A stretch of 64,000 nt of DNA, taken from positions 152,872,060-152,936,059 of the forward strand of contig CM037586.1 of assembly GCA_021018995.1 (NCBI GenBank), in the 5' to 3' direction. Position 1 is the first letter of the stretch. Each line of letters opens with the position of its first letter. The translations under genes were made by a program, and so were the position numbers. Shown piece by piece: positions 1 to 64,000 of this stretch. Source of the stretch: Chloranthus sessilifolius. Taxonomy: Eukaryota > Streptophyta > Magnoliopsida > Chloranthales > Chloranthaceae. Below the pieces are notes generated by a model that was given only the letters and a program-made list of their open reading frames with translations, did no database searches and was not told where the DNA came from.

Positions 1-1030
1 TATGTACAATAAGGTTACATATTGAAAGCAAATTTATTTATTTTTTAAAGTCAAACTTTGACCAAAATTTTTAACTTTGACCAATAAAAAATTCGGCAAT
101 GTACCGTCAAGTTACAAATTAACATAACAATATTCGTATCCATTGCTAGGTTATACTAGTAAAAATTTTGACTAAATATCAACTTTTTTAAAAGTCAAAC
201 TTTGATCAAATGTCATAAAAAAGAAAATAAAATTTGGTAATGTACTAAAAAGTAATAAATTAAAATAATGATAATCTCATTGGGGCTATATAAGTTCAAA
301 AAAATTAAATTGTGTTACAAAGTCAAAGTTTGACCAAATATCAAATTTTGACTGATAAAAATTTATATTACTAAAATATAAATAACAACAATAATAATCA
401 CTATCTACTATCAAGATACACTTCTCAAATTTTGACTAAAGTCAAATTTTGAATAAAAGTCAAACTTTGACCAATAAAAATGAGGCAATATATTTTCAAG
501 TTATAAATTAAAATAATAATAGATATTTTTAATTATAATATTCTACTAATTAAAATTTATAATATTTTATAGAAAATCGGACTTTGACAAAAAGTCAAAC
601 TTTAACTAAGAAAAAATTACACTGATACGGTATAAATTTATGTAGTAGTAGACTCTATCTATAAGCAAGTTTCAAGTTTGACTAAAAATAAATTTGTATA
701 AAAGTCAGTTTTGATCAAAAGTCAAAGTTTGATTAAAGGTCAAATTATTGACTAATACAATTGAGAAGCTAGTGTCAAATTATACATCAATATGGTAGTA
801 TCCTTTTTCGCTATCAAATTATAAGAGTCAAAGTTTAATAAAAAGTGAAAGTTTGACCTTAAAGTTAACCTTTGACCCTTAAAATTTTGATAATATTTTA
901 CTAACTTACAACTTATTATCATGTTTTAGTTGTTAAAGTTTGATCAAAAGCCAAAACTTTATATAGCTTATAAATCCAATTAAAGTTTAATTAAAATTCA
1001 AACTTTGACCAAAGTCAAATATTAGCTGAA
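1..1030. repeat. AT-rich tract dense in TTGAC/GTCAA words
   Basis: About two dozen copies of TTGAC or its complement GTCAA lie in roughly 1 kb, many joined as the near-palindrome AGTCAAACTTTGACC. Related phrases recur between them (for example GGCAATGTAC and CAAGTTACAAATTAA), so this reads as a degenerated tandem or locally duplicated repeat rather than unique DNA. TTGAC(C/T) is the W-box core bound by plant WRKY factors, but density alone does not show regulation. No ORF of note is present. The left edge is cut by the window. Confidence 0.6.
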
Positions 1031-3347
1031 AAGAGTATGATGTAGATAATGTGGTAGTCATAGTGAACACGTTGGTATGATGGTCATAAAAATGAAAGTT
1101 ACTTTTTAAAAGTCAAAAGATAATTTTTTTTTTACTTTTAGATTTTTTACAAGTTACTTTTTATTTGCAATGACAAAAAATTATTATTTTGTAGTGGGAA
1201 AGTCAATTTCAGCCACTTAAAGGTTGAAATGGTTTCCTCCTAAAATGATTTGATGTATGAAAATTCAATTTTCATGCGGGGCCGACTTAATTTCATTTCC
1301 ATCTCCTTACATATCTATCAAACAACAACAATTAGAAACTAAATTTCATTTCTACCTGTATTATTACATTTCCATGTTATCAGACAAGGCCTAAATAAAA
1401 ATTTCATTGCCGAGAAAAGTCATAGATAGAGAAAAAGATACTAGAGAGAAATTATAGGTCAAACAATCCTTCTAGTTGTGTTTATGATGCCTGCAAATAG
1501 AATTTTTAGAGTAGCAATGCTCTTATCCATTGTTACTAGTTAAACGAATGGGAAGACCTGAAGAGTAGCGCGAGTTGTATAATTCTTTCTAGTTGTTGAG
1601 AGAGATATGAGAGAGAGAGAGAGAGAGATTACCTTTATTTAATACAACCGCGATTGAGGAAGAAGACGCGCTCGAGGAAGATGAATGAGAAGAAGAAGAA
1701 GAATTGCGATCAGGTGTAGGTTTTTTTAAAGGTTATATTTGGTATTAGAAGAAAAAGTTATGGCTCCGTAAATCTTAAATCGTTCCATCAAAACTCTTCG
1801 TAGGGGCATTTAAAAGAGCAGTTAAAATTAAGCTCTCTTTCAAAAGGAGCCAAAATATGCTATTTAGCTCTTCATCAAAGTCAAGAGCCACCTTAACCCA
1901 AGAAGCTCTAGAGTCTTAGCTGCTCTCTGCAGGAGCAAAGAGTAGCTCTTTTGCTTGAGACACTATAAAAAATAAGATTATTAGTGGCAGCCAAAAACAG
2001 CCGTTATTAACAAAAAAATAATTAAGACTATTAGCGATGATGGTATTAGGAGCAATTTTTTTACTAATAGCGGTAGTTTTGATTGTTAATCTTTGATGTG
2101 CTGGCTCAAGGGTTTAAATCGCGATTTTGTTTCCGTTACCGTTCATGGCCGATAAAAGGGGAATAATTTTTCTAAATGAGCTAACTGCTCATTGCACACA
2201 ATGAGTTTGATTCTTGTCAGGTCTTGAGTGAGTGAACCCTGATGCACGAACAGACTTTAAAAGGCATAAAAATTCGTGCGCATCATAAAATCCAAAGAAC
2301 TGAACTACTACTAAAAAGAAATCAACTCATTGCCTCGGAAGCTTCAATGAGCCATCGGCTCATTATAAATAAATTCAAACGATAATTGTGGTGGTGTTGA
2401 CTGTTGACCCTTTTATTTTTTCTTTTTATGATTTTGACTATTAACCATATCATGTGATTAAATATAGTCAAAGATTATTATTTGATTCAACGATTGACAC
2501 TAATAGATCAAATGATAAATATCGTGTTTTGCTCCAATCTTATTTCCTAAGGATCTATAGAACATAAAATTTAAATCAGATGGCCCAGATTGTATTTTCA
2601 TATGTCACATCTCCTTAAAATATAAGGTTTTTTTTTAACTTCGGTACAATCACTTAAAAAGCCCGTAAAAGTAATTACTCCCTTTCAGGAAAAAAAAAAT
2701 GATATTTTATGAGGAAAAAGAAGCGCACACATGACACGGACACACCACAGCCGATGGGGCAATGGGTCCCACCCGAATCGTTGTCCATTTTAGCTTAAAA
2801 AAACTAATGTTACCGACTCATACCGGAAACCTCCGCGGAGAAATCTCCTCCACGATTCAACTCCTTACTCAACTGCCCTTGGATTTATAGCACTCAACTC
2901 TCAACAACTATATGATATCATCATCGAACTTAACGTGATGGTCCTCAGTTTCTGCAATTTTGCTGTCCATGGCCCACCAACTTGGGACTCCTTAGACACG
3001 TGGCAGTTAGGACGCAATTTTTATAGGGCCATTTGAAGAGAGAGCGTGTTTAATTGCTAGAGTTTGGTCAGCTCGTTCCACCTTCACTCCAAAGCAAGGA
3101 CCACCCAAACCCTAATATTTTCACACAAGTCGGTGACAAAATCTCAGTTGCAACAAGAAATGTTTGGTGCTTCAATAGATATATTCTCTCATATTCAAGG
3201 CGAATCATCATCACTCTGTTTCTTCAATATTACCCATATACCCCTTTGCAATTCAATCAGCTTCAAAAGATCGATTCAAATAGGTTTGGTAACACAACTC
3301 TTTGCGTCATTTGCTCTGGTGGGGAGCTGTTTGAAGTGATAAAATTG
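1031..3347. other. Intergenic stretch, no gene recognised
   Basis: I see no credible coding region. It holds a (GA)10 microsatellite at 1609-1628, purine-rich sequence at 1660-1705, and at 1961 a CACTATAAAAAA-type end followed by GGCAGCC/CAGCCGTTATT words. The latter resembles one terminus of a CACTA transposon, but no matching opposite end is visible. A GC-richer stretch lies near 2730-2960. The small ORFs at 3054-3380 have no recognisable similarity. Confidence 0.4.
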
Positions 3348-3871
3348 CTCCTTGGTAGAGGTGTATTCGGTTCGGTTTGATCGGTTTTTGACCAAAATCA
3401 CAAATCAAACCGGTCCTAATCGGTTTCTAGATTTTCAAACCAAACCAAACCAACCCGATTCGATTCGGTTCGGTTTGGTTCGGTCGGTTTCGGTTTAATT
3501 TCCTATAAGTTCTACTTGCACATCAAAATTTTCTGAACTTCTCAACCGATTTTTGTATAAGCTATATTTTACCGCTTTAGGATTTAGGAATAGGCTAAAG
3601 ACAAGGGTAGGGTTTTATATACAAATATGCATTTTACTTAAATGCCCTTTAAAATTAATCCCCCCGTCTATATATATACTTACAAACTATATTGGGTTCG
3701 GTTCAGTCAATTTCGGCTTGGGGAGGCTTGGAACCAAAACCAAACAAAACTTTTCGATTTTCCTTTTTTCCAAATCAAACCCAAACCGGTACCCGTCCAA
3801 ACCCAACCAAACCCGGCGGTTCGATCGGTTTGGTTAGTTCTGTCCAAAAAATGCACAACCCTACTCCCTGG
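3348..3871. mobile_element. hAT-type MITE with 8-bp TSD
   Basis: The element spans 3356-3863 (508 bp). It starts TAGAGGTGTATTCGG; the complement of its right end starts TAGGGTTGTGCA, a TIR of the TAGGGGTGTGCA kind. The flanking 8-mers CTCCTTGG (3348-3355) and CTCCCTGG (3864-3871) differ at one base, matching the 8-bp TSD of hAT transposons. The interior has long imperfect inverted stretches of CGGTTCGGTTTGG / CCAAACCGAACC words, a very common plant non-autonomous element type. No transposase is encoded; the small ORFs inside are chance products of the repeats. Confidence 0.8.
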
Positions 3872-4145
3872 CTACTCTTTATTAGAGTAGATTTTATCTA
3901 TCTTGACTAGAGGAGGCAAAGAACTGCTTCTTCTCTTATAAGAGCTAACCCAAACACAACCTTAGGAATCATGAGCTTCAACAAGTGAAGAAATGACTTT
4001 CACAGATTAGCAATTCCTAAATACGTGAAGTCAAATTTCCCATGGATTCGATTGCTCAAAAGTGTTTCATCCAGGATAAAGCTTTTAATATGCCATTATT
4101 TCTAAACGGGGCAAGTTTTTGACAATAATTAATGATAGAAAAAAT

Positions 4146-4400
4146 AATAACTTTTTATCATCACGACAACCGTATCCCATTAATTTGGGGTCAGCTTTGC
4201 AAGCCTATTTCTGCACTCGTTTATGATTAGGACTATGTTTTTTGTAACTTCGCAATCTTTCCTATCTTTTCTCACGGCTTTCTTTTAAATGGTCCCTAAT
4301 TTCTCTCTTCTCCTACTTGTGCTTGTAGCAGGTACCTTGGTCCTATGGACAAAGTAATTAGTTACCAAGCCTTAAGTCAGTTAGCACCACATGCTACTAA
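4146..4400. repeat. Dispersed-repeat fragment (possible SINE or RTE tail)
   Basis: The phrase CGTATCCCATTAATTTGGGG followed by GTCAGC at about 4170-4195 resembles a conserved block seen in many dispersed plant repeats (SINE/RTE-like 3' regions). I cannot define ends or a TSD. This is family recognition from memory and is weak. Confidence 0.25.
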
Positions 4401-4519
4401 ACGCATGAACGGTTGCCACATGAAGGAGCAACCAAATAATCAAGATCATTGGAAAAAAATATATATAATTGAAAAGGATACGGTCGAAGGTATCAACTAC
4501 ACGATTTAGAACAAATATA

Positions 4520-7213
4520 GTTTCATCATTTTTTTTTTTTTAAGTTATTTTTTTATTAATTAAAAAAGATAACAAATGCCTCCGAATGCCCGATAAAAGC
4601 ACTTGAGAGTGCCACAGGGATTGTTATGTGGAAAATCGGACTTTCTGGAGAAAATCAGACTAGGTACCAGGTCCTACGTAGGAAACCCTAGAGAGGGGAA
4701 AAACCTACACAGGAGGAAATCGGAATGGCTGGGAAAAAACCTCCAAAGACAGACGAGAGCATAATCAAAAACAAAAATAGAACTACCCTGAATACGAGAA
4801 AGCCCACCCCTTTACAAATAAGATAACAACGAGAGAATTTGTTCGGCCTCAAATCCTCGAAGGCTGAAGAGTGAGGGATTGTCTTTGCCATCGGCTATGA
4901 CCCAACTGCAAACAGTGAAGATGTTGTCTCTGATTATATTATCTTCATTAAAACTATTGCCATTGCATCTTATAGAATTCCGCAATATCCAAAGGTTCCA
5001 AAATATAGAAAGATGAATATGATCCCATAGCTAGCCCTTAACACGTCCAAACTTGATTTTTTCCCAACATGACCTCTGTGATGGTCCTGTTGAAGCAAGA
5101 ATATATTTTGAATGCTTTACGACAACGACTCCATATCGGCCACACTTTGGCACAATGCAGCAGGAGATGATCAGGGTCCTCTTCGGCTGAATCACAGAAG
5201 AAACAATTGCGGCTAATATTCATTCCTCTCTTGTTCAGGTTGACAATGGTAGATATTTTGTTCCATAAGAGTGACCAAAGAAGGAAGTTAATTTTGGATG
5301 AGATTCTCATATCCCAGATACAACTCTATTCAACCTCTTCAAAGTTGCTAGTGAGGGAAATATAGGCCGACTTGACATAAAAATGACTGTTGTTGTGGTT
5401 TCAAATGCGAAGATCATCACCACTAGAATTGATCCTGATATTATCAAGGAGACCTGAGAGAACAACAAAATCTTCAATTTCGACATTAGAGAGATGACGC
5501 TTAAAACTGACTGACCAACCATTGATCGTTGTTGTTAGAATTGAACACACCAGAGATTTTGGCATTGGGAATCGAGGAAATAGCGGATAAATCAAGAAAT
5601 CTGCCACACAAGTTGTCAGTCCACAAGTTGGTATTACTACCACAGCCAATGATGAAAGAGATATTTCTGAGGTAATCATCTCTAACGGAGAGAATTCCTT
5701 TCCACCACTAAGAGGAACCGGCGTATCTTATCCCACCATTTAGCTTAAGTAGGGTACTTATTAGCAACGATTGTCTTCCACCAGTTTTCCGACCCATACC
5801 AAGTCGCCACAACCATTTCATAATCAAGGCCCTGTTCATAGTTTCGATCAGTCGACTAACAATATATAACTTTTTCGAATCACCATGGTCGTCCCAAAGG
5901 AAATTGTGTTCAAGGCGTTCTATTTCATGGCAAACTTTTAAGGGGCACTTATACGTAGAGAGATGATAAGTGGGCAGGGCACTTAGAACCGGCTGTGTGA
6001 GGATCAATCTACCCTCTTCTATAACAATTTACTTTTCCAACCAGATAGCCTATTATTAATTTTGGTGATGATTGGATCCCATTCCAAGACTTTGAGCTTA
6101 CTGATGCTGATAGGGATTCCGAGGTATTTGAAGGGAAGGTTGGCAACGACAAGGTTGGAGTTGCTGGCCCTGGTTCGTAAAATGTCTTCGTTGACATTGA
6201 TGCTGTAGATATTAGATTTATCGTAATTAACCCTTTGGCTGGAAGCCGATTCATATACATTGAGGAGATTACGGACTTGAGCTATTTGATGAAAACTCCC
6301 ATTGCGCATTATTAAAGAATCATTAGCAGATTGTAAAAGGTTAATGGGCACATTTATCGCTTCAAGGGGTTCGAAAGCCGTTAATCGTACCATCTCTTTC
6401 GGATTTTTGAAAGATCAAAGCAAGACCTTCGCTTGCAATGTCCAAGAGATAAGGCAAAAGAGGACATCCTTGACGTAATCCTTTGGAGTCTTTGAAAAGT
6501 GGGCGCTTTCGAGACAGACAGCCATGAATCCAATTTCTCAATTTGCTACCGAACCCATCATCCTCAACATCGAGAGAAGATAGTCCCAGCTTACTCTACC
6601 ATATGCCTTTTTCATGTCGACCTTTATAAGAACACCCTTTTAATTAGCGGAGTGGTGAGAATGGATACATTCTTGTGCTATTACGGCTAGATCCAAGATT
6701 TGCTTTCCCTCAATGAAAGCACCTTGAAAGCTAGAAATGATGGAGCCGATAATACTCTTCAATCTATTAGCTAAAATTTTAGCTATTAGTTTATAGAGAC
6801 TGGAGACGAGGGTGATGGGTCAGAATTTTTTCATCTCGGAGACGCCTCGTTCCTTAGGGATGAGTACAATAAAGGTAGCGTTTATGGACTTGTGAATATA
6901 TCTATCTTCCCATAATTTATCGAGCATCTTAATCACATCCGCTTTGATCAAAGACCAAAATTTGTGAAAGAACTCGAAGGTGTAACCGTCGGGACCCTTT
7001 CAGCGCTGCATCCTTTGACGGCGTGCCAGATTTCATCTTCACTGAATTTCTCCTCTAGCCTATTCACACCTGATTTAGAGATAGATTTGAGTAATGCCAT
7101 GAATTCTGGGCTGCTGTGATTGTTCTATTTAAAGAGATCTTCATAAAATTCAATAGCGATTCTGGTTAGAACATCAGGGTTGGAGAAGGTGGAACTACTA
7201 TGTTTCATCATTT
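4520..7213 (-). mobile_element. 5'-truncated L1-type LINE with poly-A and 12-bp TSD
   Basis: Read on the minus strand this is the 3' part of a plant L1-like non-LTR retrotransposon, insertion proper about 4532-7201 (2.67 kb). The ORF2 reverse transcriptase is visible in pieces: a fragment with FIVLIPKE, then SFQGAFIEGKQILD, KVDMKKAYGRV (catalytic motif A region), FKYLGIPIS, and a zf-RVT tail (CFFCDSAEEDPDHLLLHC) near 5310-5040. The YADD box reads SANDS, several in-frame stops and frame changes separate the pieces, and the 5' half including the endonuclease is absent, so it is dead. The minus-strand 3' end has a poly-A (T-run 4528-4541). GTTTCATCATTT occurs at 4520-4531 and again at 7202-7213, a perfect 12-bp TSD bracketing exactly this interval; its last three Ts merge with the poly-T. 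Confidence 0.92.
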
Positions 7214-7274
7214 ATTTTATGCAGGGTTGATACCATTGATTTTATGGGCACTTTTCAAAAAGAGGACTCATATT

Positions 7275-7495
7275 GATAAAAATTTTCACTATTATACTGA
7301 AAGGAAAGTTTCTCATAATCAGGACTGCACGGATTTTCTTGGTGCAAAAATTTGAAAAAGCAGGGTTTCAAGGTCATTTCACTACTCCCTAAACAGTATA
7401 TTTAACGGATTTTGAGGACTCTAAAATACAGTACATCCTTATTATGAGAAACTTTTGATTTCAGTATAATAGTGAGAAACTTTTTTTTCCCAATC
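7275..7495. mobile_element. Fold-back MITE
   Basis: Two inverted arms of about 45 bp share CACTATTATACTGAAA and AAGTTTCTCATAAT in opposite orientation (left 7285-7325, right 7435-7485), with about 100 bp between. It is non-coding and would fold into a hairpin. I could not settle a TSD, so the superfamily is open. It begins about 60 bp outside the LINE target-site copy. Confidence 0.65.
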
Positions 7496-8140
7496 CTATT
7501 TCTGTAAATTTCCCTGTATTGCATGATGCACCTTATCATGCAATCATGTTCCACATGACAGGCAACTAGCACGTGTCTAGGTAGCTAATTACATATTCCA
7601 TGAGATTAGGAACCCTTTATACTATAATTAATATGGATCATGAGTAGTACAAATTAAACTGTGACCGATGCATCACTACCTGCTGTGCAGTCCGAAAGTC
7701 TGTGCCTGATAGCGTGCTTGGGAGCACAGGCATTCAACTCGGATAAGGGCATCATAACGCAGTACATGCGTGGACTCGAAGAATCACACAGATCTCAATG
7801 CTTTTAATGTATGCGAATATCTAGCCACTAGGCACATGAACTATCTCATATATTTGACACAGAAAACAGTGAACCTTTAGTAGTTTTGTAGACGTGAAAG
7901 GGCGATAGATAAGCAGGAGGAGGGTCAATTGTGCAAAGAATCCAAATCATTGCCTAGATGGAAGATAATTAAACAGGAACCTTTACGATCAAGACACTAC
8001 CAACCGCCACGTGCCAGTAACCAAACAATGCCTACAAATCCAAACTCCAACATAAGCCACAGATGTAAATCTCAAAATTCTCCGGTGATCATAACGGCGA
8101 GATCGCCGGGGAAAAAATTTCTCACGGAGTTCAGAAAATT

Positions 8141-8252
8141 CAAGGTGTGGGGATTGTCGTCTGGCTCGAGACGCCCTTAACAGAAAGAAATTAATTTCTT
8201 TTTTGAAATTTATAAGTAGCTCGGACCAGGCTTCATTCCCCACACAGCCTTC
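8141..8252 (+). ncRNA. MIR166: miR166 precursor hairpin
   Basis: The 21-nt stretch 8221-8241 begins TCGGACCAGG and ends ATTCCCC, the exact mature miR166 of land plants. The opposite arm at 8151-8171 starts GGATTGTCG and runs into TCTGGCTCGAGA, close to the usual miR166* (GGAATGTTG...GGCTCGAGG), and pairs with the mature strand through most positions with a few mismatches and G-U pairs. About 50 nt of loop separate the arms, with a nested AAAGAAATT/AATTTCTTT stem. The base extends by AAGGTGT pairing with ACACAGCCTT. The mature sequence is on the 3' arm, as in known MIR166 genes. miR166 guides cleavage of class III HD-ZIP mRNAs in leaf polarity and meristem control. The promoter and transcript ends are not resolved. 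Confidence 0.95.
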
Positions 8253-8373
8253 TCTAGCTGCCACTTTGTTGAGTGCTCTCTCTGGGACAAGGTACTCCTC
8301 CATTTCTTTATTTTCTATTTTTTTTTCTTTAATTTCCTCGTCTAATTAGCAAATGCATACAGTGGCTGTTCGG

Positions 8374-8561
8374 TTAGGCTCCGTTTTGGTTAGCTCGTAT
8401 AAGACTAGAGGAGAGAAAATCTACTCTAGAAAGAGCAGACCGAGAGCAGTTTTATTATGAAAAATGCTCATTGTAAAGCAAATGAGGTGAGGAGCTGTGT
8501 AACCACAGTTCTCCGGCCGCCGGAGCCAAAACCCAAAAGAGCTAATCAAAACGCAGCCTTA
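8374..8561. mobile_element. Tourist-like MITE (PIF/Harbinger) with TTA TSD
   Basis: The element is 8377-8558 (182 bp). Left end GGCTCCGTTTTGGTTAGCTC; the right end is its near-perfect inverted complement (GAGCTAATCAAAACGCAGCC). TTA flanks both sides (8374-8376 and 8559-8561), the classic Harbinger target duplication. It has no coding capacity. It lies 120 bp downstream of the miR166 hairpin and could be inside or next to the pri-miRNA. Confidence 0.88.
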
Positions 8562-11297
8562 TTTTCTATATTTAAATAATAATGAGCAATGCAGAGCATT
8601 ATTGTTTAAATAGCAATGCAAATCTCAGTTGGTGGGCCACCCCTTGGTGGGAGCATAAAGGGTGCACTATAATCGTGCTTCATCCTATCCTATCACAGCT
8701 AAGATTTAATATCTAAAAATTTCAGCATGTATTGGTCATCTCAAAAACTGATATTTAACTATATCCGCCGATACATACTAATGTATATGAGTCGATATAT
8801 TTAATATATCGATCTGATCATGTCCTATATCGATAAAATGTATGGATTTGGGGTGATATTTTAAACCATGATCACAGCTCTATTGATATGCCATCTATTC
8901 AATCTTTTCCGTGTGGACGCTTCCCCATGTGCTGCAGTGCAGGCGGCTGCAATCTGAGATAGAGGAGGGGGTAAAACAATTTAACCATAACTAAGGTGGA
9001 ATTGGTTTTCCAACGTCATAAAGTGCCTTTGGGTGCCAAATCCAGTCCAAAGCTGGGTCATGCCGATTTTAAGGCCCTTGAATTATATCTCAGTCATAAG
9101 GTTATGAGGTTTCTCTAAAATAACGGGGGGAATTTGGGAGAAATACTTTCCCTTACTTTATTAGTAGAGTTGTTATTGAGTATACGACCTGATCATATCC
9201 TTCAAGTGCTCGGTCAATCTCGGCCAACCTTAGAAAATGGAAAGCTTTTTGATAGTCAAATCAAATGACACGTCAAAAAGGGTACTTTCACCACTTTGCG
9301 TGCTCCCAATAGCAATGTGTTACAGAAAAAGATTGACCCGAGCACCACCATTGGTGCTCCTGTCACGTACCTAATGCCAACTAAAGGAGCTGGCATAAAT
9401 AACTAACCAGCATTAGTACGTACGGACAACTAGTAATTGTTCATTGCCATTTTAGTGCAAATATATTTATTAACTTAGATGATGAGCTTTAGTACTTATT
9501 AAAATTTTCTTAAAATAATAAGCAATATCATTATTGGTTTAATTCTGCAAACTCAGAGTCCTGGAAGGTTTAATTCTGCAAACTCAGAGTCCTGGAAGAT
9601 GAGATATAAAGTCATTTAAATAGGGTAGTAACTATGCGACAGAAAGGTCAAAGGTGCAGCGTACACAGTCAATATTACAAATTTGCCGTATTTTAGAATT
9701 TAATTGACACAGTTTATTAAGGAGTTGGATGGTTTAACTGCAATACAAGTTATATCTACGCCATCTTTTACTTTCTTTTGAAAATATCAAAGTCACCAAA
9801 TTCCGGAAATTCTGGCAAATCTGGGAAGTTCGGTGAAATATTTGGAGGAAAAATTGGTGAGAAATTTTTTAAAATAAAAATAAAAAGATTTAAAATTATT
9901 TAAAAAATTTAAAAATTTAGTAAGTCACAACTTTTTTGAAAAGTTCGGCAATTATTCGGGAATAATTCGTGAATTATGTGTGATTTTTTGTGATCATACG
10001 AATTTTCAAAAATTCGTGAATAATTCGGGGAACCTTAAATTCTCGAAATATTGACGAATTATTCAAAAATTCGTCAATTTTTGTGGCTATGGAGAAAGTT
10101 AATTAAAGCCGGGCATCTAATGATGAATGTTTTCGAATACGGTAATTTTGCAAGGGCATTTAAAATTGAGCTAGTAATAGAGCAACCAATTTTAAAAGGC
10201 TAAGAATATATATATTCTTTTCATCCCAATCTTCTATACCATGGATCTTTAGATCATGGTCTTCAAATCCCACGACAAACGATCAAATCACGTGCCACAT
10301 GACATAGAAAGTTGCCAGTGAAACAAGTCATTTAGGACTGAGTAAGGCAACTAATTAATATTAACTCAAAAAGAAAACTCGAGGACAGCCACTACAAGGC
10401 CATTTTGGAAGTAAGTGCTACAGATAATTTTTGATTCGTGTTGGTCACTGTTTAAGTTTAGTCCCACATCGGATAAATTATAGTCTTATCTCTCCCTTTA
10501 TATTATCTTGGGTCCCTCTATTTATTGCCAACTGATTTTCAGATGGATATCCAAATTTATTAGTTGCAATAATAACATTAGCGCGGAAGCGAATAGTTGT
10601 GTAGTTGTGAGTCTTGTGACCGAGTACATCTTATAGTAAAATATAAGATAAGATTGGCTAGCTTGTTTCTTCTTTCACGAGGTCCAAGCAATTCCGACAA
10701 AATGTCTTAATATTATTGTAAACAGTGAAATCAGCTAAGAGCTTTTGATATATACAAATTTCAATATATATATTATCCTACTTTTTGATGGAATAGTGTA
10801 CTAGAAAACTACAACTCAAAAAAAATTCGGTCATAAGAGTTTATAGGTTGATCCTTGCCCCATATTCAGCTTCTACATTAGATCAACAACCAACAGTCAT
10901 TTTTTGAAGAATGTTCCCCTGTTTCTGTTACTTGTATAGTTCTGATTTTGTGAATCAATAGAACAAATAGGCAAATTTTCACTTCCGGACTTGATAGTTT
11001 CACCTTTTCAATTTGGGATATATAGTTTCACCTTTTATATTTTCAGGCACATATATAATATCAAATAAGCTGATCCAACATCGAATCTTATATTTAAACA
11101 AAATCAACTGTTTATCAACACATTAGTGGTGTGCCAAAATTGTGCACCTTTTATTTTCTCTCAGTAGTGAGTCGTGATTAGGGTGGCTAACAGATAAAAA
11201 TATTTCGCGTCTTGTTCTTTTATGATACTGTTCTACAAGGCCTTTGATCTATACCAATGCGTTTTAGGAATTTCTGCCTCTTCTGATAATGGTCTAT
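8562..11297. other. Intergenic, low-complexity; 31-bp direct duplication
   Basis: No gene is recognised. There is an exact tandem duplication of 31 bp (9536-9566 and 9567-9597, unit starting GGTTTAATTCTGC). At 9800-10080 the sequence is rich in AATTCG/CGAATT words. At 10440-10735 a block beginning near GTTTAGTCCCACATCGG resembles LTR or TRIM sequence (GTCCCACATCGG is common in plant LTRs), but I could not confirm ends or a TSD. Confidence 0.45.
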
Positions 11298-11708
11298 TAT
11301 AAAATTCCATAAGCCTAACTCAACCTCATAAAATCGGCTTGTAAGGTAAGGATTGCCTAGATTATATATAGCCCAAGGCTTCCAGCCCACGGGTGATGTG
11401 GGACTATCGCTCACACCTCCTCATGTGTAATGTGTCTCTCTACATTCCTATGATTACCTACTCTGATATCATGTAAAATTCCATAGGCCTAACTCAACCT
11501 CATAAAATCGGCTTGTAAGGTGAGGATTGCCTAGGTTATATATAGCCCAAGGCTTCCAGCCCACGGGTGATGTGGGACTATCGCTCACACCTCCTCATGT
11601 GTAATGTGTCTCTCTACATTCCTATGATTACCTGATATCATGTAAACTTTCATGGGCCTAACTTAACTTCACAAAACTAGCTTGTAAGGTGAGGATTGCG
11701 CAGGTTAT
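11298..11708 (-). mobile_element. TRIM: miniature LTR element, three LTR copies
   Basis: Two 118-bp copies (11298-11415 and 11472-11589) and a partial third (11641-about 11708) alternate with two short spacers of 56 and 51 bp. Read on the minus strand each copy runs TGTGAGCGATAGTCCCACATC to ...GGAATTTTACA, i.e. TG...CA ends, and is followed directly by TGATATCAGAGTAGG, a tRNA-Met-type primer binding site. This is the layout of a terminal-repeat retrotransposon in miniature, here as LTR-spacer-LTR-spacer-partial LTR, the known multimer form made by recombination between LTRs. It encodes nothing and is a fossil; the third copy gives way to LINE sequence. Confidence 0.75.
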
Positions 11709-12191
11709 AATATGGAATATTTGGAAGGAAAGAAATAGAAAAATATTTGAAGGTAAAGCTTCATAGGTTTCTAATTTACCTAAAATTCAAACGAAAACTC
11801 TCATTTGGGATAAGGGTCATAATATTCTTGATCCATACAACATTCAGAACTGCATTCATAGTTGGGCCTTCGTTAATGTCGATTAGCCAAATATAAATAG
11901 CCGTTTGGTTGAGATATGGGTTGGTGAGCTTTATATTCAGATTTCAGGCTCCATTTCTCTGTTTTCCTAGTTTAGTTCTTTGCTCTCTATTCTGTTTTAT
12001 GAGGGGGTTTATGTATATTTCACTTGGGCCAATCATAGCGGAGGCGGAGACTACTGCTCTAGGGGTGATGGCAATGCCGAAGCTCCCAACAATAATGTTC
12101 TACTAAGATTTACATTTTTGTAATTTCCGTTTTATATTAGTAGAGAGGGTAGTGAGGGCCATCCAACCTCAATGTTAATTATAAAAAAAAA
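11704..12191 (+). mobile_element. LINE 3' end (zf-RVT tail, UTR, poly-A)
   Basis: Translating from about 11709 gives IWNIWKERNRKIFEGKAS, the hallmark end of the zf-RVT region of plant L1-like ORF2, continuing through IQTKTLIWDKGHN to NCIHSWAFVNVD and a stop at 11884-11886. One earlier in-frame stop is present. A 300-bp 3' UTR then ends in an A-run at 12183-12191. The element is severely 5'-truncated: only about 60 codons of ORF2 remain. No TSD is found, and its 5' edge lies within or against the third TRIM LTR. Confidence 0.82.
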
Positions 12192-13574
12192 GATATGAGT
12201 GTCAAAACTCATATGTTTAGAGTAACTATCTTCTATTGCTCAATCTTCCAACCATGATAACATGAAGTCTACTCCTACTCCCCTTTCATCAATCGAGGAC
12301 ACTAACAAAACATAAATTTCATCATGGGCAATTTGGCAAAAGAGGATCGAGAATAACTATCATGTGATAGGGAACTATACATTTTCTTGGGTAAAAAGAT
12401 TATGTCAAAGAGAATTTGCAGAAAGGGTACCTCTATTAGCACCTACCAAATTACTGAAAGCTCACAAGCTCCCATGTGCGAAGAAAAAGTGTCCCATTTT
12501 TCACTTAGCCCCCGAAAAGGGACACTCTCAGTAATTTACACTATGGCACTTGCTTATTCTTTTTTCCTTTGCTCCGGCAAGTTGTACAACTTTCTCGAGT
12601 TATACAAACCCATGAAACTCGCTTGAAATATTGTTTTGAAATCCTCTTAAAACCCACCTGAAATTCCTTATGGAAACACTCTTGAAATCCACTTGAACAC
12701 TTGGAAACCATTTTGTAACCAAAATTCTCTTGAAGATGGTCGTCATTGATGTCGCCACCATTGTGATTTGTCGGATCTAAGGAAGAAGAAGTCATTGTCA
12801 CCGTTGACGTGACTTGTTGGATTAAGGAAGAAGAAGAAATTGTCGTCATCGCTACGACTTATGGTAGATTTTGGGTAGATTTCAAGTGGATTTCTGATTT
12901 AGGATTTTAGTTGAGGAAGAAAAACAAGAAGTGTGTGCCTTGGGTAAACAAAGTGGATGCCTTCAATATTTCTGAAACGATAAATGGGTGCTTTCATTTT
13001 ATAGGTGCTTTATCTAAACCAGTAGGTGTTAATAATAGGTATCCTTTGCAGAAATCGTGAGAAAGCACAAAAATGCCTTAATACTCGTGAAACATCCAAA
13101 AATCCTCTTAATAGAGCAAGTTGTGCAAAGGCTTTGCCATCCCACTGAAGCCTCTCTTCTTCCATCTTCTTTATTTGAAATGATTTGCATAAAGAAGCAA
13201 AACCCTTCCCTTTGCACGAAACCCTAATATTTCAAAACTTTGAATCCCTGAAGAGTTGTTCTTCTACTCAAACGAGCCACAAACCTTAAAGTTAGGAGAC
13301 CACAAATCAACTTTACCCTTTGTAAGAGATTAGGATCTGCAATATTGAATGAATAGATATATTAACTTTTTAATCCTTCATAGCAACATCACTAGCAAAT
13401 TTTGCTCAATCATGTCACTCAAGCAATCCGTTATAACATCACCAGCAAAATCAGATCACTTGATAGTTTGGTTGTGGGATGAGGCAACGGTGGAAGACGA
13501 GAGGTGGAGCGAGATCTGTACAGTGATCTCAATCTATGATTCAATAATTGTGATGAGTTAGAAGATGACAAGAG
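12192..13574. other. Intergenic, no gene recognised
   Basis: Short ORFs exist on both strands but have biased low-complexity composition (Ser/Thr-rich from GAAGAAG and TCATC words) and no recognisable domain. I see no RNA gene and no clear transposon ends. Confidence 0.4.
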
Positions 13575-16500
13575 AATTTTGTTAGAATTTCTAGGATCTA
13601 GGCTCGATACATATGATCAAATAAAATTTCTTTTAACTATATGCGTACTTTGTATTGATTCTCCAAATAAAATATCTTTTAACAATATGTGTACTTTGTA
13701 TTTATTCTCGGGTCGATGTGCCGTTGATCTCTATCAGAGAATCTGAGTCCACGTTATCTCTCGTCTTCTCTAAGTTTAGCCTCTAGATGAGAATGTGCTA
13801 GAGTTAGAGGAAGAGGGGACGGTGATGTCCTTATATAGCCACCTTTCTTTCCTAACCCATCAAGCAAAGAGAGTGGAGACATATCACTTTTATTAGGAAA
13901 CTACATCCTATCGCCTTGAGATACGTGTGGTCAAAGGTCCAACCCAGTTTTTAATGGAAACCCAAAGATGAGTTAAGGTGTTGACCACAAAAATCTAACT
14001 TTCTCTTACTTTGTCTGCACCTTAACTCATCTAAACATAATTTTAAAAAAAAACTCTCTGGGTTGATAAACTTTGAAAAGTGGATGGCCATCCATTTTAT
14101 GTTTTGAAAAATCATTGACCGCCACTACCTCGATGCTTCATAACAACCACCCAAATTCAATAACAATACCAGTAAAGGATCATGGCACACAAAGTATTCC
14201 ATCTTATGAATCGACACTAGGCAATCTATGGTTATAAAACAAACATCATTAATGAACTTAAGTCTTTACTTAGTGATATCAGGCAACACACAAATATGTC
14301 GTACCTATATTTGTCCAACTTAATATCCCAGGGTATGCCTTTCTGATATCTTACTGGCTCACCGCCTGTGACTCACGTCACCAATCTAACAGAAAGAAGG
14401 CTTATCGATGTGGTGTCTAGCTAATCACATCTAGCCCAAGTAAAATCCAAACATAACGAGGTATAACCTCACCACTTTGCCATGTGATAAAATCCTCATG
14501 CGAATGGATAAGGTATAATCACATATACTCTCAATAGCATGTGCACAAAAATAAAATATTTGATGCATTAATAACAAAATAAACTAACCAATATCAGAAA
14601 GACAACTCCTACTAAAACTGTGCAGTCAAAACTAATTCAATATGAACATCACAATTCTAAGACTCCTAATAACTGTCAACAACTACAAACTCTCACTGAT
14701 TTAACCATTCCTTAAAATCAGTAAGTTTTCAAGAATAACAATTTAATTGTAATCACATTAACCATCCATAAATTTTAAACGTAGCATGTCCATAAAAATT
14801 GATATCAACTAAAAAATCATTAAATTTCTTAAAAATTTAATTACAATAATAAGGTTTGATTATCAATTTTGGTATTCCAACTTTTATCTATATCAACTTC
14901 AATGTTTTAGTGTAGTTCACCTCAAATAAATCAATACTAAGGAAACAAACAAATTATGAGATAAATCACAAAATCATCTCCAAATTGAAAACATTAATAT
15001 TCTCAAAATATGTTCTTAAGTGTTACATTTCTATCACATCTATAGTAATTCAATTTGTGTCTCATTTATTGATGCACGAATCATCATCGTCATCATTTAA
15101 CTTTTCTCATTTATCGTATTATAAAATCACTAGCCACACGCTAAGTCAAAAATTAAAATCTTTTCGATACTCAACACCATTAAAATTTTTAAAATGGTAG
15201 ATACAATTATAATTGCACTAATAGTGACCATATACCACTAGATAATACTAAAAAATATGTCACTATACTTCTATAATGTATCAAATATTTTGACCATATA
15301 TCATTAATTATTCTCTGTGAAATACGTCATGATCATATGTCTCATGAATCTATAATCATATGTTACGGATCGTCCTTGAGAATTACAGCATGACCATATG
15401 TCACCAAAAAAATTCATCATGAATGATGACCATATGTCACTAACTAACCTCCAAGGACTTAACTCAAACTTAGGGACAAATTCGAATTAATTAGAATGTA
15501 AGTCATGTGCAACATTCACTCTATGGGACAACCCGAACGCATTGTCTCAGCATCACTTTTGGGCAGAAACTTCGACATGAAGTTTGCTTCTCAATATCGT
15601 GTTTGAGAAAACACGCATAGACTTAATCACTCGTGCCGTATGTTTAATCCAGACTCTCCATCAGCTTTGTCCAGAAAGAATATCCTTCTCTCCCTTACGC
15701 ACTTATGACCATTTTATTCACCCTACTTATATGAAACTCCTAAGCTAGCTTTGGCCAGAAGTTAAAAATTTCATATAAGTATGTGCTAATTTAATCTTAA
15801 TGAGACACGAGTATCAAGATTCAAAAGTCACTCAACCTACATAGGTGGTCACCTTTGGGCAGACCTCGGCCTATTTCAGCTATGTACCCACGAACGATCG
15901 TTTTACCGGTCTACCTTGATCCCTAAGGTATGACCTAAATTTCACTCTCCCATATCAAGTCTGATTTAAGATTTCAAAAACTTATTTATAGATATATGCA
16001 TATCTTGCTAACTAATCTAGTTTTGAAAGATAAATCAATGTCATACATTGCAATTGATGAACAAATTAATCCAAATCAAACAATTATAAGATACACATGC
16101 ATTAAGTGAATAAATTATCTATAATCATCAAACTATGATTATGTGGGCATGCATGTCACATCTAATCAACATCGACAATAGAGCATTGAAAGACACACAT
16201 GATATTTATCTTGAATCAGATATAATATGTTAAGAATAATCAAACAAAAATAAAACTCATTTATAAAAATCACGGCATTAGGAAAGATCATCACCGTTGG
16301 GCAGAATAATCCTTCTAAGTAGCCAAATCTAACTCATGTGGTGGGTAAGTGCCAAAAATAATAATAATCATGGGTAACATTATGTAAGTACCAACGTTGG
16401 TGCTAGAGCGCAACCTTTAATACCCAACCGTATATTTCCTCACAAAACCTAACTTTAATTAAAAACACTCAAATACACAATAATTATCGGATTAAAAATT

Positions 16501-19500
16501 GTCAAAAAAAAGTCAGGTCATAAAAAAGTTATAACAAAGAACTTCTTTTCAAAAATAGACCTCAAAAACAAATTCAGAATGTCCGAGAAAGTGAAAATTC
16601 ATATATAATATCTCAAAATTGGACCTATTGATAGCCTATAAATGGCCCGAAAATAATAAGGAATAATATGGGTCAAAATGGGCCTTAATTGAACGGGCAG
16701 AATCCGAGTCATATACCATGGGCTAGGAATTGACTGGACTAGGCCATGGGCCAGGAATAGACTTGATCGGACCATGGGCTGGATCAGGTCATGACCTGAG
16801 TCCGGTTGTCGATCGGGCCGAATCATAGACTGGGTTGGGTCATGAGCTTATGGGTCCATGGGTCGGGTCGATCCGAGTCAAGTCATATAGAGTTAGGGAA
16901 GCACCAACTTTGGTGCTCCCACTATACATGTAATAATAGCTTATTATTCCCCCCCAACGTGCAAGTCTCGTTTCTTACGGAAGAAAGAATAGAGACCAAG
17001 AAATCCTCTTCTAAATAGGTTGGGCTAATCTCTAATTACATTAGAGAAAACAATGCCAATGTTTCCCAAATCACAAGTGAATAAACTTAGATCTGCATCC
17101 GTTTTAATACTCAGAAGACAGCAACAAACAAAAAATTAACAGTCTCAAAACAACAACTCAAACTGAGAATTTCTTATATGGCAATTAATACTCAACTGAG
17201 AATTTCTTATATGGCAATTAAGATGACTCAAACTAAGAATTTTGTTGTGAAAATTTTATTGTACTCGCAAGCTTCCGAATCATGATGCAGTCAGTGGGTG
17301 CAGAGTACGAGATCGTTCCCACGAGGATTGGTTAGAAAATTTAAAATCAGAAATAGTAATTAATCAAAAGAATTACCACAGATCTATCACAGTATCTTCT
17401 AAATTACAAACGTAAGAATTTGAAGGATGAGATAAATACTAACCACTAATTGAAATTTAACAGATTATAAAAGATAAGGATTGGGATACTAAATCCTCCC
17501 ATCTTATGTTTATCATTCGCGCAATACAAATCTGTGGATTGAGATGCGAGATCTTTAACAGACTAAAAAGAAGCACCACCCCAAACACACGTGAGTTCTA
17601 AAGTATAGATCTGAGATCACGGAGATGTATGATTAACATCTCATGAATGTATGATTAACACTTACACTTCGGATAATACTCAGAACCCAATTTCTAAGTA
17701 ATTTCTAAAGTACGATCTAAGATCAAGGAGATGTATGATTAACACTCCATGAGTGTGTGATTAACACCCACACCTCAGATAGTGATTGAGACTCACCACT
17801 GGAATACAGTCACACTATCAATCCGAGATCAAGGAGATGTATGATTAACACCCCATGAGTGTGTAATTAACACTCACACCTCAGATGACAATAAAACTTC
17901 ACCCCGAGATGGGTAATAATTAGGATAAAATCATTATTACAAATATAAAATCATAGGGCATGATTAGCTCCTAGATCTCAAATTAAAATCAGATTTTACC
18001 ATTTTCAATAACAACATTAGGGCCCTTAAAAGCATCTGACATCTCAATCACAGATTTGTATTAATATAAATGACTCCCTCGGATGGGGTTCATTAGATCC
18101 TCATCCCTAATGAAACTAGCCACACATAATTGAAATAAATAACTCAATAAATGCAGAAATTGAAATGATATTAAAATACCGTAAGGAATGATCCACAAAA
18201 ATCCACCAAAGCTTTAATATAATGCGTACAATCCTTTCATGAATGCAGAAAATAAATTAATCTAGGACCTAAAACTAGTAAATGGAAAGAACAATGCTTG
18301 GAAATAAAAGGGAAAAACTAAAAGAAACTAAAAATGCTAAGGAAAATAAAAGGTTCCCCAAAGGGAGAGACTTCCCGTCCCTAACTCTAATTTTTCCTTA
18401 AATAGGGTCTAATTTCGAAACCGAACTTTTCCCTCCAATTTTGAGCTTTAAAAACATAAAGATTCGGCGTGAGTGTCGATTGATCAAGTCTGTTGGTCGA
18501 TTGATCGACCTTCTCATATTTTCGTGAAACTCGACCCAACTCTTCAACAGACATAGCCTCAGTATTTTGGTCATAGGGTTTTATCCCGAAGTCGAATTAA
18601 GGAGATTCTTATGGCGTTGGAAAGAAGACAACGAGCTCTACAACTTTGGTATTTTAACTATTTCGTGAATCTGATATTTTAAAGGTCAAAATTAAGCTTC
18701 AAGTCGGGATAAGTTCTGGATGATCCAAGGTAGCACGAATTTGACGTTATATTCTGAACTATTTGGTTATTTTATGCTCAACACATCTCCAGACTTGTAA
18801 ATCACTAAAACTATATAAAACATATTAAATAACTTCCATCAGATGGCTAAATGTAAGTCTTTAGGGGTGAAATATCATCATATTTCACTACTCATCAAAT
18901 TTCTTATATGACAATTAGTACTCAAAAGACTAAAAGTCTTGAAACAACAAGTCACTGTGGATAAAACCATAGATCACATGAAAATACGTCCAAACTAGTT
19001 TCTTGGACTCTAGTCACCGATTTTCCACTGCTTAAGAGCTCCAAATCGACACGACGGTAGGTGCTCGCCTATATCGTCTTTCTAGTGCTTATGAAGTACA
19101 CATACACAATTTGTAATTTCAATTACTCAACAATCGAGCCAACCATGGTTCTGATACTAATTGTTAGAATTTCTAGGATCTAGGCTCGATACATATGATA
19201 AAATAAAATATCTTTTAACAATATGCGTACCTTGCATTTATTCTTGGGTCGATGCGCCATTGATCTCTACCAGATAATCTGGGTCCACGTTACCTCTTGT
19301 CTTCTCTAAGTTTAGCCTCTAGATGGGAATGTGCTAGGGTTAGAGGAAGAGGGGACGGTGGTCTCCTTATATAGCCACCTCTCTTTTCTAACCCATCAAG
19401 GAAAGAGAGTGGAGACATATCACTTACATTAGGAAACTACTTCCTATCACCTTGAGATACGTGTGGTCAAAGGTCCAACCCAATTTTTAATGGAAACCAA

Positions 19501-19541
19501 AAGATGGGTTAAGGTGTTGACCATAAAAATCTAACAAATTT
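13575..19541 (-). mobile_element. LARD-like LTR retrotransposon, structurally whole, non-coding
   Basis: LTRs lie at 13580-about 14000 and 19162-19536, and a perfect 5-bp TSD AATTT flanks them (13575-13579, 19537-19541). Both carry the same TATATAG-type promoter block. Orientation is minus: next to the right LTR, the complement reads TTAGTATCAGAACCATGG, a tRNA-Met primer site. The left LTR is longer because of an internal duplication of about 45 bp. The 5.2-kb interior shows no gag or pol similarity, so this is a non-autonomous large retrotransposon derivative. The two LTRs differ at roughly 27 of 375 compared bases by eye (about 7%), suggesting an insertion some millions of years old. It hosts a nested solo LTR at 17242-18897. 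Confidence 0.88.
17242..18897 (-). mobile_element. Nested solo LTR, Athila/Tat-like
   Basis: The block runs TGTTGTGAAAATTTTATTG to ...CACTACTCATCA, with AATT(T) on both sides (17238-17241 and 18898-18901), consistent with a 4-5 bp target duplication. On the minus strand it starts TGATGAGTAGTGAAATATG, followed by a CACCCCTAAAGACTTACATT block, and ends CAATAAAATTTTCACAACA, which I recognise as the terminal style of plant Athila/Tat Ty3 LTRs; GATCGTTCCCACGAGG at 17311 also fits. It contains three diverged about 120-bp repeats at 17600-17890 (GGAGATGTATGATTAACA core). No internal domain is attached, so it looks like a solo LTR. Confidence 0.72.
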
Positions 19542-20314
19542 ATGTTCTTTCACATTATTTGGCATCTCGCATAATATCTGCAAATCTTCTTTCATCAGCT
19601 TTTTGCCCATAATATGTGTTTGGTGCCACGTAGAGCCAAATTTGTTACATAAATCTTATTAAAAAAAAAATCAAAAAATTGATCTCTACTTTCTAATTTC
19701 TTGCATCGAAAAAAAAAAACACGATCGAAACAAGTTTTGTTGTCATCATCCATTTTCAGTACAAAAATCAAATGGAGGATATATATATATATATATGGTC
19801 AAGAGAATGTGTCCGGATGTGGAGATATCTCTGAGCTCAGCCAATGAGAAGCGGATACGTGAAAAGTGTCTTTGATACTAACTGGGGTTAGCCACAACAG
19901 ATATATATCTGAGATATCTTATTGACAAAGGTTACAAGGTAGGCAGCTAAGGTAACACCTGACAACAAGAAGAGACGGCAAAAAGAATGTCAAGTCTGAA
20001 AGCAACATTTTTTAGGTCGGTAAAGAAATTTTTAAAAGGCATTTTCGCTACATCTCTCTCCCTCCGTCTTTGGCATCTCTCTCTCTCTCACTTTGTTGAG
20101 GTACTATCTGTGGATAAGCTCTCACTCCATCTCTTTGACATTTCTCTCTCTCTCTCTCTAGTCTCTCTCTCTTTCTCTATCTATCTATCTATCTCCCTCT
20201 CTCTCGCTTCGTTGAACTTCTCAATCTCTTCATCATAGGACAAAGAATAATGACAAAGAATAATTAGAGGTAAGTGCCGAGTCTATATTGTTGATGCACT
20301 TATGCTCTATGCGG
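19542..20314. other. Non-coding DNA with CT-rich tract and splice-donor-like site
   Basis: A (TA) microsatellite at about 19780-19797 is followed by AGATATCT palindromes, then a long CT-rich region (about 20050-20215, CTCTCTCT and CTATCTAT runs) and GAG^GTAAGTGCC at about 20268. CT-rich leader plus donor is the look of a plant 5' UTR, so a promoter and leader could lie here, but no downstream exon is seen before the copia insertion at 20315. TGCGG at 20310-20314 is the left TSD of that element. Confidence 0.35.
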
Positions 20315-23294
20315 TGTTGATAAAAAAAAATGGTATTTGTAATGGTTTTGAGGCATGTAGTTCACTACGCTGTCGTAAAGACAATAGACGCCCCCACTCC
20401 GTCTGATAAACGAAGATGCAATAAGGTTCCCAACGAATCTGCTTTCAGGATACAACAGAGTCTGATCTTGCCAAGAACTGTATATTCTTTTCTAGATTGC
20501 ACTTTCTAGTGAAAGAACCTGCCACACAGATTTTCTGATATACAAAAAAATTCTTAAAAATAAGAACGTAAGAGAAAAAGGAGAAATAAATGTTATTATT
20601 TCTATTGCGTCTTGTATGTCTTGTTTTTTTCTAACGGAGATTATGGTGAAGAGATTTGAAATCTGTCTTTTGAGATAACGTAAAAAGATAAATCAATTTC
20701 ACCTATGTTTTTTAAGATTTACGGTGAAGAGATGCCAAACTTGTGTCTTTTCAAATAATTGTAAAAGGAAAATCGACTCACTTGTGACTTTTCATATTTA
20801 CGTGAAGAGATGCCAAACTTGTGTCTTTTCAACTCATGGTAAAAAGATAAATCTTTTCAGATTTACGTAAAGTGATGCCAAACTTGTGTCTTTTCAACTC
20901 ATGGTAGAAAGATAAATCAAAATCTGTTAAAACACTTCTTCAGAGAGAATAATTTTTACAAGTTTGCCATTGAATTATTGTTAATATATATATATATATA
21001 TAATGATAATTTATAAACTTAATTTTAAAATACTAAAATATATATTACTATACTAATATATATAACAATCCTCCACGTGTTTCAAAAAAAATAAATTTGT
21101 GTATCAGAGCGATCATACTAAGCATCATCAGAGGTACTGATCGGTTTGAACCTTTAACTAGTACATACAACTCAAAGTTTATAAGGATTTAAGTAACTTA
21201 TAACTTTGAACTTAAAACCTTTCTAACAAATCGGAATTATATATATACTTACTATAGCCTAAATCATTAGTGACATAAGACTTGCGCTTTACAGCAATGC
21301 GCTCAAATCATGATTTTATGAGTATCTCAAAGAGGACCAAATCTCTGTTGAAGCGGCTTACTTGCATACTCATATAGGTGAATCTGTCATGGGTACTCTA
21401 GTAATTACTTTATCACCCCAGCAAATAAATGCCTACAGAATCATTAAGAGTTAAACTCACCTCTCACGTTACAAGAGATGTGTACGAAATTTAACAACAT
21501 AAGGATAGCCAATAGGTAAACATACCTTTGTGCACTTTTAAGGATCACAGAGTAGTTTCTTATCTTGTTAAACTTAAGATTTAGGATCTCCAACTCCACT
21601 AAGTTGATGTTCAACTATTGTGCCTTTAAAGATATCGGTCTTAGGCTCATCCCCCTCGATATTTTCAACACTGTATCTCTGGGTAGTACTTTTGTAAGCT
21701 TCGAAGTCACTCTACCTCTTTTGCTCCGACAAACAATGCTATATACTTTGATTTTATACTTGAATCATAAATACATGTTTATTTCTAGGTTCCCATGATA
21801 CTGCTCCTCTTATCAAAGTAAAAATTCATCCGCTTGCGAATTTTGAATAAGAGGAGTTAGAAATCCAAGTAGTATCAGTAAACCCCTCTAAAAGTTTAGG
21901 TTTGTCACTATATTGTAAACTATAATTCATAGTTCCTATCAAGTATCTCAATGCCTGACAAATAGCTTCCTAATGTTCTAACCCTGGGTTGCTAGTTTAC
22001 TCAATACCCCCCCTATAAATGCTATATTGGGTATAGTACACTTTATTAAATACATAAGACTTCTACTCAGTGACGAAAAATTGTAATTATTGAGCTTGTT
22101 CAAGAATCGATTTACCTCCAACCATTTTGAAATTAAAATATTAGAGACTAGAAAAACCTTTGAACCTGTATCCTCAATTAAATACTTCTTCTCTAATGAA
22201 TCTCATAAATCCTTAGTGGTAGTGCACTTATAGAATGTATTGAACAACCTATCGTTCAGTATATTGAGGATGTGATTTCAAAAATCTTGTTCATCTTCTA
22301 ACCATTTGAGTCAAGTATCGGATCCTCCACTAGTCGTACTTTTTGTTGTTTCTGCTACAGAAATTAGTGAATATGGTGTAGTGAAGATGTAAGTAGTCTT
22401 GAATTCTCGCAAGATAAATTGCACCTTTTATTGTCATCTTATGAAATTTGACTCGTCAAATTGGTCAAGCTCGATGAGATCTTGATTCATGAAATTTATG
22501 CTCTGAGCTATTAGAATGATCTATTGTCTTTAAATTATTGATAAAAAAAATGATATTTGCATAGGCTCCAAGGCACGTAGTTCACTACGTTGTCTTAAGA
22601 GCAATAGACGTCCCCACTTTGTCTGATAAACGAAGATGCAATAAAATTGCCCGATCTTGCCAAGAAACGTATGTTCTTTTGTAGATTACACTTTCTAGAG
22701 AAAGAACCTGCTACAAAATTTCTGATACACAAAAAAAATTCTTAAAAATAAGAACGTAAAAGAAAAAGGAGAAATAGATGTTATTATTTTTGTTGTGTCT
22801 TGCATGTCTTGTTTTTTTCTAACGAAGATTATGGTGAAGAGATTTGAAATCTGTCTTTTGAGATAACGTAAAAAGATAAATCGATTTCACTTGTATCTTT
22901 TCAAAGAGTTGTATCTTTTCACACAACGGTAAAAAGATAAATCGATTTCACTTGTGACTTTTTAGAGAGTTGTATCTTTTCAGATGATAGTAAAAAGGAT
23001 AAATCGATTTCACTTGTGTCTTTTCAGATTTACAGTGAAGAGATGTCAAACTTGTGTCTTTTCAAATAATTGTAAAAAGAAAATCGACTCACTTTTGTCT
23101 TTTCAAATTTACATAAAGAGATGTCATACTTGTGCCTTTTCAACTCATGATAAAAAGATAAATCTTTTCAAATTTACGTAAAAAGATGCCAAACTTGTAT
23201 CTTTTCAACTCATGGTAAAAAGATAAATCAAAATCAGTAAAGACACTTCTTCAGAGAGAAAATAATTTTTATAAGTTTGTCATTGAATTATTAT

Positions 23295-23321
<27 letters not shown>

Positions 23322-23329
<8 letters not shown>

Positions 23330-25775
23330 GACAGCCCGGATTTCGGCACCCCGAAACCCCTGCCATCAGCACGATCATCTTGACCGTGCCCTTTAGCTAA
23401 GCACGGAACACTGGTATATCAAGCATAAAAAAGTATAATAAACGAAATTGCGGAATTTAAATCTATATTAATTAACTCCCCAAAAGACAGTTCTACCCTC
23501 ATGCCTCTGCATGAATGGAGAACCGATCCGAACCATCGATGATAGAAATCATCACGGATAGTTCGTCCCAAAAGAATAATCCCAACTCCTTATATACATG
23601 GTTTTAAACAAAATCAAGGCTTGACATACCAAGCATAAAATCTCTCTAAAAGCCCTCAAAGCGGCTGTGAGTCCTCTAGAAGAAGTCCTCGTGGAGGTGG
23701 CTCCAATTCTTTCGGCAAAGGTCCGATTTCACGGGATCAGCGTCTCCTGAAGCCTCGGCAGCTGCTAGTAGTGGACCTGCGACGTATAGTCTATAGGGTG
23801 AGCTACATCCTAGCTCAATAGGGAACAAACACGGTTGAACATATAAATTATAACTCACATATATTCCATGATATGCCATGCATGATGTGTCTATGCAGTT
23901 ATTGATGAAAACAGTTAAAAAGCATTTCGTTTTACTGTTGATTACTTATGTTTTCATTTACTCATGAATGATGCTGAAAAGGCCTAAAGCAAAACTTAAA
24001 CTTTCAACTTAAGTAATCCCCGAGCAATATAGCATCGAGCCCCGATGAGATACCCTTCATCGTCGTCTATATAGACAGTTTTAACGTATTCCCTGGGAAT
24101 ACCATATAGTACCCAAGCCCCTTTCCCCTGGGGATTGGTGGCGGGGTTTCACTTGTCTCAAATCAACACCCCTGGGGTATACTTACTATGTACGGATAAG
24201 CCTCCGCACTGGCCTACGGTTTCGCCGCCGTATCGGTCACGGATATCCTGCCGTGTTAGTCGTGGATATCCCGTCACGTCGGTGGGGTAACCTATCAAAC
24301 CTCAAATAACAAAAATATCGGTGCCTTACATATAGTTATTCACCGTGTAAGTGTGCTATCTTATATCAGTTAGGCCCTATCAACATGATTCAATCTTGGA
24401 TACATCCCTGGGATGTATCCATTTACTTGCATCACACCTGATGCTCTTATCTCTTTACTTCTTCATCCCCTGGGGATGGCTCATTCTCATTACTCTTATG
24501 GGTGTCACACGCACACATACTTTTCACAATTCTTAAACAATTAAATAATTTAATTGAAATCTATATCACTACATACATGCTCTTATAAAATAAGGTACAT
24601 GCTCAAGGTGTTCCCTACCCCAAGTCTTTGTTTGCTCAACACATCAAGGTCCCACGTGGCTCCTTGTGCACTAGTCCACACGTACCACCTATGGTACCAC
24701 ATAACAGGTGAAACACATCACAAAGGATGCAATAAAGAAGGTCTAAGACTCTCCGAGAATCTTAAAGTCAAACCCAAAAGTCAATATATTTTATCTCAGT
24801 CGATTAATCGAATTCCAAAATCGATTAATCGAAAGTCAATATCGATTAATCGATTCTCAAATCGATTAATCAAGATTTTCATTCGATTAATCGAATCTTA
24901 TTCGATTAATCGAAATTCTCTGTTTCGCAAAGTCGATTCTCAATTCGAGTAGTCGAGTTCCTAAAATCGATTAATCGATCCCAAATCGATTAATCGAAAA
25001 CTGAAATCGATTAATCGAAATCCCATTTCGATTAGTCGATTTTCCTCAAGCCATTTCCTCCAACCCCTGGGGTCCACTGGAGGTTCCCAGTCGATTAATC
25101 GATACCCAAATCGATTAATCGAAATCGGGGTCCTCTGACCTTTCAACTTCCTGGCCAATTTCGATTAATCGAAACCTAATTTCGATTAATCGAAATTGTC
25201 AGATTCAGCCCCTTTCGAGCTGTTCTTCCCAATCTTCTTCCATACTTTTTCCTCTATTTTTCTAAACCATTATCCTATGATTTAACCCACTTTCAACCAC
25301 AACCTAGCCTCTACGATCTATGCATTTTATTCACAAAATTTTTTACCTTGAATCAATCTCAAATTGATTTCAAATCAAATGGTTGGAAGGCTTCTAGCTT
25401 TGCTCAAGATCCAACCCGTGTTGAATCCGGCTTTTATCGCTTGAATCCCCCCTCCAAATCAGTTGCAATAACTCCTCTCTTTACTTCCTCTCTCTCTCTC
25501 TTCTTTACTTCTCTCTCAACCACCAAAAACACACATTTAGGGTTATTAACCCTTTTATCCCTTTCCTCACGTGTGTGTTGAGCACATACACCGCGGTAGG
25601 TGTATGCGACTTCACATTCACAACACACACCACATAGGCATTCAACCCATCACATCTCGTCCGTTCATCACATTCTATGCTAACTCTTGATCTCCTGATT
25701 GGTCAAACTTGTGACCAATCGGGCACGGATCCTGAGGTCATAGTTTAACGTGATTTTTCGGGCTATTACATATAT
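23322..25775 (+). mobile_element. Solo LTR A (Tekay-like Ty3), inserted in copia LTR
   Basis: A 2444-bp block (23327-25770) begins TGTGACAGCCCGGATTTCGG and ends TTTTCGGGCTATTACA. It interrupts the copia LTR inside its TA microsatellite, leaving TATAT on both sides. The terminal CAGCCCG/CGGGCT inverted pair and the internal phrase GTGAGCTACATCCTAGCTCA (about 23800) fit long LTRs of plant chromoviruses. No gag or pol is present. Interior features are a block of CGATTAATCG palindromes (24790-25195) and a TATAG-poor 5' half. ORFs within are short and repeat-derived. Confidence 0.78.
24790..25195. repeat. Cluster of CGATTAATCG palindromes
   Basis: The 10-bp perfect palindrome CGATTAATCG occurs 12 times exactly in about 400 bp, with further near copies (CGATTAGTCG, CGATTAATCA). 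Spacing is irregular (about 10-60 bp) and the spacers differ, so it is not a simple tandem array. The core ATTAAT is homeodomain-like, but no binding is shown here. It sits in the 3' half of solo LTR A; an equivalent cluster occurs in solo LTR B. Confidence 0.9.
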
Positions 25776-25860
25776 ATATATAATGATATTTTACAAACTT
25801 AACTTTGAAACACTAAAATATATATTACTACACTAATATATATAACATGCGGTACAACGT

Positions 25861-26004
25861 TGCCTGTAATTTTATGATCTATAATGTGAAAAGTTACTAC
25901 CTATAAAAAAATATCATTTTTATAAGAGCTTATATAAAATGACTTATTTCATCACTAAATATAGGTAATGACTTTATAGGGTATAGATCATAAAATTATA
26001 TGCA
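25861..26004. mobile_element. Fold-back MITE, 144 bp
   Basis: Arms of about 45 bp are inverted copies: TGCCTGTAATTTTATGATCT at 25861 and its complement-like AGATCATAAAATTATATGCA ending at 26004, with TATAGGTA/TACCTATA blocks inside. The central region is about 55 bp. No coding. The copia right TSD ends 8 bp to its left. The superfamily is not settled. Confidence 0.65.
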
Positions 26005-26029
26005 TTCAAAATATATAGATCGATGTCGA

Positions 26030-26335
26030 CGCAGATGCTTCTGTGAAGCGAGTGCGTCTCAGCATAGCCGTGCCATCGCTTCTTCTGTGAAGCGATTACG
26101 CCTCAGTATAGTTGTGCCATCACTTCTTTTGTGATGCAATTGCGCTTCTGTTTAGAAGTGATTGTACCTCATTATTACAACATTATCACTTTTTCTATGA
26201 AGCGATTATGCCTCAGTAATGAAGCGATGTCGCTTTCGAATTGAGGCGTAATCGCTTCCCAGAAAAAGCGATGGCACTATAATAATGAGGTGATTGCGCG
26301 GTGGTGAGGAAGTGGTAGCGATACGCCTTATTTGT
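26030..26335. repeat. GAAGCG/CGCTTC repeat cluster I
   Basis: About 15 copies of AAGCGAT / ATCGCTT type words occur, frequently as CGCTTC...GAAGCG hairpins (for example CATCGCTTCTTCTGTGAAGCG at about 26078, GAAGCGATGTCGCTTTC at 26222). The cluster sits directly upstream of the FAR1-type transposase pseudogene. Similar clusters fill the spacers and introns of the rest of this element. Translation is not meaningful here. Confidence 0.8.
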
Positions 26336-26544
26336 CTGTTGTTGATCAATCTTTTCTTCTAATGCAGAGGTTGTAATGGACTCGCTTGGAGAACGTAATT
26401 TAAGTGGTATAAATTTAAACCTTACTCCTGACATTATTTCCTTAGAAGGAGATTCGCTTGGTTGTGATAGGGATATCAAAATGTAGGATTGTTGTGGGGT
26501 CGAAGTGCCGGACGGGGGTGAGTCCGAGGACATCCGTGAGGAAT

Positions 26545-28667
26545 GGAAGCCACATATTGGCATGAAATTCCAAACTGAAGACGTGACATATAACTTCTAT
26601 AATTAATATGTGAAGAAAATTAGTTTCAGTATTAGGAAAAGTAACACTTACGAATCGGTAAAGGGAGATATTATAAATATCACATTTGTATGTTTGTTTG
26701 AAGGTTTTAAACAGCAAGACAAGCGAAAATTACGTGTTAATATAAAGTGTTCAAGAGACAATGTTAAATACTAAGAATGAAGAGTAAAGTAGTGGGAGGT
26801 AATAGAATTTTGAGAGCCACATAATCATCAATTGTTTATACCTATGAAGGTGAAGGAGTTACAATCTCATAATAAAATGAGAGGGACAAATAAATCGTTG
26901 ATATGAGCATCTGATGGCATCATTCTTCCTTCAAAAATTTCAACTATTTTATTGAGTTTGGATGGAAAAGCTAGTGTGACAGTAAGCTTTCAACAAACTC
27001 GAGATTACCTAAAGAAGATAAGACAGGAGAGTAACATTCATCCGATATGCATGACAGTCATCAAAACCTTTATTGATTGGTAAAATAAAGAAGATGGATT
27101 CTTCTTTGAAGCCGAACTAGACAAAGAATATCGTATGGAAATATATTTTAGGCTGATCACAGGTCACAAATTACGTATCATCAGTCCGGTGATGTGATGG
27201 CATTCGACACCACTTATAAAATAAATAAATTGCTGCCACCTTTCACCCCCTTTATGAGGGTTAACCATCATTGGAAGATGACACTTTTTAGAGATGTGCG
27301 TTGCTCGCGAATGAGACGGAGGAAACATTCATTTGGTTGTTTAAAACGTGGTTGAAGTGTATGAGTGATAAGCAACCTAATGTAATTTTTACCGATCAAT
27401 ACAATGAGATGAGCAAGGCCATCTTCGAAGTCCTTCTGTAAATCATGGATCGCCTCTGTATAAGGCGGCCTCTATATATGGCGCATTGGGAGGAATGAAC
27501 TAAACCATCACTGTCAGCTGAATTTCAATTGCAAGACAATGTATGGTTCAAATCAGTGCAAGTCCAGTCATACAGTTGATTTAAAAAGAAGATGGGCAAA
27601 ACTTGTCGAGGAGTTTCAATTGCAAGACAATGTATGGTTCAAATAAATATACGATCTTAGAAGGAAAGTGATTTCATGCTACTTAAGAGATACCTTTTGG
27701 GTTGACATGACCACTACACAATGCGGTAAAAATATAAATTCTTTCTTCGATATCTATATCAATGCCCAAACGGGTTTAACGGAATTTATCAAACAATATG
27801 ATCTTACCATCCAATCTCGTCGCGATAAAGAAAATAGAGAAAATTTTGTGTCAATGTTTACGACACTAGCTCTCTTGTTCCAAAATTCAATTGAGAGACA
27901 AGCCGCTAGTGTGTATACGAGAACCATATTTGATAGATTTCACATTGAGTTTCGGAAGTTTGCCTCTTTTAAGTTCTAAAAGGTGGCCGAAGAGGAAGCA
28001 TGGGTAATTAAAGTATACGAAGTGCATAGAAGTGGTGAGGATGGCATAGTGGATAGCGGTCGAACATCCAAAGTTCATTTCGAATGGGGAGATGCCTCGT
28101 TCAGTTGTGACTGTAAGTATTTCGAGACCGAGAACTTACTATGTTCTCACATCTTCCATGTTTACTACAAGAAAGAAGTATACCAAACTTCATCTAAGTA
28201 CATTCTACATTGATGAACGAAAGATGCTAGATACAATATTATATGTTTGGGGGCTGGTGAGAAAGAGGAATCAATAGTGCATCTATAATGAAAATATGGA
28301 AGGTGAGATAGCCGAACTCAAGTCAATTCAGTTGGGGATACAGTTGGTTCTCTTAGTGGATTACAAGTTTAGAGGGATAATAAAATTATTAGAAGGCATA
28401 GAGACTATTAAAAGCGAAGAGGAAATTGAAAGAAGCGCTAACACAGCGACCTCTTAGGGCGGCTCCCCCTAGGTGAGCCAAGGAATATTATTGCAAGAGC
28501 ATGTCAATATTACAGTACGAAATCCAGTACGATGTATCACCAAAAGTAGGCGAAGCAATAATGATAAAATTAAGTCTGAAATGGAGGTTAGCATCGAACA
28601 ATCAAAGAAGCAGAGAAAGAAGTGTAAGGGCTGTGGTGAGTTGGGTCATAAAATCATAACTTGTTAG
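26545..28667 (+). pseudogene. FAR1/FHY3-type MULE transposase, degenerate
   Basis: The family is the Mutator-like transposase related to FAR1/FHY3. In order I see an N-terminal FAR1 DNA-binding region (TYNFYN..YVKKISFSIRK, about 26585-26640, then EPHNHQLF near 26815), the DDE core with the first Asp in AFDTTYKINK (about 27205) and the second in IFTDQYNEMSKAI (about 27385), a conserved FWVDMTTTQCGKNINSFFD block (27700-27755), the SWIM zinc finger CDCKYFETENLLCSHIF (about 28105-28160), and a C-terminal CCHC knuckle CKGCGELGHKIITC ending with the stop at 28665. More than six in-frame stops and several frame changes break it. A 31-bp segment is duplicated at 27523-27553 and 27614-27644. Its clusters of GAAGCG repeats and the convergent Ulp1-like gene mark it as a transposon gene rather than a host FAR1 gene. 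Confidence 0.88.
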
Positions 28668-28774
28668 GTAAAGAGAGTCAGGATGATGGATTCTAGTGTT
28701 GAACTAAGCCAAACAGGAGGGGATGATGGAAAGTATAGTATCATAAAATCATATTGACTCAATTTTATGAATTG

Positions 28775-29005
28775 CGCAGTCACTTCATCTTGGATGCGTC
28801 AATGCTTCGTTTTGGATGCGACAACACTTCGTATATAAAGTGTGGGCGCTTCGTCTTGGAAGCATCGATGCCTCGTTTATGAAGTGACGACGCTTCCAAT
28901 ACGAAGTGTGGGCGCTTCGTACAAGAAGCGTTGGCGTTTCTTTTATGAAGGATGGATGCTTCATGTTTGCTTTGTTTATGAAGTGTTGGTGCTTCATAAA
29001 TGAAC
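28775..29005. repeat. GAAGCG/CGCTTC repeat cluster II
   Basis: Directly after the transposase stop, GCTTCGT, GAAGTG and GAAGCG words recur every 20-25 bp (for example GAAGCATCGATGCCTCG, GAAGCGTTGGCGTTTC). The repeat spacing gives artificial His/Lys/Ser-rich ORFs on the minus strand, which I leave out. Confidence 0.75.
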
Positions 29006-29202
29006 CATGGGTCGGTACATAAACAAAGCACGGTGAATGGTAATTCTTTTCTTTGTTGATTTTTTTTTTTGAAATTTAAGCCACAAAACGATTTCATTAC
29101 AACCTTAAAATGATTTCTTTACATTGCCTTTCTTTATGTTGCCTATAACAAATGTATGCAAAATATACAGCTAAGTCTAAGAGTCGGGAGAAGAAGTCGT
29201 CT

Positions 29203-29591
29203 CATGGGTCGGTCGGTTTTGGAGCCGGGAGATGCAGCAACGGCTCTGGAGCCGGGAGAAGAAGGGGTTGTTCCTCCCCAAGAAGAAATTGTAGCTCTAG
29301 AGTTGGTGGGAGCTCCACCGACATAAAAACAAGGCCGTTGTTCGGAATGGCTACCACCTTGTCGAGGGGAGGGGGAACCACATGCTTGTTGTTTTCAGGA
29401 ACGACAACCAACTAGTAATCATCGGGGATGTCAATAACTGAACCATCATAACTACGAATGAAACGCCGACGCGCCTGTCGACGACTCCTCCGTAAACTAT
29501 TATGTTGCATTTTGGTCTTAGACGCTGAAGCAGATGAGAGGAGAGGACACAAGAAGAAAAGGAGAGACGTGACTAGAAACAAAATAATCAT
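29203..29591 (-). pseudogene. Unrecognised small ORF pair, minus strand
   Basis: From the ATG at 29591 a 59-codon frame runs to a stop at 29412. It starts with a hydrophobic stretch MIILFLVTSLLFFLC...SSASA and continues with a very basic segment RRSRRQARRRF and an acidic end DIPDDY. The same frame continues past the stop for about 69 codons of proline-rich sequence to about 29203. Two readings fit: a small secreted-type protein with a signal peptide, or an exon whose hydrophobic start is only a polypyrimidine tract ending in a splice acceptor (TCATCTGCTTCAG). I favour the second, but the gene is unrecognised. It lies downstream of the Ulp1-like gene in the same orientation. Confidence 0.3.
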
Positions 29592-29809
29592 TTTGAACCT
29601 TTTAAATAACTAGCTACCATGACTATTACCGTGACTGCTCTACAACTGTAGTCATTATTGTGCATTGCCCCAAATGAGTACTGACAGTTGATGGATTTGG
29701 CTATTTATTTTTCATTATTATTGTAGTGACTATTTGTTTTCCATCATTATAGGTTGTTGGTTTTTCACGATTATTGACACAGATACTCATAGGTCATAGT
29801 TATGGCGAA

Positions 29810-30115
29810 GGGAAAGAGGTGAATGGAGCGCTGACGCTTGGATGAAGAAGCGTCAATGATATGAATAAGGAGCGTTGATGCAGCTTTGGGAAAAGGAAGT
29901 TTCGTATGGAGTTAACTTATGAATTGAATGGAGCGTTATCGCTTCTTCCAAGAAGCGCTAACGATACGAAGAAAGAGCACTGACGCTTCATTAGTCAGAT
30001 TTAGATAGTTTTGGTGTTGGGGTAATGAAATGAATGGAACTCCATTCCTTCGACTTAGAAGCGTTAGCAATACGAATCACAGGAGCACTGGTGCTTTATT
30101 AGACAAATGAAGTTA
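29810..30115. repeat. GAAGCG/CGCTTC repeat cluster III
   Basis: Motif copies such as GGAGCGCTGACGCTT, GGAGCGTTATCGCTTC and GAAGCGCTAACGATACG recur with ATGAATTG-type spacers (TTATGAATTG occurs at about 29925 and 30130). A similar short group lies at 30565-30710. All are in non-coding spacers of the MULE. Confidence 0.75.
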
Positions 30116-30343
30116 GGTATGGTGTTAGCTTATGAATTGTCATAGTTTTTTCCAATCGATTGAATCTTTTCAGCTAAAATGTATAAATATTACAAGGATA
30201 AATTGTAAAGTGTCATTTACATTGTTATAAAGTGTCATTTATATTGTAGAAATGTCTACAAAGATAAATTGTACAACTTTAAGTCTACATTATATAAATC
30301 AAATAGAAAATAAGTTACAATACAACCTATCATAACAACAAAT

Positions 30344-31523
30344 TTAAGACAACGCTTCTTCCTCGTCACCCGCATCCCATTTCTCTTCGACGTGAGTAGC
30401 GATGATGTGCCCAATCTTAACCCTGCAACAAAACATGTCAGCATGTGTAAATGTGAGTTGGAGTGCCCATACATATATAAAAGGCTAGCAAATACTTCAG
30501 CTGTAAAAAATAAATGGACAGAGGTTACACATACATTAAAAAAATACTAGGGGACCCTGACGTCATGATATGGAAGCGTTAGGAGCATTGATGCATTGAA
30601 AAAGAAGCGTCGACGCTCCACAAAAGAAGCGTTGACACTTCGACTAAGAAGTGCTAGCATGTCGCTGGAGGGTGTTATCGCTTTGTTTTGAGAAGCGATT
30701 CACAGGGTCTTCAATCCTACCAGGGTTATGATCTCGTCGCAAAATTTTGACATCAGTGACCTATCCGGGTTGGGGTTTCGCGACAATGACCGTATGGAGT
30801 GAGGGATTGGTAGAAGCAAGCGCCTAGTGGAGAGGATGATCGATATGAAATGGAATAAATATCGATTTATAATCCATCGCTAACAAGGCGCGATTTCTAT
30901 CGAAAAGGAAGCGTCGCATCGACTTTGTGCCATGTTGTGCTTCAAAAAATTTGACGTAAGCGTTACACTGTCCCCCTAAGTCTGCTGGGAGGAAAGCTGT
31001 ATTCCCTTCATTATTCAACTCAAATGCTTTAAAGTCTGTGGTCATGCATTTGAGCGCCAAAGGGGACATTCGGAAAGTCATTTGAAACTTTTCGGGTTGC
31101 ATGTTCTCCTCATTGTCGAGGACCCTAAAGTACGCAGACATTATCTGCATATGAAGGTAAAAATATCAATAAAATAAAGGAAAGCGATGCATTTCTATGG
31201 GGACCGCCAACACTTCAGTGTGGTGGCGTCAGCACTTCAATGTGGAAGCGACGACGCAACTATGTTGAAGCGTTAACGCTACTAGGGAAGCGTTACGCAG
31301 TTGTGTCGAAGCGCTAACGCTTTCATATGGAAGCAACATCGCATCTGTGTTGAAGCGACGACACTGCTTTGTGGAAGCGATGGCACTGCTATGTTGAAGT
31401 GCTGGCATTGGAACAAGAGGTTAGGTGATTAAAACTTACTGGGTCTTCTATTTCCTCTAAGTCTTGTAGGTTGTGCAACAGCTGTACGATAATCTTTTGA
31501 CTCCAACAATTGATAGGACAGTC
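30344..31523 (-). pseudogene. Ulp1-like (C48) protease gene of the MULE, 3' exons
   Basis: Minus-strand exons can be traced by splice sites and frame. The exon 31523-31440 is exactly 28 codons (starts DCPINCWSQKIIVQLLHN) with donor CCA^GTAAGT. The next starts at 31144 after ...CATATGCAG and reads IMSAYFRVLDNEEN, matching the WLxDxIINAYF entry motif of Ulp1 proteases. It continues to SIFIPFHID...H, followed by a stop codon where the conserved catalytic-His Trp should be, then ALAS (normally HWALAV). A final exon 30422-30344 (acceptor TTTTGTTGCAG) ends EEKWDAGDEEEALS then stop. The Asp and Cys of the catalytic triad are not found, so the protease is dead. Ulp1-family genes are known passengers of plant MULEs (the Kaonashi group in Arabidopsis). 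Confidence 0.7.
31150..31438. repeat. GAAGCG/CGCTTC repeat cluster IV (intron)
   Basis: The intron between the 28-codon exon and the Ulp1 core exon is packed with motif copies (GAAGCGACGACGC, GAAGCGTTAACGCT, GAAGCGTTACGC, GAAGCGCTAACGCTTTC, GAAGCGATGGCACTGC). Their confinement between two good splice sites supports the gene model. Confidence 0.75.
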
Positions 31524-31643
31524 CTCCGTTCAGTTTTAGAAATAAGTTAAAACATAAGAGAATATACTTACTACAACATAAAAGTTAAAACAAAAGGGGA
31601 TATACTTATTACAACGATAAATATAGTGAGGGGATATACTTAC

Positions 31644-32386
31644 TCATTCTCACCATTAGATTTTTCCCAAATAGCCTTCATATAGGCCTCCACTGAAGCC
31701 ATGGGGCCGCCATTTTGACTATTTTGCAGGGCTGAGAGTCCATGGTTCCTTTCTTTTAGGGAGAGTTTGAGAGGAAGGAATCACGATAGTGGCTTTACCG
31801 CCGTTACTCTCACTTCTTCTGACGACGATTGAGCCATCTTCGTTGTCGTCGTCTTCAGCTTGCGCTAAAGACATATTCTTAGTGCATGGTTGCGTACGGG
31901 GTATCTCAGGACCAGAGTCATGAAACGCAGTTGGAGGCAGTGGTGGTGGAGGCTAAAGGTGAGGTTAGGATTGTTTTGGAGGTTGGGGTTGGGGTTGTTC
32001 CGGAAGTTGGGGCTGGGCTAAGGTTGTTCCAAAGGTTGGGGCTAGGTAAGAGGTTGGGGTTTGGAGGGAGTAGGAGGTTGGGGTTTTGGGTAGGAGCTTG
32101 GACCTGAGGTTGGGGCGTCGGTTGGGGTTTGCTCTTCCCAGGAGGTTGGGCAGTCGGTTGGGGTTTGCTCTTCCCAGGAGGTTGGGCAGTCGGTTGAGGT
32201 TTGCTTTGGGTACGAGGTTGGGCCTGAGGTTAGGTCAAAGTTGATGGTGGTGCTCGCTGATGCATAACAACAGAGGAGGAGGTGGTGACTGATGAATGTT
32301 TTGGGGCATACCTTTTCTGTTGGGGAACAACTGTCGGATGTTCCCCAGTGAGCCCCGGTCGGCTTCTTGCTACAATGTTGTCCTAC
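31644..32386 (-). pseudogene. Ulp1-like gene, proline/glutamine-rich middle exon
   Basis: The exon begins after a strong acceptor (T-run then CTCATATTGTAG, complement of 32387-32400) with DNIVARSRPGLTGEHP. It runs into a Pro/Gln-rich region in which a block of about 33 bp is repeated (QPTAQPPGKSKP twice), then an acidic stretch AQAEDDDNEDGS, and ends SVEAYMKAIWEKSNGEN before the donor GA^GTAAGTATATC. At least two in-frame breaks occur. Low-complexity middles are usual in TE-carried Ulp1 genes. The forward-strand ORF at 31886-32107 is its shadow. Confidence 0.6.
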
Positions 32387-32419
32387 AATATGAGAAAAAA
32401 AAACATATTAATTCGTAGC

Positions 32420-32590
32420 GAAATAAAAAATGGTGAAGCATCGATGCCTCGTAAAAGAAGCACCACCGCTTTCATTTGGAAGTGATAGCGCTTCATAATC
32501 GAAGCGATAACATTTTCTTTTGGAAGCGGTACCGCTTTCGTTTGGAAGCGCTGACGCTTCGGAATCGAAGCAACGATGCTTCTACGACGA
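32420..32590. repeat. GAAGCG/CGCTTC repeat cluster V (intron)
   Basis: Upstream of the middle exon the intron carries CACCGCTTTCATTTGGAAG, GATAGCGCTTC, GAAGCGATAACA, GGAAGCGGTACCGCTTTC and GAAGCGCTGACGCTTCGG. The cluster is cut by solo LTR B at 32595 and one more copy (CGCTAGCGCTC) resumes at 36416. With the target duplication removed, the site reads GAAACGCTAGCGC, so the LTR landed in a motif copy. Confidence 0.75.
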
Positions 32591-33359
32591 AACGTGTGAC
32601 AACCCGAATTTTCCCAACCTGAATTTTGAGACATATATATATATATATACTTTTTTATTTTTTTTTCAAACACGAATGAGAAAACCCGGACCGTCGGGTC
32701 GTAGAACAAGTTCCGAACACAGAATGCTTGGTACAAAACCTAGCATGCAGAAATCAAAGCAGATAATACATATGACATGAATAAATCTCTAATTCTAACA
32801 TCTAATATTACAATAACTAACAACGGCCACCGGTGATGTACCAACGTCACCAAACAGTGGTGTATAAAATTATATACGAGTTCAAAGGGTACCAAGTCTG
32901 AACTCACCAATCTCCACAAAGTACTCAATCTACGACCCCAAATATCATATCCCTCCTCAATTCCTCAATCTGCAAGTCTGGTGTCCACGTAGAAGCTATA
33001 CCTATGACGTATAGTCGAAGGGGTGAGCTACATCCTAGCTCAGTAGAGGAAATTTCAATACTCATTCACATCTTATCATAAGGAAACATAGATTCAATGT
33101 CACAATCAAACCTTTTCTTATTTAAAACTGAAACTCGTTTCAAAGGTACTTTTTCTTATTAACAAAGACTGATTTCAAATCTTCGCTTTCTTATCACACG
33201 TGATTTCAAACCGACTTCCTTTTCACATAAAACTGATTCAAAAGTGATTTCCTTATCATACAAAACTGATTTCAAACGATTTCCTTTTACACACAAAAGT
33301 GATTTCAAAACATTTATTTATCCTTCAAAACTGATTTCAAATCCATGGCCCCGGTGACC

Positions 33360-34022
33360 CATAGTACTTGCACTCCGCCCATAGCGGTCCACGATAAGCA
33401 TAATCCGCCCACAGCGGTCCACATATATATAATCCGCCCATAGCGGTCCGCATACACAATATCTGCCCATAGCGGTCCACTTTAATCTCACGACTTATGG
33501 TTTGATTTACGAAGTATAATCCAAAGAGTACATAAAATGCCGCAAAAGCGGTCCAAGGGCGTACATGACTACATCGAAATCCAAGGGTGTACATAAATCC
33601 CGTAAAAACGGTCCAAGGGCGTACATGACTCACAACAGTGTCCAAAGGAGTACGTAAAATCCCACGAAAGCGGTCCAAGGGCGTACATGAGCACAACGAG
33701 TCCGAGGGTGTACGTAAAATCCCGTAAAAATGGTCCAAAGGCTTACATGAGCACAACAAGTCCAAAGGTGTACGTAAAATCCCGTAAAAACGGTCCAAGG
33801 GTGTACATGAGCACAACAAGTCCAAGGTTGTACGTAAAATCTCGTAAAAACGGTCTAAAGGCGTACATGAGCACAACAAGTCCAAAGGTGTACGTAAAAT
33901 CCCGTAAAAATGGTCCAAGGGCGTATATAAATCCCGCCACAGCGGTCCAAGGGTATACACAAATCCCGCCACAGCGGTCCAAGGGTGTACATAAATCCCG
34001 CCACAGCGGTCCAAGGGTGTAC
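33360..34022. repeat. Minisatellites inside solo LTR B
   Basis: Three linked arrays: about 30-35 bp units built on CCGCCCATAGCGGTCCAC (33374-33480); a 60-bp unit on CCGTAAAAACGGTCCAAGG followed by CGTACATGAGCACAACAAG repeated about 6-7 times (about 33535-33925); and a 31-bp unit on AAATCCCGCCACAGCGGTCC three times (about 33925-34022). All share the core GCGGTCCAAGGG/GCGGTCCAC, so they probably expanded from one seed. Because 60 is a multiple of 3, long repetitive ORFs appear on both strands; none is a gene. Confidence 0.88.
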
Positions 34023-34859
34023 CTTCTCACAAATCTACAAGACTCAAAGATTTCGAGTTCACATTCTAGTTCAGATTTCTAAATCACGATCCAAAGCTCA
34101 CATTCTTGCTTAAAAGGTTTTAAAACTCACCATTTAAAAATCAAGTTTAAAAATCGAATACCATAGTACAAATTCTAGGTTAAGTTCACAGTTCAAAATT
34201 CACCATTTTCGACTCACGGATTTTAAATTTCTATTTTGCAAGGAGTTCAAGTTATAATTCAAATATCTATCAAACTAACATCAAAATACATCAAGAAAAC
34301 TTATCATTTTTTTCATATAAATACCTCAAAGAAACAATGAATCAAAGTTAAACATGCAAGTTTGTGTTGAAGTTCCCCTACACGTCCAGTTAGATTCAAG
34401 CATCGATTTTAAATAACAAAACTTCAAATCACACTTATCATTTTCATTTGATTAAATCAAGGCATCTATGAATCAATTTCAAAAATATAATCAAATATTA
34501 AATTTCCCCTACCTTAACCTCGAAGCAAGCAAGGTCCTATCGATGGCCGTCCACCCTTAATCTACATCACAAGCACACAATGATGCATCAAGGATTAACC
34601 CCAACCACTAATAACTTAGACTATTTAAGTGTTTCCTAAAAAATTGAGTTTGAATCTGCAAATTCAAGGCCAACACGTAAAATTGATGTAACATTTCTCC
34701 TAAATTTTGACCTTTAAAACTTTAGATTCATAAGTTGGTCAAAACACAAACGTTGTAGATCTCTTTGTTATCTTTCCAACACCTCAAGAATCGCATCAAT
34801 CAGAGGTCGAAATAGAAAGTTATGGTCAAAATACTAAAATAGTACTGGCAAACTCAGAC

Positions 34860-35405
34860 AAAATCGACTAATCGATTTTCAAAATCGATTAATCGATTTT
34901 CCAAAGTCAATTGATCGATTTTCTCTCGATTGATCGATTTTCAAAGGGCCAAAAATCGTGTTCACTATTTTAGGCCAGTCGATTAATCGACCCAATTTCG
35001 ATTAATCGAAATTCAAAAAATCGATTAATCGATTTTACTCGATTAATCGGTTTCGTTTCTCGACAAAATTAGAAATTTACCTAACGTATTACTAAATTTT
35101 GACCTTTAAAACGATTGATTCACAAGTTGGTCAATTCATAAAAGTTATAGGGCTTGCTGTCTTCTTTCCAACGCAATAAGAATCACGTTAATCAGAATTC
35201 GGCACAAAAAGTTATAGCCAAAATACTACGGTAGTGTTAGTAAGTCCAGGCAAACTCGATTAATCGATTTTCAAAATCGATCAATCGAATTTCAAAATCG
35301 ATTAATCGAAATTCTCTTCGATTAATCGATTTCGTGGAGTTCTTCTTGAATTTCTCTCTTGTCAAAAATCGATTAATCGAGTTTCAAAATCGATTAATCG
35401 ATTTT
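34860..35405. repeat. Second cluster of CGATTAATCG palindromes
   Basis: Ten exact copies of CGATTAATCG and at least four near copies (CGACTAATCG, CGATTGATCG, CGATCAATCG) occur, interspersed with a duplicated segment on CCTAA-TTTTGACCTTTAAAAC (34700 and 35090). The relative position within the LTR matches the cluster in solo LTR A. Confidence 0.9.
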
Positions 35406-36459
35406 GGCAGTTTCTGAGCACTTCTCGGGTTTGAACCTTGAAACCCATTTTTTTTTCATCAAAATTCAATCCTTTTGATCCTAATCTTTTGCACACATCT
35501 AAGCAACCTATATTTAATTAAATACATAGAAGAATTGCGTTATTTACCTCTTTAAATCAGCGATCTACTCGTAGATCAGATCGTCTTCTTCGTTAAACAA
35601 CAAGGGTTTCTAAACCCACCTCGATCATCTCCGTGCTCCAAGATCACAACCAAACCCACGAAATTAACGACAATCCTTCCACACACACTTCACGCAAACT
35701 CACGCTACGATTTGCGGATCAAAACCCATGATCTTTTTGTAAGAAGAGGGTTTCAAAACCCCCAAACGGCTCCAAAACCCATAAAACCACAACCAAACGT
35801 CGAAATCGACGGCGATCTTCCCCTTAGACGATCTCACAAATGTTTTTCGCGCAAATCTAAGGCTCGGCACTCATGGATTCAAGACGTTCATTTCATCTCC
35901 TCCTCTTTCTCTCTTCCTTCTCTCCTCAAAAACCCAAAACCTAAAAAAAAACCTTGTGCAAACCGGGTGTTAGCTCCCAAAAGAAGAAATTGCCTTCTTT
36001 AACTAAATGGAATCGGTTCCCATACAAAACACATATACTTGTCTTTGGGCGTATTAGTTCTCATCTAAGGATCTAGCTCCCGTGTGAAACGAGCGTACCT
36101 ATTTAGGTGTTATCTCATAACAAAATAGTTTTCTTTGATTAGGTGTGGGCCTACACACCCAAACCATCCACTAATCGGACCCGGTGTTGAGCCCATACAC
36201 CAAAGCTTGGTGCATAAGAAACCACCTAATGCTCAACACACAATCTAAATCGGTCTTTTTCCACTCAAGACCAAACCCAATTTAACTTATGTAAGTAATT
36301 TCATAAAATCGAGCACCTGACCAGTCGGGCACGCACACCGAGGTACACTGTTTAAAGTCGGGCATACATCCCGGGATACACTATTCAAAGTCAAAATTTT
36401 TCAGGCTGTTACAAAACGCTAGCGCTCTTATAGTCTAGCACATTAAACAAATAGCATAC

Positions 36460-36954
36460 CTCCACGATTTTTGTCAAAGCTGCCTTCAGAGATGCCTGAT
36501 CTTTAAGGATCAGGTTGTTCTGCCGCCTCAGATTGTCCTGCTCCTTTAAGATCTAAGCATTATGTTCCTTCATTTTCTGGTTCTCCTTTTCCATCTTTAA
36601 AACCTGTAGTCTGAGGTCGTCGAATCTCGTGCTCTGCTCTCTGACTGACCTCTTATAGTCTGCAATTCTTGCATCGACAGACTGTATCCAATTTTAACAA
36701 TCCGCGTTCCTGACACAAGTTTAGCGGCAACTGGGCAGTTTTCATGGACTTATGGGCTTTGGGAGCCTCTTTTTCTTCCTCTCCTTGTTCTTCTTCTTCT
36801 CCCTCTTCCTCTTCCTCTTCCTCTTCTTCAAGGTCAATGACATCAATGTTTGACCCCTTCCTTCGCATGATAATGGGAGGGACCGCAAGTCCTTCACCCA
36901 TTTCTTCTGCAGATCTCCACCCTGTTCGCCGAAATTCCTCTATCACGGGTTGGC
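36460..36954 (-). pseudogene. Ulp1-like gene, upstream coiled-coil exon
   Basis: On the minus strand the frame PVIEEFRRTGWRSAEEMGEG leads into VPPIIMRRKGSNIDVIDL, then a run of about 20 acidic residues (EEEEEEEEEGEEEEQG), then a Lys-rich stretch. After a frame change comes a heptad-rich coiled coil (RFDDLRLQVLKMEKENQKMK ... LRRQNNLILKDQASLKAALTKIVE) ending at the donor GAG^GTATGC. One in-frame stop interrupts the coiled coil. The next exon downstream is 32386-31644. The upstream side is cut at 36955 by the LTR-type insertion, and the missing beginning appears at 63685-63644. Acidic tract plus coiled coil suggests an adaptor region ahead of the protease domain. Confidence 0.6.
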
Positions 36955-39900
36955 TGTCGCGCCCCCAACCCTTGGCTTCGTGCGGTTAGCGGCTCTCACG
37001 CCCACAGGTTTCGATCCATGAGCCTGGTCAACGCGACACACCTTGATTATCGGTGTTAAATATCGATATTTTCTCTCAAATTGGAGAAAAATATATAAAG
37101 TTTATTTATTATAGAAAATCCTATTTTCTTAACTTGGTCGGATTTCAAATTCGATTATTCATTTATTAGGAAAATGAGAGTTCCTTCAAAATTTCTACTT
37201 GTTGCAAAAAGACAAGTTAAACAAAAGTAAGCACTATTTTGATTAAAATAATTTTGAAGTCCTACAACGAGACCAATGGTTTTAGAAAATAATAAACCAA
37301 AATTGGTCCAAAATAAAAGTAAAGTAACTATACAAAGTCAAGATTCAGTGTAAGTGTCACGTGGTCCGTCCACGTATGTGCTGATAGCTCCTTAGATAAA
37401 TTTAGTTAAACACTTTTAGCTTGATGGGTCCTTCGAAATCTCTACCCAGATGTTCCGTACAGATCTGACTGGGCGACTTATATCTTGTCTCTGAAATTTT
37501 TTGTTATGAAACAACGTAAGCAGTGAAACTTAATAAAGTATTAGCTAGATTTATCGATGAATTCCTAGTAAATTCTCATAATTCAATCAGAGTTTTCAGT
37601 TAAATTTCATCAGTTATCTATCTGATCAATAATAATACAATATTCTTATATCTCAGTTCTAAATCTATCAATCTATCAAATAATGACTCATTAAGTACTA
37701 ATAAGACAATGACGATAATGTTTAAAGATCCATTCGATGTAAGGTGATCATTCAATTTCTCATTTTTCAAAACATGATCAATCATAAATTCCAATTATCA
37801 ACATCAATACAGCAATGTCAAGTTCGATTTTCAATCATCTATTCTATCAGTATCAATTCTACGAATATCAAAAGTAACATATCAAATTCAGTTACCAATT
37901 TACCATTCTATCAATATTATCAAGGGGTATAAGGTTGCTTCATTGTAATTTAATCACGGTTTATTTATTTAACTAATTATTCAGGTATATTTGGTTGTAA
38001 AAAAATGAGCAATATTAGATAATTAATTTAGTTTAGTTGGCTTGGTGATTATTAATATCTTATTTATTTCGGTGCGATACTAACACCAACCATGGTTCAA
38101 TATTAATATCAATCGCTAATGTCGCACACACAAAGGCTGGCACTCTTTGCCATTTAGTCAATCAAGACAAGGATATCCTATTGGTCTAACGAGACCCAAT
38201 CCTCTACTAACATTCCAAACCCTTTCGACTTGCCCATTTTGAGCCTATTCGTAAGAACAGTGGTTAGCATGAGAGGTTTCGGTATCAAAATCAGTATCAT
38301 CTTTCCAATTTCAATTTTATTATTCAATATTCAATGTTCTGTATTCAATATTCGGTATTCAATGTTCAATATTCAATATTTCGATCTTTTTCAATATCGC
38401 TATTCCCATAATTTATTCAATATTTTTGGATTCTGTGTCATATCGGTATTCTTTCAATATTATTCGCCAATCAATTTTCAACGGGTAATTTGCTATTTCA
38501 AAGTCAATTTCAAAGTTAATCTCAAAATATATTAAATATTAATAATTCAATCAATCTTCAGATTCAATCTCAATCTATATCAAAAAATCAATAATTCATT
38601 CAGTGTTCGAGTTCAATTCTAATATACTATAGTTTAACAATTCAGTCAAGTTCCAGGTCCAATCCAATTAGTCGGAATCCTAGAGTCATTATTTGATTTC
38701 TATCAAATTAATCATTATTAATATTTTGATCTTATATATATAATAGGATCACTAGGCCTACTGATTTCCGAAATCAATTTACACTATGCTTAGTGTTGCC
38801 ATAATTCAGAGTTCATCGGGGACTTATATTTCTTTAATAATTCAGTAGGGTTATAGAAGAAGTGCATCTCTCCAATTATTTCAAAAATCATTAAGGTAGA
38901 GTTAATGTCAATCACTGGTTACACACATATAGTGTTTAACTATGTTTTCTACCAAACTGGAATATTAATTGGTCTATTTAGTGTCATCTATTTTAGAAAT
39001 GGTCAAGCTTGGATTGAGACTGTCATATTTAAAAAATTCATTCTCTTATCTTAGATCTAATACTTTCCCTTAATTTCTCAAATTAAGGTACTGGTTCAGG
39101 TGTCGTTAGTTGGGGCACACCAGTTTACCAATTAAAGGCACTAAGGTCCAATAGTTCATTACTTATTCCAAGCCCATTGTTGGGCCCATTGGTTGGGTCA
39201 ATTTTAGAGTTTAAGTCCAATTTAAATATTAAGATTTCGAGAGAATATAATGTAGAACTCTCTTCGATTTTCACATGTGTCTATAACAAAGGAACCATCT
39301 AATTTAATAGGGATATCGCATCCTTATTTGATTTATCATAATTCATTTGGGTCTCATAAGTTGGGTCAAATATTGTCTCATTTACAATCAGTTTTGGCCT
39401 TTAAGATGTCTCCATAATTTTCGATGTGAGTTTTTTTAGTGTTCAGTGAGTGCCAATAGTAATGGCCCACAAGGCTTCAAAATAGGGACATCAGGTCCCA
39501 ATAATTTTACTAATTACTTTAGACCTCATGTATCGGGTCACTCCAAGTCCTACATCCAAAAGGATTCGGTTTTCTAGGGAAGTTCATAATTAAGTGTAGG
39601 TGCTTCCAAATTTAATTTGAGGGTGCCAATAGCAGTGGCCCACGCAATTCTTAAACAAGGACATTAGGTCCTAAAAATCATCTTAAACTATTTGTTTAGG
39701 CCTATGGGTCGGGTCATTTCGGGTTTCTAGGCCCTAATTGGTCTAATCGCAATAAATCGGGTCTTAAAGCCCTTAAGGGTCCCATTTCAATTGGTCAAAC
39801 TTATGGTCAATCATCAAATATATTAATTAAGGGTCATCGGTAGTTACTGAGACCATAACATTGATCATCAGTGATCACTTTATCATAAAAATCGAGGGAA

Positions 39901-42009
39901 AGTCAAGATTTTGACATTGCATTTATATTTTAAATTTTTCACTAAGGGTTCTAGACCCTTCGTCGGTAATCGGGTCGTCATTTTCATTCCTGATCGAGTT
40001 TTCGAATGATTCCAAAACTCAGTGAAAGGGGACTGAGACTTATTTTTTATTAGTAATGGAAATAAAAAATATGATCAGATGTGATCATGGCCATCAATTT
40101 ACCGAATGAGTTTTTAACAGAATTTGTCATCAGACCAGATTTCAATGTCTCCCGTAATCACGTGTAACTTTCCTTGCCGATATCGAAAGCAGGGAAATGA
40201 GAGCTTTTTGGAAAGCCCTTTAAGTTATCTATAATATTCTTTTATATACCTGATACTACAAGTATTAGGTTTGCATAGTATTTAAGGCCATCTGATCGGT
40301 TTTCCAGCGGCGGTTACAACAGGTTCGACTTACAATCGTTTCCCACGTTCTCAGTTTCCGGAATTTCTACCGGTTAAACCAGATCTACCCAGAGAATAAA
40401 TTTTTATACAGTGCCAATAAACTGATAAAACTATACCCCTTAATTTTTACAGAATATTTTTGGATTATTTTGTACATAAAATGATGGTCTTAATTTCAGA
40501 CAAATTTCAGATGCAGTAGTGGCTACTTTTTACCTGAGTACTCCGAATTCCGTGCAGATCATCAAACTACAGGAAATCTGGGGCTCAAATTTCATAGGGT
40601 TGTAGGGAACCCTTTTAAGCATCAACAGTATTTTCTGTAGAATTTTTGCTTTAAAATTTCCTTCTAAAACAGTGGCCAAACCAGTAATTTTCTTGAATTT
40701 TGCCTTAAAAGTTTCAATGCAGTAAATAGGTGGAGTGTGCTTAGGAGCACATCTAACACCATCAAATTTTTTTGAAATTTAATCTAATTTTACTATCGAT
40801 CATTTTCGTCTCTTCCGAGTGATTATTTGGATTTATTTTTACCAATTTTCTTAAGGATACTATCACTAAAGGGTGATGAACTTCTAAGTGCTCCAAGTGG
40901 CACATTTATGCCATTTGATCAAATTGATCTAAACCGATCAATCTATCCATCAATCACCATTTAAAGTCAATCAATAATATCAAAGATTCAAAAAAATATT
41001 TTATTCTCCTTTTTTATGAGTTTTTAAGGTCTAATCCTATGCTAAGGAGATTAATGATCAACCACTAAGTTAACAATATTGTGGATAAACCATCAAGCAT
41101 CAAACATCGCTGAACAAATCATCAAATATCATTAAATTTCTAGCATTTCAAGCATAAAATGACACAATGATCAACAATTCCAGATTATAATATTAATATG
41201 AAAATATTCAAAACCAAGACTAATTAATCTACTCAAACAATAATAGTCTACGCATAGATATCAAACAATAAACTTATTTTAATAATTTTCTTGTGTATGC
41301 CTCATCAACCATTCATTTTATCATATGAAAACAGTGAACGTGTAATAATCAAAATGTGACCTCATTTGGTCAAATAATAATCATTCACTTAGATCAAAAC
41401 CAACTATAACCACTAAATCTTTTAAATCATTCTAGGAGATCGAGTAGCCAAGTTCTTTTCAAAAATCAATTGAAATTTAATAGCTATTTTTCAATAACTT
41501 TTTGCAAGAAAACTCAAAATCAAATCCTCAATAATCATCCCATACCATCAAATATATGTGGATGGATGGCCCAAGAACATGCATGACAACCAATGTGACT
41601 CATGAACTCACAATATAATGGCCAAATCTACATCACACAATATCATGGATCGGATGGGTATCATCGGTCACAATGATCATAGACCATTGATTTGTGTTTA
41701 GTGATGGTCATGCATGATCACATGCAAGACCATCTAACACATGGTATTGCACCATTTACTCTCACCATCAAGTAAATTCTTAGACTTTTGATCTTTTTGG
41801 TGCCCTCTAAAAATGTGAAAGTCAAGATTCTTCTCAATCCAATGATTGCATGAACTCTTGTGCATCTCTCACCACATATCTCACGTAGACCAATCCAACG
41901 ATTTAAGATGAATTTAAAGTTGGTCGACTCATTGTGTGGCTTGGATTTGCTAGAGAAAACTAATTTTTTTCTTTTCTAATTTAGAAATTAGGGAATTAAT
42001 TTATAAAGA

Positions 42010-42571
42010 CTCTTAGGGCCTGCTTGGTTTCAAGGGAAATGAGGAGAAATAAGGGAAAACTTATATGCGGCAAATGAATTGTCGAGATTTCCGTTGTTTG
42101 AAAGACATCTAAAGGGTCGGAAATTATTTTCGTATTTTTCGTCAAAATCCGATAATAAATGTCAAGGGGGTTCCTCAGTTTTCTATCTTCCGACCCTTCG
42201 GACTTCTCATCTGTACGACAAATATTTCTTCTTTTATTTTTAAGCACTGCTCCATCTATCTAAGTGTTACACAAACTTATTTTTGAAGAGATTTCTCATA
42301 AGAGGCTCTACTATGTTGTAAAGCTATATACTCACATATATGGTGTATATGCTCTAATATAATTAATTAAAAAAAAAAAAAAATTTATTACACATAATAA
42401 AATTTGAACTTAAAACCTAACTCTCACAAAGTACTAAGTCAACCACTAGGGCAATTCACTAAGATATGTAAAAAAAAATAAATAATTAATACATATATGA
42501 TTTTTTGATTATTTGGCTTTTTGTTTTTTAGGATATATTATTTTCCTATAATTTCGTGCATATATATCTAA
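42010..42571. other. Non-coding sequence left of the CACTA element
   Basis: GGGCCTGCTTGGTTTCAAGG at 42014 resembles the terminal repeat of Harbinger or hAT MITEs, but I find no partner end, unless it lies to the right of the CACTA (AGAGGCCCTTATGG at 58256). There is a T-rich/A-rich stretch at 42365-42385. No gene is seen. Confidence 0.3.
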
Positions 42572-42699
42572 CACTAGAAAAAAACCTCTTTTTCGCGACT
42601 GGATTTTGGGGCCGTTGTTAAAAGCCGCCAACAATACTTGGGCCAACCCACAAAGCCAACCCGGCTGCCCCACTTAACGCCCACGACCCACTCAGTCGG

Positions 42700-42800
42700 A
42701 CCCTATATATATCTCTGTTTTTTCTCGAAGCTCAAATCTCGACCATTTTTCTCGCTGGCCATCGTCGCTCTCTCGTAAGCCCTCACTCAAACCCTAGATC
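42700..42800 (+). promoter_or_regulatory. Putative CACTA promoter and leader
   Basis: CTATATATATCTCTG at 42703 is a TATA-like box. About 30-60 bp further comes a CT-rich leader (TTTTTTCTCGAAGCTC) and a telo-box AAACCCTA at 42789, common just downstream of plant transcription starts. A position 130 bp from the 5' terminus fits a transposon promoter. No experimental start is known. Confidence 0.5.
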
Positions 42801-44495
42801 CCTCTCCCACAACACAACCTTTCGCAAAAATCCTAATGTGTGATCGATCAACTTGAGGTTCAAATTCCTGCCGCTCTCATTCAAACTCTAAATTCCTCTA
42901 GCTCTCGATCAGGTTGAGGGTCTAGGTCCCTCTCGCGCTCGGCCCATGCTCTCTCTCAACCCTAAATCCCTCTCGCACTTTGAATCCATCGATAAACGTA
43001 TGTATGAGATCTGAATCTAGCTTAGTTTCAATTTTATAACTTTGATTTTTTATTTTAATAATTTTTTTTATTTAAATGTAGGTATGATCTTCGACGATCA
43101 ACAAAATTAGAGCAGCTTGCTTCAGAAACTATTGCTGAAGTTGAAAATTGAAATAGGTGAAGTAAATTTAATACACTTTCTCTTTTTTATTTTCTGTGTT
43201 TTGGGGATTTATTATTTTTGACCCTTTTTTTAAACTTTCGGACGACCGGGACTTTTTAAAAAACAAGAATACAAGAGTTCTGATTCATGCGTTCGCGTTT
43301 CCTTTGTGCCATTTGTAATTGAAAATCCTAAAATATTTAAAATGAATAGGTTGAAACAAGTGAAAATTCTGCCTTACCTTCTCTCTCTAATATTTTTCCC
43401 GATTATTGAAGTGAGAAAAGCTGCTGAAGATGTGCATATCTGGCTTTTATAGTCATGCTTTTTTGGATAAAATACGTTTTTTTTTTTGTTTTGAATCATT
43501 GATAAAAATAGTTAGAAAAGTGATCTTTGAGTTTTGTATTGTTTATTTCTTTCTAAATCTTGTACTCCTTTTGACTGTTAAAATTTTTGAGGGATGTTTG
43601 GAATCTCTGTTAAAGGGATGTGTTTTGGAATCTCTGAATCTGTTTTGTATAATTAGTCGAATCAGCTGAACGAGTTTGGCTTTTCTTTTATTTTGTCCCT
43701 GTAATTTTTGCTGTTCGTTTCAAAGTTCCTTTATTTTTCTCTCCCAGAATAAACTTTATATTACAATTGCATGAGGGTGTTTTATTTATTTGTTTTTATT
43801 GAGCAATTTGTTGGTGGATGATATATTTTTGTTAGATGCCTTTCTTATCTGCATCTAGATTTGGAGATGCTTTTGGATTGTCAATGAAGTTAACGCCACT
43901 GATTAAAAAAATCCATCAATTGAATTACTAAGATCATATATTCATGCAATTTTAGTTTTGCCCATCCAATAACAGACCACCATCTAATAACAGACCACCA
44001 TTCATTTTTCAGGATAAAAAATAATTGCAGCCAGCCCGGCCAAGCCTGATTATTTTAAGGGAAAGGCTGAGATTTCCTCTCGCTCAAATCGCTCAGGTGA
44101 GGTATCTTCACTTTTTTCTCTGAAATCCGTTTAAGAAACTCGATTTTGGTTTAAGTTTTTTATTAATTTTCTATTGCACTAATTGAAGGTTTTATTTCTC
44201 TTTGATCTTTGTTTATCCCCTTTTTTGCTTTAGGTTTTCAACTTGTGTTGGAAAAGGCTAGGTTTTTCGTTTAGACCGCTTCCATCACTTGCAACATTCC
44301 GTATTTTCACCAAAGCATCTGATCCTGGAGGAGAATTTTATGTTTAAATTTGCTGCAAATATTATGCCAATCCAGTAGGTTCCCCTCCAATCGTGCCATC
44401 CTTCACGAGTAAGATTTGATGTTTTGAGTGGTTGATGCATTGTTATGTTTTGAATTTCAAATAACCTAGATGGCTGATTTGATGATTTTTTGTAG

Positions 44496-44632
44496 GTTTC
44501 TGTTTGCGATTACACTCCTCAGTTCAAAGCTATTGATTTCGATTACGACTCCTCAGTTCCCTCGTGTTCCTACCGCCAACGGAGTTGTTTCTGCACACGT
44601 ACCTGCCTACGCTTTTACCGACGCTACCTGTG
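44496..44632 (+). other. Candidate captured or leader exon
   Basis: 137 bp lie between a good acceptor (GATTTTTTGTAG) and a donor (CTGTG^GTACAC). Two frames stay open across it. It contains a near-duplicate pair GCGATTACACTCCTCAGTTC and CGATTACGACTCCTCAGTTC. GC content is higher than its surroundings. It could be part of the CACTA leader or host sequence picked up by the element. I recognise no family. Confidence 0.35.
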
Positions 44633-45501
44633 GTACACCTTTAATTTTTTTTTTTTATAACTTTCATTCTTTCACAAAAAGGTCAGTAATTTAGGCCAGG
44701 TTAAGGTATAATGTATTAAAATCTTACAAATATTCATATCTTTGTTAACATGGTTTGAACATTAGCACTGATCTGTAAAATACAGATTAATCAACAAGCC
44801 AATAGGCACTTGTTTGATGTAAAACATAATATTATTTTATATAGTTAATATTTTTGTATAAATTCATATATGTTGCCTTTTCCAACAAAATTGGATTTAC
44901 AAAAGAGGAGTTCCTATTGAAGCTTTTTATTCCGCATATAATGAATTTTGCATAAAAAGAGTACACAACAAATGCAGCTCAGTTTCACAAGCTTTCAAAG
45001 CATAGTTGCTAAGAACAGATAAAGAAAGCAACAAAGGCAGGATTTGAGCTCATTTTTATGCAAATTAGAAAGAAAATCTGTATAATATGCGTAGAAGAAT
45101 CTTTGTATACAAACATCAACAGATCATTAAACCCAACATCATCATATGAGAGAGAGAGAGAGAGAGAGTGAGAGAGAGAGAGAGAAATATTTCTTAACCT
45201 TAAAATTAGTATGAAGCTAGGACTTGGTTTAGGTGGGCACCCTAGTTGCTCATTCTTTCAAAGGAACTATAACTTTTTTCCTGAAGCAAACCTTTAAAGT
45301 GTGTCCAAAATTCCGAAAGGATGAGAAAAGAGAACAGTGTAAACCACCTCTTAATAAGAGTATCTCTCCCAATATTACTTGTAAACTTCTATTGAATGTC
45401 TCTATAGGCTAATTCCTTATTTGTTATCTCTTGTAACCTTTTTACATGATTTCTAGAGATTAACAACCAAGAAGTTGGAGATTGTACATCTAGTCTCCCA
45501 C

Positions 45502-48500
45502 ATGATGGATAAAAGTTGGATTCAGAAGCCTAGGTATTTTATATTCCTTTATGTTCACATGTTTTGAGTAGCTTGAATGTTGGTATGTTGTTTAAATAAG
45601 AATGCTATTTTTGTATCTGGATGGAATAGAATTTCTCCAGAGTATCTTCAAGGTGCGAAAGGATTCATCGAGCTTGCAATAGCTCGAGGAGCAACTGTAA
45701 ATGGAAAGTTGAAGTGCCCATGTGTCAGATGCAACAACAGACTATATCAAGATAGAGAAACGACATACGATCATATGGTATACAACGGGTTTGTTCAAAA
45801 TTACACCAAATGATTTTTTCATGGGGAAGACATATCTCAGACAAACTCAATGAGGAATGATTTGGTTGATAGTGGATCGGATGAGCAGGAGATGGGTGAC
45901 GACATGAGTGCTTTGTTGTGTGATGCATTTGGGATCCAGAATCCAAAAGGAGGTTCGGATGGTATGACACAGAAAACTAATGAACTACCTAATGCAGATG
46001 CTGCTAAATTCCACAAGTTAGTGCAAGATGCCAAACAAGATTTATTCGCAGGGTGTAAATCACATACAAAGTTATCATTCATTGTTAGGTTATGGCATAT
46101 TAAATGCATTAGTGGATGGAGTAACAAATCATTTACAATGTTGCTTGATTTGTTAAGAGAGGTACTCCCTGAGGGTTCAACATTGCCTAGTTCTTTTTGG
46201 CAAACAAAAAAAATTATTTCTGATATAGGACTTGATTACAATAAAATTGACGCATGCCCAAATGATTGTATGCTATATTGGAAAGAGTTCGCTGACCAAC
46301 AATCATGTGACGTTTGTGGTATTTCACGATGGAAGGCTCATGATGATCATTTAGAAGGCGATAGAAAGAATAGACCGGCAAAGATTTTGCCTCACTATCC
46401 ATTGAAACCACGATTACAAAGGTTGTATATGTCGTCCAAAATTGCATCTGACATGAGATGGCATGCCGAATGTCGCACTAGAGATGAGCTTTTAAGACAT
46501 CCTGCTGATTCTCAAGCATGGAAGCATTTTGACATCATCAATCCAACCTTTGCATCTGATTCTCGCAGCGTTAGACTTGGGTTAGCAAGCGATGGCTTCA
46601 ATCCTTTTGGCACAATGAGCATCGCAATCAGTACATGGCCTGTGACATTAATTCCTTACAACTTGTCACCATGGTTATGTATGAAGAAGCCAAACATAAT
46701 ACTGTCATTGCTTATACCGGGTCCATCTGGCCCTGGAAATAACATTGATGTTTACTTGAGGCCTCTGATTGAAGAACTCAAAGAATTATGGGAATTTGGG
46801 GTAGAGACATATGATACGTCAAAGAATGAGGTATTTCAATTACGTGTCGCCTTGCTTTGGACAATTAGTGACTTTCCAGGGTATGCTATGTTGTCGGGTT
46901 GGAGCACGAAAGGAAAGTTGGCATGTCCTTCATGCAATAAGGACACATGCAGCAGATATTTGATCCATGGGAGGAAGCAATGTTATATGGGTCATCGTCG
47001 ATTCTTACCATCGAATCATAGGTTCCGAAGAGATAAACATTCTTTTGATGGTACGTGTGAGTTCAGAACAGCTCCAACTCCTCTATCTGGATTAGATGTG
47101 ATGAATCAATTACAAAACAATGCACATGTATTTGGAAAACAATCTGCCAAGAAAAAATTAAAAATTATGGATGAGGTTAGCATGCCATATAACTGGAAGA
47201 AGAAGAGCATATTCTTTGAATTGCCATATTGGAAATACAATTTACTCAGACACAATTTAGATGTAATGCACATTGAGAAAAATGTGTGTGATAGTGTGTT
47301 AGGAACTTTGTTGAATATTGAAGGTAAAACAAAGGATAATTTGAAGGCGCGCCTTGACTTGGTCCACTTGGAGGTGAGACACGAGCTACACCCACAATGG
47401 CAGAATGGTGGAAGTAAAGCTTATCTACCATCCGCATGCTACTCTATGGACAAAAGAGAGAAAGAGATGTTCTGCAAAGTGTTGAAGAGTTTGAATATTC
47501 CGGAAGGTTACTCGTCAAATATTTCAAGGTGCATTAATATTAAAGAGCGCAAAATATATGGCCTTAAAAGCCATGATTCACATGTCATAATCCAATAATT
47601 CATGCCATTGGCTATTCGAAAAATATTACCCAAGACCATAGCTTATCCATTAATAGAGTTGAACAACTTCTTTCGTGAGTTATGTTCGAAAGTTTGCCGG
47701 ATTGAGGATTTGAGACATCTTGAGAATCGCATTACAGTGGTGCTTTGTCAATTAGAGCGAATTTTTCCACCTGCTTTTTTTGACGTTATGGTGCACTTGC
47801 CCATACATTTGGCATCAGAGGCACAGTTGGGTGGACTTGTCCATTATCGATGGATGTATCCTATCGAAAGGCATGACCCATTTTACCTGAAGTTATTTAT
47901 GGATTTGAAATTAATTATAATTTCATTCATGTAAATGACACATTTTTCAATGTAGATACTTGTTTATGCTGAAGTCATATGTGCGTAATAAGGCTCAACC
48001 TGAGGGGTCTATTGCTGAAGGATATGTCGCAGAAGAATGTCTAACATTCTGCTTGAGATACTTAAATGACATTGAAACAAGGTTAAACCGATCCGCAATC
48101 GTGACGTAAATGAGATCAGGGGTGCTGTGCCATTTAAACTTAGTGAAATAGAATGGACCCAGGCACATCGTTATGTGTTGTTCAACGATGTGAAGGTTAA
48201 AGATATCTAGAGTAAGCCTTTAAATTACTAAAATTTTAAATGTGATTAACAATTTTATTCAGTGTTGGAGTTTCATATGACATGAAATTCATGTAGGCAA
48301 CACAATCGGATACTTTGGTTGAGGCACCGCAAAGCAAGTCCCCATGAAAGACAGAAAATGCACCACAAACAATTCATTGATTGGTTTAAGGATTATGTAA
48401 GTTATGAGAGTTTACATTTTAGGTACCTTTTTAGTTGATGAATCTTGGTTAGTAATTTAACTTACTTTCAAATGTCAAATAGGTTCTAATGTTGAGCGAT

Positions 48501-49213
48501 TCAAATAGTACATTGGCGGAAGGAGTTGCTTTCCTTGCGGAAGGACCACGTTCCCTTGCTAACAGATTGACCATCTACACCATTAATGGCTATAAATTTC
48601 GAACTATTGATAAGGAAAATGGTGCTAAACTCAAAATAGTGGTGTTGCGGTCACTGCAACTACTACGAGCTATTCCAATGCAAGAGATAAAAGCCCCGTG
48701 GCAGGAGAGATGACCTATTATGGTCGCTTAACAGACATAATTGAGTTGACATATTCCAAGCAATTCAAGTACGTATTGTTCAAGTGTGATTGGGTTGATG
48801 TAACAACACAAGGCAGATGTATTAAGACCGACGAATTAGGATTCACATTGGTAAATTTTTCAAGATTATTGTTCCCTGGAAATCAAGCAATCAATGAACC
48901 ATATGTGTTGGCAACTCAAGCTAAACAAGTTTTCTATGTACAAGATCCAATTGAACCAGATTGGCATGTCGTCGTCAACAATAGACCTAGGGACTTATAT
49001 GAGATGAGTGCACAAGATGATTCATTATTGGATAGAGACCCTTATGGACATCAACTACCAAATGACATTGAGAATGACGATAATGATGTTGTCAATTGGG
49101 TGAGGGAAAATGTGCCTGGAGTAATTGTTGATGCACCTCCGCATACTCAAGTTGTGCACGACAAGCTCCTTCAATCAATGTCATTTGAATGGTGGATAAA
49201 TACCTTTTTCTAA
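45502..49213 (+). pseudogene. TNP2-type CACTA transposase
   Basis: Exon 1 (45502-45533, MMDKSWIQKP) is spliced to 45630 and gives the transposase-associated domain (ISPEYLQGAKGFIELA, CPCVRC). The Transposase_21 core follows: ACPNDCMLYWKEF and CDVCGISRWK (46250-46335), SDGFNPFGTMS, then IPGPSGPGNNIDVYL..PLIEELKELW, CPSCNKDT, and the hallmark HNLDVMHIEKNVCDS near 47255. Then come the DUF4218 region (LPKTIAYPLIELNNFFRELC) and, after an intron 47871-47955, SYVRNKAQPEGSIAEGY. DUF4216 sits at 48480-48930 (GEMTYYGRLTDIIELTYS, VLFKCDWVDV). I count two in-frame stops (45811-45813 in place of a Trp; 47596-47598 in place of a Gln) and two frameshifts (about 48095 and 48625). Apart from these it is full length. 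It catalyses excision and insertion together with the TNPA-like protein. Confidence 0.92.
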
Positions 49214-50236
49214 TTTTTTTTGGATGGACCTTGAGAAAGTTGCCGTGCCACCCGATCCTCAGGTTTGGTGCCACGTGGTGCCCAACTGATTTGAACGCAT
49301 GGATAAACCATGCATTTGCGTCAACTTGAGGTCCGATTATACTTGGATTATGTTCCAAGTAGTGCTTCCCATATGTTAGCTGGTCCTTCACAATTCCCCC
49401 TCTCGATAGCCCATGTTGTTAGGTCAACAATCATTTTTATCAGTGTAGAAAAATGTTGAACAGTACTTCATTGATTACTTTGTGAGTCCATGATCAACTT
49501 GAACTGTCGAGGATCCATTTCTCGGTTTTTGAATGTGTAGACTGGATCACATGGGGTGGGCGTCTGGGGGGTATATTTTTATTTTATTTGCCTATTTTTA
49601 AGAGAGTGGATAATACTAGAAGAGGTCCTATCATTATTAGGCTCTACAAGTAGGGCTTTGGATTCAGAGATCAAAGCTTTTCTAACAGGATTATCTCACT
49701 TTCATTGCATATCTCACATCGTATTCTTGGAAAATCATTTTGTTACTCTTATATAATATACTATTCTAAAAGCAATTGGGGGGGTTAAGTTTTTGCGTGG
49801 CTGCTTTTTCTCCAGAAACCAAAATCTTGTAACATTAAATCACATTAACATCCAAGTGTAATGTGATTGAATTTAAAGAAGGTGAGACTGTACCTGCCAA
49901 GTGGTATACTACTAAACTAAAAATCATACACAGAGAAAAAGGAACATTAATGTCATTGCTAAATTGTCCACTGTATAACATTGTCCCTATTATTATATAG
50001 CATTTGTTTTCCAGAAGAATTTAACATGTATTTTTTTTAATGAAAAGAATTAATGTGTGCTATTTGCTTACTATTGTATTGTCTCCAAATCAAGTGTACC
50101 GGCACAAATGGAGGGCATGTGAACAGTGAAGGATAGAGTTGGGATTAGGTACCTTACCCAATCACCAGCCTTGGCACTTGCATCAATTTGCTTCTCATTA
50201 AGAGTTAGTAAGCGGCCCAAGAGGCAAGTGCTAAAA
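49214..50236. other. Non-coding spacer between TNP2 and TNPA genes
   Basis: At 49230-49545 the sequence is less AT-rich and its minus strand has an open stretch (MDPRQFKLIMDSQSNQ..., AIERGNCEGPANIWEALLG), but with stops and no recognised family; it may be captured host sequence. The rest shows nothing I can support. Confidence 0.3.
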
Positions 50237-50423
50237 GGCCCTATTTGGGTAAAATAATGGGTGAGAAGCACTTTCTTCCCAAAGACTTGTTCACCTCTAG
50301 TTGAAAATGGAGAAGCAGGCTAAGGCTGCTTCCCATTTTCATATAGAGGTGACAAATCCTTGGATTCACCCAATATTTTATCCAGAAAATTGCTTTTCAG
50401 AAGCAACTTTGCCACACAGGGCC
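50237..50423. mobile_element. Tourist-like MITE inside the CACTA
   Basis: 187 bp with inverted ends: GGCCCTATTTGGGTAAAAT at the left and ...GCCACACAGGGCC at the right (complement GGCCCTGTGTGGC), the GGSCCTGTTTGG style of Tourist elements. Neighbouring trinucleotides are AAA and TAA, a TAA-type TSD with one change. Internal arms AGAAGCACTTT and AGAAGCAACTTT add to the fold. Non-coding. Confidence 0.6.
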
Positions 50424-50817
50424 TAAGTTACTTGGTTCACAAGCTACTTTTTGCATGACCTGCCACATGTAAACATCATCTGGGTTGGCTGATTTGAAGA
50501 TCATTGCATAAAAGATCTATAATATAAAATATTGAGTGAAGAAAACATCTACAATTATGTAAATATTTGAAAACATTAAATTGTACATGACCTTGATTGC
50601 TTTGAATCACACAATAAAGATCCAACGGTAAAAAGGCGGGTCCATTGCTCTCCTTTGGGTCTTCCAATGGATGACAAATATTGGTTCTTTTAAAAAAGTG
50701 TCACCTCTTTATATTAAAGAGGATATCATGTGCAAGAAGTTTTTGTATTGTATTATTTTCTAATGTGCTCTATATATTTTAATTCTAGTTTTCATTGATA
50801 CCAGAATTTTCAAATAG

Positions 50818-52831
50818 ATGGCGCCATCAAGTAAAGCAAGCTTCACACCATCCAAGAAAAATAAGACTGGCCGAGGTGTTACAAAGGGTCATGCCTTGAA
50901 TCGGCTTCAAAAGGGAGAAAAGTTTAGTGTATTAGTCAAAAATGACCAACCAGCTAGAAAACATACCAGTAAATTAGCAAACTGGTGTGAAATTCTAGCA
51001 AGAGATGGAATGAAGTTGCGCATTGATTGCCCAACGTGGCGTGGCATTGATAAAGCTGCAAAGGCACACGTATGGGAGTGCGTTAAGGTAAATTCATTAT
51101 TTATTGCTATTGGCTCTTACTTTTTCTTCACATGGTTGACTAAAATTCATACAAATGTTTTTTATTTTTTTGTGGTGCAGGAGAAGTTCGATGTCAGTGA
51201 GGGGTTGCGGTCTGTCGGGAAGAAGTGGAGGGATTTTAAGTGTGAGCTGAAGTTAAAAAATTATGACCCTTCCATAACTGATATGAAGCATTACGCTATT
51301 CCTCCCGATGGAGTAGTGTCCGCTCAATGGCATGCTCTCATGCAATATTGGAATTCAGAAGCGGGGAGGGTATAAATGGTTTTTGAATTACCTTTTATGA
51401 AACATATATCACTTAAAAACTTCTAATTTTGGTTAAATTGGTCTAATACAGATTACAAGTGAAAAGAATAAAAAGAATCGCTCCTGCCAGACCTTGCCCC
51501 ATACGGTTGGGTCAAAAAGTTTTGCAAGGATACGAGAGGAGGAGGTATGCATATTTGGTTTTTTTTTTAATGTGTATATGGCGTATCTATCTTGTTTATC
51601 TTTATAAGTATGATTTACCACATCTTTCAACTCTTCAATGGTACAGTGAGTAAAGAGCGATACTCAAACCTCTCCTACCCGACTTCAAATGTTTTTTAAG
51701 ACACACACCCGAAAAGATGGCTCAGCAGTGAATGAAGTGGCTGCAGATAAGATTGTAAGTTTTTCATTTTGGGCATCACCTAGTATCTTTGTTTATAGAG
51801 TGGACAATGGAACCCTGGTCCTACAAGTCCATGCCATGTGGCGCCTAATCACATGATGGGATTACATGTGGATGACCAACCCGATGATCACAGCCATTGA
51901 AAAAAAAATTTATGAACTGGATGGAAAATGAACGATGAAAATATATTTGTTTTTCCATTCATTTTCTGCTCAATTGACACCGTTGCCTGTACAGATATAT
52001 ATTATTCTTTAGAATTTGTTTTCAATGGTTTTGATCATCGCAGCTCATTCAGTTGTACCACATGGCAGCGAACTAGCATTGTACAAGGTAGCTTACCCTC
52101 TCCATAGGATTACGAAAACTAAAATGAACTGAAATCTTACAAGGTTACTTTAATGAATAAATCAGATCCACCAAATGTCACAACACACTAAAATGAACTG
52201 AAATCTTTGAAGTCTTGATTTTAAATTAGATCGTAAGTACTTTTGGAGAATTTGCAATTTATACAATTGGGAAGACTTTAGTGGTGTCTTAACATCATAT
52301 GATTTACTTCCGCTTGTCCCTTCCTAATTAAATGGTAAAATGCAGAGCCAATTGTAACACATCATCAGTACACAAGAAGGTATGCAGGATGCAAGCTCTG
52401 GAAATGACCCAATCTCTATAGTATTTGGAAAGGAAAAGCCTGGCCGTGTCCGAGGCTATGGCTTAGGCATGACCCCCACTAGGCTATGGGGCTCGTCTTC
52501 TGGCCATGGCGGGGTATCAGCTGATGTGTTTGATGGAATGCAAGCGAAAGTGAAAGAAATGGAGGAGCAGATGAAGCTTAAAGAGGCTGAAATGGCACGG
52601 AGAGATACCGAAGTGGCTCGGGTAAATGCCGAGGTGGTAGAGCTAAAGGGCATTGTTCACATGCTAGTTTTGCAGGCATGTATAATTATTTTTTATTACT
52701 ATAGTTGTAACAAATTTATTACAAATTAAGAATTAAAATATTCATTCTGAAAGAAATTTATAGTTTTTGTGGCCTTAATAAAAGATTTAATTGTTTATTT
52801 TTTTATTCTGCAGGCCCTCGGTAATAATTGA
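50818..52831 (+). pseudogene. TNPA-like CACTA protein (Transposase_24 family)
   Basis: Six exons are traceable with consistent phase: 50818-51087 (90 codons), 51181-51369 (63), 51452-51544 (31), 51647-51754 (36), about 52346-52675, and 52814-52831 (ALGNN then stop). The protein starts basic (SKKNKTGRGVTKG), then DQPARKHTSKLANWCEIL, FDVSEGLRSVGKKWRDFK, SKSFARIREEE, RLQMFFKTHTRKDGSAVNE, KPGRVRGYGLGMTPTRLWGS, and ends in a coiled coil (KVKEMEEQMKLKEAEMARR). This order is that of the plant Ptta/En/Spm family. A TGA opens exon 4 and a TAA lies early in exon 5; otherwise frames are open. The last intron may use a GC donor (TTGCAG^GCATG). In En/Spm, TNPA binds the subterminal motifs and aids TNP2. 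Confidence 0.85.
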
Positions 52832-53149
52832 AGTGTTGGAAAATCTAGTAGAGCAAATAATTGGTAGTAAGAAATATAGTATATGTTAGCTTTTGATAGT
52901 TTGTTTAGCTCCTCAATTTGGAAAAGGATGGAGAAGAGGATGTTTGGCTTCAAACTTTGACTTCCCATGGACAATTGGCGAATTGGTCAATCTATTTTCA
53001 CTTGATTGTAAATCTATTTTGCAACACTAATGGATAGTTTAATAGTATCGGGTCCTATCTAGTAGGGGTGTTGCTGAATATCAGGTCCGTATAGAAATCT
53101 GATTATGAGCCTTCTTTTATTTCAATTTTTTTCTATATAATTTTTTAGA

Positions 53150-53510
53150 ATGATGATTTGATATGGTTTTTTGGAATGACTTTATAATGGGCATTTTTGG
53201 AATGAAGTGCCCAATGAACCACGTTTTGTACATGGTGTTACAGGTTTAAAATTATAAAGCTACACAGGCTAAAAAAATTTATGTTTGGAATGGTTTTATA
53301 ATGAGCTTTTTTGGAATGAAGTGCCCATGGTGCTACAGGTTTAAAATTAAAGAGCTAAAATAATTCAAGTTTGGAATGGTTTTATGATGAGCTTTTTTGG
53401 AATGAAGTGCCCATTGGTGCTACAGGTTTAAAAATAAGTTGCAGGCTAAAAAAATGCTACAGGTTTCAAATTTGAGCTCCCTTTGGAATGAAGTGCCCAA
53501 TGGTAAAGCT
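53150..53510. repeat. Diverged tandem repeat of about 105 bp
   Basis: Three to four copies share TTTGGAATGGTTTTATAATG, GAATGAAGTGCCCA and GTGCTACAGGTTTAAAA. A partial relative (TGCTACAGGTTTGGAATGG) returns at 57600-57640 near the 3' end of the CACTA. Non-coding, between the TNPA-like gene and the captured exons. Confidence 0.75.
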
Positions 53511-53876
53511 GCAACTATTACCAAAACAGCCCCCTTTGGCCTTATTAAATTCCCATCATAGCCCCTCATATAACAGTTGCTGAAGTGGAAAAGTATGATG
53601 TATAGGAACAGTCTTGGAGGAACCAGACAAGGCATGAAGCCTTGATTACTAGTACACCGTGTCCCTTCAACATGCAGCCTATTACAAATGTGCTTCCTCC
53701 ATTAGGGAATTGTTATGTCATCTGGCATTCCAAGTGATGCTATTGATAATAATCTTCTTTAAAAGTAGATGCCAGAAGTGTGTTCTATTGCTTGATAAAA
53801 TAAATTTTACAATGTAAACAATTATTAATTTTCCATCTTTGCATAGTTCTTAACAACTATTTTTACTTATTGACAG

Positions 53877-53965
53877 ATTTAGTGTGCCAGTCTGGACCTG
53901 GATCTTGGCCTTCTCTCATGTATGCTGAGTCAGCAATATACCCCATGGCATCCAGTGCAGCACAG
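53877..53965 (+). other. Candidate captured exon, unknown gene
   Basis: 89 bp between an acceptor (TTACTTATTGACAG) and a donor (GCACAG^GTTTCACC). One frame is open (DLVCQSGPGSWPSLMYAESA followed by IYPMASSAAQ). I recognise no family. It lies in the part of the CACTA that also holds the isocitrate dehydrogenase fragment. Confidence 0.35.
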
Positions 53966-55419
53966 GTTTCACCTCTTACATATTGTGTGTCATACTGCTT
54001 TTAAATTGGGAGTATTAGTATCTTTTCTTTAAGAAATGAGTACAATATGCTTCGATTTGAAATTTTGTAGAACAATAATTATACAATTCTTTTTTGATCG
54101 GTAATAATTATACAATTAGATGACTTTTGTATTTATTACTAGGCAGTAGCCAGGTACTGTGAGCCAGGAAATATTAGCTTTAAAATATGAAAAATATAAT
54201 GAGATTTTTATAATCCTCCAAGGCAAAGCGTTATCATCATCATCCCCCGCCTTGTCCTTGCTTTGAGTCCTATTTCCCCACTTTGCATTTTGTGCTAGAC
54301 TTATTACTCGACAACTCTTCATCTCACAGCTCACTATGTTACTTCAATGTTTGTATTCTCCTTTATGTTTACTGTGCTTTGTAGACAAACTAGAAGCTAA
54401 TAGCTAATTAAGAGAAACATACCCAATAGGAAGACAGAGTACATGGAAGAAAATTATTACCCCAGATGGAGTTTCATAGAGTGAGTCCATAGAAGAAAAT
54501 TATTACCATTGAGTTTCACGCTCATAGTGCCATGTGTACTCGTAGAATTAGAGGATCCACTATGTATCGATGTCTTAGGTTCCATTTATTAGAGTAGGAA
54601 TAAGAGTGGAAATAGTAGAAAGAGAATGTAGTGGGAAAAAAACTTCCACTCACATGTTGATAGAACACTGAGAGTGGATAAAAACATCCACTATATGGCA
54701 CTAAGAAAGAACCCAAGATGAGAATATACAAAACTAGGTCATGAGAGCTTCAAACCTGAATATAAAACTCTGCAAGAGCTTAGTCTGTGCACATGTGTGT
54801 TGATTGGATCGAGAATGTAGCAAAATAGGTCACTGTACAGTGATTGAGTCCCATGAAATGATGGAAACAGGTTCGAATCTCCAACTATCCATAGATCTAA
54901 ACTGATAGGATGAAAAGGGAGGAAAACTAACAACTCTTTTGTGAAGAATCCATGATTGGAAGCTTTGATACCCCCCTGATGGTGCAAGATGTCATGAAAA
55001 TAAATTTTCCCCAAAAAAAATTATCTTTATCGAAACTCCATCAGGTTGACAGCAAAAAATCCAGAAATTTCTCAAAAAAAACTTTTAAAATCAGGCATTC
55101 TAAAAGCCCGGTCTCAAAAGCTTGATCTAAGGTCAAACTAGTGACCTCATGCTGATGCCAGCAATGCAGATGTCTGACATCACTCACAAATTTTGCTTTG
55201 ATATTAATAATTCTGTTAGGGTTTGATTATGATGGGTTAGGGAAGAAGGGGAGAGAGAGAGAGAGAGCATCCTATGGTTCTGCATTAAATTGATTATCAA
55301 ATACGCAATATCAACTATCAAGCATGGCTCTAATGCTGAGGATTTGAGGTTGCAAAATATGAAATATCAACTATCAAGTATGGTTCTAATATTTATGAAT
55401 TTATCTTCGTTCATTGGTG

Positions 55420-55458
<39 letters not shown>

Positions 55459-55895
55459 TTGTTGAAAGTTACTTTTATAGATTATAAAGCTGATTGGAAA
55501 AGAGCTGATACGCATTGTATACTTGTGCGTTATTCTTAGCCCTTTTTTATAGGATGACTAAATAAGTATGTAACTAATAGTAATAGTTGCATACTAATTA
55601 AGGATGCCAGGATAAGGTTTAGATAGATCCCTTTGATCATCACTGATATTTTTAAATGGGCATTATAATAATTTTTAAAAATCAATTTTCAGGTTCCGTT
55701 GAAGTTGAAAGCAAGAGTTGAGGTTCTATTGAAAAACCTTGTGCTTAAGATATTTTGATTCACTGTTTCATGAGGTGTGATGCATTTTGATTATTTTCAT
55801 TCCTCTATGATTGTTGTCTCTAATTTTCGAGTAGCTGAAAATCAAGATTATAATTCGTCATCAATATTTTCATGAATCATTTATTCTTGCTGCAG
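53966..55895. other. Non-coding CACTA interior
   Basis: No gene is recognised. GA microsatellites occur at about 55250-55268 and 55424-55454. At about 54565-54700 TTTATTAGAGTAGGAATAAG and TCCACT words form a weak inverted arrangement. ORFs here are short and unconvincing. Confidence 0.35.
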
Positions 55896-56107
55896 GTATG
55901 GTGTTCAGACAACCAATTATCTTCAAAAATGTTTCTCGGGTTGTTCTCGATATTCTGATTTTATTATTTCCTATCATTTTTTTATTACTAGCTAATGACA
56001 AAACCATAATTTTCTATTTGTCTAATTTGTGTGGTTTGTCAGGATGGACAAAGCCCATATGCATTGCAAGGCATGCTTTTGGTGATCAATACAAAACAAT
56101 TGATGTA
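55896..56107 (+). pseudogene. Captured NADP-isocitrate dehydrogenase fragment (two exons, one intron)
   Basis: Exon one (55896-about 55949) follows CTTGCTGCAG and reads MVFRQPIIFKNVSRVV, the plant NADP-ICDH segment GTVFREPIICKNVPRLVP. About 90 bp of intron follow, ending TGGTTTGTCAG, and exon two (56043-about 56107) reads [21 protein letters not shown], almost the family motif [21 protein letters not shown]. That motif belongs to the active-site region of the enzyme converting isocitrate to 2-oxoglutarate. The donor of exon one is damaged and neither neighbouring exon of the host gene is present, so no enzyme can be made. Keeping the intron shows that genomic DNA, not an mRNA copy, was captured. 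It sits inside the CACTA, as expected for transduplication. Confidence 0.87.
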
Positions 56108-56223
56108 GGACCAACATGTATGACATTTGACCTTAGAGTGACCATCTTATTTGACATGCTAGGCGCCTTTTAAATTTTAGAAGAAAGACTGATACCCTGT
56201 TTGTTTGCTATTATATATATCAG

Positions 56224-56319
56224 ATGGTTGATGTTGTGACACTTGGGTTTGTAAAGGATGCAAAAGATCATATCGACATTCAAGGATTTAATGGTTATCA
56301 GAAGAATCGGCTTATTAAG
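56224..56319 (+). other. Candidate captured exon, 32 codons, unknown gene
   Basis: Exactly 96 bp lie between an acceptor (ATATATATCAG) and a donor (ATTAAG^GTATCTTG). The frame is fully open: MVDVVTLGFVKDAKDHIDIQ then GFNGYQKNRLIK. It lies 115 bp after the ICDH fragment and in the same orientation, but it does not match the ICDH sequence I know, so it is either another gene or CACTA-specific. Confidence 0.4.
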
Positions 56320-57734
56320 GTATCTTGTTAACTCATTCTTCTGTTTCTCTCTTTGCTTTGAGTTTGACATTGTAGATGCATGCTTCTAAATATTTTCCTT
56401 TTAGAATTAAGGCTATCGTTTATTGCATGTCAAGAAGTTAAAATGAGATCTTAGAATTAGTAGTCATTCATTTGTGCATGTTTTACAATGACCAATGCTT
56501 GGTTGAATAAGAACTGTTTAGATTAGAAATATACAGGACAATATTAAAACTTAAATCTTCTTTTCTATTTATTTTAACCTCTATTTACTAAGTATCTAGT
56601 ATTAGCTTGATGTTTAATGCCAATGCCAATGCTCCTGGATCTAAATTCCAGATCAGTTAGTCTACAATGGGTGTCCACCCATGATGTGCAGTAAAGCAGT
56701 CCATATGAATGTGTGGCTGCATGACGTGCACAGACTTCCATGCATTGGAACTCCGTGCACGCCTTGTATTCATACAGATGCGTGGACTGTCGTGTCCACC
56801 CATAATGGGTGGACACTGGTAGTAGACTAACTCTTGTTCGAATCATTCCTAAAATACAGAATTTTTTTCTTCTAATAAAGTTTTCTATTTTACTTGTCAA
56901 AAACAGTAAGGTTGGAGTCGAATTGATGGTGCTTCAGCAATTTGGGGGAGTGAGCAATTTGGGGTCGAATGGATTTCGGCCATCGATCTTTTGGCAATCT
57001 TTCATCGACTTCAATACTGGGTGCACTTAACTCGATTCGGTGAACAAAGGTGCAAATGATTTCAACAAGAAAATTACCATCCAATCTCTAACAAATCCCT
57101 TCCTTCGCCATCAACACAATCAATGATCGATTTTTCGGCAACCTGCATCGTCAACACAATCAAAGGATTCCAGTGATCGATCTTCTGGCAACCCTTTCGA
57201 CCTCATCATCGAGCGGCTCGATGGCCCCAATCAAAGGAGAAGAGGCCGACATGATGGGAAACTATAGGGTTGGAAATTGGTGATTTCAATAGTCAATTGG
57301 CGGTGGTGGCGAGTGTGCCGGCCGATAAAAAGCAGGTGAAAGTTGGGGGTTTTGAGTACTCCAATCAAAGAAACAAAAATGAAGAATAAGATTAATGTGA
57401 GTTTTTTGAATCCCATCAATCAAAGTCCGGTTGATGAAGGGCGGGTGGAGGTTTGGCGTTGCGAATGAATTGCAGGAGGTTGTAGGAGATGAGTTGCCAG
57501 AGGTTGAAGGAGCTGGTTAGATGGTCGATTCGTAATAATATAAAATAGTAAGGTAATTTTATAAAAAGGGTAGAATTGTAAAAGGCTAAAATCAATTTCA
57601 AATGCTACAGGTTTGGAATGGTTTATTAAATGCTACAGGTTTAAAAAAAGCAAAGCTACTAGCTAAAATAAGGTACAACCCATATATGGGGAAATTTGAG
57701 GTAATTTGTTCATTTTTTTTTTTTAAATTGACTT
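56320..57734. other. CACTA interior, no gene recognised
   Basis: A palindromic passage at 56660-56815 pairs GGGTGTCCACCCATGATG with CCACCCATAATGGGTGGACA. GC is raised at 56920-57320 where several minus-strand ORFs are open, without recognised domains. The phrases TTTGGGGGAGTGAGCAATTTGGGG and CATCGATCTTTTGGCAA recur in altered form. Confidence 0.3.
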
Positions 57735-58083
57735 TTTTTTTACCGGCGGTTTAAAACTGCCGGGAATTATCATAAGGATAATATTTTAAAACTGCCGGGG
57801 AATAAAAAATTTAAAATCATTCCCGGCGGTTTGAAACTATCGTTATGCACATTTTATAATAGCTACTGTTGCTGCCATTTCCAATTTCCAGGCGGCTAGA
57901 AACCGCCGGGAAAAGTATCTTCTTGCCGACGCTTAAAAACTGCCGGTAAAACCGCTGGTGAAAGTTTCGCCGACGGTTGTTTTCCCCGGCGGATGCCATG
58001 CTGCCGGCAAAATTTTTGGCGGCAGTTTGGCATTTTTCAAGGGCGGTTTTTGATCGCCGGTAAATCAGACACAATTTGTAGTG
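57735..58083 (-). repeat. CACTA 3' subterminal motif array
   Basis: CCGGCGG, CTGCCGG and GCCGGGAA words occur more than a dozen times in both orientations over 350 bp, ending in the terminal TGTAGTG. In En/Spm such subterminal motifs are TNPA binding sites. The 5' end of the element has far fewer copies. Confidence 0.8.
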
Positions 58084-58965
58084 CAAACACGGGATTTGGT
58101 TTATCCTGCGTTATCCTAGCTAGCAATGTGATTATCCAAACAACGGAAAACAAAGGGAAACATAGGAATCCCATGGTTTCCTACAACTTAGGTATCCATA
58201 GGAAAATTTAGAAATATTATTTTACTTTTCCACATTTCTCGTGTTTTTATTTAAAGAGGCCCTTATGGTTTAATACAATTTACTAAGAATGTCACTATTC
58301 CATGTGTAGCCACAAATACCGAATGTACGTGTTAAAATGATCTAAACCCGTTAAAGCTAGACTCACTTCTGTTCTCTCTGTCTCAGAGCTCTCTCCCTAC
58401 GGTCTCGACCTTCTCTTTTCACTTTAGCTGGAGTCTATTCTTGTAACAACTCGAATTTTTGAACTTTCTTTTATTGGTGTTAGATTATGTTTTATACCTT
58501 GCATGGTGTTAGTGCTCTACACCGGAACCTACCCTAGTTGAGAAAATACACATTTTGATTTTTAAAGAGGTATTATATTTAAAATTGTGGAGAACCCTAA
58601 ACCCTAGCCGTCACTCCATCTTCTTCTCTAGCCACCCTTCTTTAAAAACACCAAAATCTTTTTTAAATTTCTTGTATATTCTTCCACAAAGAACACCGTG
58701 GTGTTTTTCTGTCGTCAAATCGTGGTGGAAGAAGGCGGCGTAATCATGGACGGATCATCGTGTGGACGCCAATCTCTATCGCCCTAATCGTCGTCGATCT
58801 GTCGGTCACGCTTTAAGAGGTGGGTACCCATCCATCCATCTCATTCTTCTCAGATCCCGTCGCGTAGGATACGTTCGATCGCGTATCGACGGACTAAATA
58901 AAATAAATTTTATTTCACTCTTTATAATATTATTTTAAAATGAGTAAAGTAGTTAGCATAAATAT

Positions 58966-59110
58966 GATTGCTTATAATCTAATCTTATTGATTTTGCCCT
59001 AAATGTGATTGCTTATAATCTAGTCCTATTTATTTTGCCATAAATGTGATTGCTTATAATTTAATCTTATTGATTTTGCCCTAGATGTGATTGCTTGTAA
59101 TTTAGTCATA
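58966..59110. repeat. Tandem repeat of about 42 bp, 3-4 copies
   Basis: The unit contains TGATTGCTTATAATCTAATC and TTATTGATTTTGCCCTAAA, repeated with small changes from 58966 to about 59110, inside solo LTR C. Confidence 0.8.
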
Positions 59111-59865
59111 ATTATTTTCCTAATTGTTAATGTTATTTTTTTTTTTATACTTTGTTATTTTAACAATTAAAGATAACACAAATGATTAATACTCTATTTC
59201 ATCATCCCTCTGGTAAAAGACATTTTATGGACATTATAAAATCGTGAATCTGAATTCAAACTAAAAATCTACGCAACCATGATTTAAACCTATAATTTCT
59301 TTAAAATTTTTATAATATTTTTATATTTTCTAGAAACTAAGCATTTGTATATATATATAGACTCATGACCTATTTTAAACATATTTTCAAGTCCAGCGTT
59401 TACAAAAGGTCCCATGTAGTATCTAAGACCTTGTTTTAAGAAAAGATATATTACATAGATTATTTTAACATAAGACTCTATATAATAAAAATCAAGAAGT
59501 GACTACATTTATATTAGCATGCAATAATAAATCTTGCGGTTACTTATCAAAACAAAAAAATATATGCATATATAATTATTTCCCAATGCTATAATTTTCA
59601 AACGATATAAATCATGCAGGCGTGATCAAATTTTAATAAGTAATATTATTATTAATATCATGAGGTCTCAATTGAGTATTGACTCTAAAACTGGAGAGCC
59701 TACCACGGGATCACCTTATAATGCCCAACGATGGAGTTTGAATTTTCTCCCATGGGAGGTAATATATATATATGGTCGATAGAGAGGATGAGTTAGCACT
59801 AAATAAGCAACTTAAGCGTTAGACAACTTCATACTTAGGTTGCCACGGGATTACGATGTTGGAGG

Positions 59866-60165
59866 TCATGACCCATCTTATGTTGGACCGTGACCCATCT
59901 GATGTTGGACTGCGACCGATCTGGTGTTGGTCCATGACCCATCTGATGTCGGACCGTGACCCATTTGATGTTGGATCTTGACCCATCTGACGTGGATCGT
60001 CACCCATCTGATGTCGGACTTTGACCCATCTGATGTTGGATCTTGACACATCTGACGTGGATCGTGACCCATCTGATGTTGGACCGTGACCCATCTGACA
60101 TGGATCGTGACCCATCTGATGTTGGACTTTGGCCCATCTGATTTAGATCAGCCCATCTGATTTCA
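59866..60165. repeat. Minisatellite, GACCCATCTGATGTTGGAC
   Basis: About 14 units of 20-24 bp on the core GACCCATCTGATGTTGGACC, alternating with a GACGTGGATCGT variant so that a higher-order pattern of two or three units is visible. It lies in solo LTR C. The minus-strand ORFs here are repeat artefacts. Confidence 0.88.
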
Positions 60166-62441
60166 TTTCATAGGATGGTATTAAATTAATTAAAATATCT
60201 TTTACAATATATTATGATATATTTAAAGAGAAAGTGATTTTAGATAGTAATATAAAATTAATAAACATTATATACTTATATTTTATTATCATATAAAATA
60301 AATGTACTTGGTTACTACCTTATTTTAATATTATAAAATTATCTTATAAGATATATGAGTAGTAGTATCCCCTGTCAGAGCCCAATTAGTTTCCTTTTTA
60401 TTGATGGATTGACTTATTAAAATCGACCAATCAATCATGAGCCAAATGACAACTTACACCTTATTAAATCTGATCTATCGATTTTCATTTTTTCAATCGA
60501 TTGATTCTCATCCGAATAGACGACCTGATTCACACCAAAATTTTACTTTTACACGACCAAAAAAATTTAGTGCACTTGCACTTTGCGATCGATGGTCGTG
60601 ATGTACTTAACTTTAAAAATAATAATATTTAATTTGGGCATTTAATAATGATAAATAATAATATATAAAAGTCTCGCTTTTATCGCTTCAACGCGACCAC
60701 TCTGATAACATAAAGTGTTAGAACTTCGATGTCTTTATGAAATCGAACTCTGACTTTTACGATTATCGAAATCATACTTATAACCCTATTCTATAATTAT
60801 ATTGGTGTGGTATGTAAATAAATATAAACATAAATATAACCAAAATCTAAGTATAAACCATTCTGTATGTGTGATACTTTTGTATTTGTAATTTAATCAA
60901 TTTATACGAGTTAGGATATGTTAGATCATGAGTACGAGAGTGTATGAGATCATGCCTATGCTTGGGCGTGGTGATTCGCTGAGATGGTATCGAAGCGAGA
61001 AATACACCGTATTCACATGCCTTACAACTCATGGTGGAATGAGACTCATGACGAGTCGGGTGAGTGTGAATTCAGTGTAACCTCGTATACGGTGGCATAT
61101 ACGGCGATCCGATCACCCCGAATTCAAATATGATAGTATGAGTTATGAGTTAAGTTATGAGGTTTGACCATAGGCTTTGGCTGTGGTGAAGTTTCTTCTA
61201 CGATCACGTGAAACTCAGAATATTGGTGTCCATGTACGGATGCAACGCCTCTATGATAGTATGGGCTGTCACACGAAGTACATCCAGGTTACTACGGAAC
61301 TTTTTTCTTGGGAAGCGTGAATTAGGAAAGTTGCTCCACTATAGTTTGTCCTAGGATTAAGTATAAGAGTATGATAAGATATGAGTATGAGATAAGATAA
61401 GCTATGAATCTGATGCGATAATAAGACATCATGTAGGCCAAAGAAAGATAAAGAACTTAAGTCTCAGACGTCTTTGTTCCTTCGAAGCCACCAGTAAAGC
61501 AACAACGTCTTCGACCAAGACGGATCTCTAGGAGATTATGAGTATGAGTGTGTTATGAGTGAGTTTGGCCATTATGTCTCTCCATTGGGATGGTGGAGTA
61601 TGAGTATGATCTGAGGCGTTATGATATGGTGGTATGATACTATATTGACCCTCCCATGGTAGCTCGGCAAATGACTTCTGGCATTGTCGCTTTAGGATTT
61701 CACGAGTATGTTAGTTACGCTCATGCGATGTACAGCGTATAAAGTAGAATGATAATAAGACATGATATGATATATTATGAGATATGGTAAGGTACGTTAG
61801 GATATGAGTGTCTAGATCATGGTCTCGCATTTATGATATGAGCTTTACGATATGTATGTGATTTTGTCATTCTTTTGCTATCTGCTTTGAGATGTTATGT
61901 TTATCACTCACAAGATGCACCCACAATGCACCTGAGTAGTATGGGGTGGATTGGTGGTGTATCCCACTGAGTTTACGTGACTGAGTAAACTCATTCCACG
62001 ATAATCTAACGATTCTTGGTGATTACGCTTAGTGGAGTAGACGCCATCATCCGTATCCTGACGCCGATTTCATTGATCCCATGAGTGTTGAGTACCGTGA
62101 GGGCTACTACGGTCGATTTCGATCCGAGTGCTAGATATTGATCGTTGCAGACTTGGTAGTAGATTTGATCCCTATTATTATCATTAATTTTATGATTTCC
62201 TTTATCGGATTTGTCTCTAACTTCGAATTATGTTTTATTGGTAGATTTGTTGATTCTATCGCATTTATTCATTATTTATGACTGTTTTTATTTTCACCTT
62301 TATGTGTTGGCTTTCACGGATTTCGTGGAACCATTATTGCGCGAGAACTCTGATTAGGTGTATGTCCGCTTAGCATATCCGGGATATGTGCGGGTCATAA
62401 CTCGGAATTCTAGGCCCTCGGGATGGGGTAGAATTTCGGGT
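60166..62441. other. Remainder of solo LTR C, no gene
   Basis: Rich in TATGAGTATGAG and GATATGA words (60900-61860), with GGTGGTGTATCCCACTGAG at about 61953, a phrase typical of the R-region side of long Ty3 LTRs. ORFs are short and show no domain. Confidence 0.5.
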
Positions 62442-63643
62442 CGTGACAATTCTCTTGCTTTAGCTTTTGTTCGAGTGAGTCTAGCTCTGAGACAAAGAAC
62501 AAAAGTGAAATTAAAGACAAAGTCGACTCCGCCCTTCGGGCTAGTTCGACTTAATCTAGGTGCTCCCTCCGAGGGGGATTCAGGGGGGAAACGCGTTCAA
62601 CTTTACTTCTTGCTTTTGCTTTAGTTAGAGTTGATGCTCTTTAGCTTTTGTTAGTGTATTAGCTTTCGCTTTTGTTAGAGTTGATGCTCTTGCTTGAGTT
62701 ATAAATGGTAAGCTAGCCAGAAAATATGCATTTAAATGCATGAAAGTACGCCTTATGTATCTAGATATTGAAAGTTTGTTCAATGCACTTTTTTTTGCAA
62801 AAAAACAGCCATTGATTAGCTTTTCATGTTTGAGTTAGTCTCTCTTCTTAGACATCGAACTTAGAGTTGAACTTTCATAATCTAATCTCCCCTGAGGGGG
62901 ATTAAGGGGGTAAACGTTCCACCTTCTCGAAGAGGTGTAACTAGGTGTAACAAGAAGAAGAAGAAGACATACCTCGCTTTTGTGCTTCTTGTTCGATGTT
63001 GTATACTCGAGTCTTCCCTTCGGGCATAGTCTAGTTGTTAGCATACTTCTTGTACGAGTACGGTAGTTGACTAGCCTTGTTGTTAGCTCTTATATCGAAT
63101 ATTTATACTTCTTCTTCAGTGTGTATACCTTAGCTCTTATACAGACCCTAGCATATATATTTATACATTTCCTACAACCCCCTCCCAGGGGCGAGGGCTC
63201 CCGACCAACTCTAATTCTCTCCTCCGGGGGAAGTTAAGAGGGGGGTGAAACCCCCTGTATGTGTTGAGCACAGTTGCGTCAATGTTTGGCCGGCAAGAGG
63301 TTTTATTGGATCGCATCCGTTGATGATGATCTAAAGATAATCACCTTCTATTTGACCCTAATTTTCACGAAATTATGGGGGTGTCAACATGAAAATTCGA
63401 ATGGGGGGCTCTTATGGGTAAGAGATTCCATATGGGTGTCTCTAGTAATGCCACCCACTTGTTGATTTAATATGAGTGTATTTCATGGGTGTCAGAAGTA
63501 AAGGTCCTAAATGGCGGTGCCCTCAATGGGTGCCACATATTTTTGGGATCTCAGGTCTTGGGTTATCCTTTTATGAGTTTTTCATCAAGTCGGGTCTTGG
63601 TCAAATGATTGATCAGCCCTGATTTTATGGGACAGATGTTACA

Positions 63644-63685
63644 CTCGCTCTCCTCATAGGGTGTGCATTGAGTTCCCGAAAGGGC
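63644..63685 (-). pseudogene. Ulp1-like gene, 5' part of the split exon
   Basis: On the minus strand a strong acceptor (AATCTTCTTATAG) is followed by 42 bp = 14 codons, ALSGTQCTPYEESE, up to the end of insertion D. The open frame continues without shift into PVIEEFRRTGW at 36949 if one copy of the 5-bp target is removed, which supports insertion into a single exon. Alone it is too short to identify. Confidence 0.45.
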
Positions 63686-63724
63686 CTATAAGAAGATTGA
63701 TTTTTTATATTATTGACGAATGAT

Positions 63725-63965
63725 AAAGAATTAAGAAAATTGACAGCGCTTCATTAGGAAAGTGACATCACCTCCTTGGGAAGACGACATCGCCTCATTT
63801 GAAAATCGATATTGCTTCATTCTGAAAGCGACATCCTTTCATTCTAAAAGCGATGTTGCTTCGTTAGAGATGCGACATCACTGCATTCTGAAAGCGATGC
63901 CGCTTCGTTAGAGATGCGACATCACCTCCTTAAAGAGGCGGATCATGCAAATTACCTCATTATCG
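63725..63965. repeat. GAAGCG/CGCTTC repeat cluster VI
   Basis: AAAGCGACATC, AAGCGATGTTGCTTCG, GATGCGACATCACC and AAGCGATGCCGCTTCG recur about every 20-30 bp. The motif is the same as in clusters I-V more than 27 kb away, as expected if this is the upstream intron of the same MULE gene on the far side of the insertion nest. The window ends here. Confidence 0.75.
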
Positions 63966-64000
63966 AAGTATTTGATGTATAACTTCCTCGTATTCTGATT

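What the first reader, a model, noticed from the sequence alone, without database searches (positions are those of the whole stretch)
26030..63965. One palindromic motif fills the introns and spacers, but not the exons, of a MULE
GAAGCG-NNNN-CGCTTC type words occur in at least six clusters (26030-26335, 28775-29005, 29810-30115 with 30565-30710, 31150-31438, 32420-32590, 63725-63965). Each lies in a spacer or between well-formed splice sites of the Ulp1-like gene. MULE transposases are known to bind terminal repeats, but a motif spread through introns is not what I know of this superfamily. It could be a transposase or silencing target, a hairpin-forming RNA signal, or an internal satellite that spreads by conversion. 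This is the strongest unexplained structure in the window.
Basis: partly seen in the sequence, partly recalled or inferred. Interest (0 to 1): 0.75.

Follow-up and report, generated by a model that had tools for sequence, protein, structure and literature searches.

The report
Phased DNA-motif arrays in plant transposon
A broken jumping gene, probably from a plant, carries the same short mirror-image DNA word, repeated every 22 bases, in most of its non-coding intervals but not in its genes, which looks like the docking pattern that some plant transposons use to attract their own protein that switches off silencing.

Summary
Thirty-one GAAGCG-N4-CGCTTC words (at most 2 mismatches) occur where 0.77 are expected, all in seven arrays. 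The arrays follow a 22-bp lattice of inverted half-sites. In the MULE the words lie in six of seven non-coding intervals; 0 of 29 are centred in exons (4,019 of 6,565 bp). Half-sites are shared between arrays (62% identity) while spacers are near the composition background (31% against 26-28%), unlike a uniformly decaying satellite.

Best explanation (0.6): binding sites for an element-encoded, VANC-like anti-silencing protein. The anatomy matches Arabidopsis VANDAL21/VANC21, where VANC binds dense tandem motifs in introns, spacers and terminal non-coding DNA (PMC5735166).

Differences: FAR1-type transposase; a motif that is palindromic and contains CpG; alternating half-sites about one helical turn apart. 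Not shown: DUF1985 was not found where scanned, no profile confirms the Ulp1-like gene, binding is untested, and no genome was held for sister copies. The seventh array (63725-63965) is not tied to this MULE. Both genes of this copy are broken.

The parts
26030..26335 (.). Array A1, 22-bp lattice, between the MULE's left edge and the transposase start
   Evidence: (11 units >=7 bits); lags 44, 66, 22 highest
26376..28743 (+). Transposase gene remnant: FAR1 domain, MULE domain, weak SWIM and zinc knuckle; broken frames
   Evidence: FAR1 E 5.6e-11 and MULE E 7.2e-10 in two different frames; SWIM E 0.013 and zf-CCHC_6 E 0.11, both below Pfam cut-offs
28775..29005 (.). Array A2, spacer after the transposase
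   Evidence: (9 units)
29220..29547 (-). Small frame (about 100 aa with one stop), possible third gene; no family
   Evidence: only PilZNR E 0.046, below cut-off
29810..30115 (.). Array A3, spacer between the small frame and the Ulp1-like gene; weakest array
   Evidence: 8 units; two short in-phase runs of 3 units
30347..30422 (-). Tentative last exon E5 of the Ulp1-like gene
   Evidence: acceptor AG present; coding reading tentative
30565..30715 (.). Array A4, in intron 4 (30423-30720)
   Evidence: (5 units)
30721..31144 (-). Exon E4, Ulp1-like by eye only (IFIPFHI...), two in-frame stops
   Evidence: no Pfam match, no PDB match
31150..31438 (.). Array A5, in intron 3 (31145-31439)
   Evidence: (8 units)
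31440..31523 (-). Exon E3
   Evidence: frame runs on into E4
31644..32382 (-). Exon E2 with a proline-rich 36-bp (12-aa) tandem repeat; frameshifted
32420..32594 (.). Array A6, in intron 1, continued at 36419-36428 after the insertion
   Evidence: (7 units)
32595..36413 (+). LTR-type element (TG...CA ends) inserted into array A6; AAACG on both sides
36419..36428 (.). Second part of the A6 unit cut by the insertion; joined unit is in 22-bp phase (32567+22)
36460..36954 (-). Exon E1: acidic stretch and coiled-coil-like stretch, in two frames
63725..63965 (.). Array A7, same lattice; link to this MULE not shown
   Evidence: (9 units); no end found in the window for what begins at 36955

Best explanation
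The arrays are cis-acting docking sites for an element-encoded, VANC-like anti-silencing protein, probably the product of the antisense Ulp1-like gene downstream of the transposase. The protein would bind GAAGCG half-sites, presumably as a dimer or higher multimer because the half-sites are inverted and lie about one helical turn apart. By binding dense arrays in the larger non-coding intervals it would remove or block DNA methylation over the whole element and let its genes be transcribed. Non-coding placement follows because tandem duplication is tolerated there and because those are the stretches that RNA-directed methylation attacks. Shown here: the lattice, its non-coding placement, half-site conservation with spacer turnover, the FAR1/MULE transposase and spliced antisense frames. 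Known from relatives: VANC binding and demethylation in Arabidopsis VANDALs. Inferred: that this element family encoded such a protein, that it binds this motif, and that the effect was anti-silencing.
For: Enrichment 31 vs 0.77. Lag 22 is among the three strongest self-matches in all seven arrays; 159 of 228 same-orientation half-site distances are multiples of 22 and 175 of 238 opposite-orientation distances are 10 mod 22. 0 of 29 words centred in exons (4,019 of 6,565 bp); circular-shift fraction 0.017. Between arrays half-sites agree 0.624, spacers 0.313 (59 in-phase blocks; difference 0.310 vs at most 0.091 in 300 controls); with all 71 blocks of one phase per array 0.445 vs 0.291 (difference 0.154 vs at most 0.067 in 200 controls), and without A7 0.640 vs 0.313. 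Spacers are more alike within arrays (0.418), as local duplication predicts. The empty-site join restores a unit in phase with 3 mismatches, which 0.09% of window 16-mers reach. At the half-site CpG 37 of 39 changes are transitions vs 33 of 53 elsewhere (Fisher p 3.6e-4), suggesting past cytosine methylation. Precedent: VANC21 lies in introns, intergenic and terminal non-coding regions on dense tandem motifs, and VANC variable regions hold tandem peptide repeats (PMC5735166); E2 here holds a 12-aa tandem repeat. Ulp1-carrying VANC genes (KIU) are stated to act the same way (PMC13317346 section 11). ULP genes in reverse orientation, and in Jittery-like MULEs, are reported (PMC2528002 section 10).
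Against: No DUF1985 in the stretches scanned (minus strand 29000-32400, 36400-42570, 62000-64000); the rest of the window was not scanned for it. The Ulp1-like exons give no Pfam match and no PDB match, and the single-sequence fold failed (pLDDT 37). The motif has no evident similarity to YAGTATTAY or AGTTGTCC/AC, and half-sites alternate in orientation whereas VANC21 motifs run one way. A self-match of at least 0.45 at lags 18-26 also occurs in eight stretches that are not these arrays, five of them at lag 21-22 (four in LTR-type elements, one in the CACTA-bounded element), so the period alone is not special; A4 did not reach that threshold. Isolated matches outside the arrays are somewhat above the simulated rate (25 vs about 14). 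No sister copies could be compared.
Confidence: 0.6

Rival explanations
1. The arrays are binding sites of the FAR1-type transposase itself, used for transpososome assembly or autoregulation, rather than of an anti-silencing protein.
For: The same element encodes a FAR1 DNA-binding domain; inverted half-sites suit a dimeric binder.
Against: Transposition needs sites near the ends (recalled), not in introns 1, 3 and 4 of an antisense gene.
Confidence: 0.15
2. The arrays are a neutral minisatellite that expands in non-coding DNA by slippage or unequal exchange and is absent from exons only because exons do not tolerate it.
For: Array-specific spacer similarity (0.418 within vs 0.313 between); eight other stretches of the window have self-match at lags 18-26, among them a repeat inside exon E2.
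Against: Seven separated arrays share the half-sites but hardly the spacers (0.624 vs 0.313, composition background 0.256-0.284); a neutral repeat should decay evenly over its 22 columns.
Confidence: 0.15
3. The palindromes work as RNA hairpins in introns and spacers, feeding or escaping small-RNA silencing, or affecting splicing.
For: Stretches of five of the seven arrays were folded and all five fold better than shuffles (z -3.0 to -6.2); two exon controls do not (z +0.6). Positions changed on both sides are paired in 16 of 20 cases vs 10.3 expected; 3% of shuffles reach this.
Against: Any palindrome array folds this way. Overall pairing 75.4% vs 74.7% in within-run shuffles, 28% reach it. 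Half-sites are conserved in sequence, not only in pairing. A1, A2 and A3 lie outside the predicted introns.
Confidence: 0.1

Closest known systems
VANDAL21 (Hiun) and VANC21 of Arabidopsis; YAGTATTAY arrays (Hosaka et al. 2017, PMC5735166, parts 1-3 of 6 read)
   Same: MULE; short motif at high density in tandem repeats in introns, spacers and terminal non-coding DNA, mainly not in exons; VANC proteins with tandem peptide repeats
   Different: Motif sequence; inverted half-sites instead of one orientation; FAR1-type transposase; DUF1985 not found here; binding and demethylation not tested here
VANDAL6 / VANC6 (AGTTGTCC, AGTTGTAC), same paper
   Same: [quoted passage not shown] also present in an unrelated element (AT9TSD1)
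   Different: Different motif; activity shown there, not here
Kaonashi (KIU / KI-MULE) and other ULP1-carrying MULEs of Arabidopsis, melon, rice, grapevine (PMC13317346 section 11; PMC2528002 section 10)
   Same: ULP-like gene in reverse orientation to the transposase; ULP genes also reported in Jittery-like MULEs of melon and grapevine
   Different: ULP likeness here is by eye only, no profile match; the sections read do not describe motif arrays in the Jittery-like members
FAR1-bearing MULE groups, such as the Jittery group 36 (PMC6446971, passages and table rows)
   Same: FAR1 in the N-terminus; SWIM or CCHC in the C-terminus
   Different: The table row lists one ORF; another group with plant members (35) also has FAR1 in half its members, so Jittery is not the only candidate; no tree made here

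Membership tests
VANDAL / VANC anti-silencing system | Short motif in dense tandem arrays in introns, spacers and terminal non-coding regions, not in exons | tested here: met
   'terminal' rests only on A1 upstream of the transposase, the other end was not found
VANDAL / VANC anti-silencing system | VANC protein with DUF1985 (with DUF287 or Ulp1 in some) | tested here: inconclusive
   no DUF1985 or C48 match in the pieces scanned; the gene's N-terminal part was not identified in the window
VANDAL / VANC anti-silencing system | VANDAL-type transposase (table row: SWIM and CCHC, PMD and/or DUF in half the members; PMC6446971) | tested here: not met
   FAR1 plus MULE domain found, FAR1 is not in that row; weak SWIM and zinc knuckle; no tree
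VANDAL / VANC anti-silencing system | Motifs arrayed in the same orientation | tested here: not met
   half-sites alternate; whole palindromic units have no direction
VANDAL / VANC anti-silencing system | Protein binds the motif and lowers DNA methylation | not testable with these tools
   needs DAP-seq or EMSA and bisulfite data
MULE (Mutator superfamily) | MULE transposase domain | tested here: met
   PF10551 E 7.2e-10
MULE (Mutator superfamily) | Target duplication of about 9 bp and element ends | tested here: inconclusive
   left edge near 25850 inferred from a paralogous flank; right end not found
Jittery-type MULE | FAR1 N-terminal, SWIM C-terminal transposase, placed by phylogeny | tested here: inconclusive
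   FAR1 E 5.6e-11; SWIM only E 0.013, below cut-off; group 35 of PMC6446971 also has FAR1 members; no tree
ULP1-carrying MULE (Kaonashi type) | Peptidase C48 domain in a second gene | tested here: inconclusive
   antisense spliced gene present but no Pfam or PDB match

The most novel reading that the evidence does not exclude
A FAR1-type MULE, outside the VANDAL lineage, has its own anti-silencing module whose cis target is a lattice of inverted CpG-containing half-sites one helical turn apart, read by a multimeric protein; the neighbouring LTR-type elements with ATCGATTAATCGAT arrays follow the same strategy with other motifs, so phased target arrays would be a general transposon device and not a VANDAL speciality.
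Probability: 0.22. Interest if true: 0.75.

Novelty: new variant of a known kind. Interest (0 to 1): 0.5.

Why it matters
If true, sequence-specific anti-silencing by transposons reaches beyond VANDALs to another MULE lineage, and its target can be recognised from one genomic copy by a simple signature: a phased motif that occupies introns and spacers and skips exons. That would allow screening of plant genomes for new protein and motif pairs. Inverted half-sites one turn apart make a concrete structural prediction (dimer or multimer on one DNA face), and the CpG in each half-site makes methylation-sensitive binding directly testable.

Tried and rejected
Whole-genome search for the motif: no genome is held for this window. 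Sister copies: transposase piece 27647-27976 in IMG/VR, 6 stretches matched a pattern, none a relative. Two adjacent lattice units (present once in the window, at 28881) as an exact pattern: 0 stretches in IMG/VR, 1 in prokaryote genomes, a Bacteroidaceae contig taken as chance and not read further; weak controls, because no plant collection could be searched. Structure prediction of exon E4 as a single sequence: pLDDT 37, discarded, no fold search run. PDB search with E3+E4: no match. Pfam with E1+E2 pieces: only PEP-utilisers_N E 6.6, taken as chance. Tying array A7 to the same MULE through what begins at 36955 (TGTCGCGCCCCC): the only CA+TTGGC places lie inside the CACTA-bounded element, so left open. 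That the MULE sits inside one LTR element whose two LTRs flank it: rejected, since at E 1e-8 and 60 bp or more the two flanking sequences align only in their ATCGATTAATCGAT arrays. Exact 10.5-bp helical spacing: phase coherence peaks at 10.9-11.0 bp (0.75) and is 0.38 at 10.5, so only 'about one turn' is claimed. My recollection that Sasaki et al. 2022 found helical periodicity of VANC motifs could not be checked: the paper is not held and I saw only its title and citations to it. Fu et al. 2013 is not held. Paper searches: VANC; MULE with Ulp1, Jittery, tandem or 22-bp or palindromic repeats; lists were capped (for instance 10 of 46, 15 of 23), and I saw no report of such arrays in a FAR1- or Jittery-type MULE in titles and abstract starts; ten papers were opened.

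Limits and dropped rows: array phases and the nine runs were chosen after seeing motif matches; one search keeps 59 blocks, re-phased within A3 and A5, and drops off-lattice stretches; one search gives the version with all 71 blocks. The exon map is my own reading of a broken gene. Half-site changes are not independent, because units duplicate; the change spectrum keeps half-sites with at most 2 changes. Exons were scored with a matrix trained on all arrays.
Full report
OBSERVATION. The words are there. GAAGCG-N4-CGCTTC with up to two mismatches occurs 31 times in the window against 0.77 expected, and all 31 fall in seven stretches: A1 26030-26335, A2 28775-29005, A3 29810-30115, A4 30565-30715, A5 31150-31438, A6 32420-32594 and A7 63725-63965. 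Over split palindromes of this shape whose half-site has at least 4 G/C, GAAGCG ranks first (31; the next two, 14 each, I read as shifted registers; median 1); AT-rich ones are commoner, up to 76, as base composition predicts.

THE LATTICE. They lie on a lattice. Lag 22 or 44 is the strongest self-match in six of seven arrays, lag 66 just ahead of 22 in A2; in A3 the peak is weak (0.37). Five exon stretches show no such peak. Of same-orientation half-site distances 159 of 228 are multiples of 22; of opposite-orientation distances 175 of 238 are 10 modulo 22. So inverted half-sites follow one another at 10 and 12 bp, on average 11. Phase coherence peaks at 10.9-11.0 bp, not 10.5: neighbours share a DNA face, but the face drifts along an array. 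A period near two turns is not peculiar to this MULE: at lags 18-26 with self-match of at least 0.45 the window has 14 stretches, six of them these arrays (A4 falls short) and eight others, five at lag 21-22.

WHERE IT LIES. The element is a MULE remnant: FAR1 domain (E 5.6e-11) and MULE domain (E 7.2e-10) on the plus strand in two different frames, with SWIM (E 0.013) and zinc-knuckle (E 0.11) matches below the Pfam cut-offs. Antisense to it lies a spliced gene: GT donors and AG acceptors are in place for introns 1, 3 and 4. A1 precedes the transposase; A2 and A3 lie in the spacers on either side of a small antisense frame; A4, A5 and A6 lie in introns 4, 3 and 1. Intron 2 (120 bp) has none, nor have four stretches of 142-262 bp between arrays and frames. 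Of the 29 words within 26030-32594 none is centred in an exon, although exons make up 4,019 of 6,565 bp; shifting the word pattern round the element gives as few in 1.7% of cases. With a matrix trained without the array being scored, arrays hold 57 units of at least 7 bits (26-40 per kb); exon stretches hold 4 in 4,514 bp, and simulated sequence 0.225 per kb. Twenty-five such matches lie outside the arrays in the whole window, where the simulated rate would give about 14; they include those 4, the cut A6 unit (36413) and one that abuts A2 (28771).

NESTED INSERTION. An LTR-type element, 32595-36413, is flanked by AAACG on both sides. Joining the flanks gives a further unit (3 mismatches, reached by 0.09% of window 16-mers) exactly 22 bp after the last unit of A6. 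The array therefore existed before that insertion, and the gene goes on beyond it (exon E1, 36460-36954). At 36955 something else begins (TGTCGCGCCCCC); I found no end with a matching duplication outside the CACTA-bounded element. Whether A7 belongs to the same MULE, another copy, or neither is open; it scores as well as the other arrays.

CONSTRAINT. In 59 in-phase 22-bp blocks (nine runs, chosen after seeing the matches, off-lattice stretches dropped) half-site columns agree between arrays in 62.4% of comparisons and spacer columns in 31.3%; the difference, 0.310, was at most 0.091 in 300 controls that permuted columns within each run and re-chose the best register. With all 71 blocks of one phase per array, nothing dropped, it is 44.5% against 29.1%, difference 0.154 against at most 0.067 in 200 controls; without A7, 64.0% against 31.3%; agreement expected from composition alone is 25.6-28.4%. 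Spacers are more alike within arrays (41.8%) than between (31.3%), half-sites hardly so (64.5%, 62.4%). That is what local duplication plus a shared constraint on half-sites would leave; an unconstrained satellite should decay evenly. The result says that the motif is shared, not what reads it. At the CpG inside the half-site 37 of 39 changes are transitions, elsewhere 33 of 53 (Fisher p 3.6e-4, changes not independent), as past methylation would leave; CpG is not depleted in the arrays (observed/expected 1.17-1.91), since the motif itself supplies it.

RNA OR DNA. Stretches of five of the seven arrays, folded as RNA, are more stable than shuffles (z -3.0 to -6.2); two exon controls are not. 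But any palindrome array does this. Pairing between half-sites of one unit is 75.4% against 74.7% when right halves are shuffled within runs (28% of shuffles reach it). Against my reading, positions changed on both sides are paired in 16 of 20 cases, which only 3% of shuffles reach. I read the motif as a DNA site, with that reservation.

MECHANISM. In Arabidopsis, VANC21 binds YAGTATTAY at high density in introns, intergenic and terminal non-coding regions of VANDAL21; the sites often form tandem repeats that turn over quickly; VANC proteins have variable regions with tandem peptide repeats; VANC6 uses other motifs in the same way (PMC5735166, parts 1-3 of 6). RNA-directed methylation attacks the same non-coding regions (PMC10398659, abstract and passages). 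A review states that Ulp1-carrying VANC genes (KIU) also act through motifs in non-coding regions (PMC13317346, section 11). The anatomy here fits this in placement, density, tandem form, local spacer similarity and a second gene with a 12-residue tandem repeat. I therefore hold that the arrays were docking sites for a VANC-like protein of this element family (0.6). That protein, its binding and its effect are inferred. Both genes of this copy are broken, so it could only have been acted on in trans.

WHAT DIFFERS. The transposase has FAR1, which a survey table lists for the Jittery group (36), for half the members of another group with plant members (35) and a few others, but not in the VANDAL row (PMC6446971, passages); I made no tree. 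ULP genes in Jittery-like MULEs of melon and grapevine are reported (PMC2528002, section 10), without mention of motif arrays in the sections read. Half-sites here are inverted; VANC21 motifs run one way. DUF1985 was not found where I scanned, and the Ulp1-like exons match no profile or solved structure. Works like a VANC system: likely. Is a VANDAL: not supported by its transposase. Carries a VANC: undecided.

VERDICT. The main paper to check for prior report, Sasaki et al. 2022, was not available. That the host is a plant is inferred from the FAR1-type MULE and the neighbouring elements; the species is unknown.

Noticed in passing
window 24800-25126 and 34859-35405: Two LTR-type elements (23327-25770 and 32595-36413), alignable to each other only there, both hold arrays of the palindrome ATCGATTAATCGAT: 15 sites with at most one mismatch in the window, all in these two. 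Lag 21 is strongest at 24800-25043 and 35251-35405, but not at 34859-35060.
   Followed up: partly
window 59869-60142: A 22-bp-period array (TGACCCATCTGATGTTGGACCG, 12.6 copies) inside a third LTR-type element, 58442-62448, which has a perfect ATTCT target duplication.
   Followed up: partly
window 42572-58083: A CACTA...TAGTG bounded element of about 15.5 kb, probably a CACTA transposon by its ends (type recalled, not profiled); the 3-bp flanks differ (TAA, CAA).
   Followed up: no
window 25861-26004: An inverted repeat with 45-nt arms (80% complementary), MITE-like, between the MULE's left edge and array A1.
   Followed up: no
window 20317-21067 and 22538-23326 plus 25771-25850: A duplicated stretch of about 0.75 kb, the second copy split by the LTR-type element 23327-25770; its end near 25850 is my evidence for the MULE's left edge.
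   Followed up: partly
window 33520-33925: A 60-bp-period array of 6.8 copies inside the LTR-type element 32595-36413.
   Followed up: no
window 63959-64000: A possible exon end with donor GTAATTTG on the minus strand just beyond array A7, so A7 may also be intronic; read by eye and the frames.
   Followed up: no
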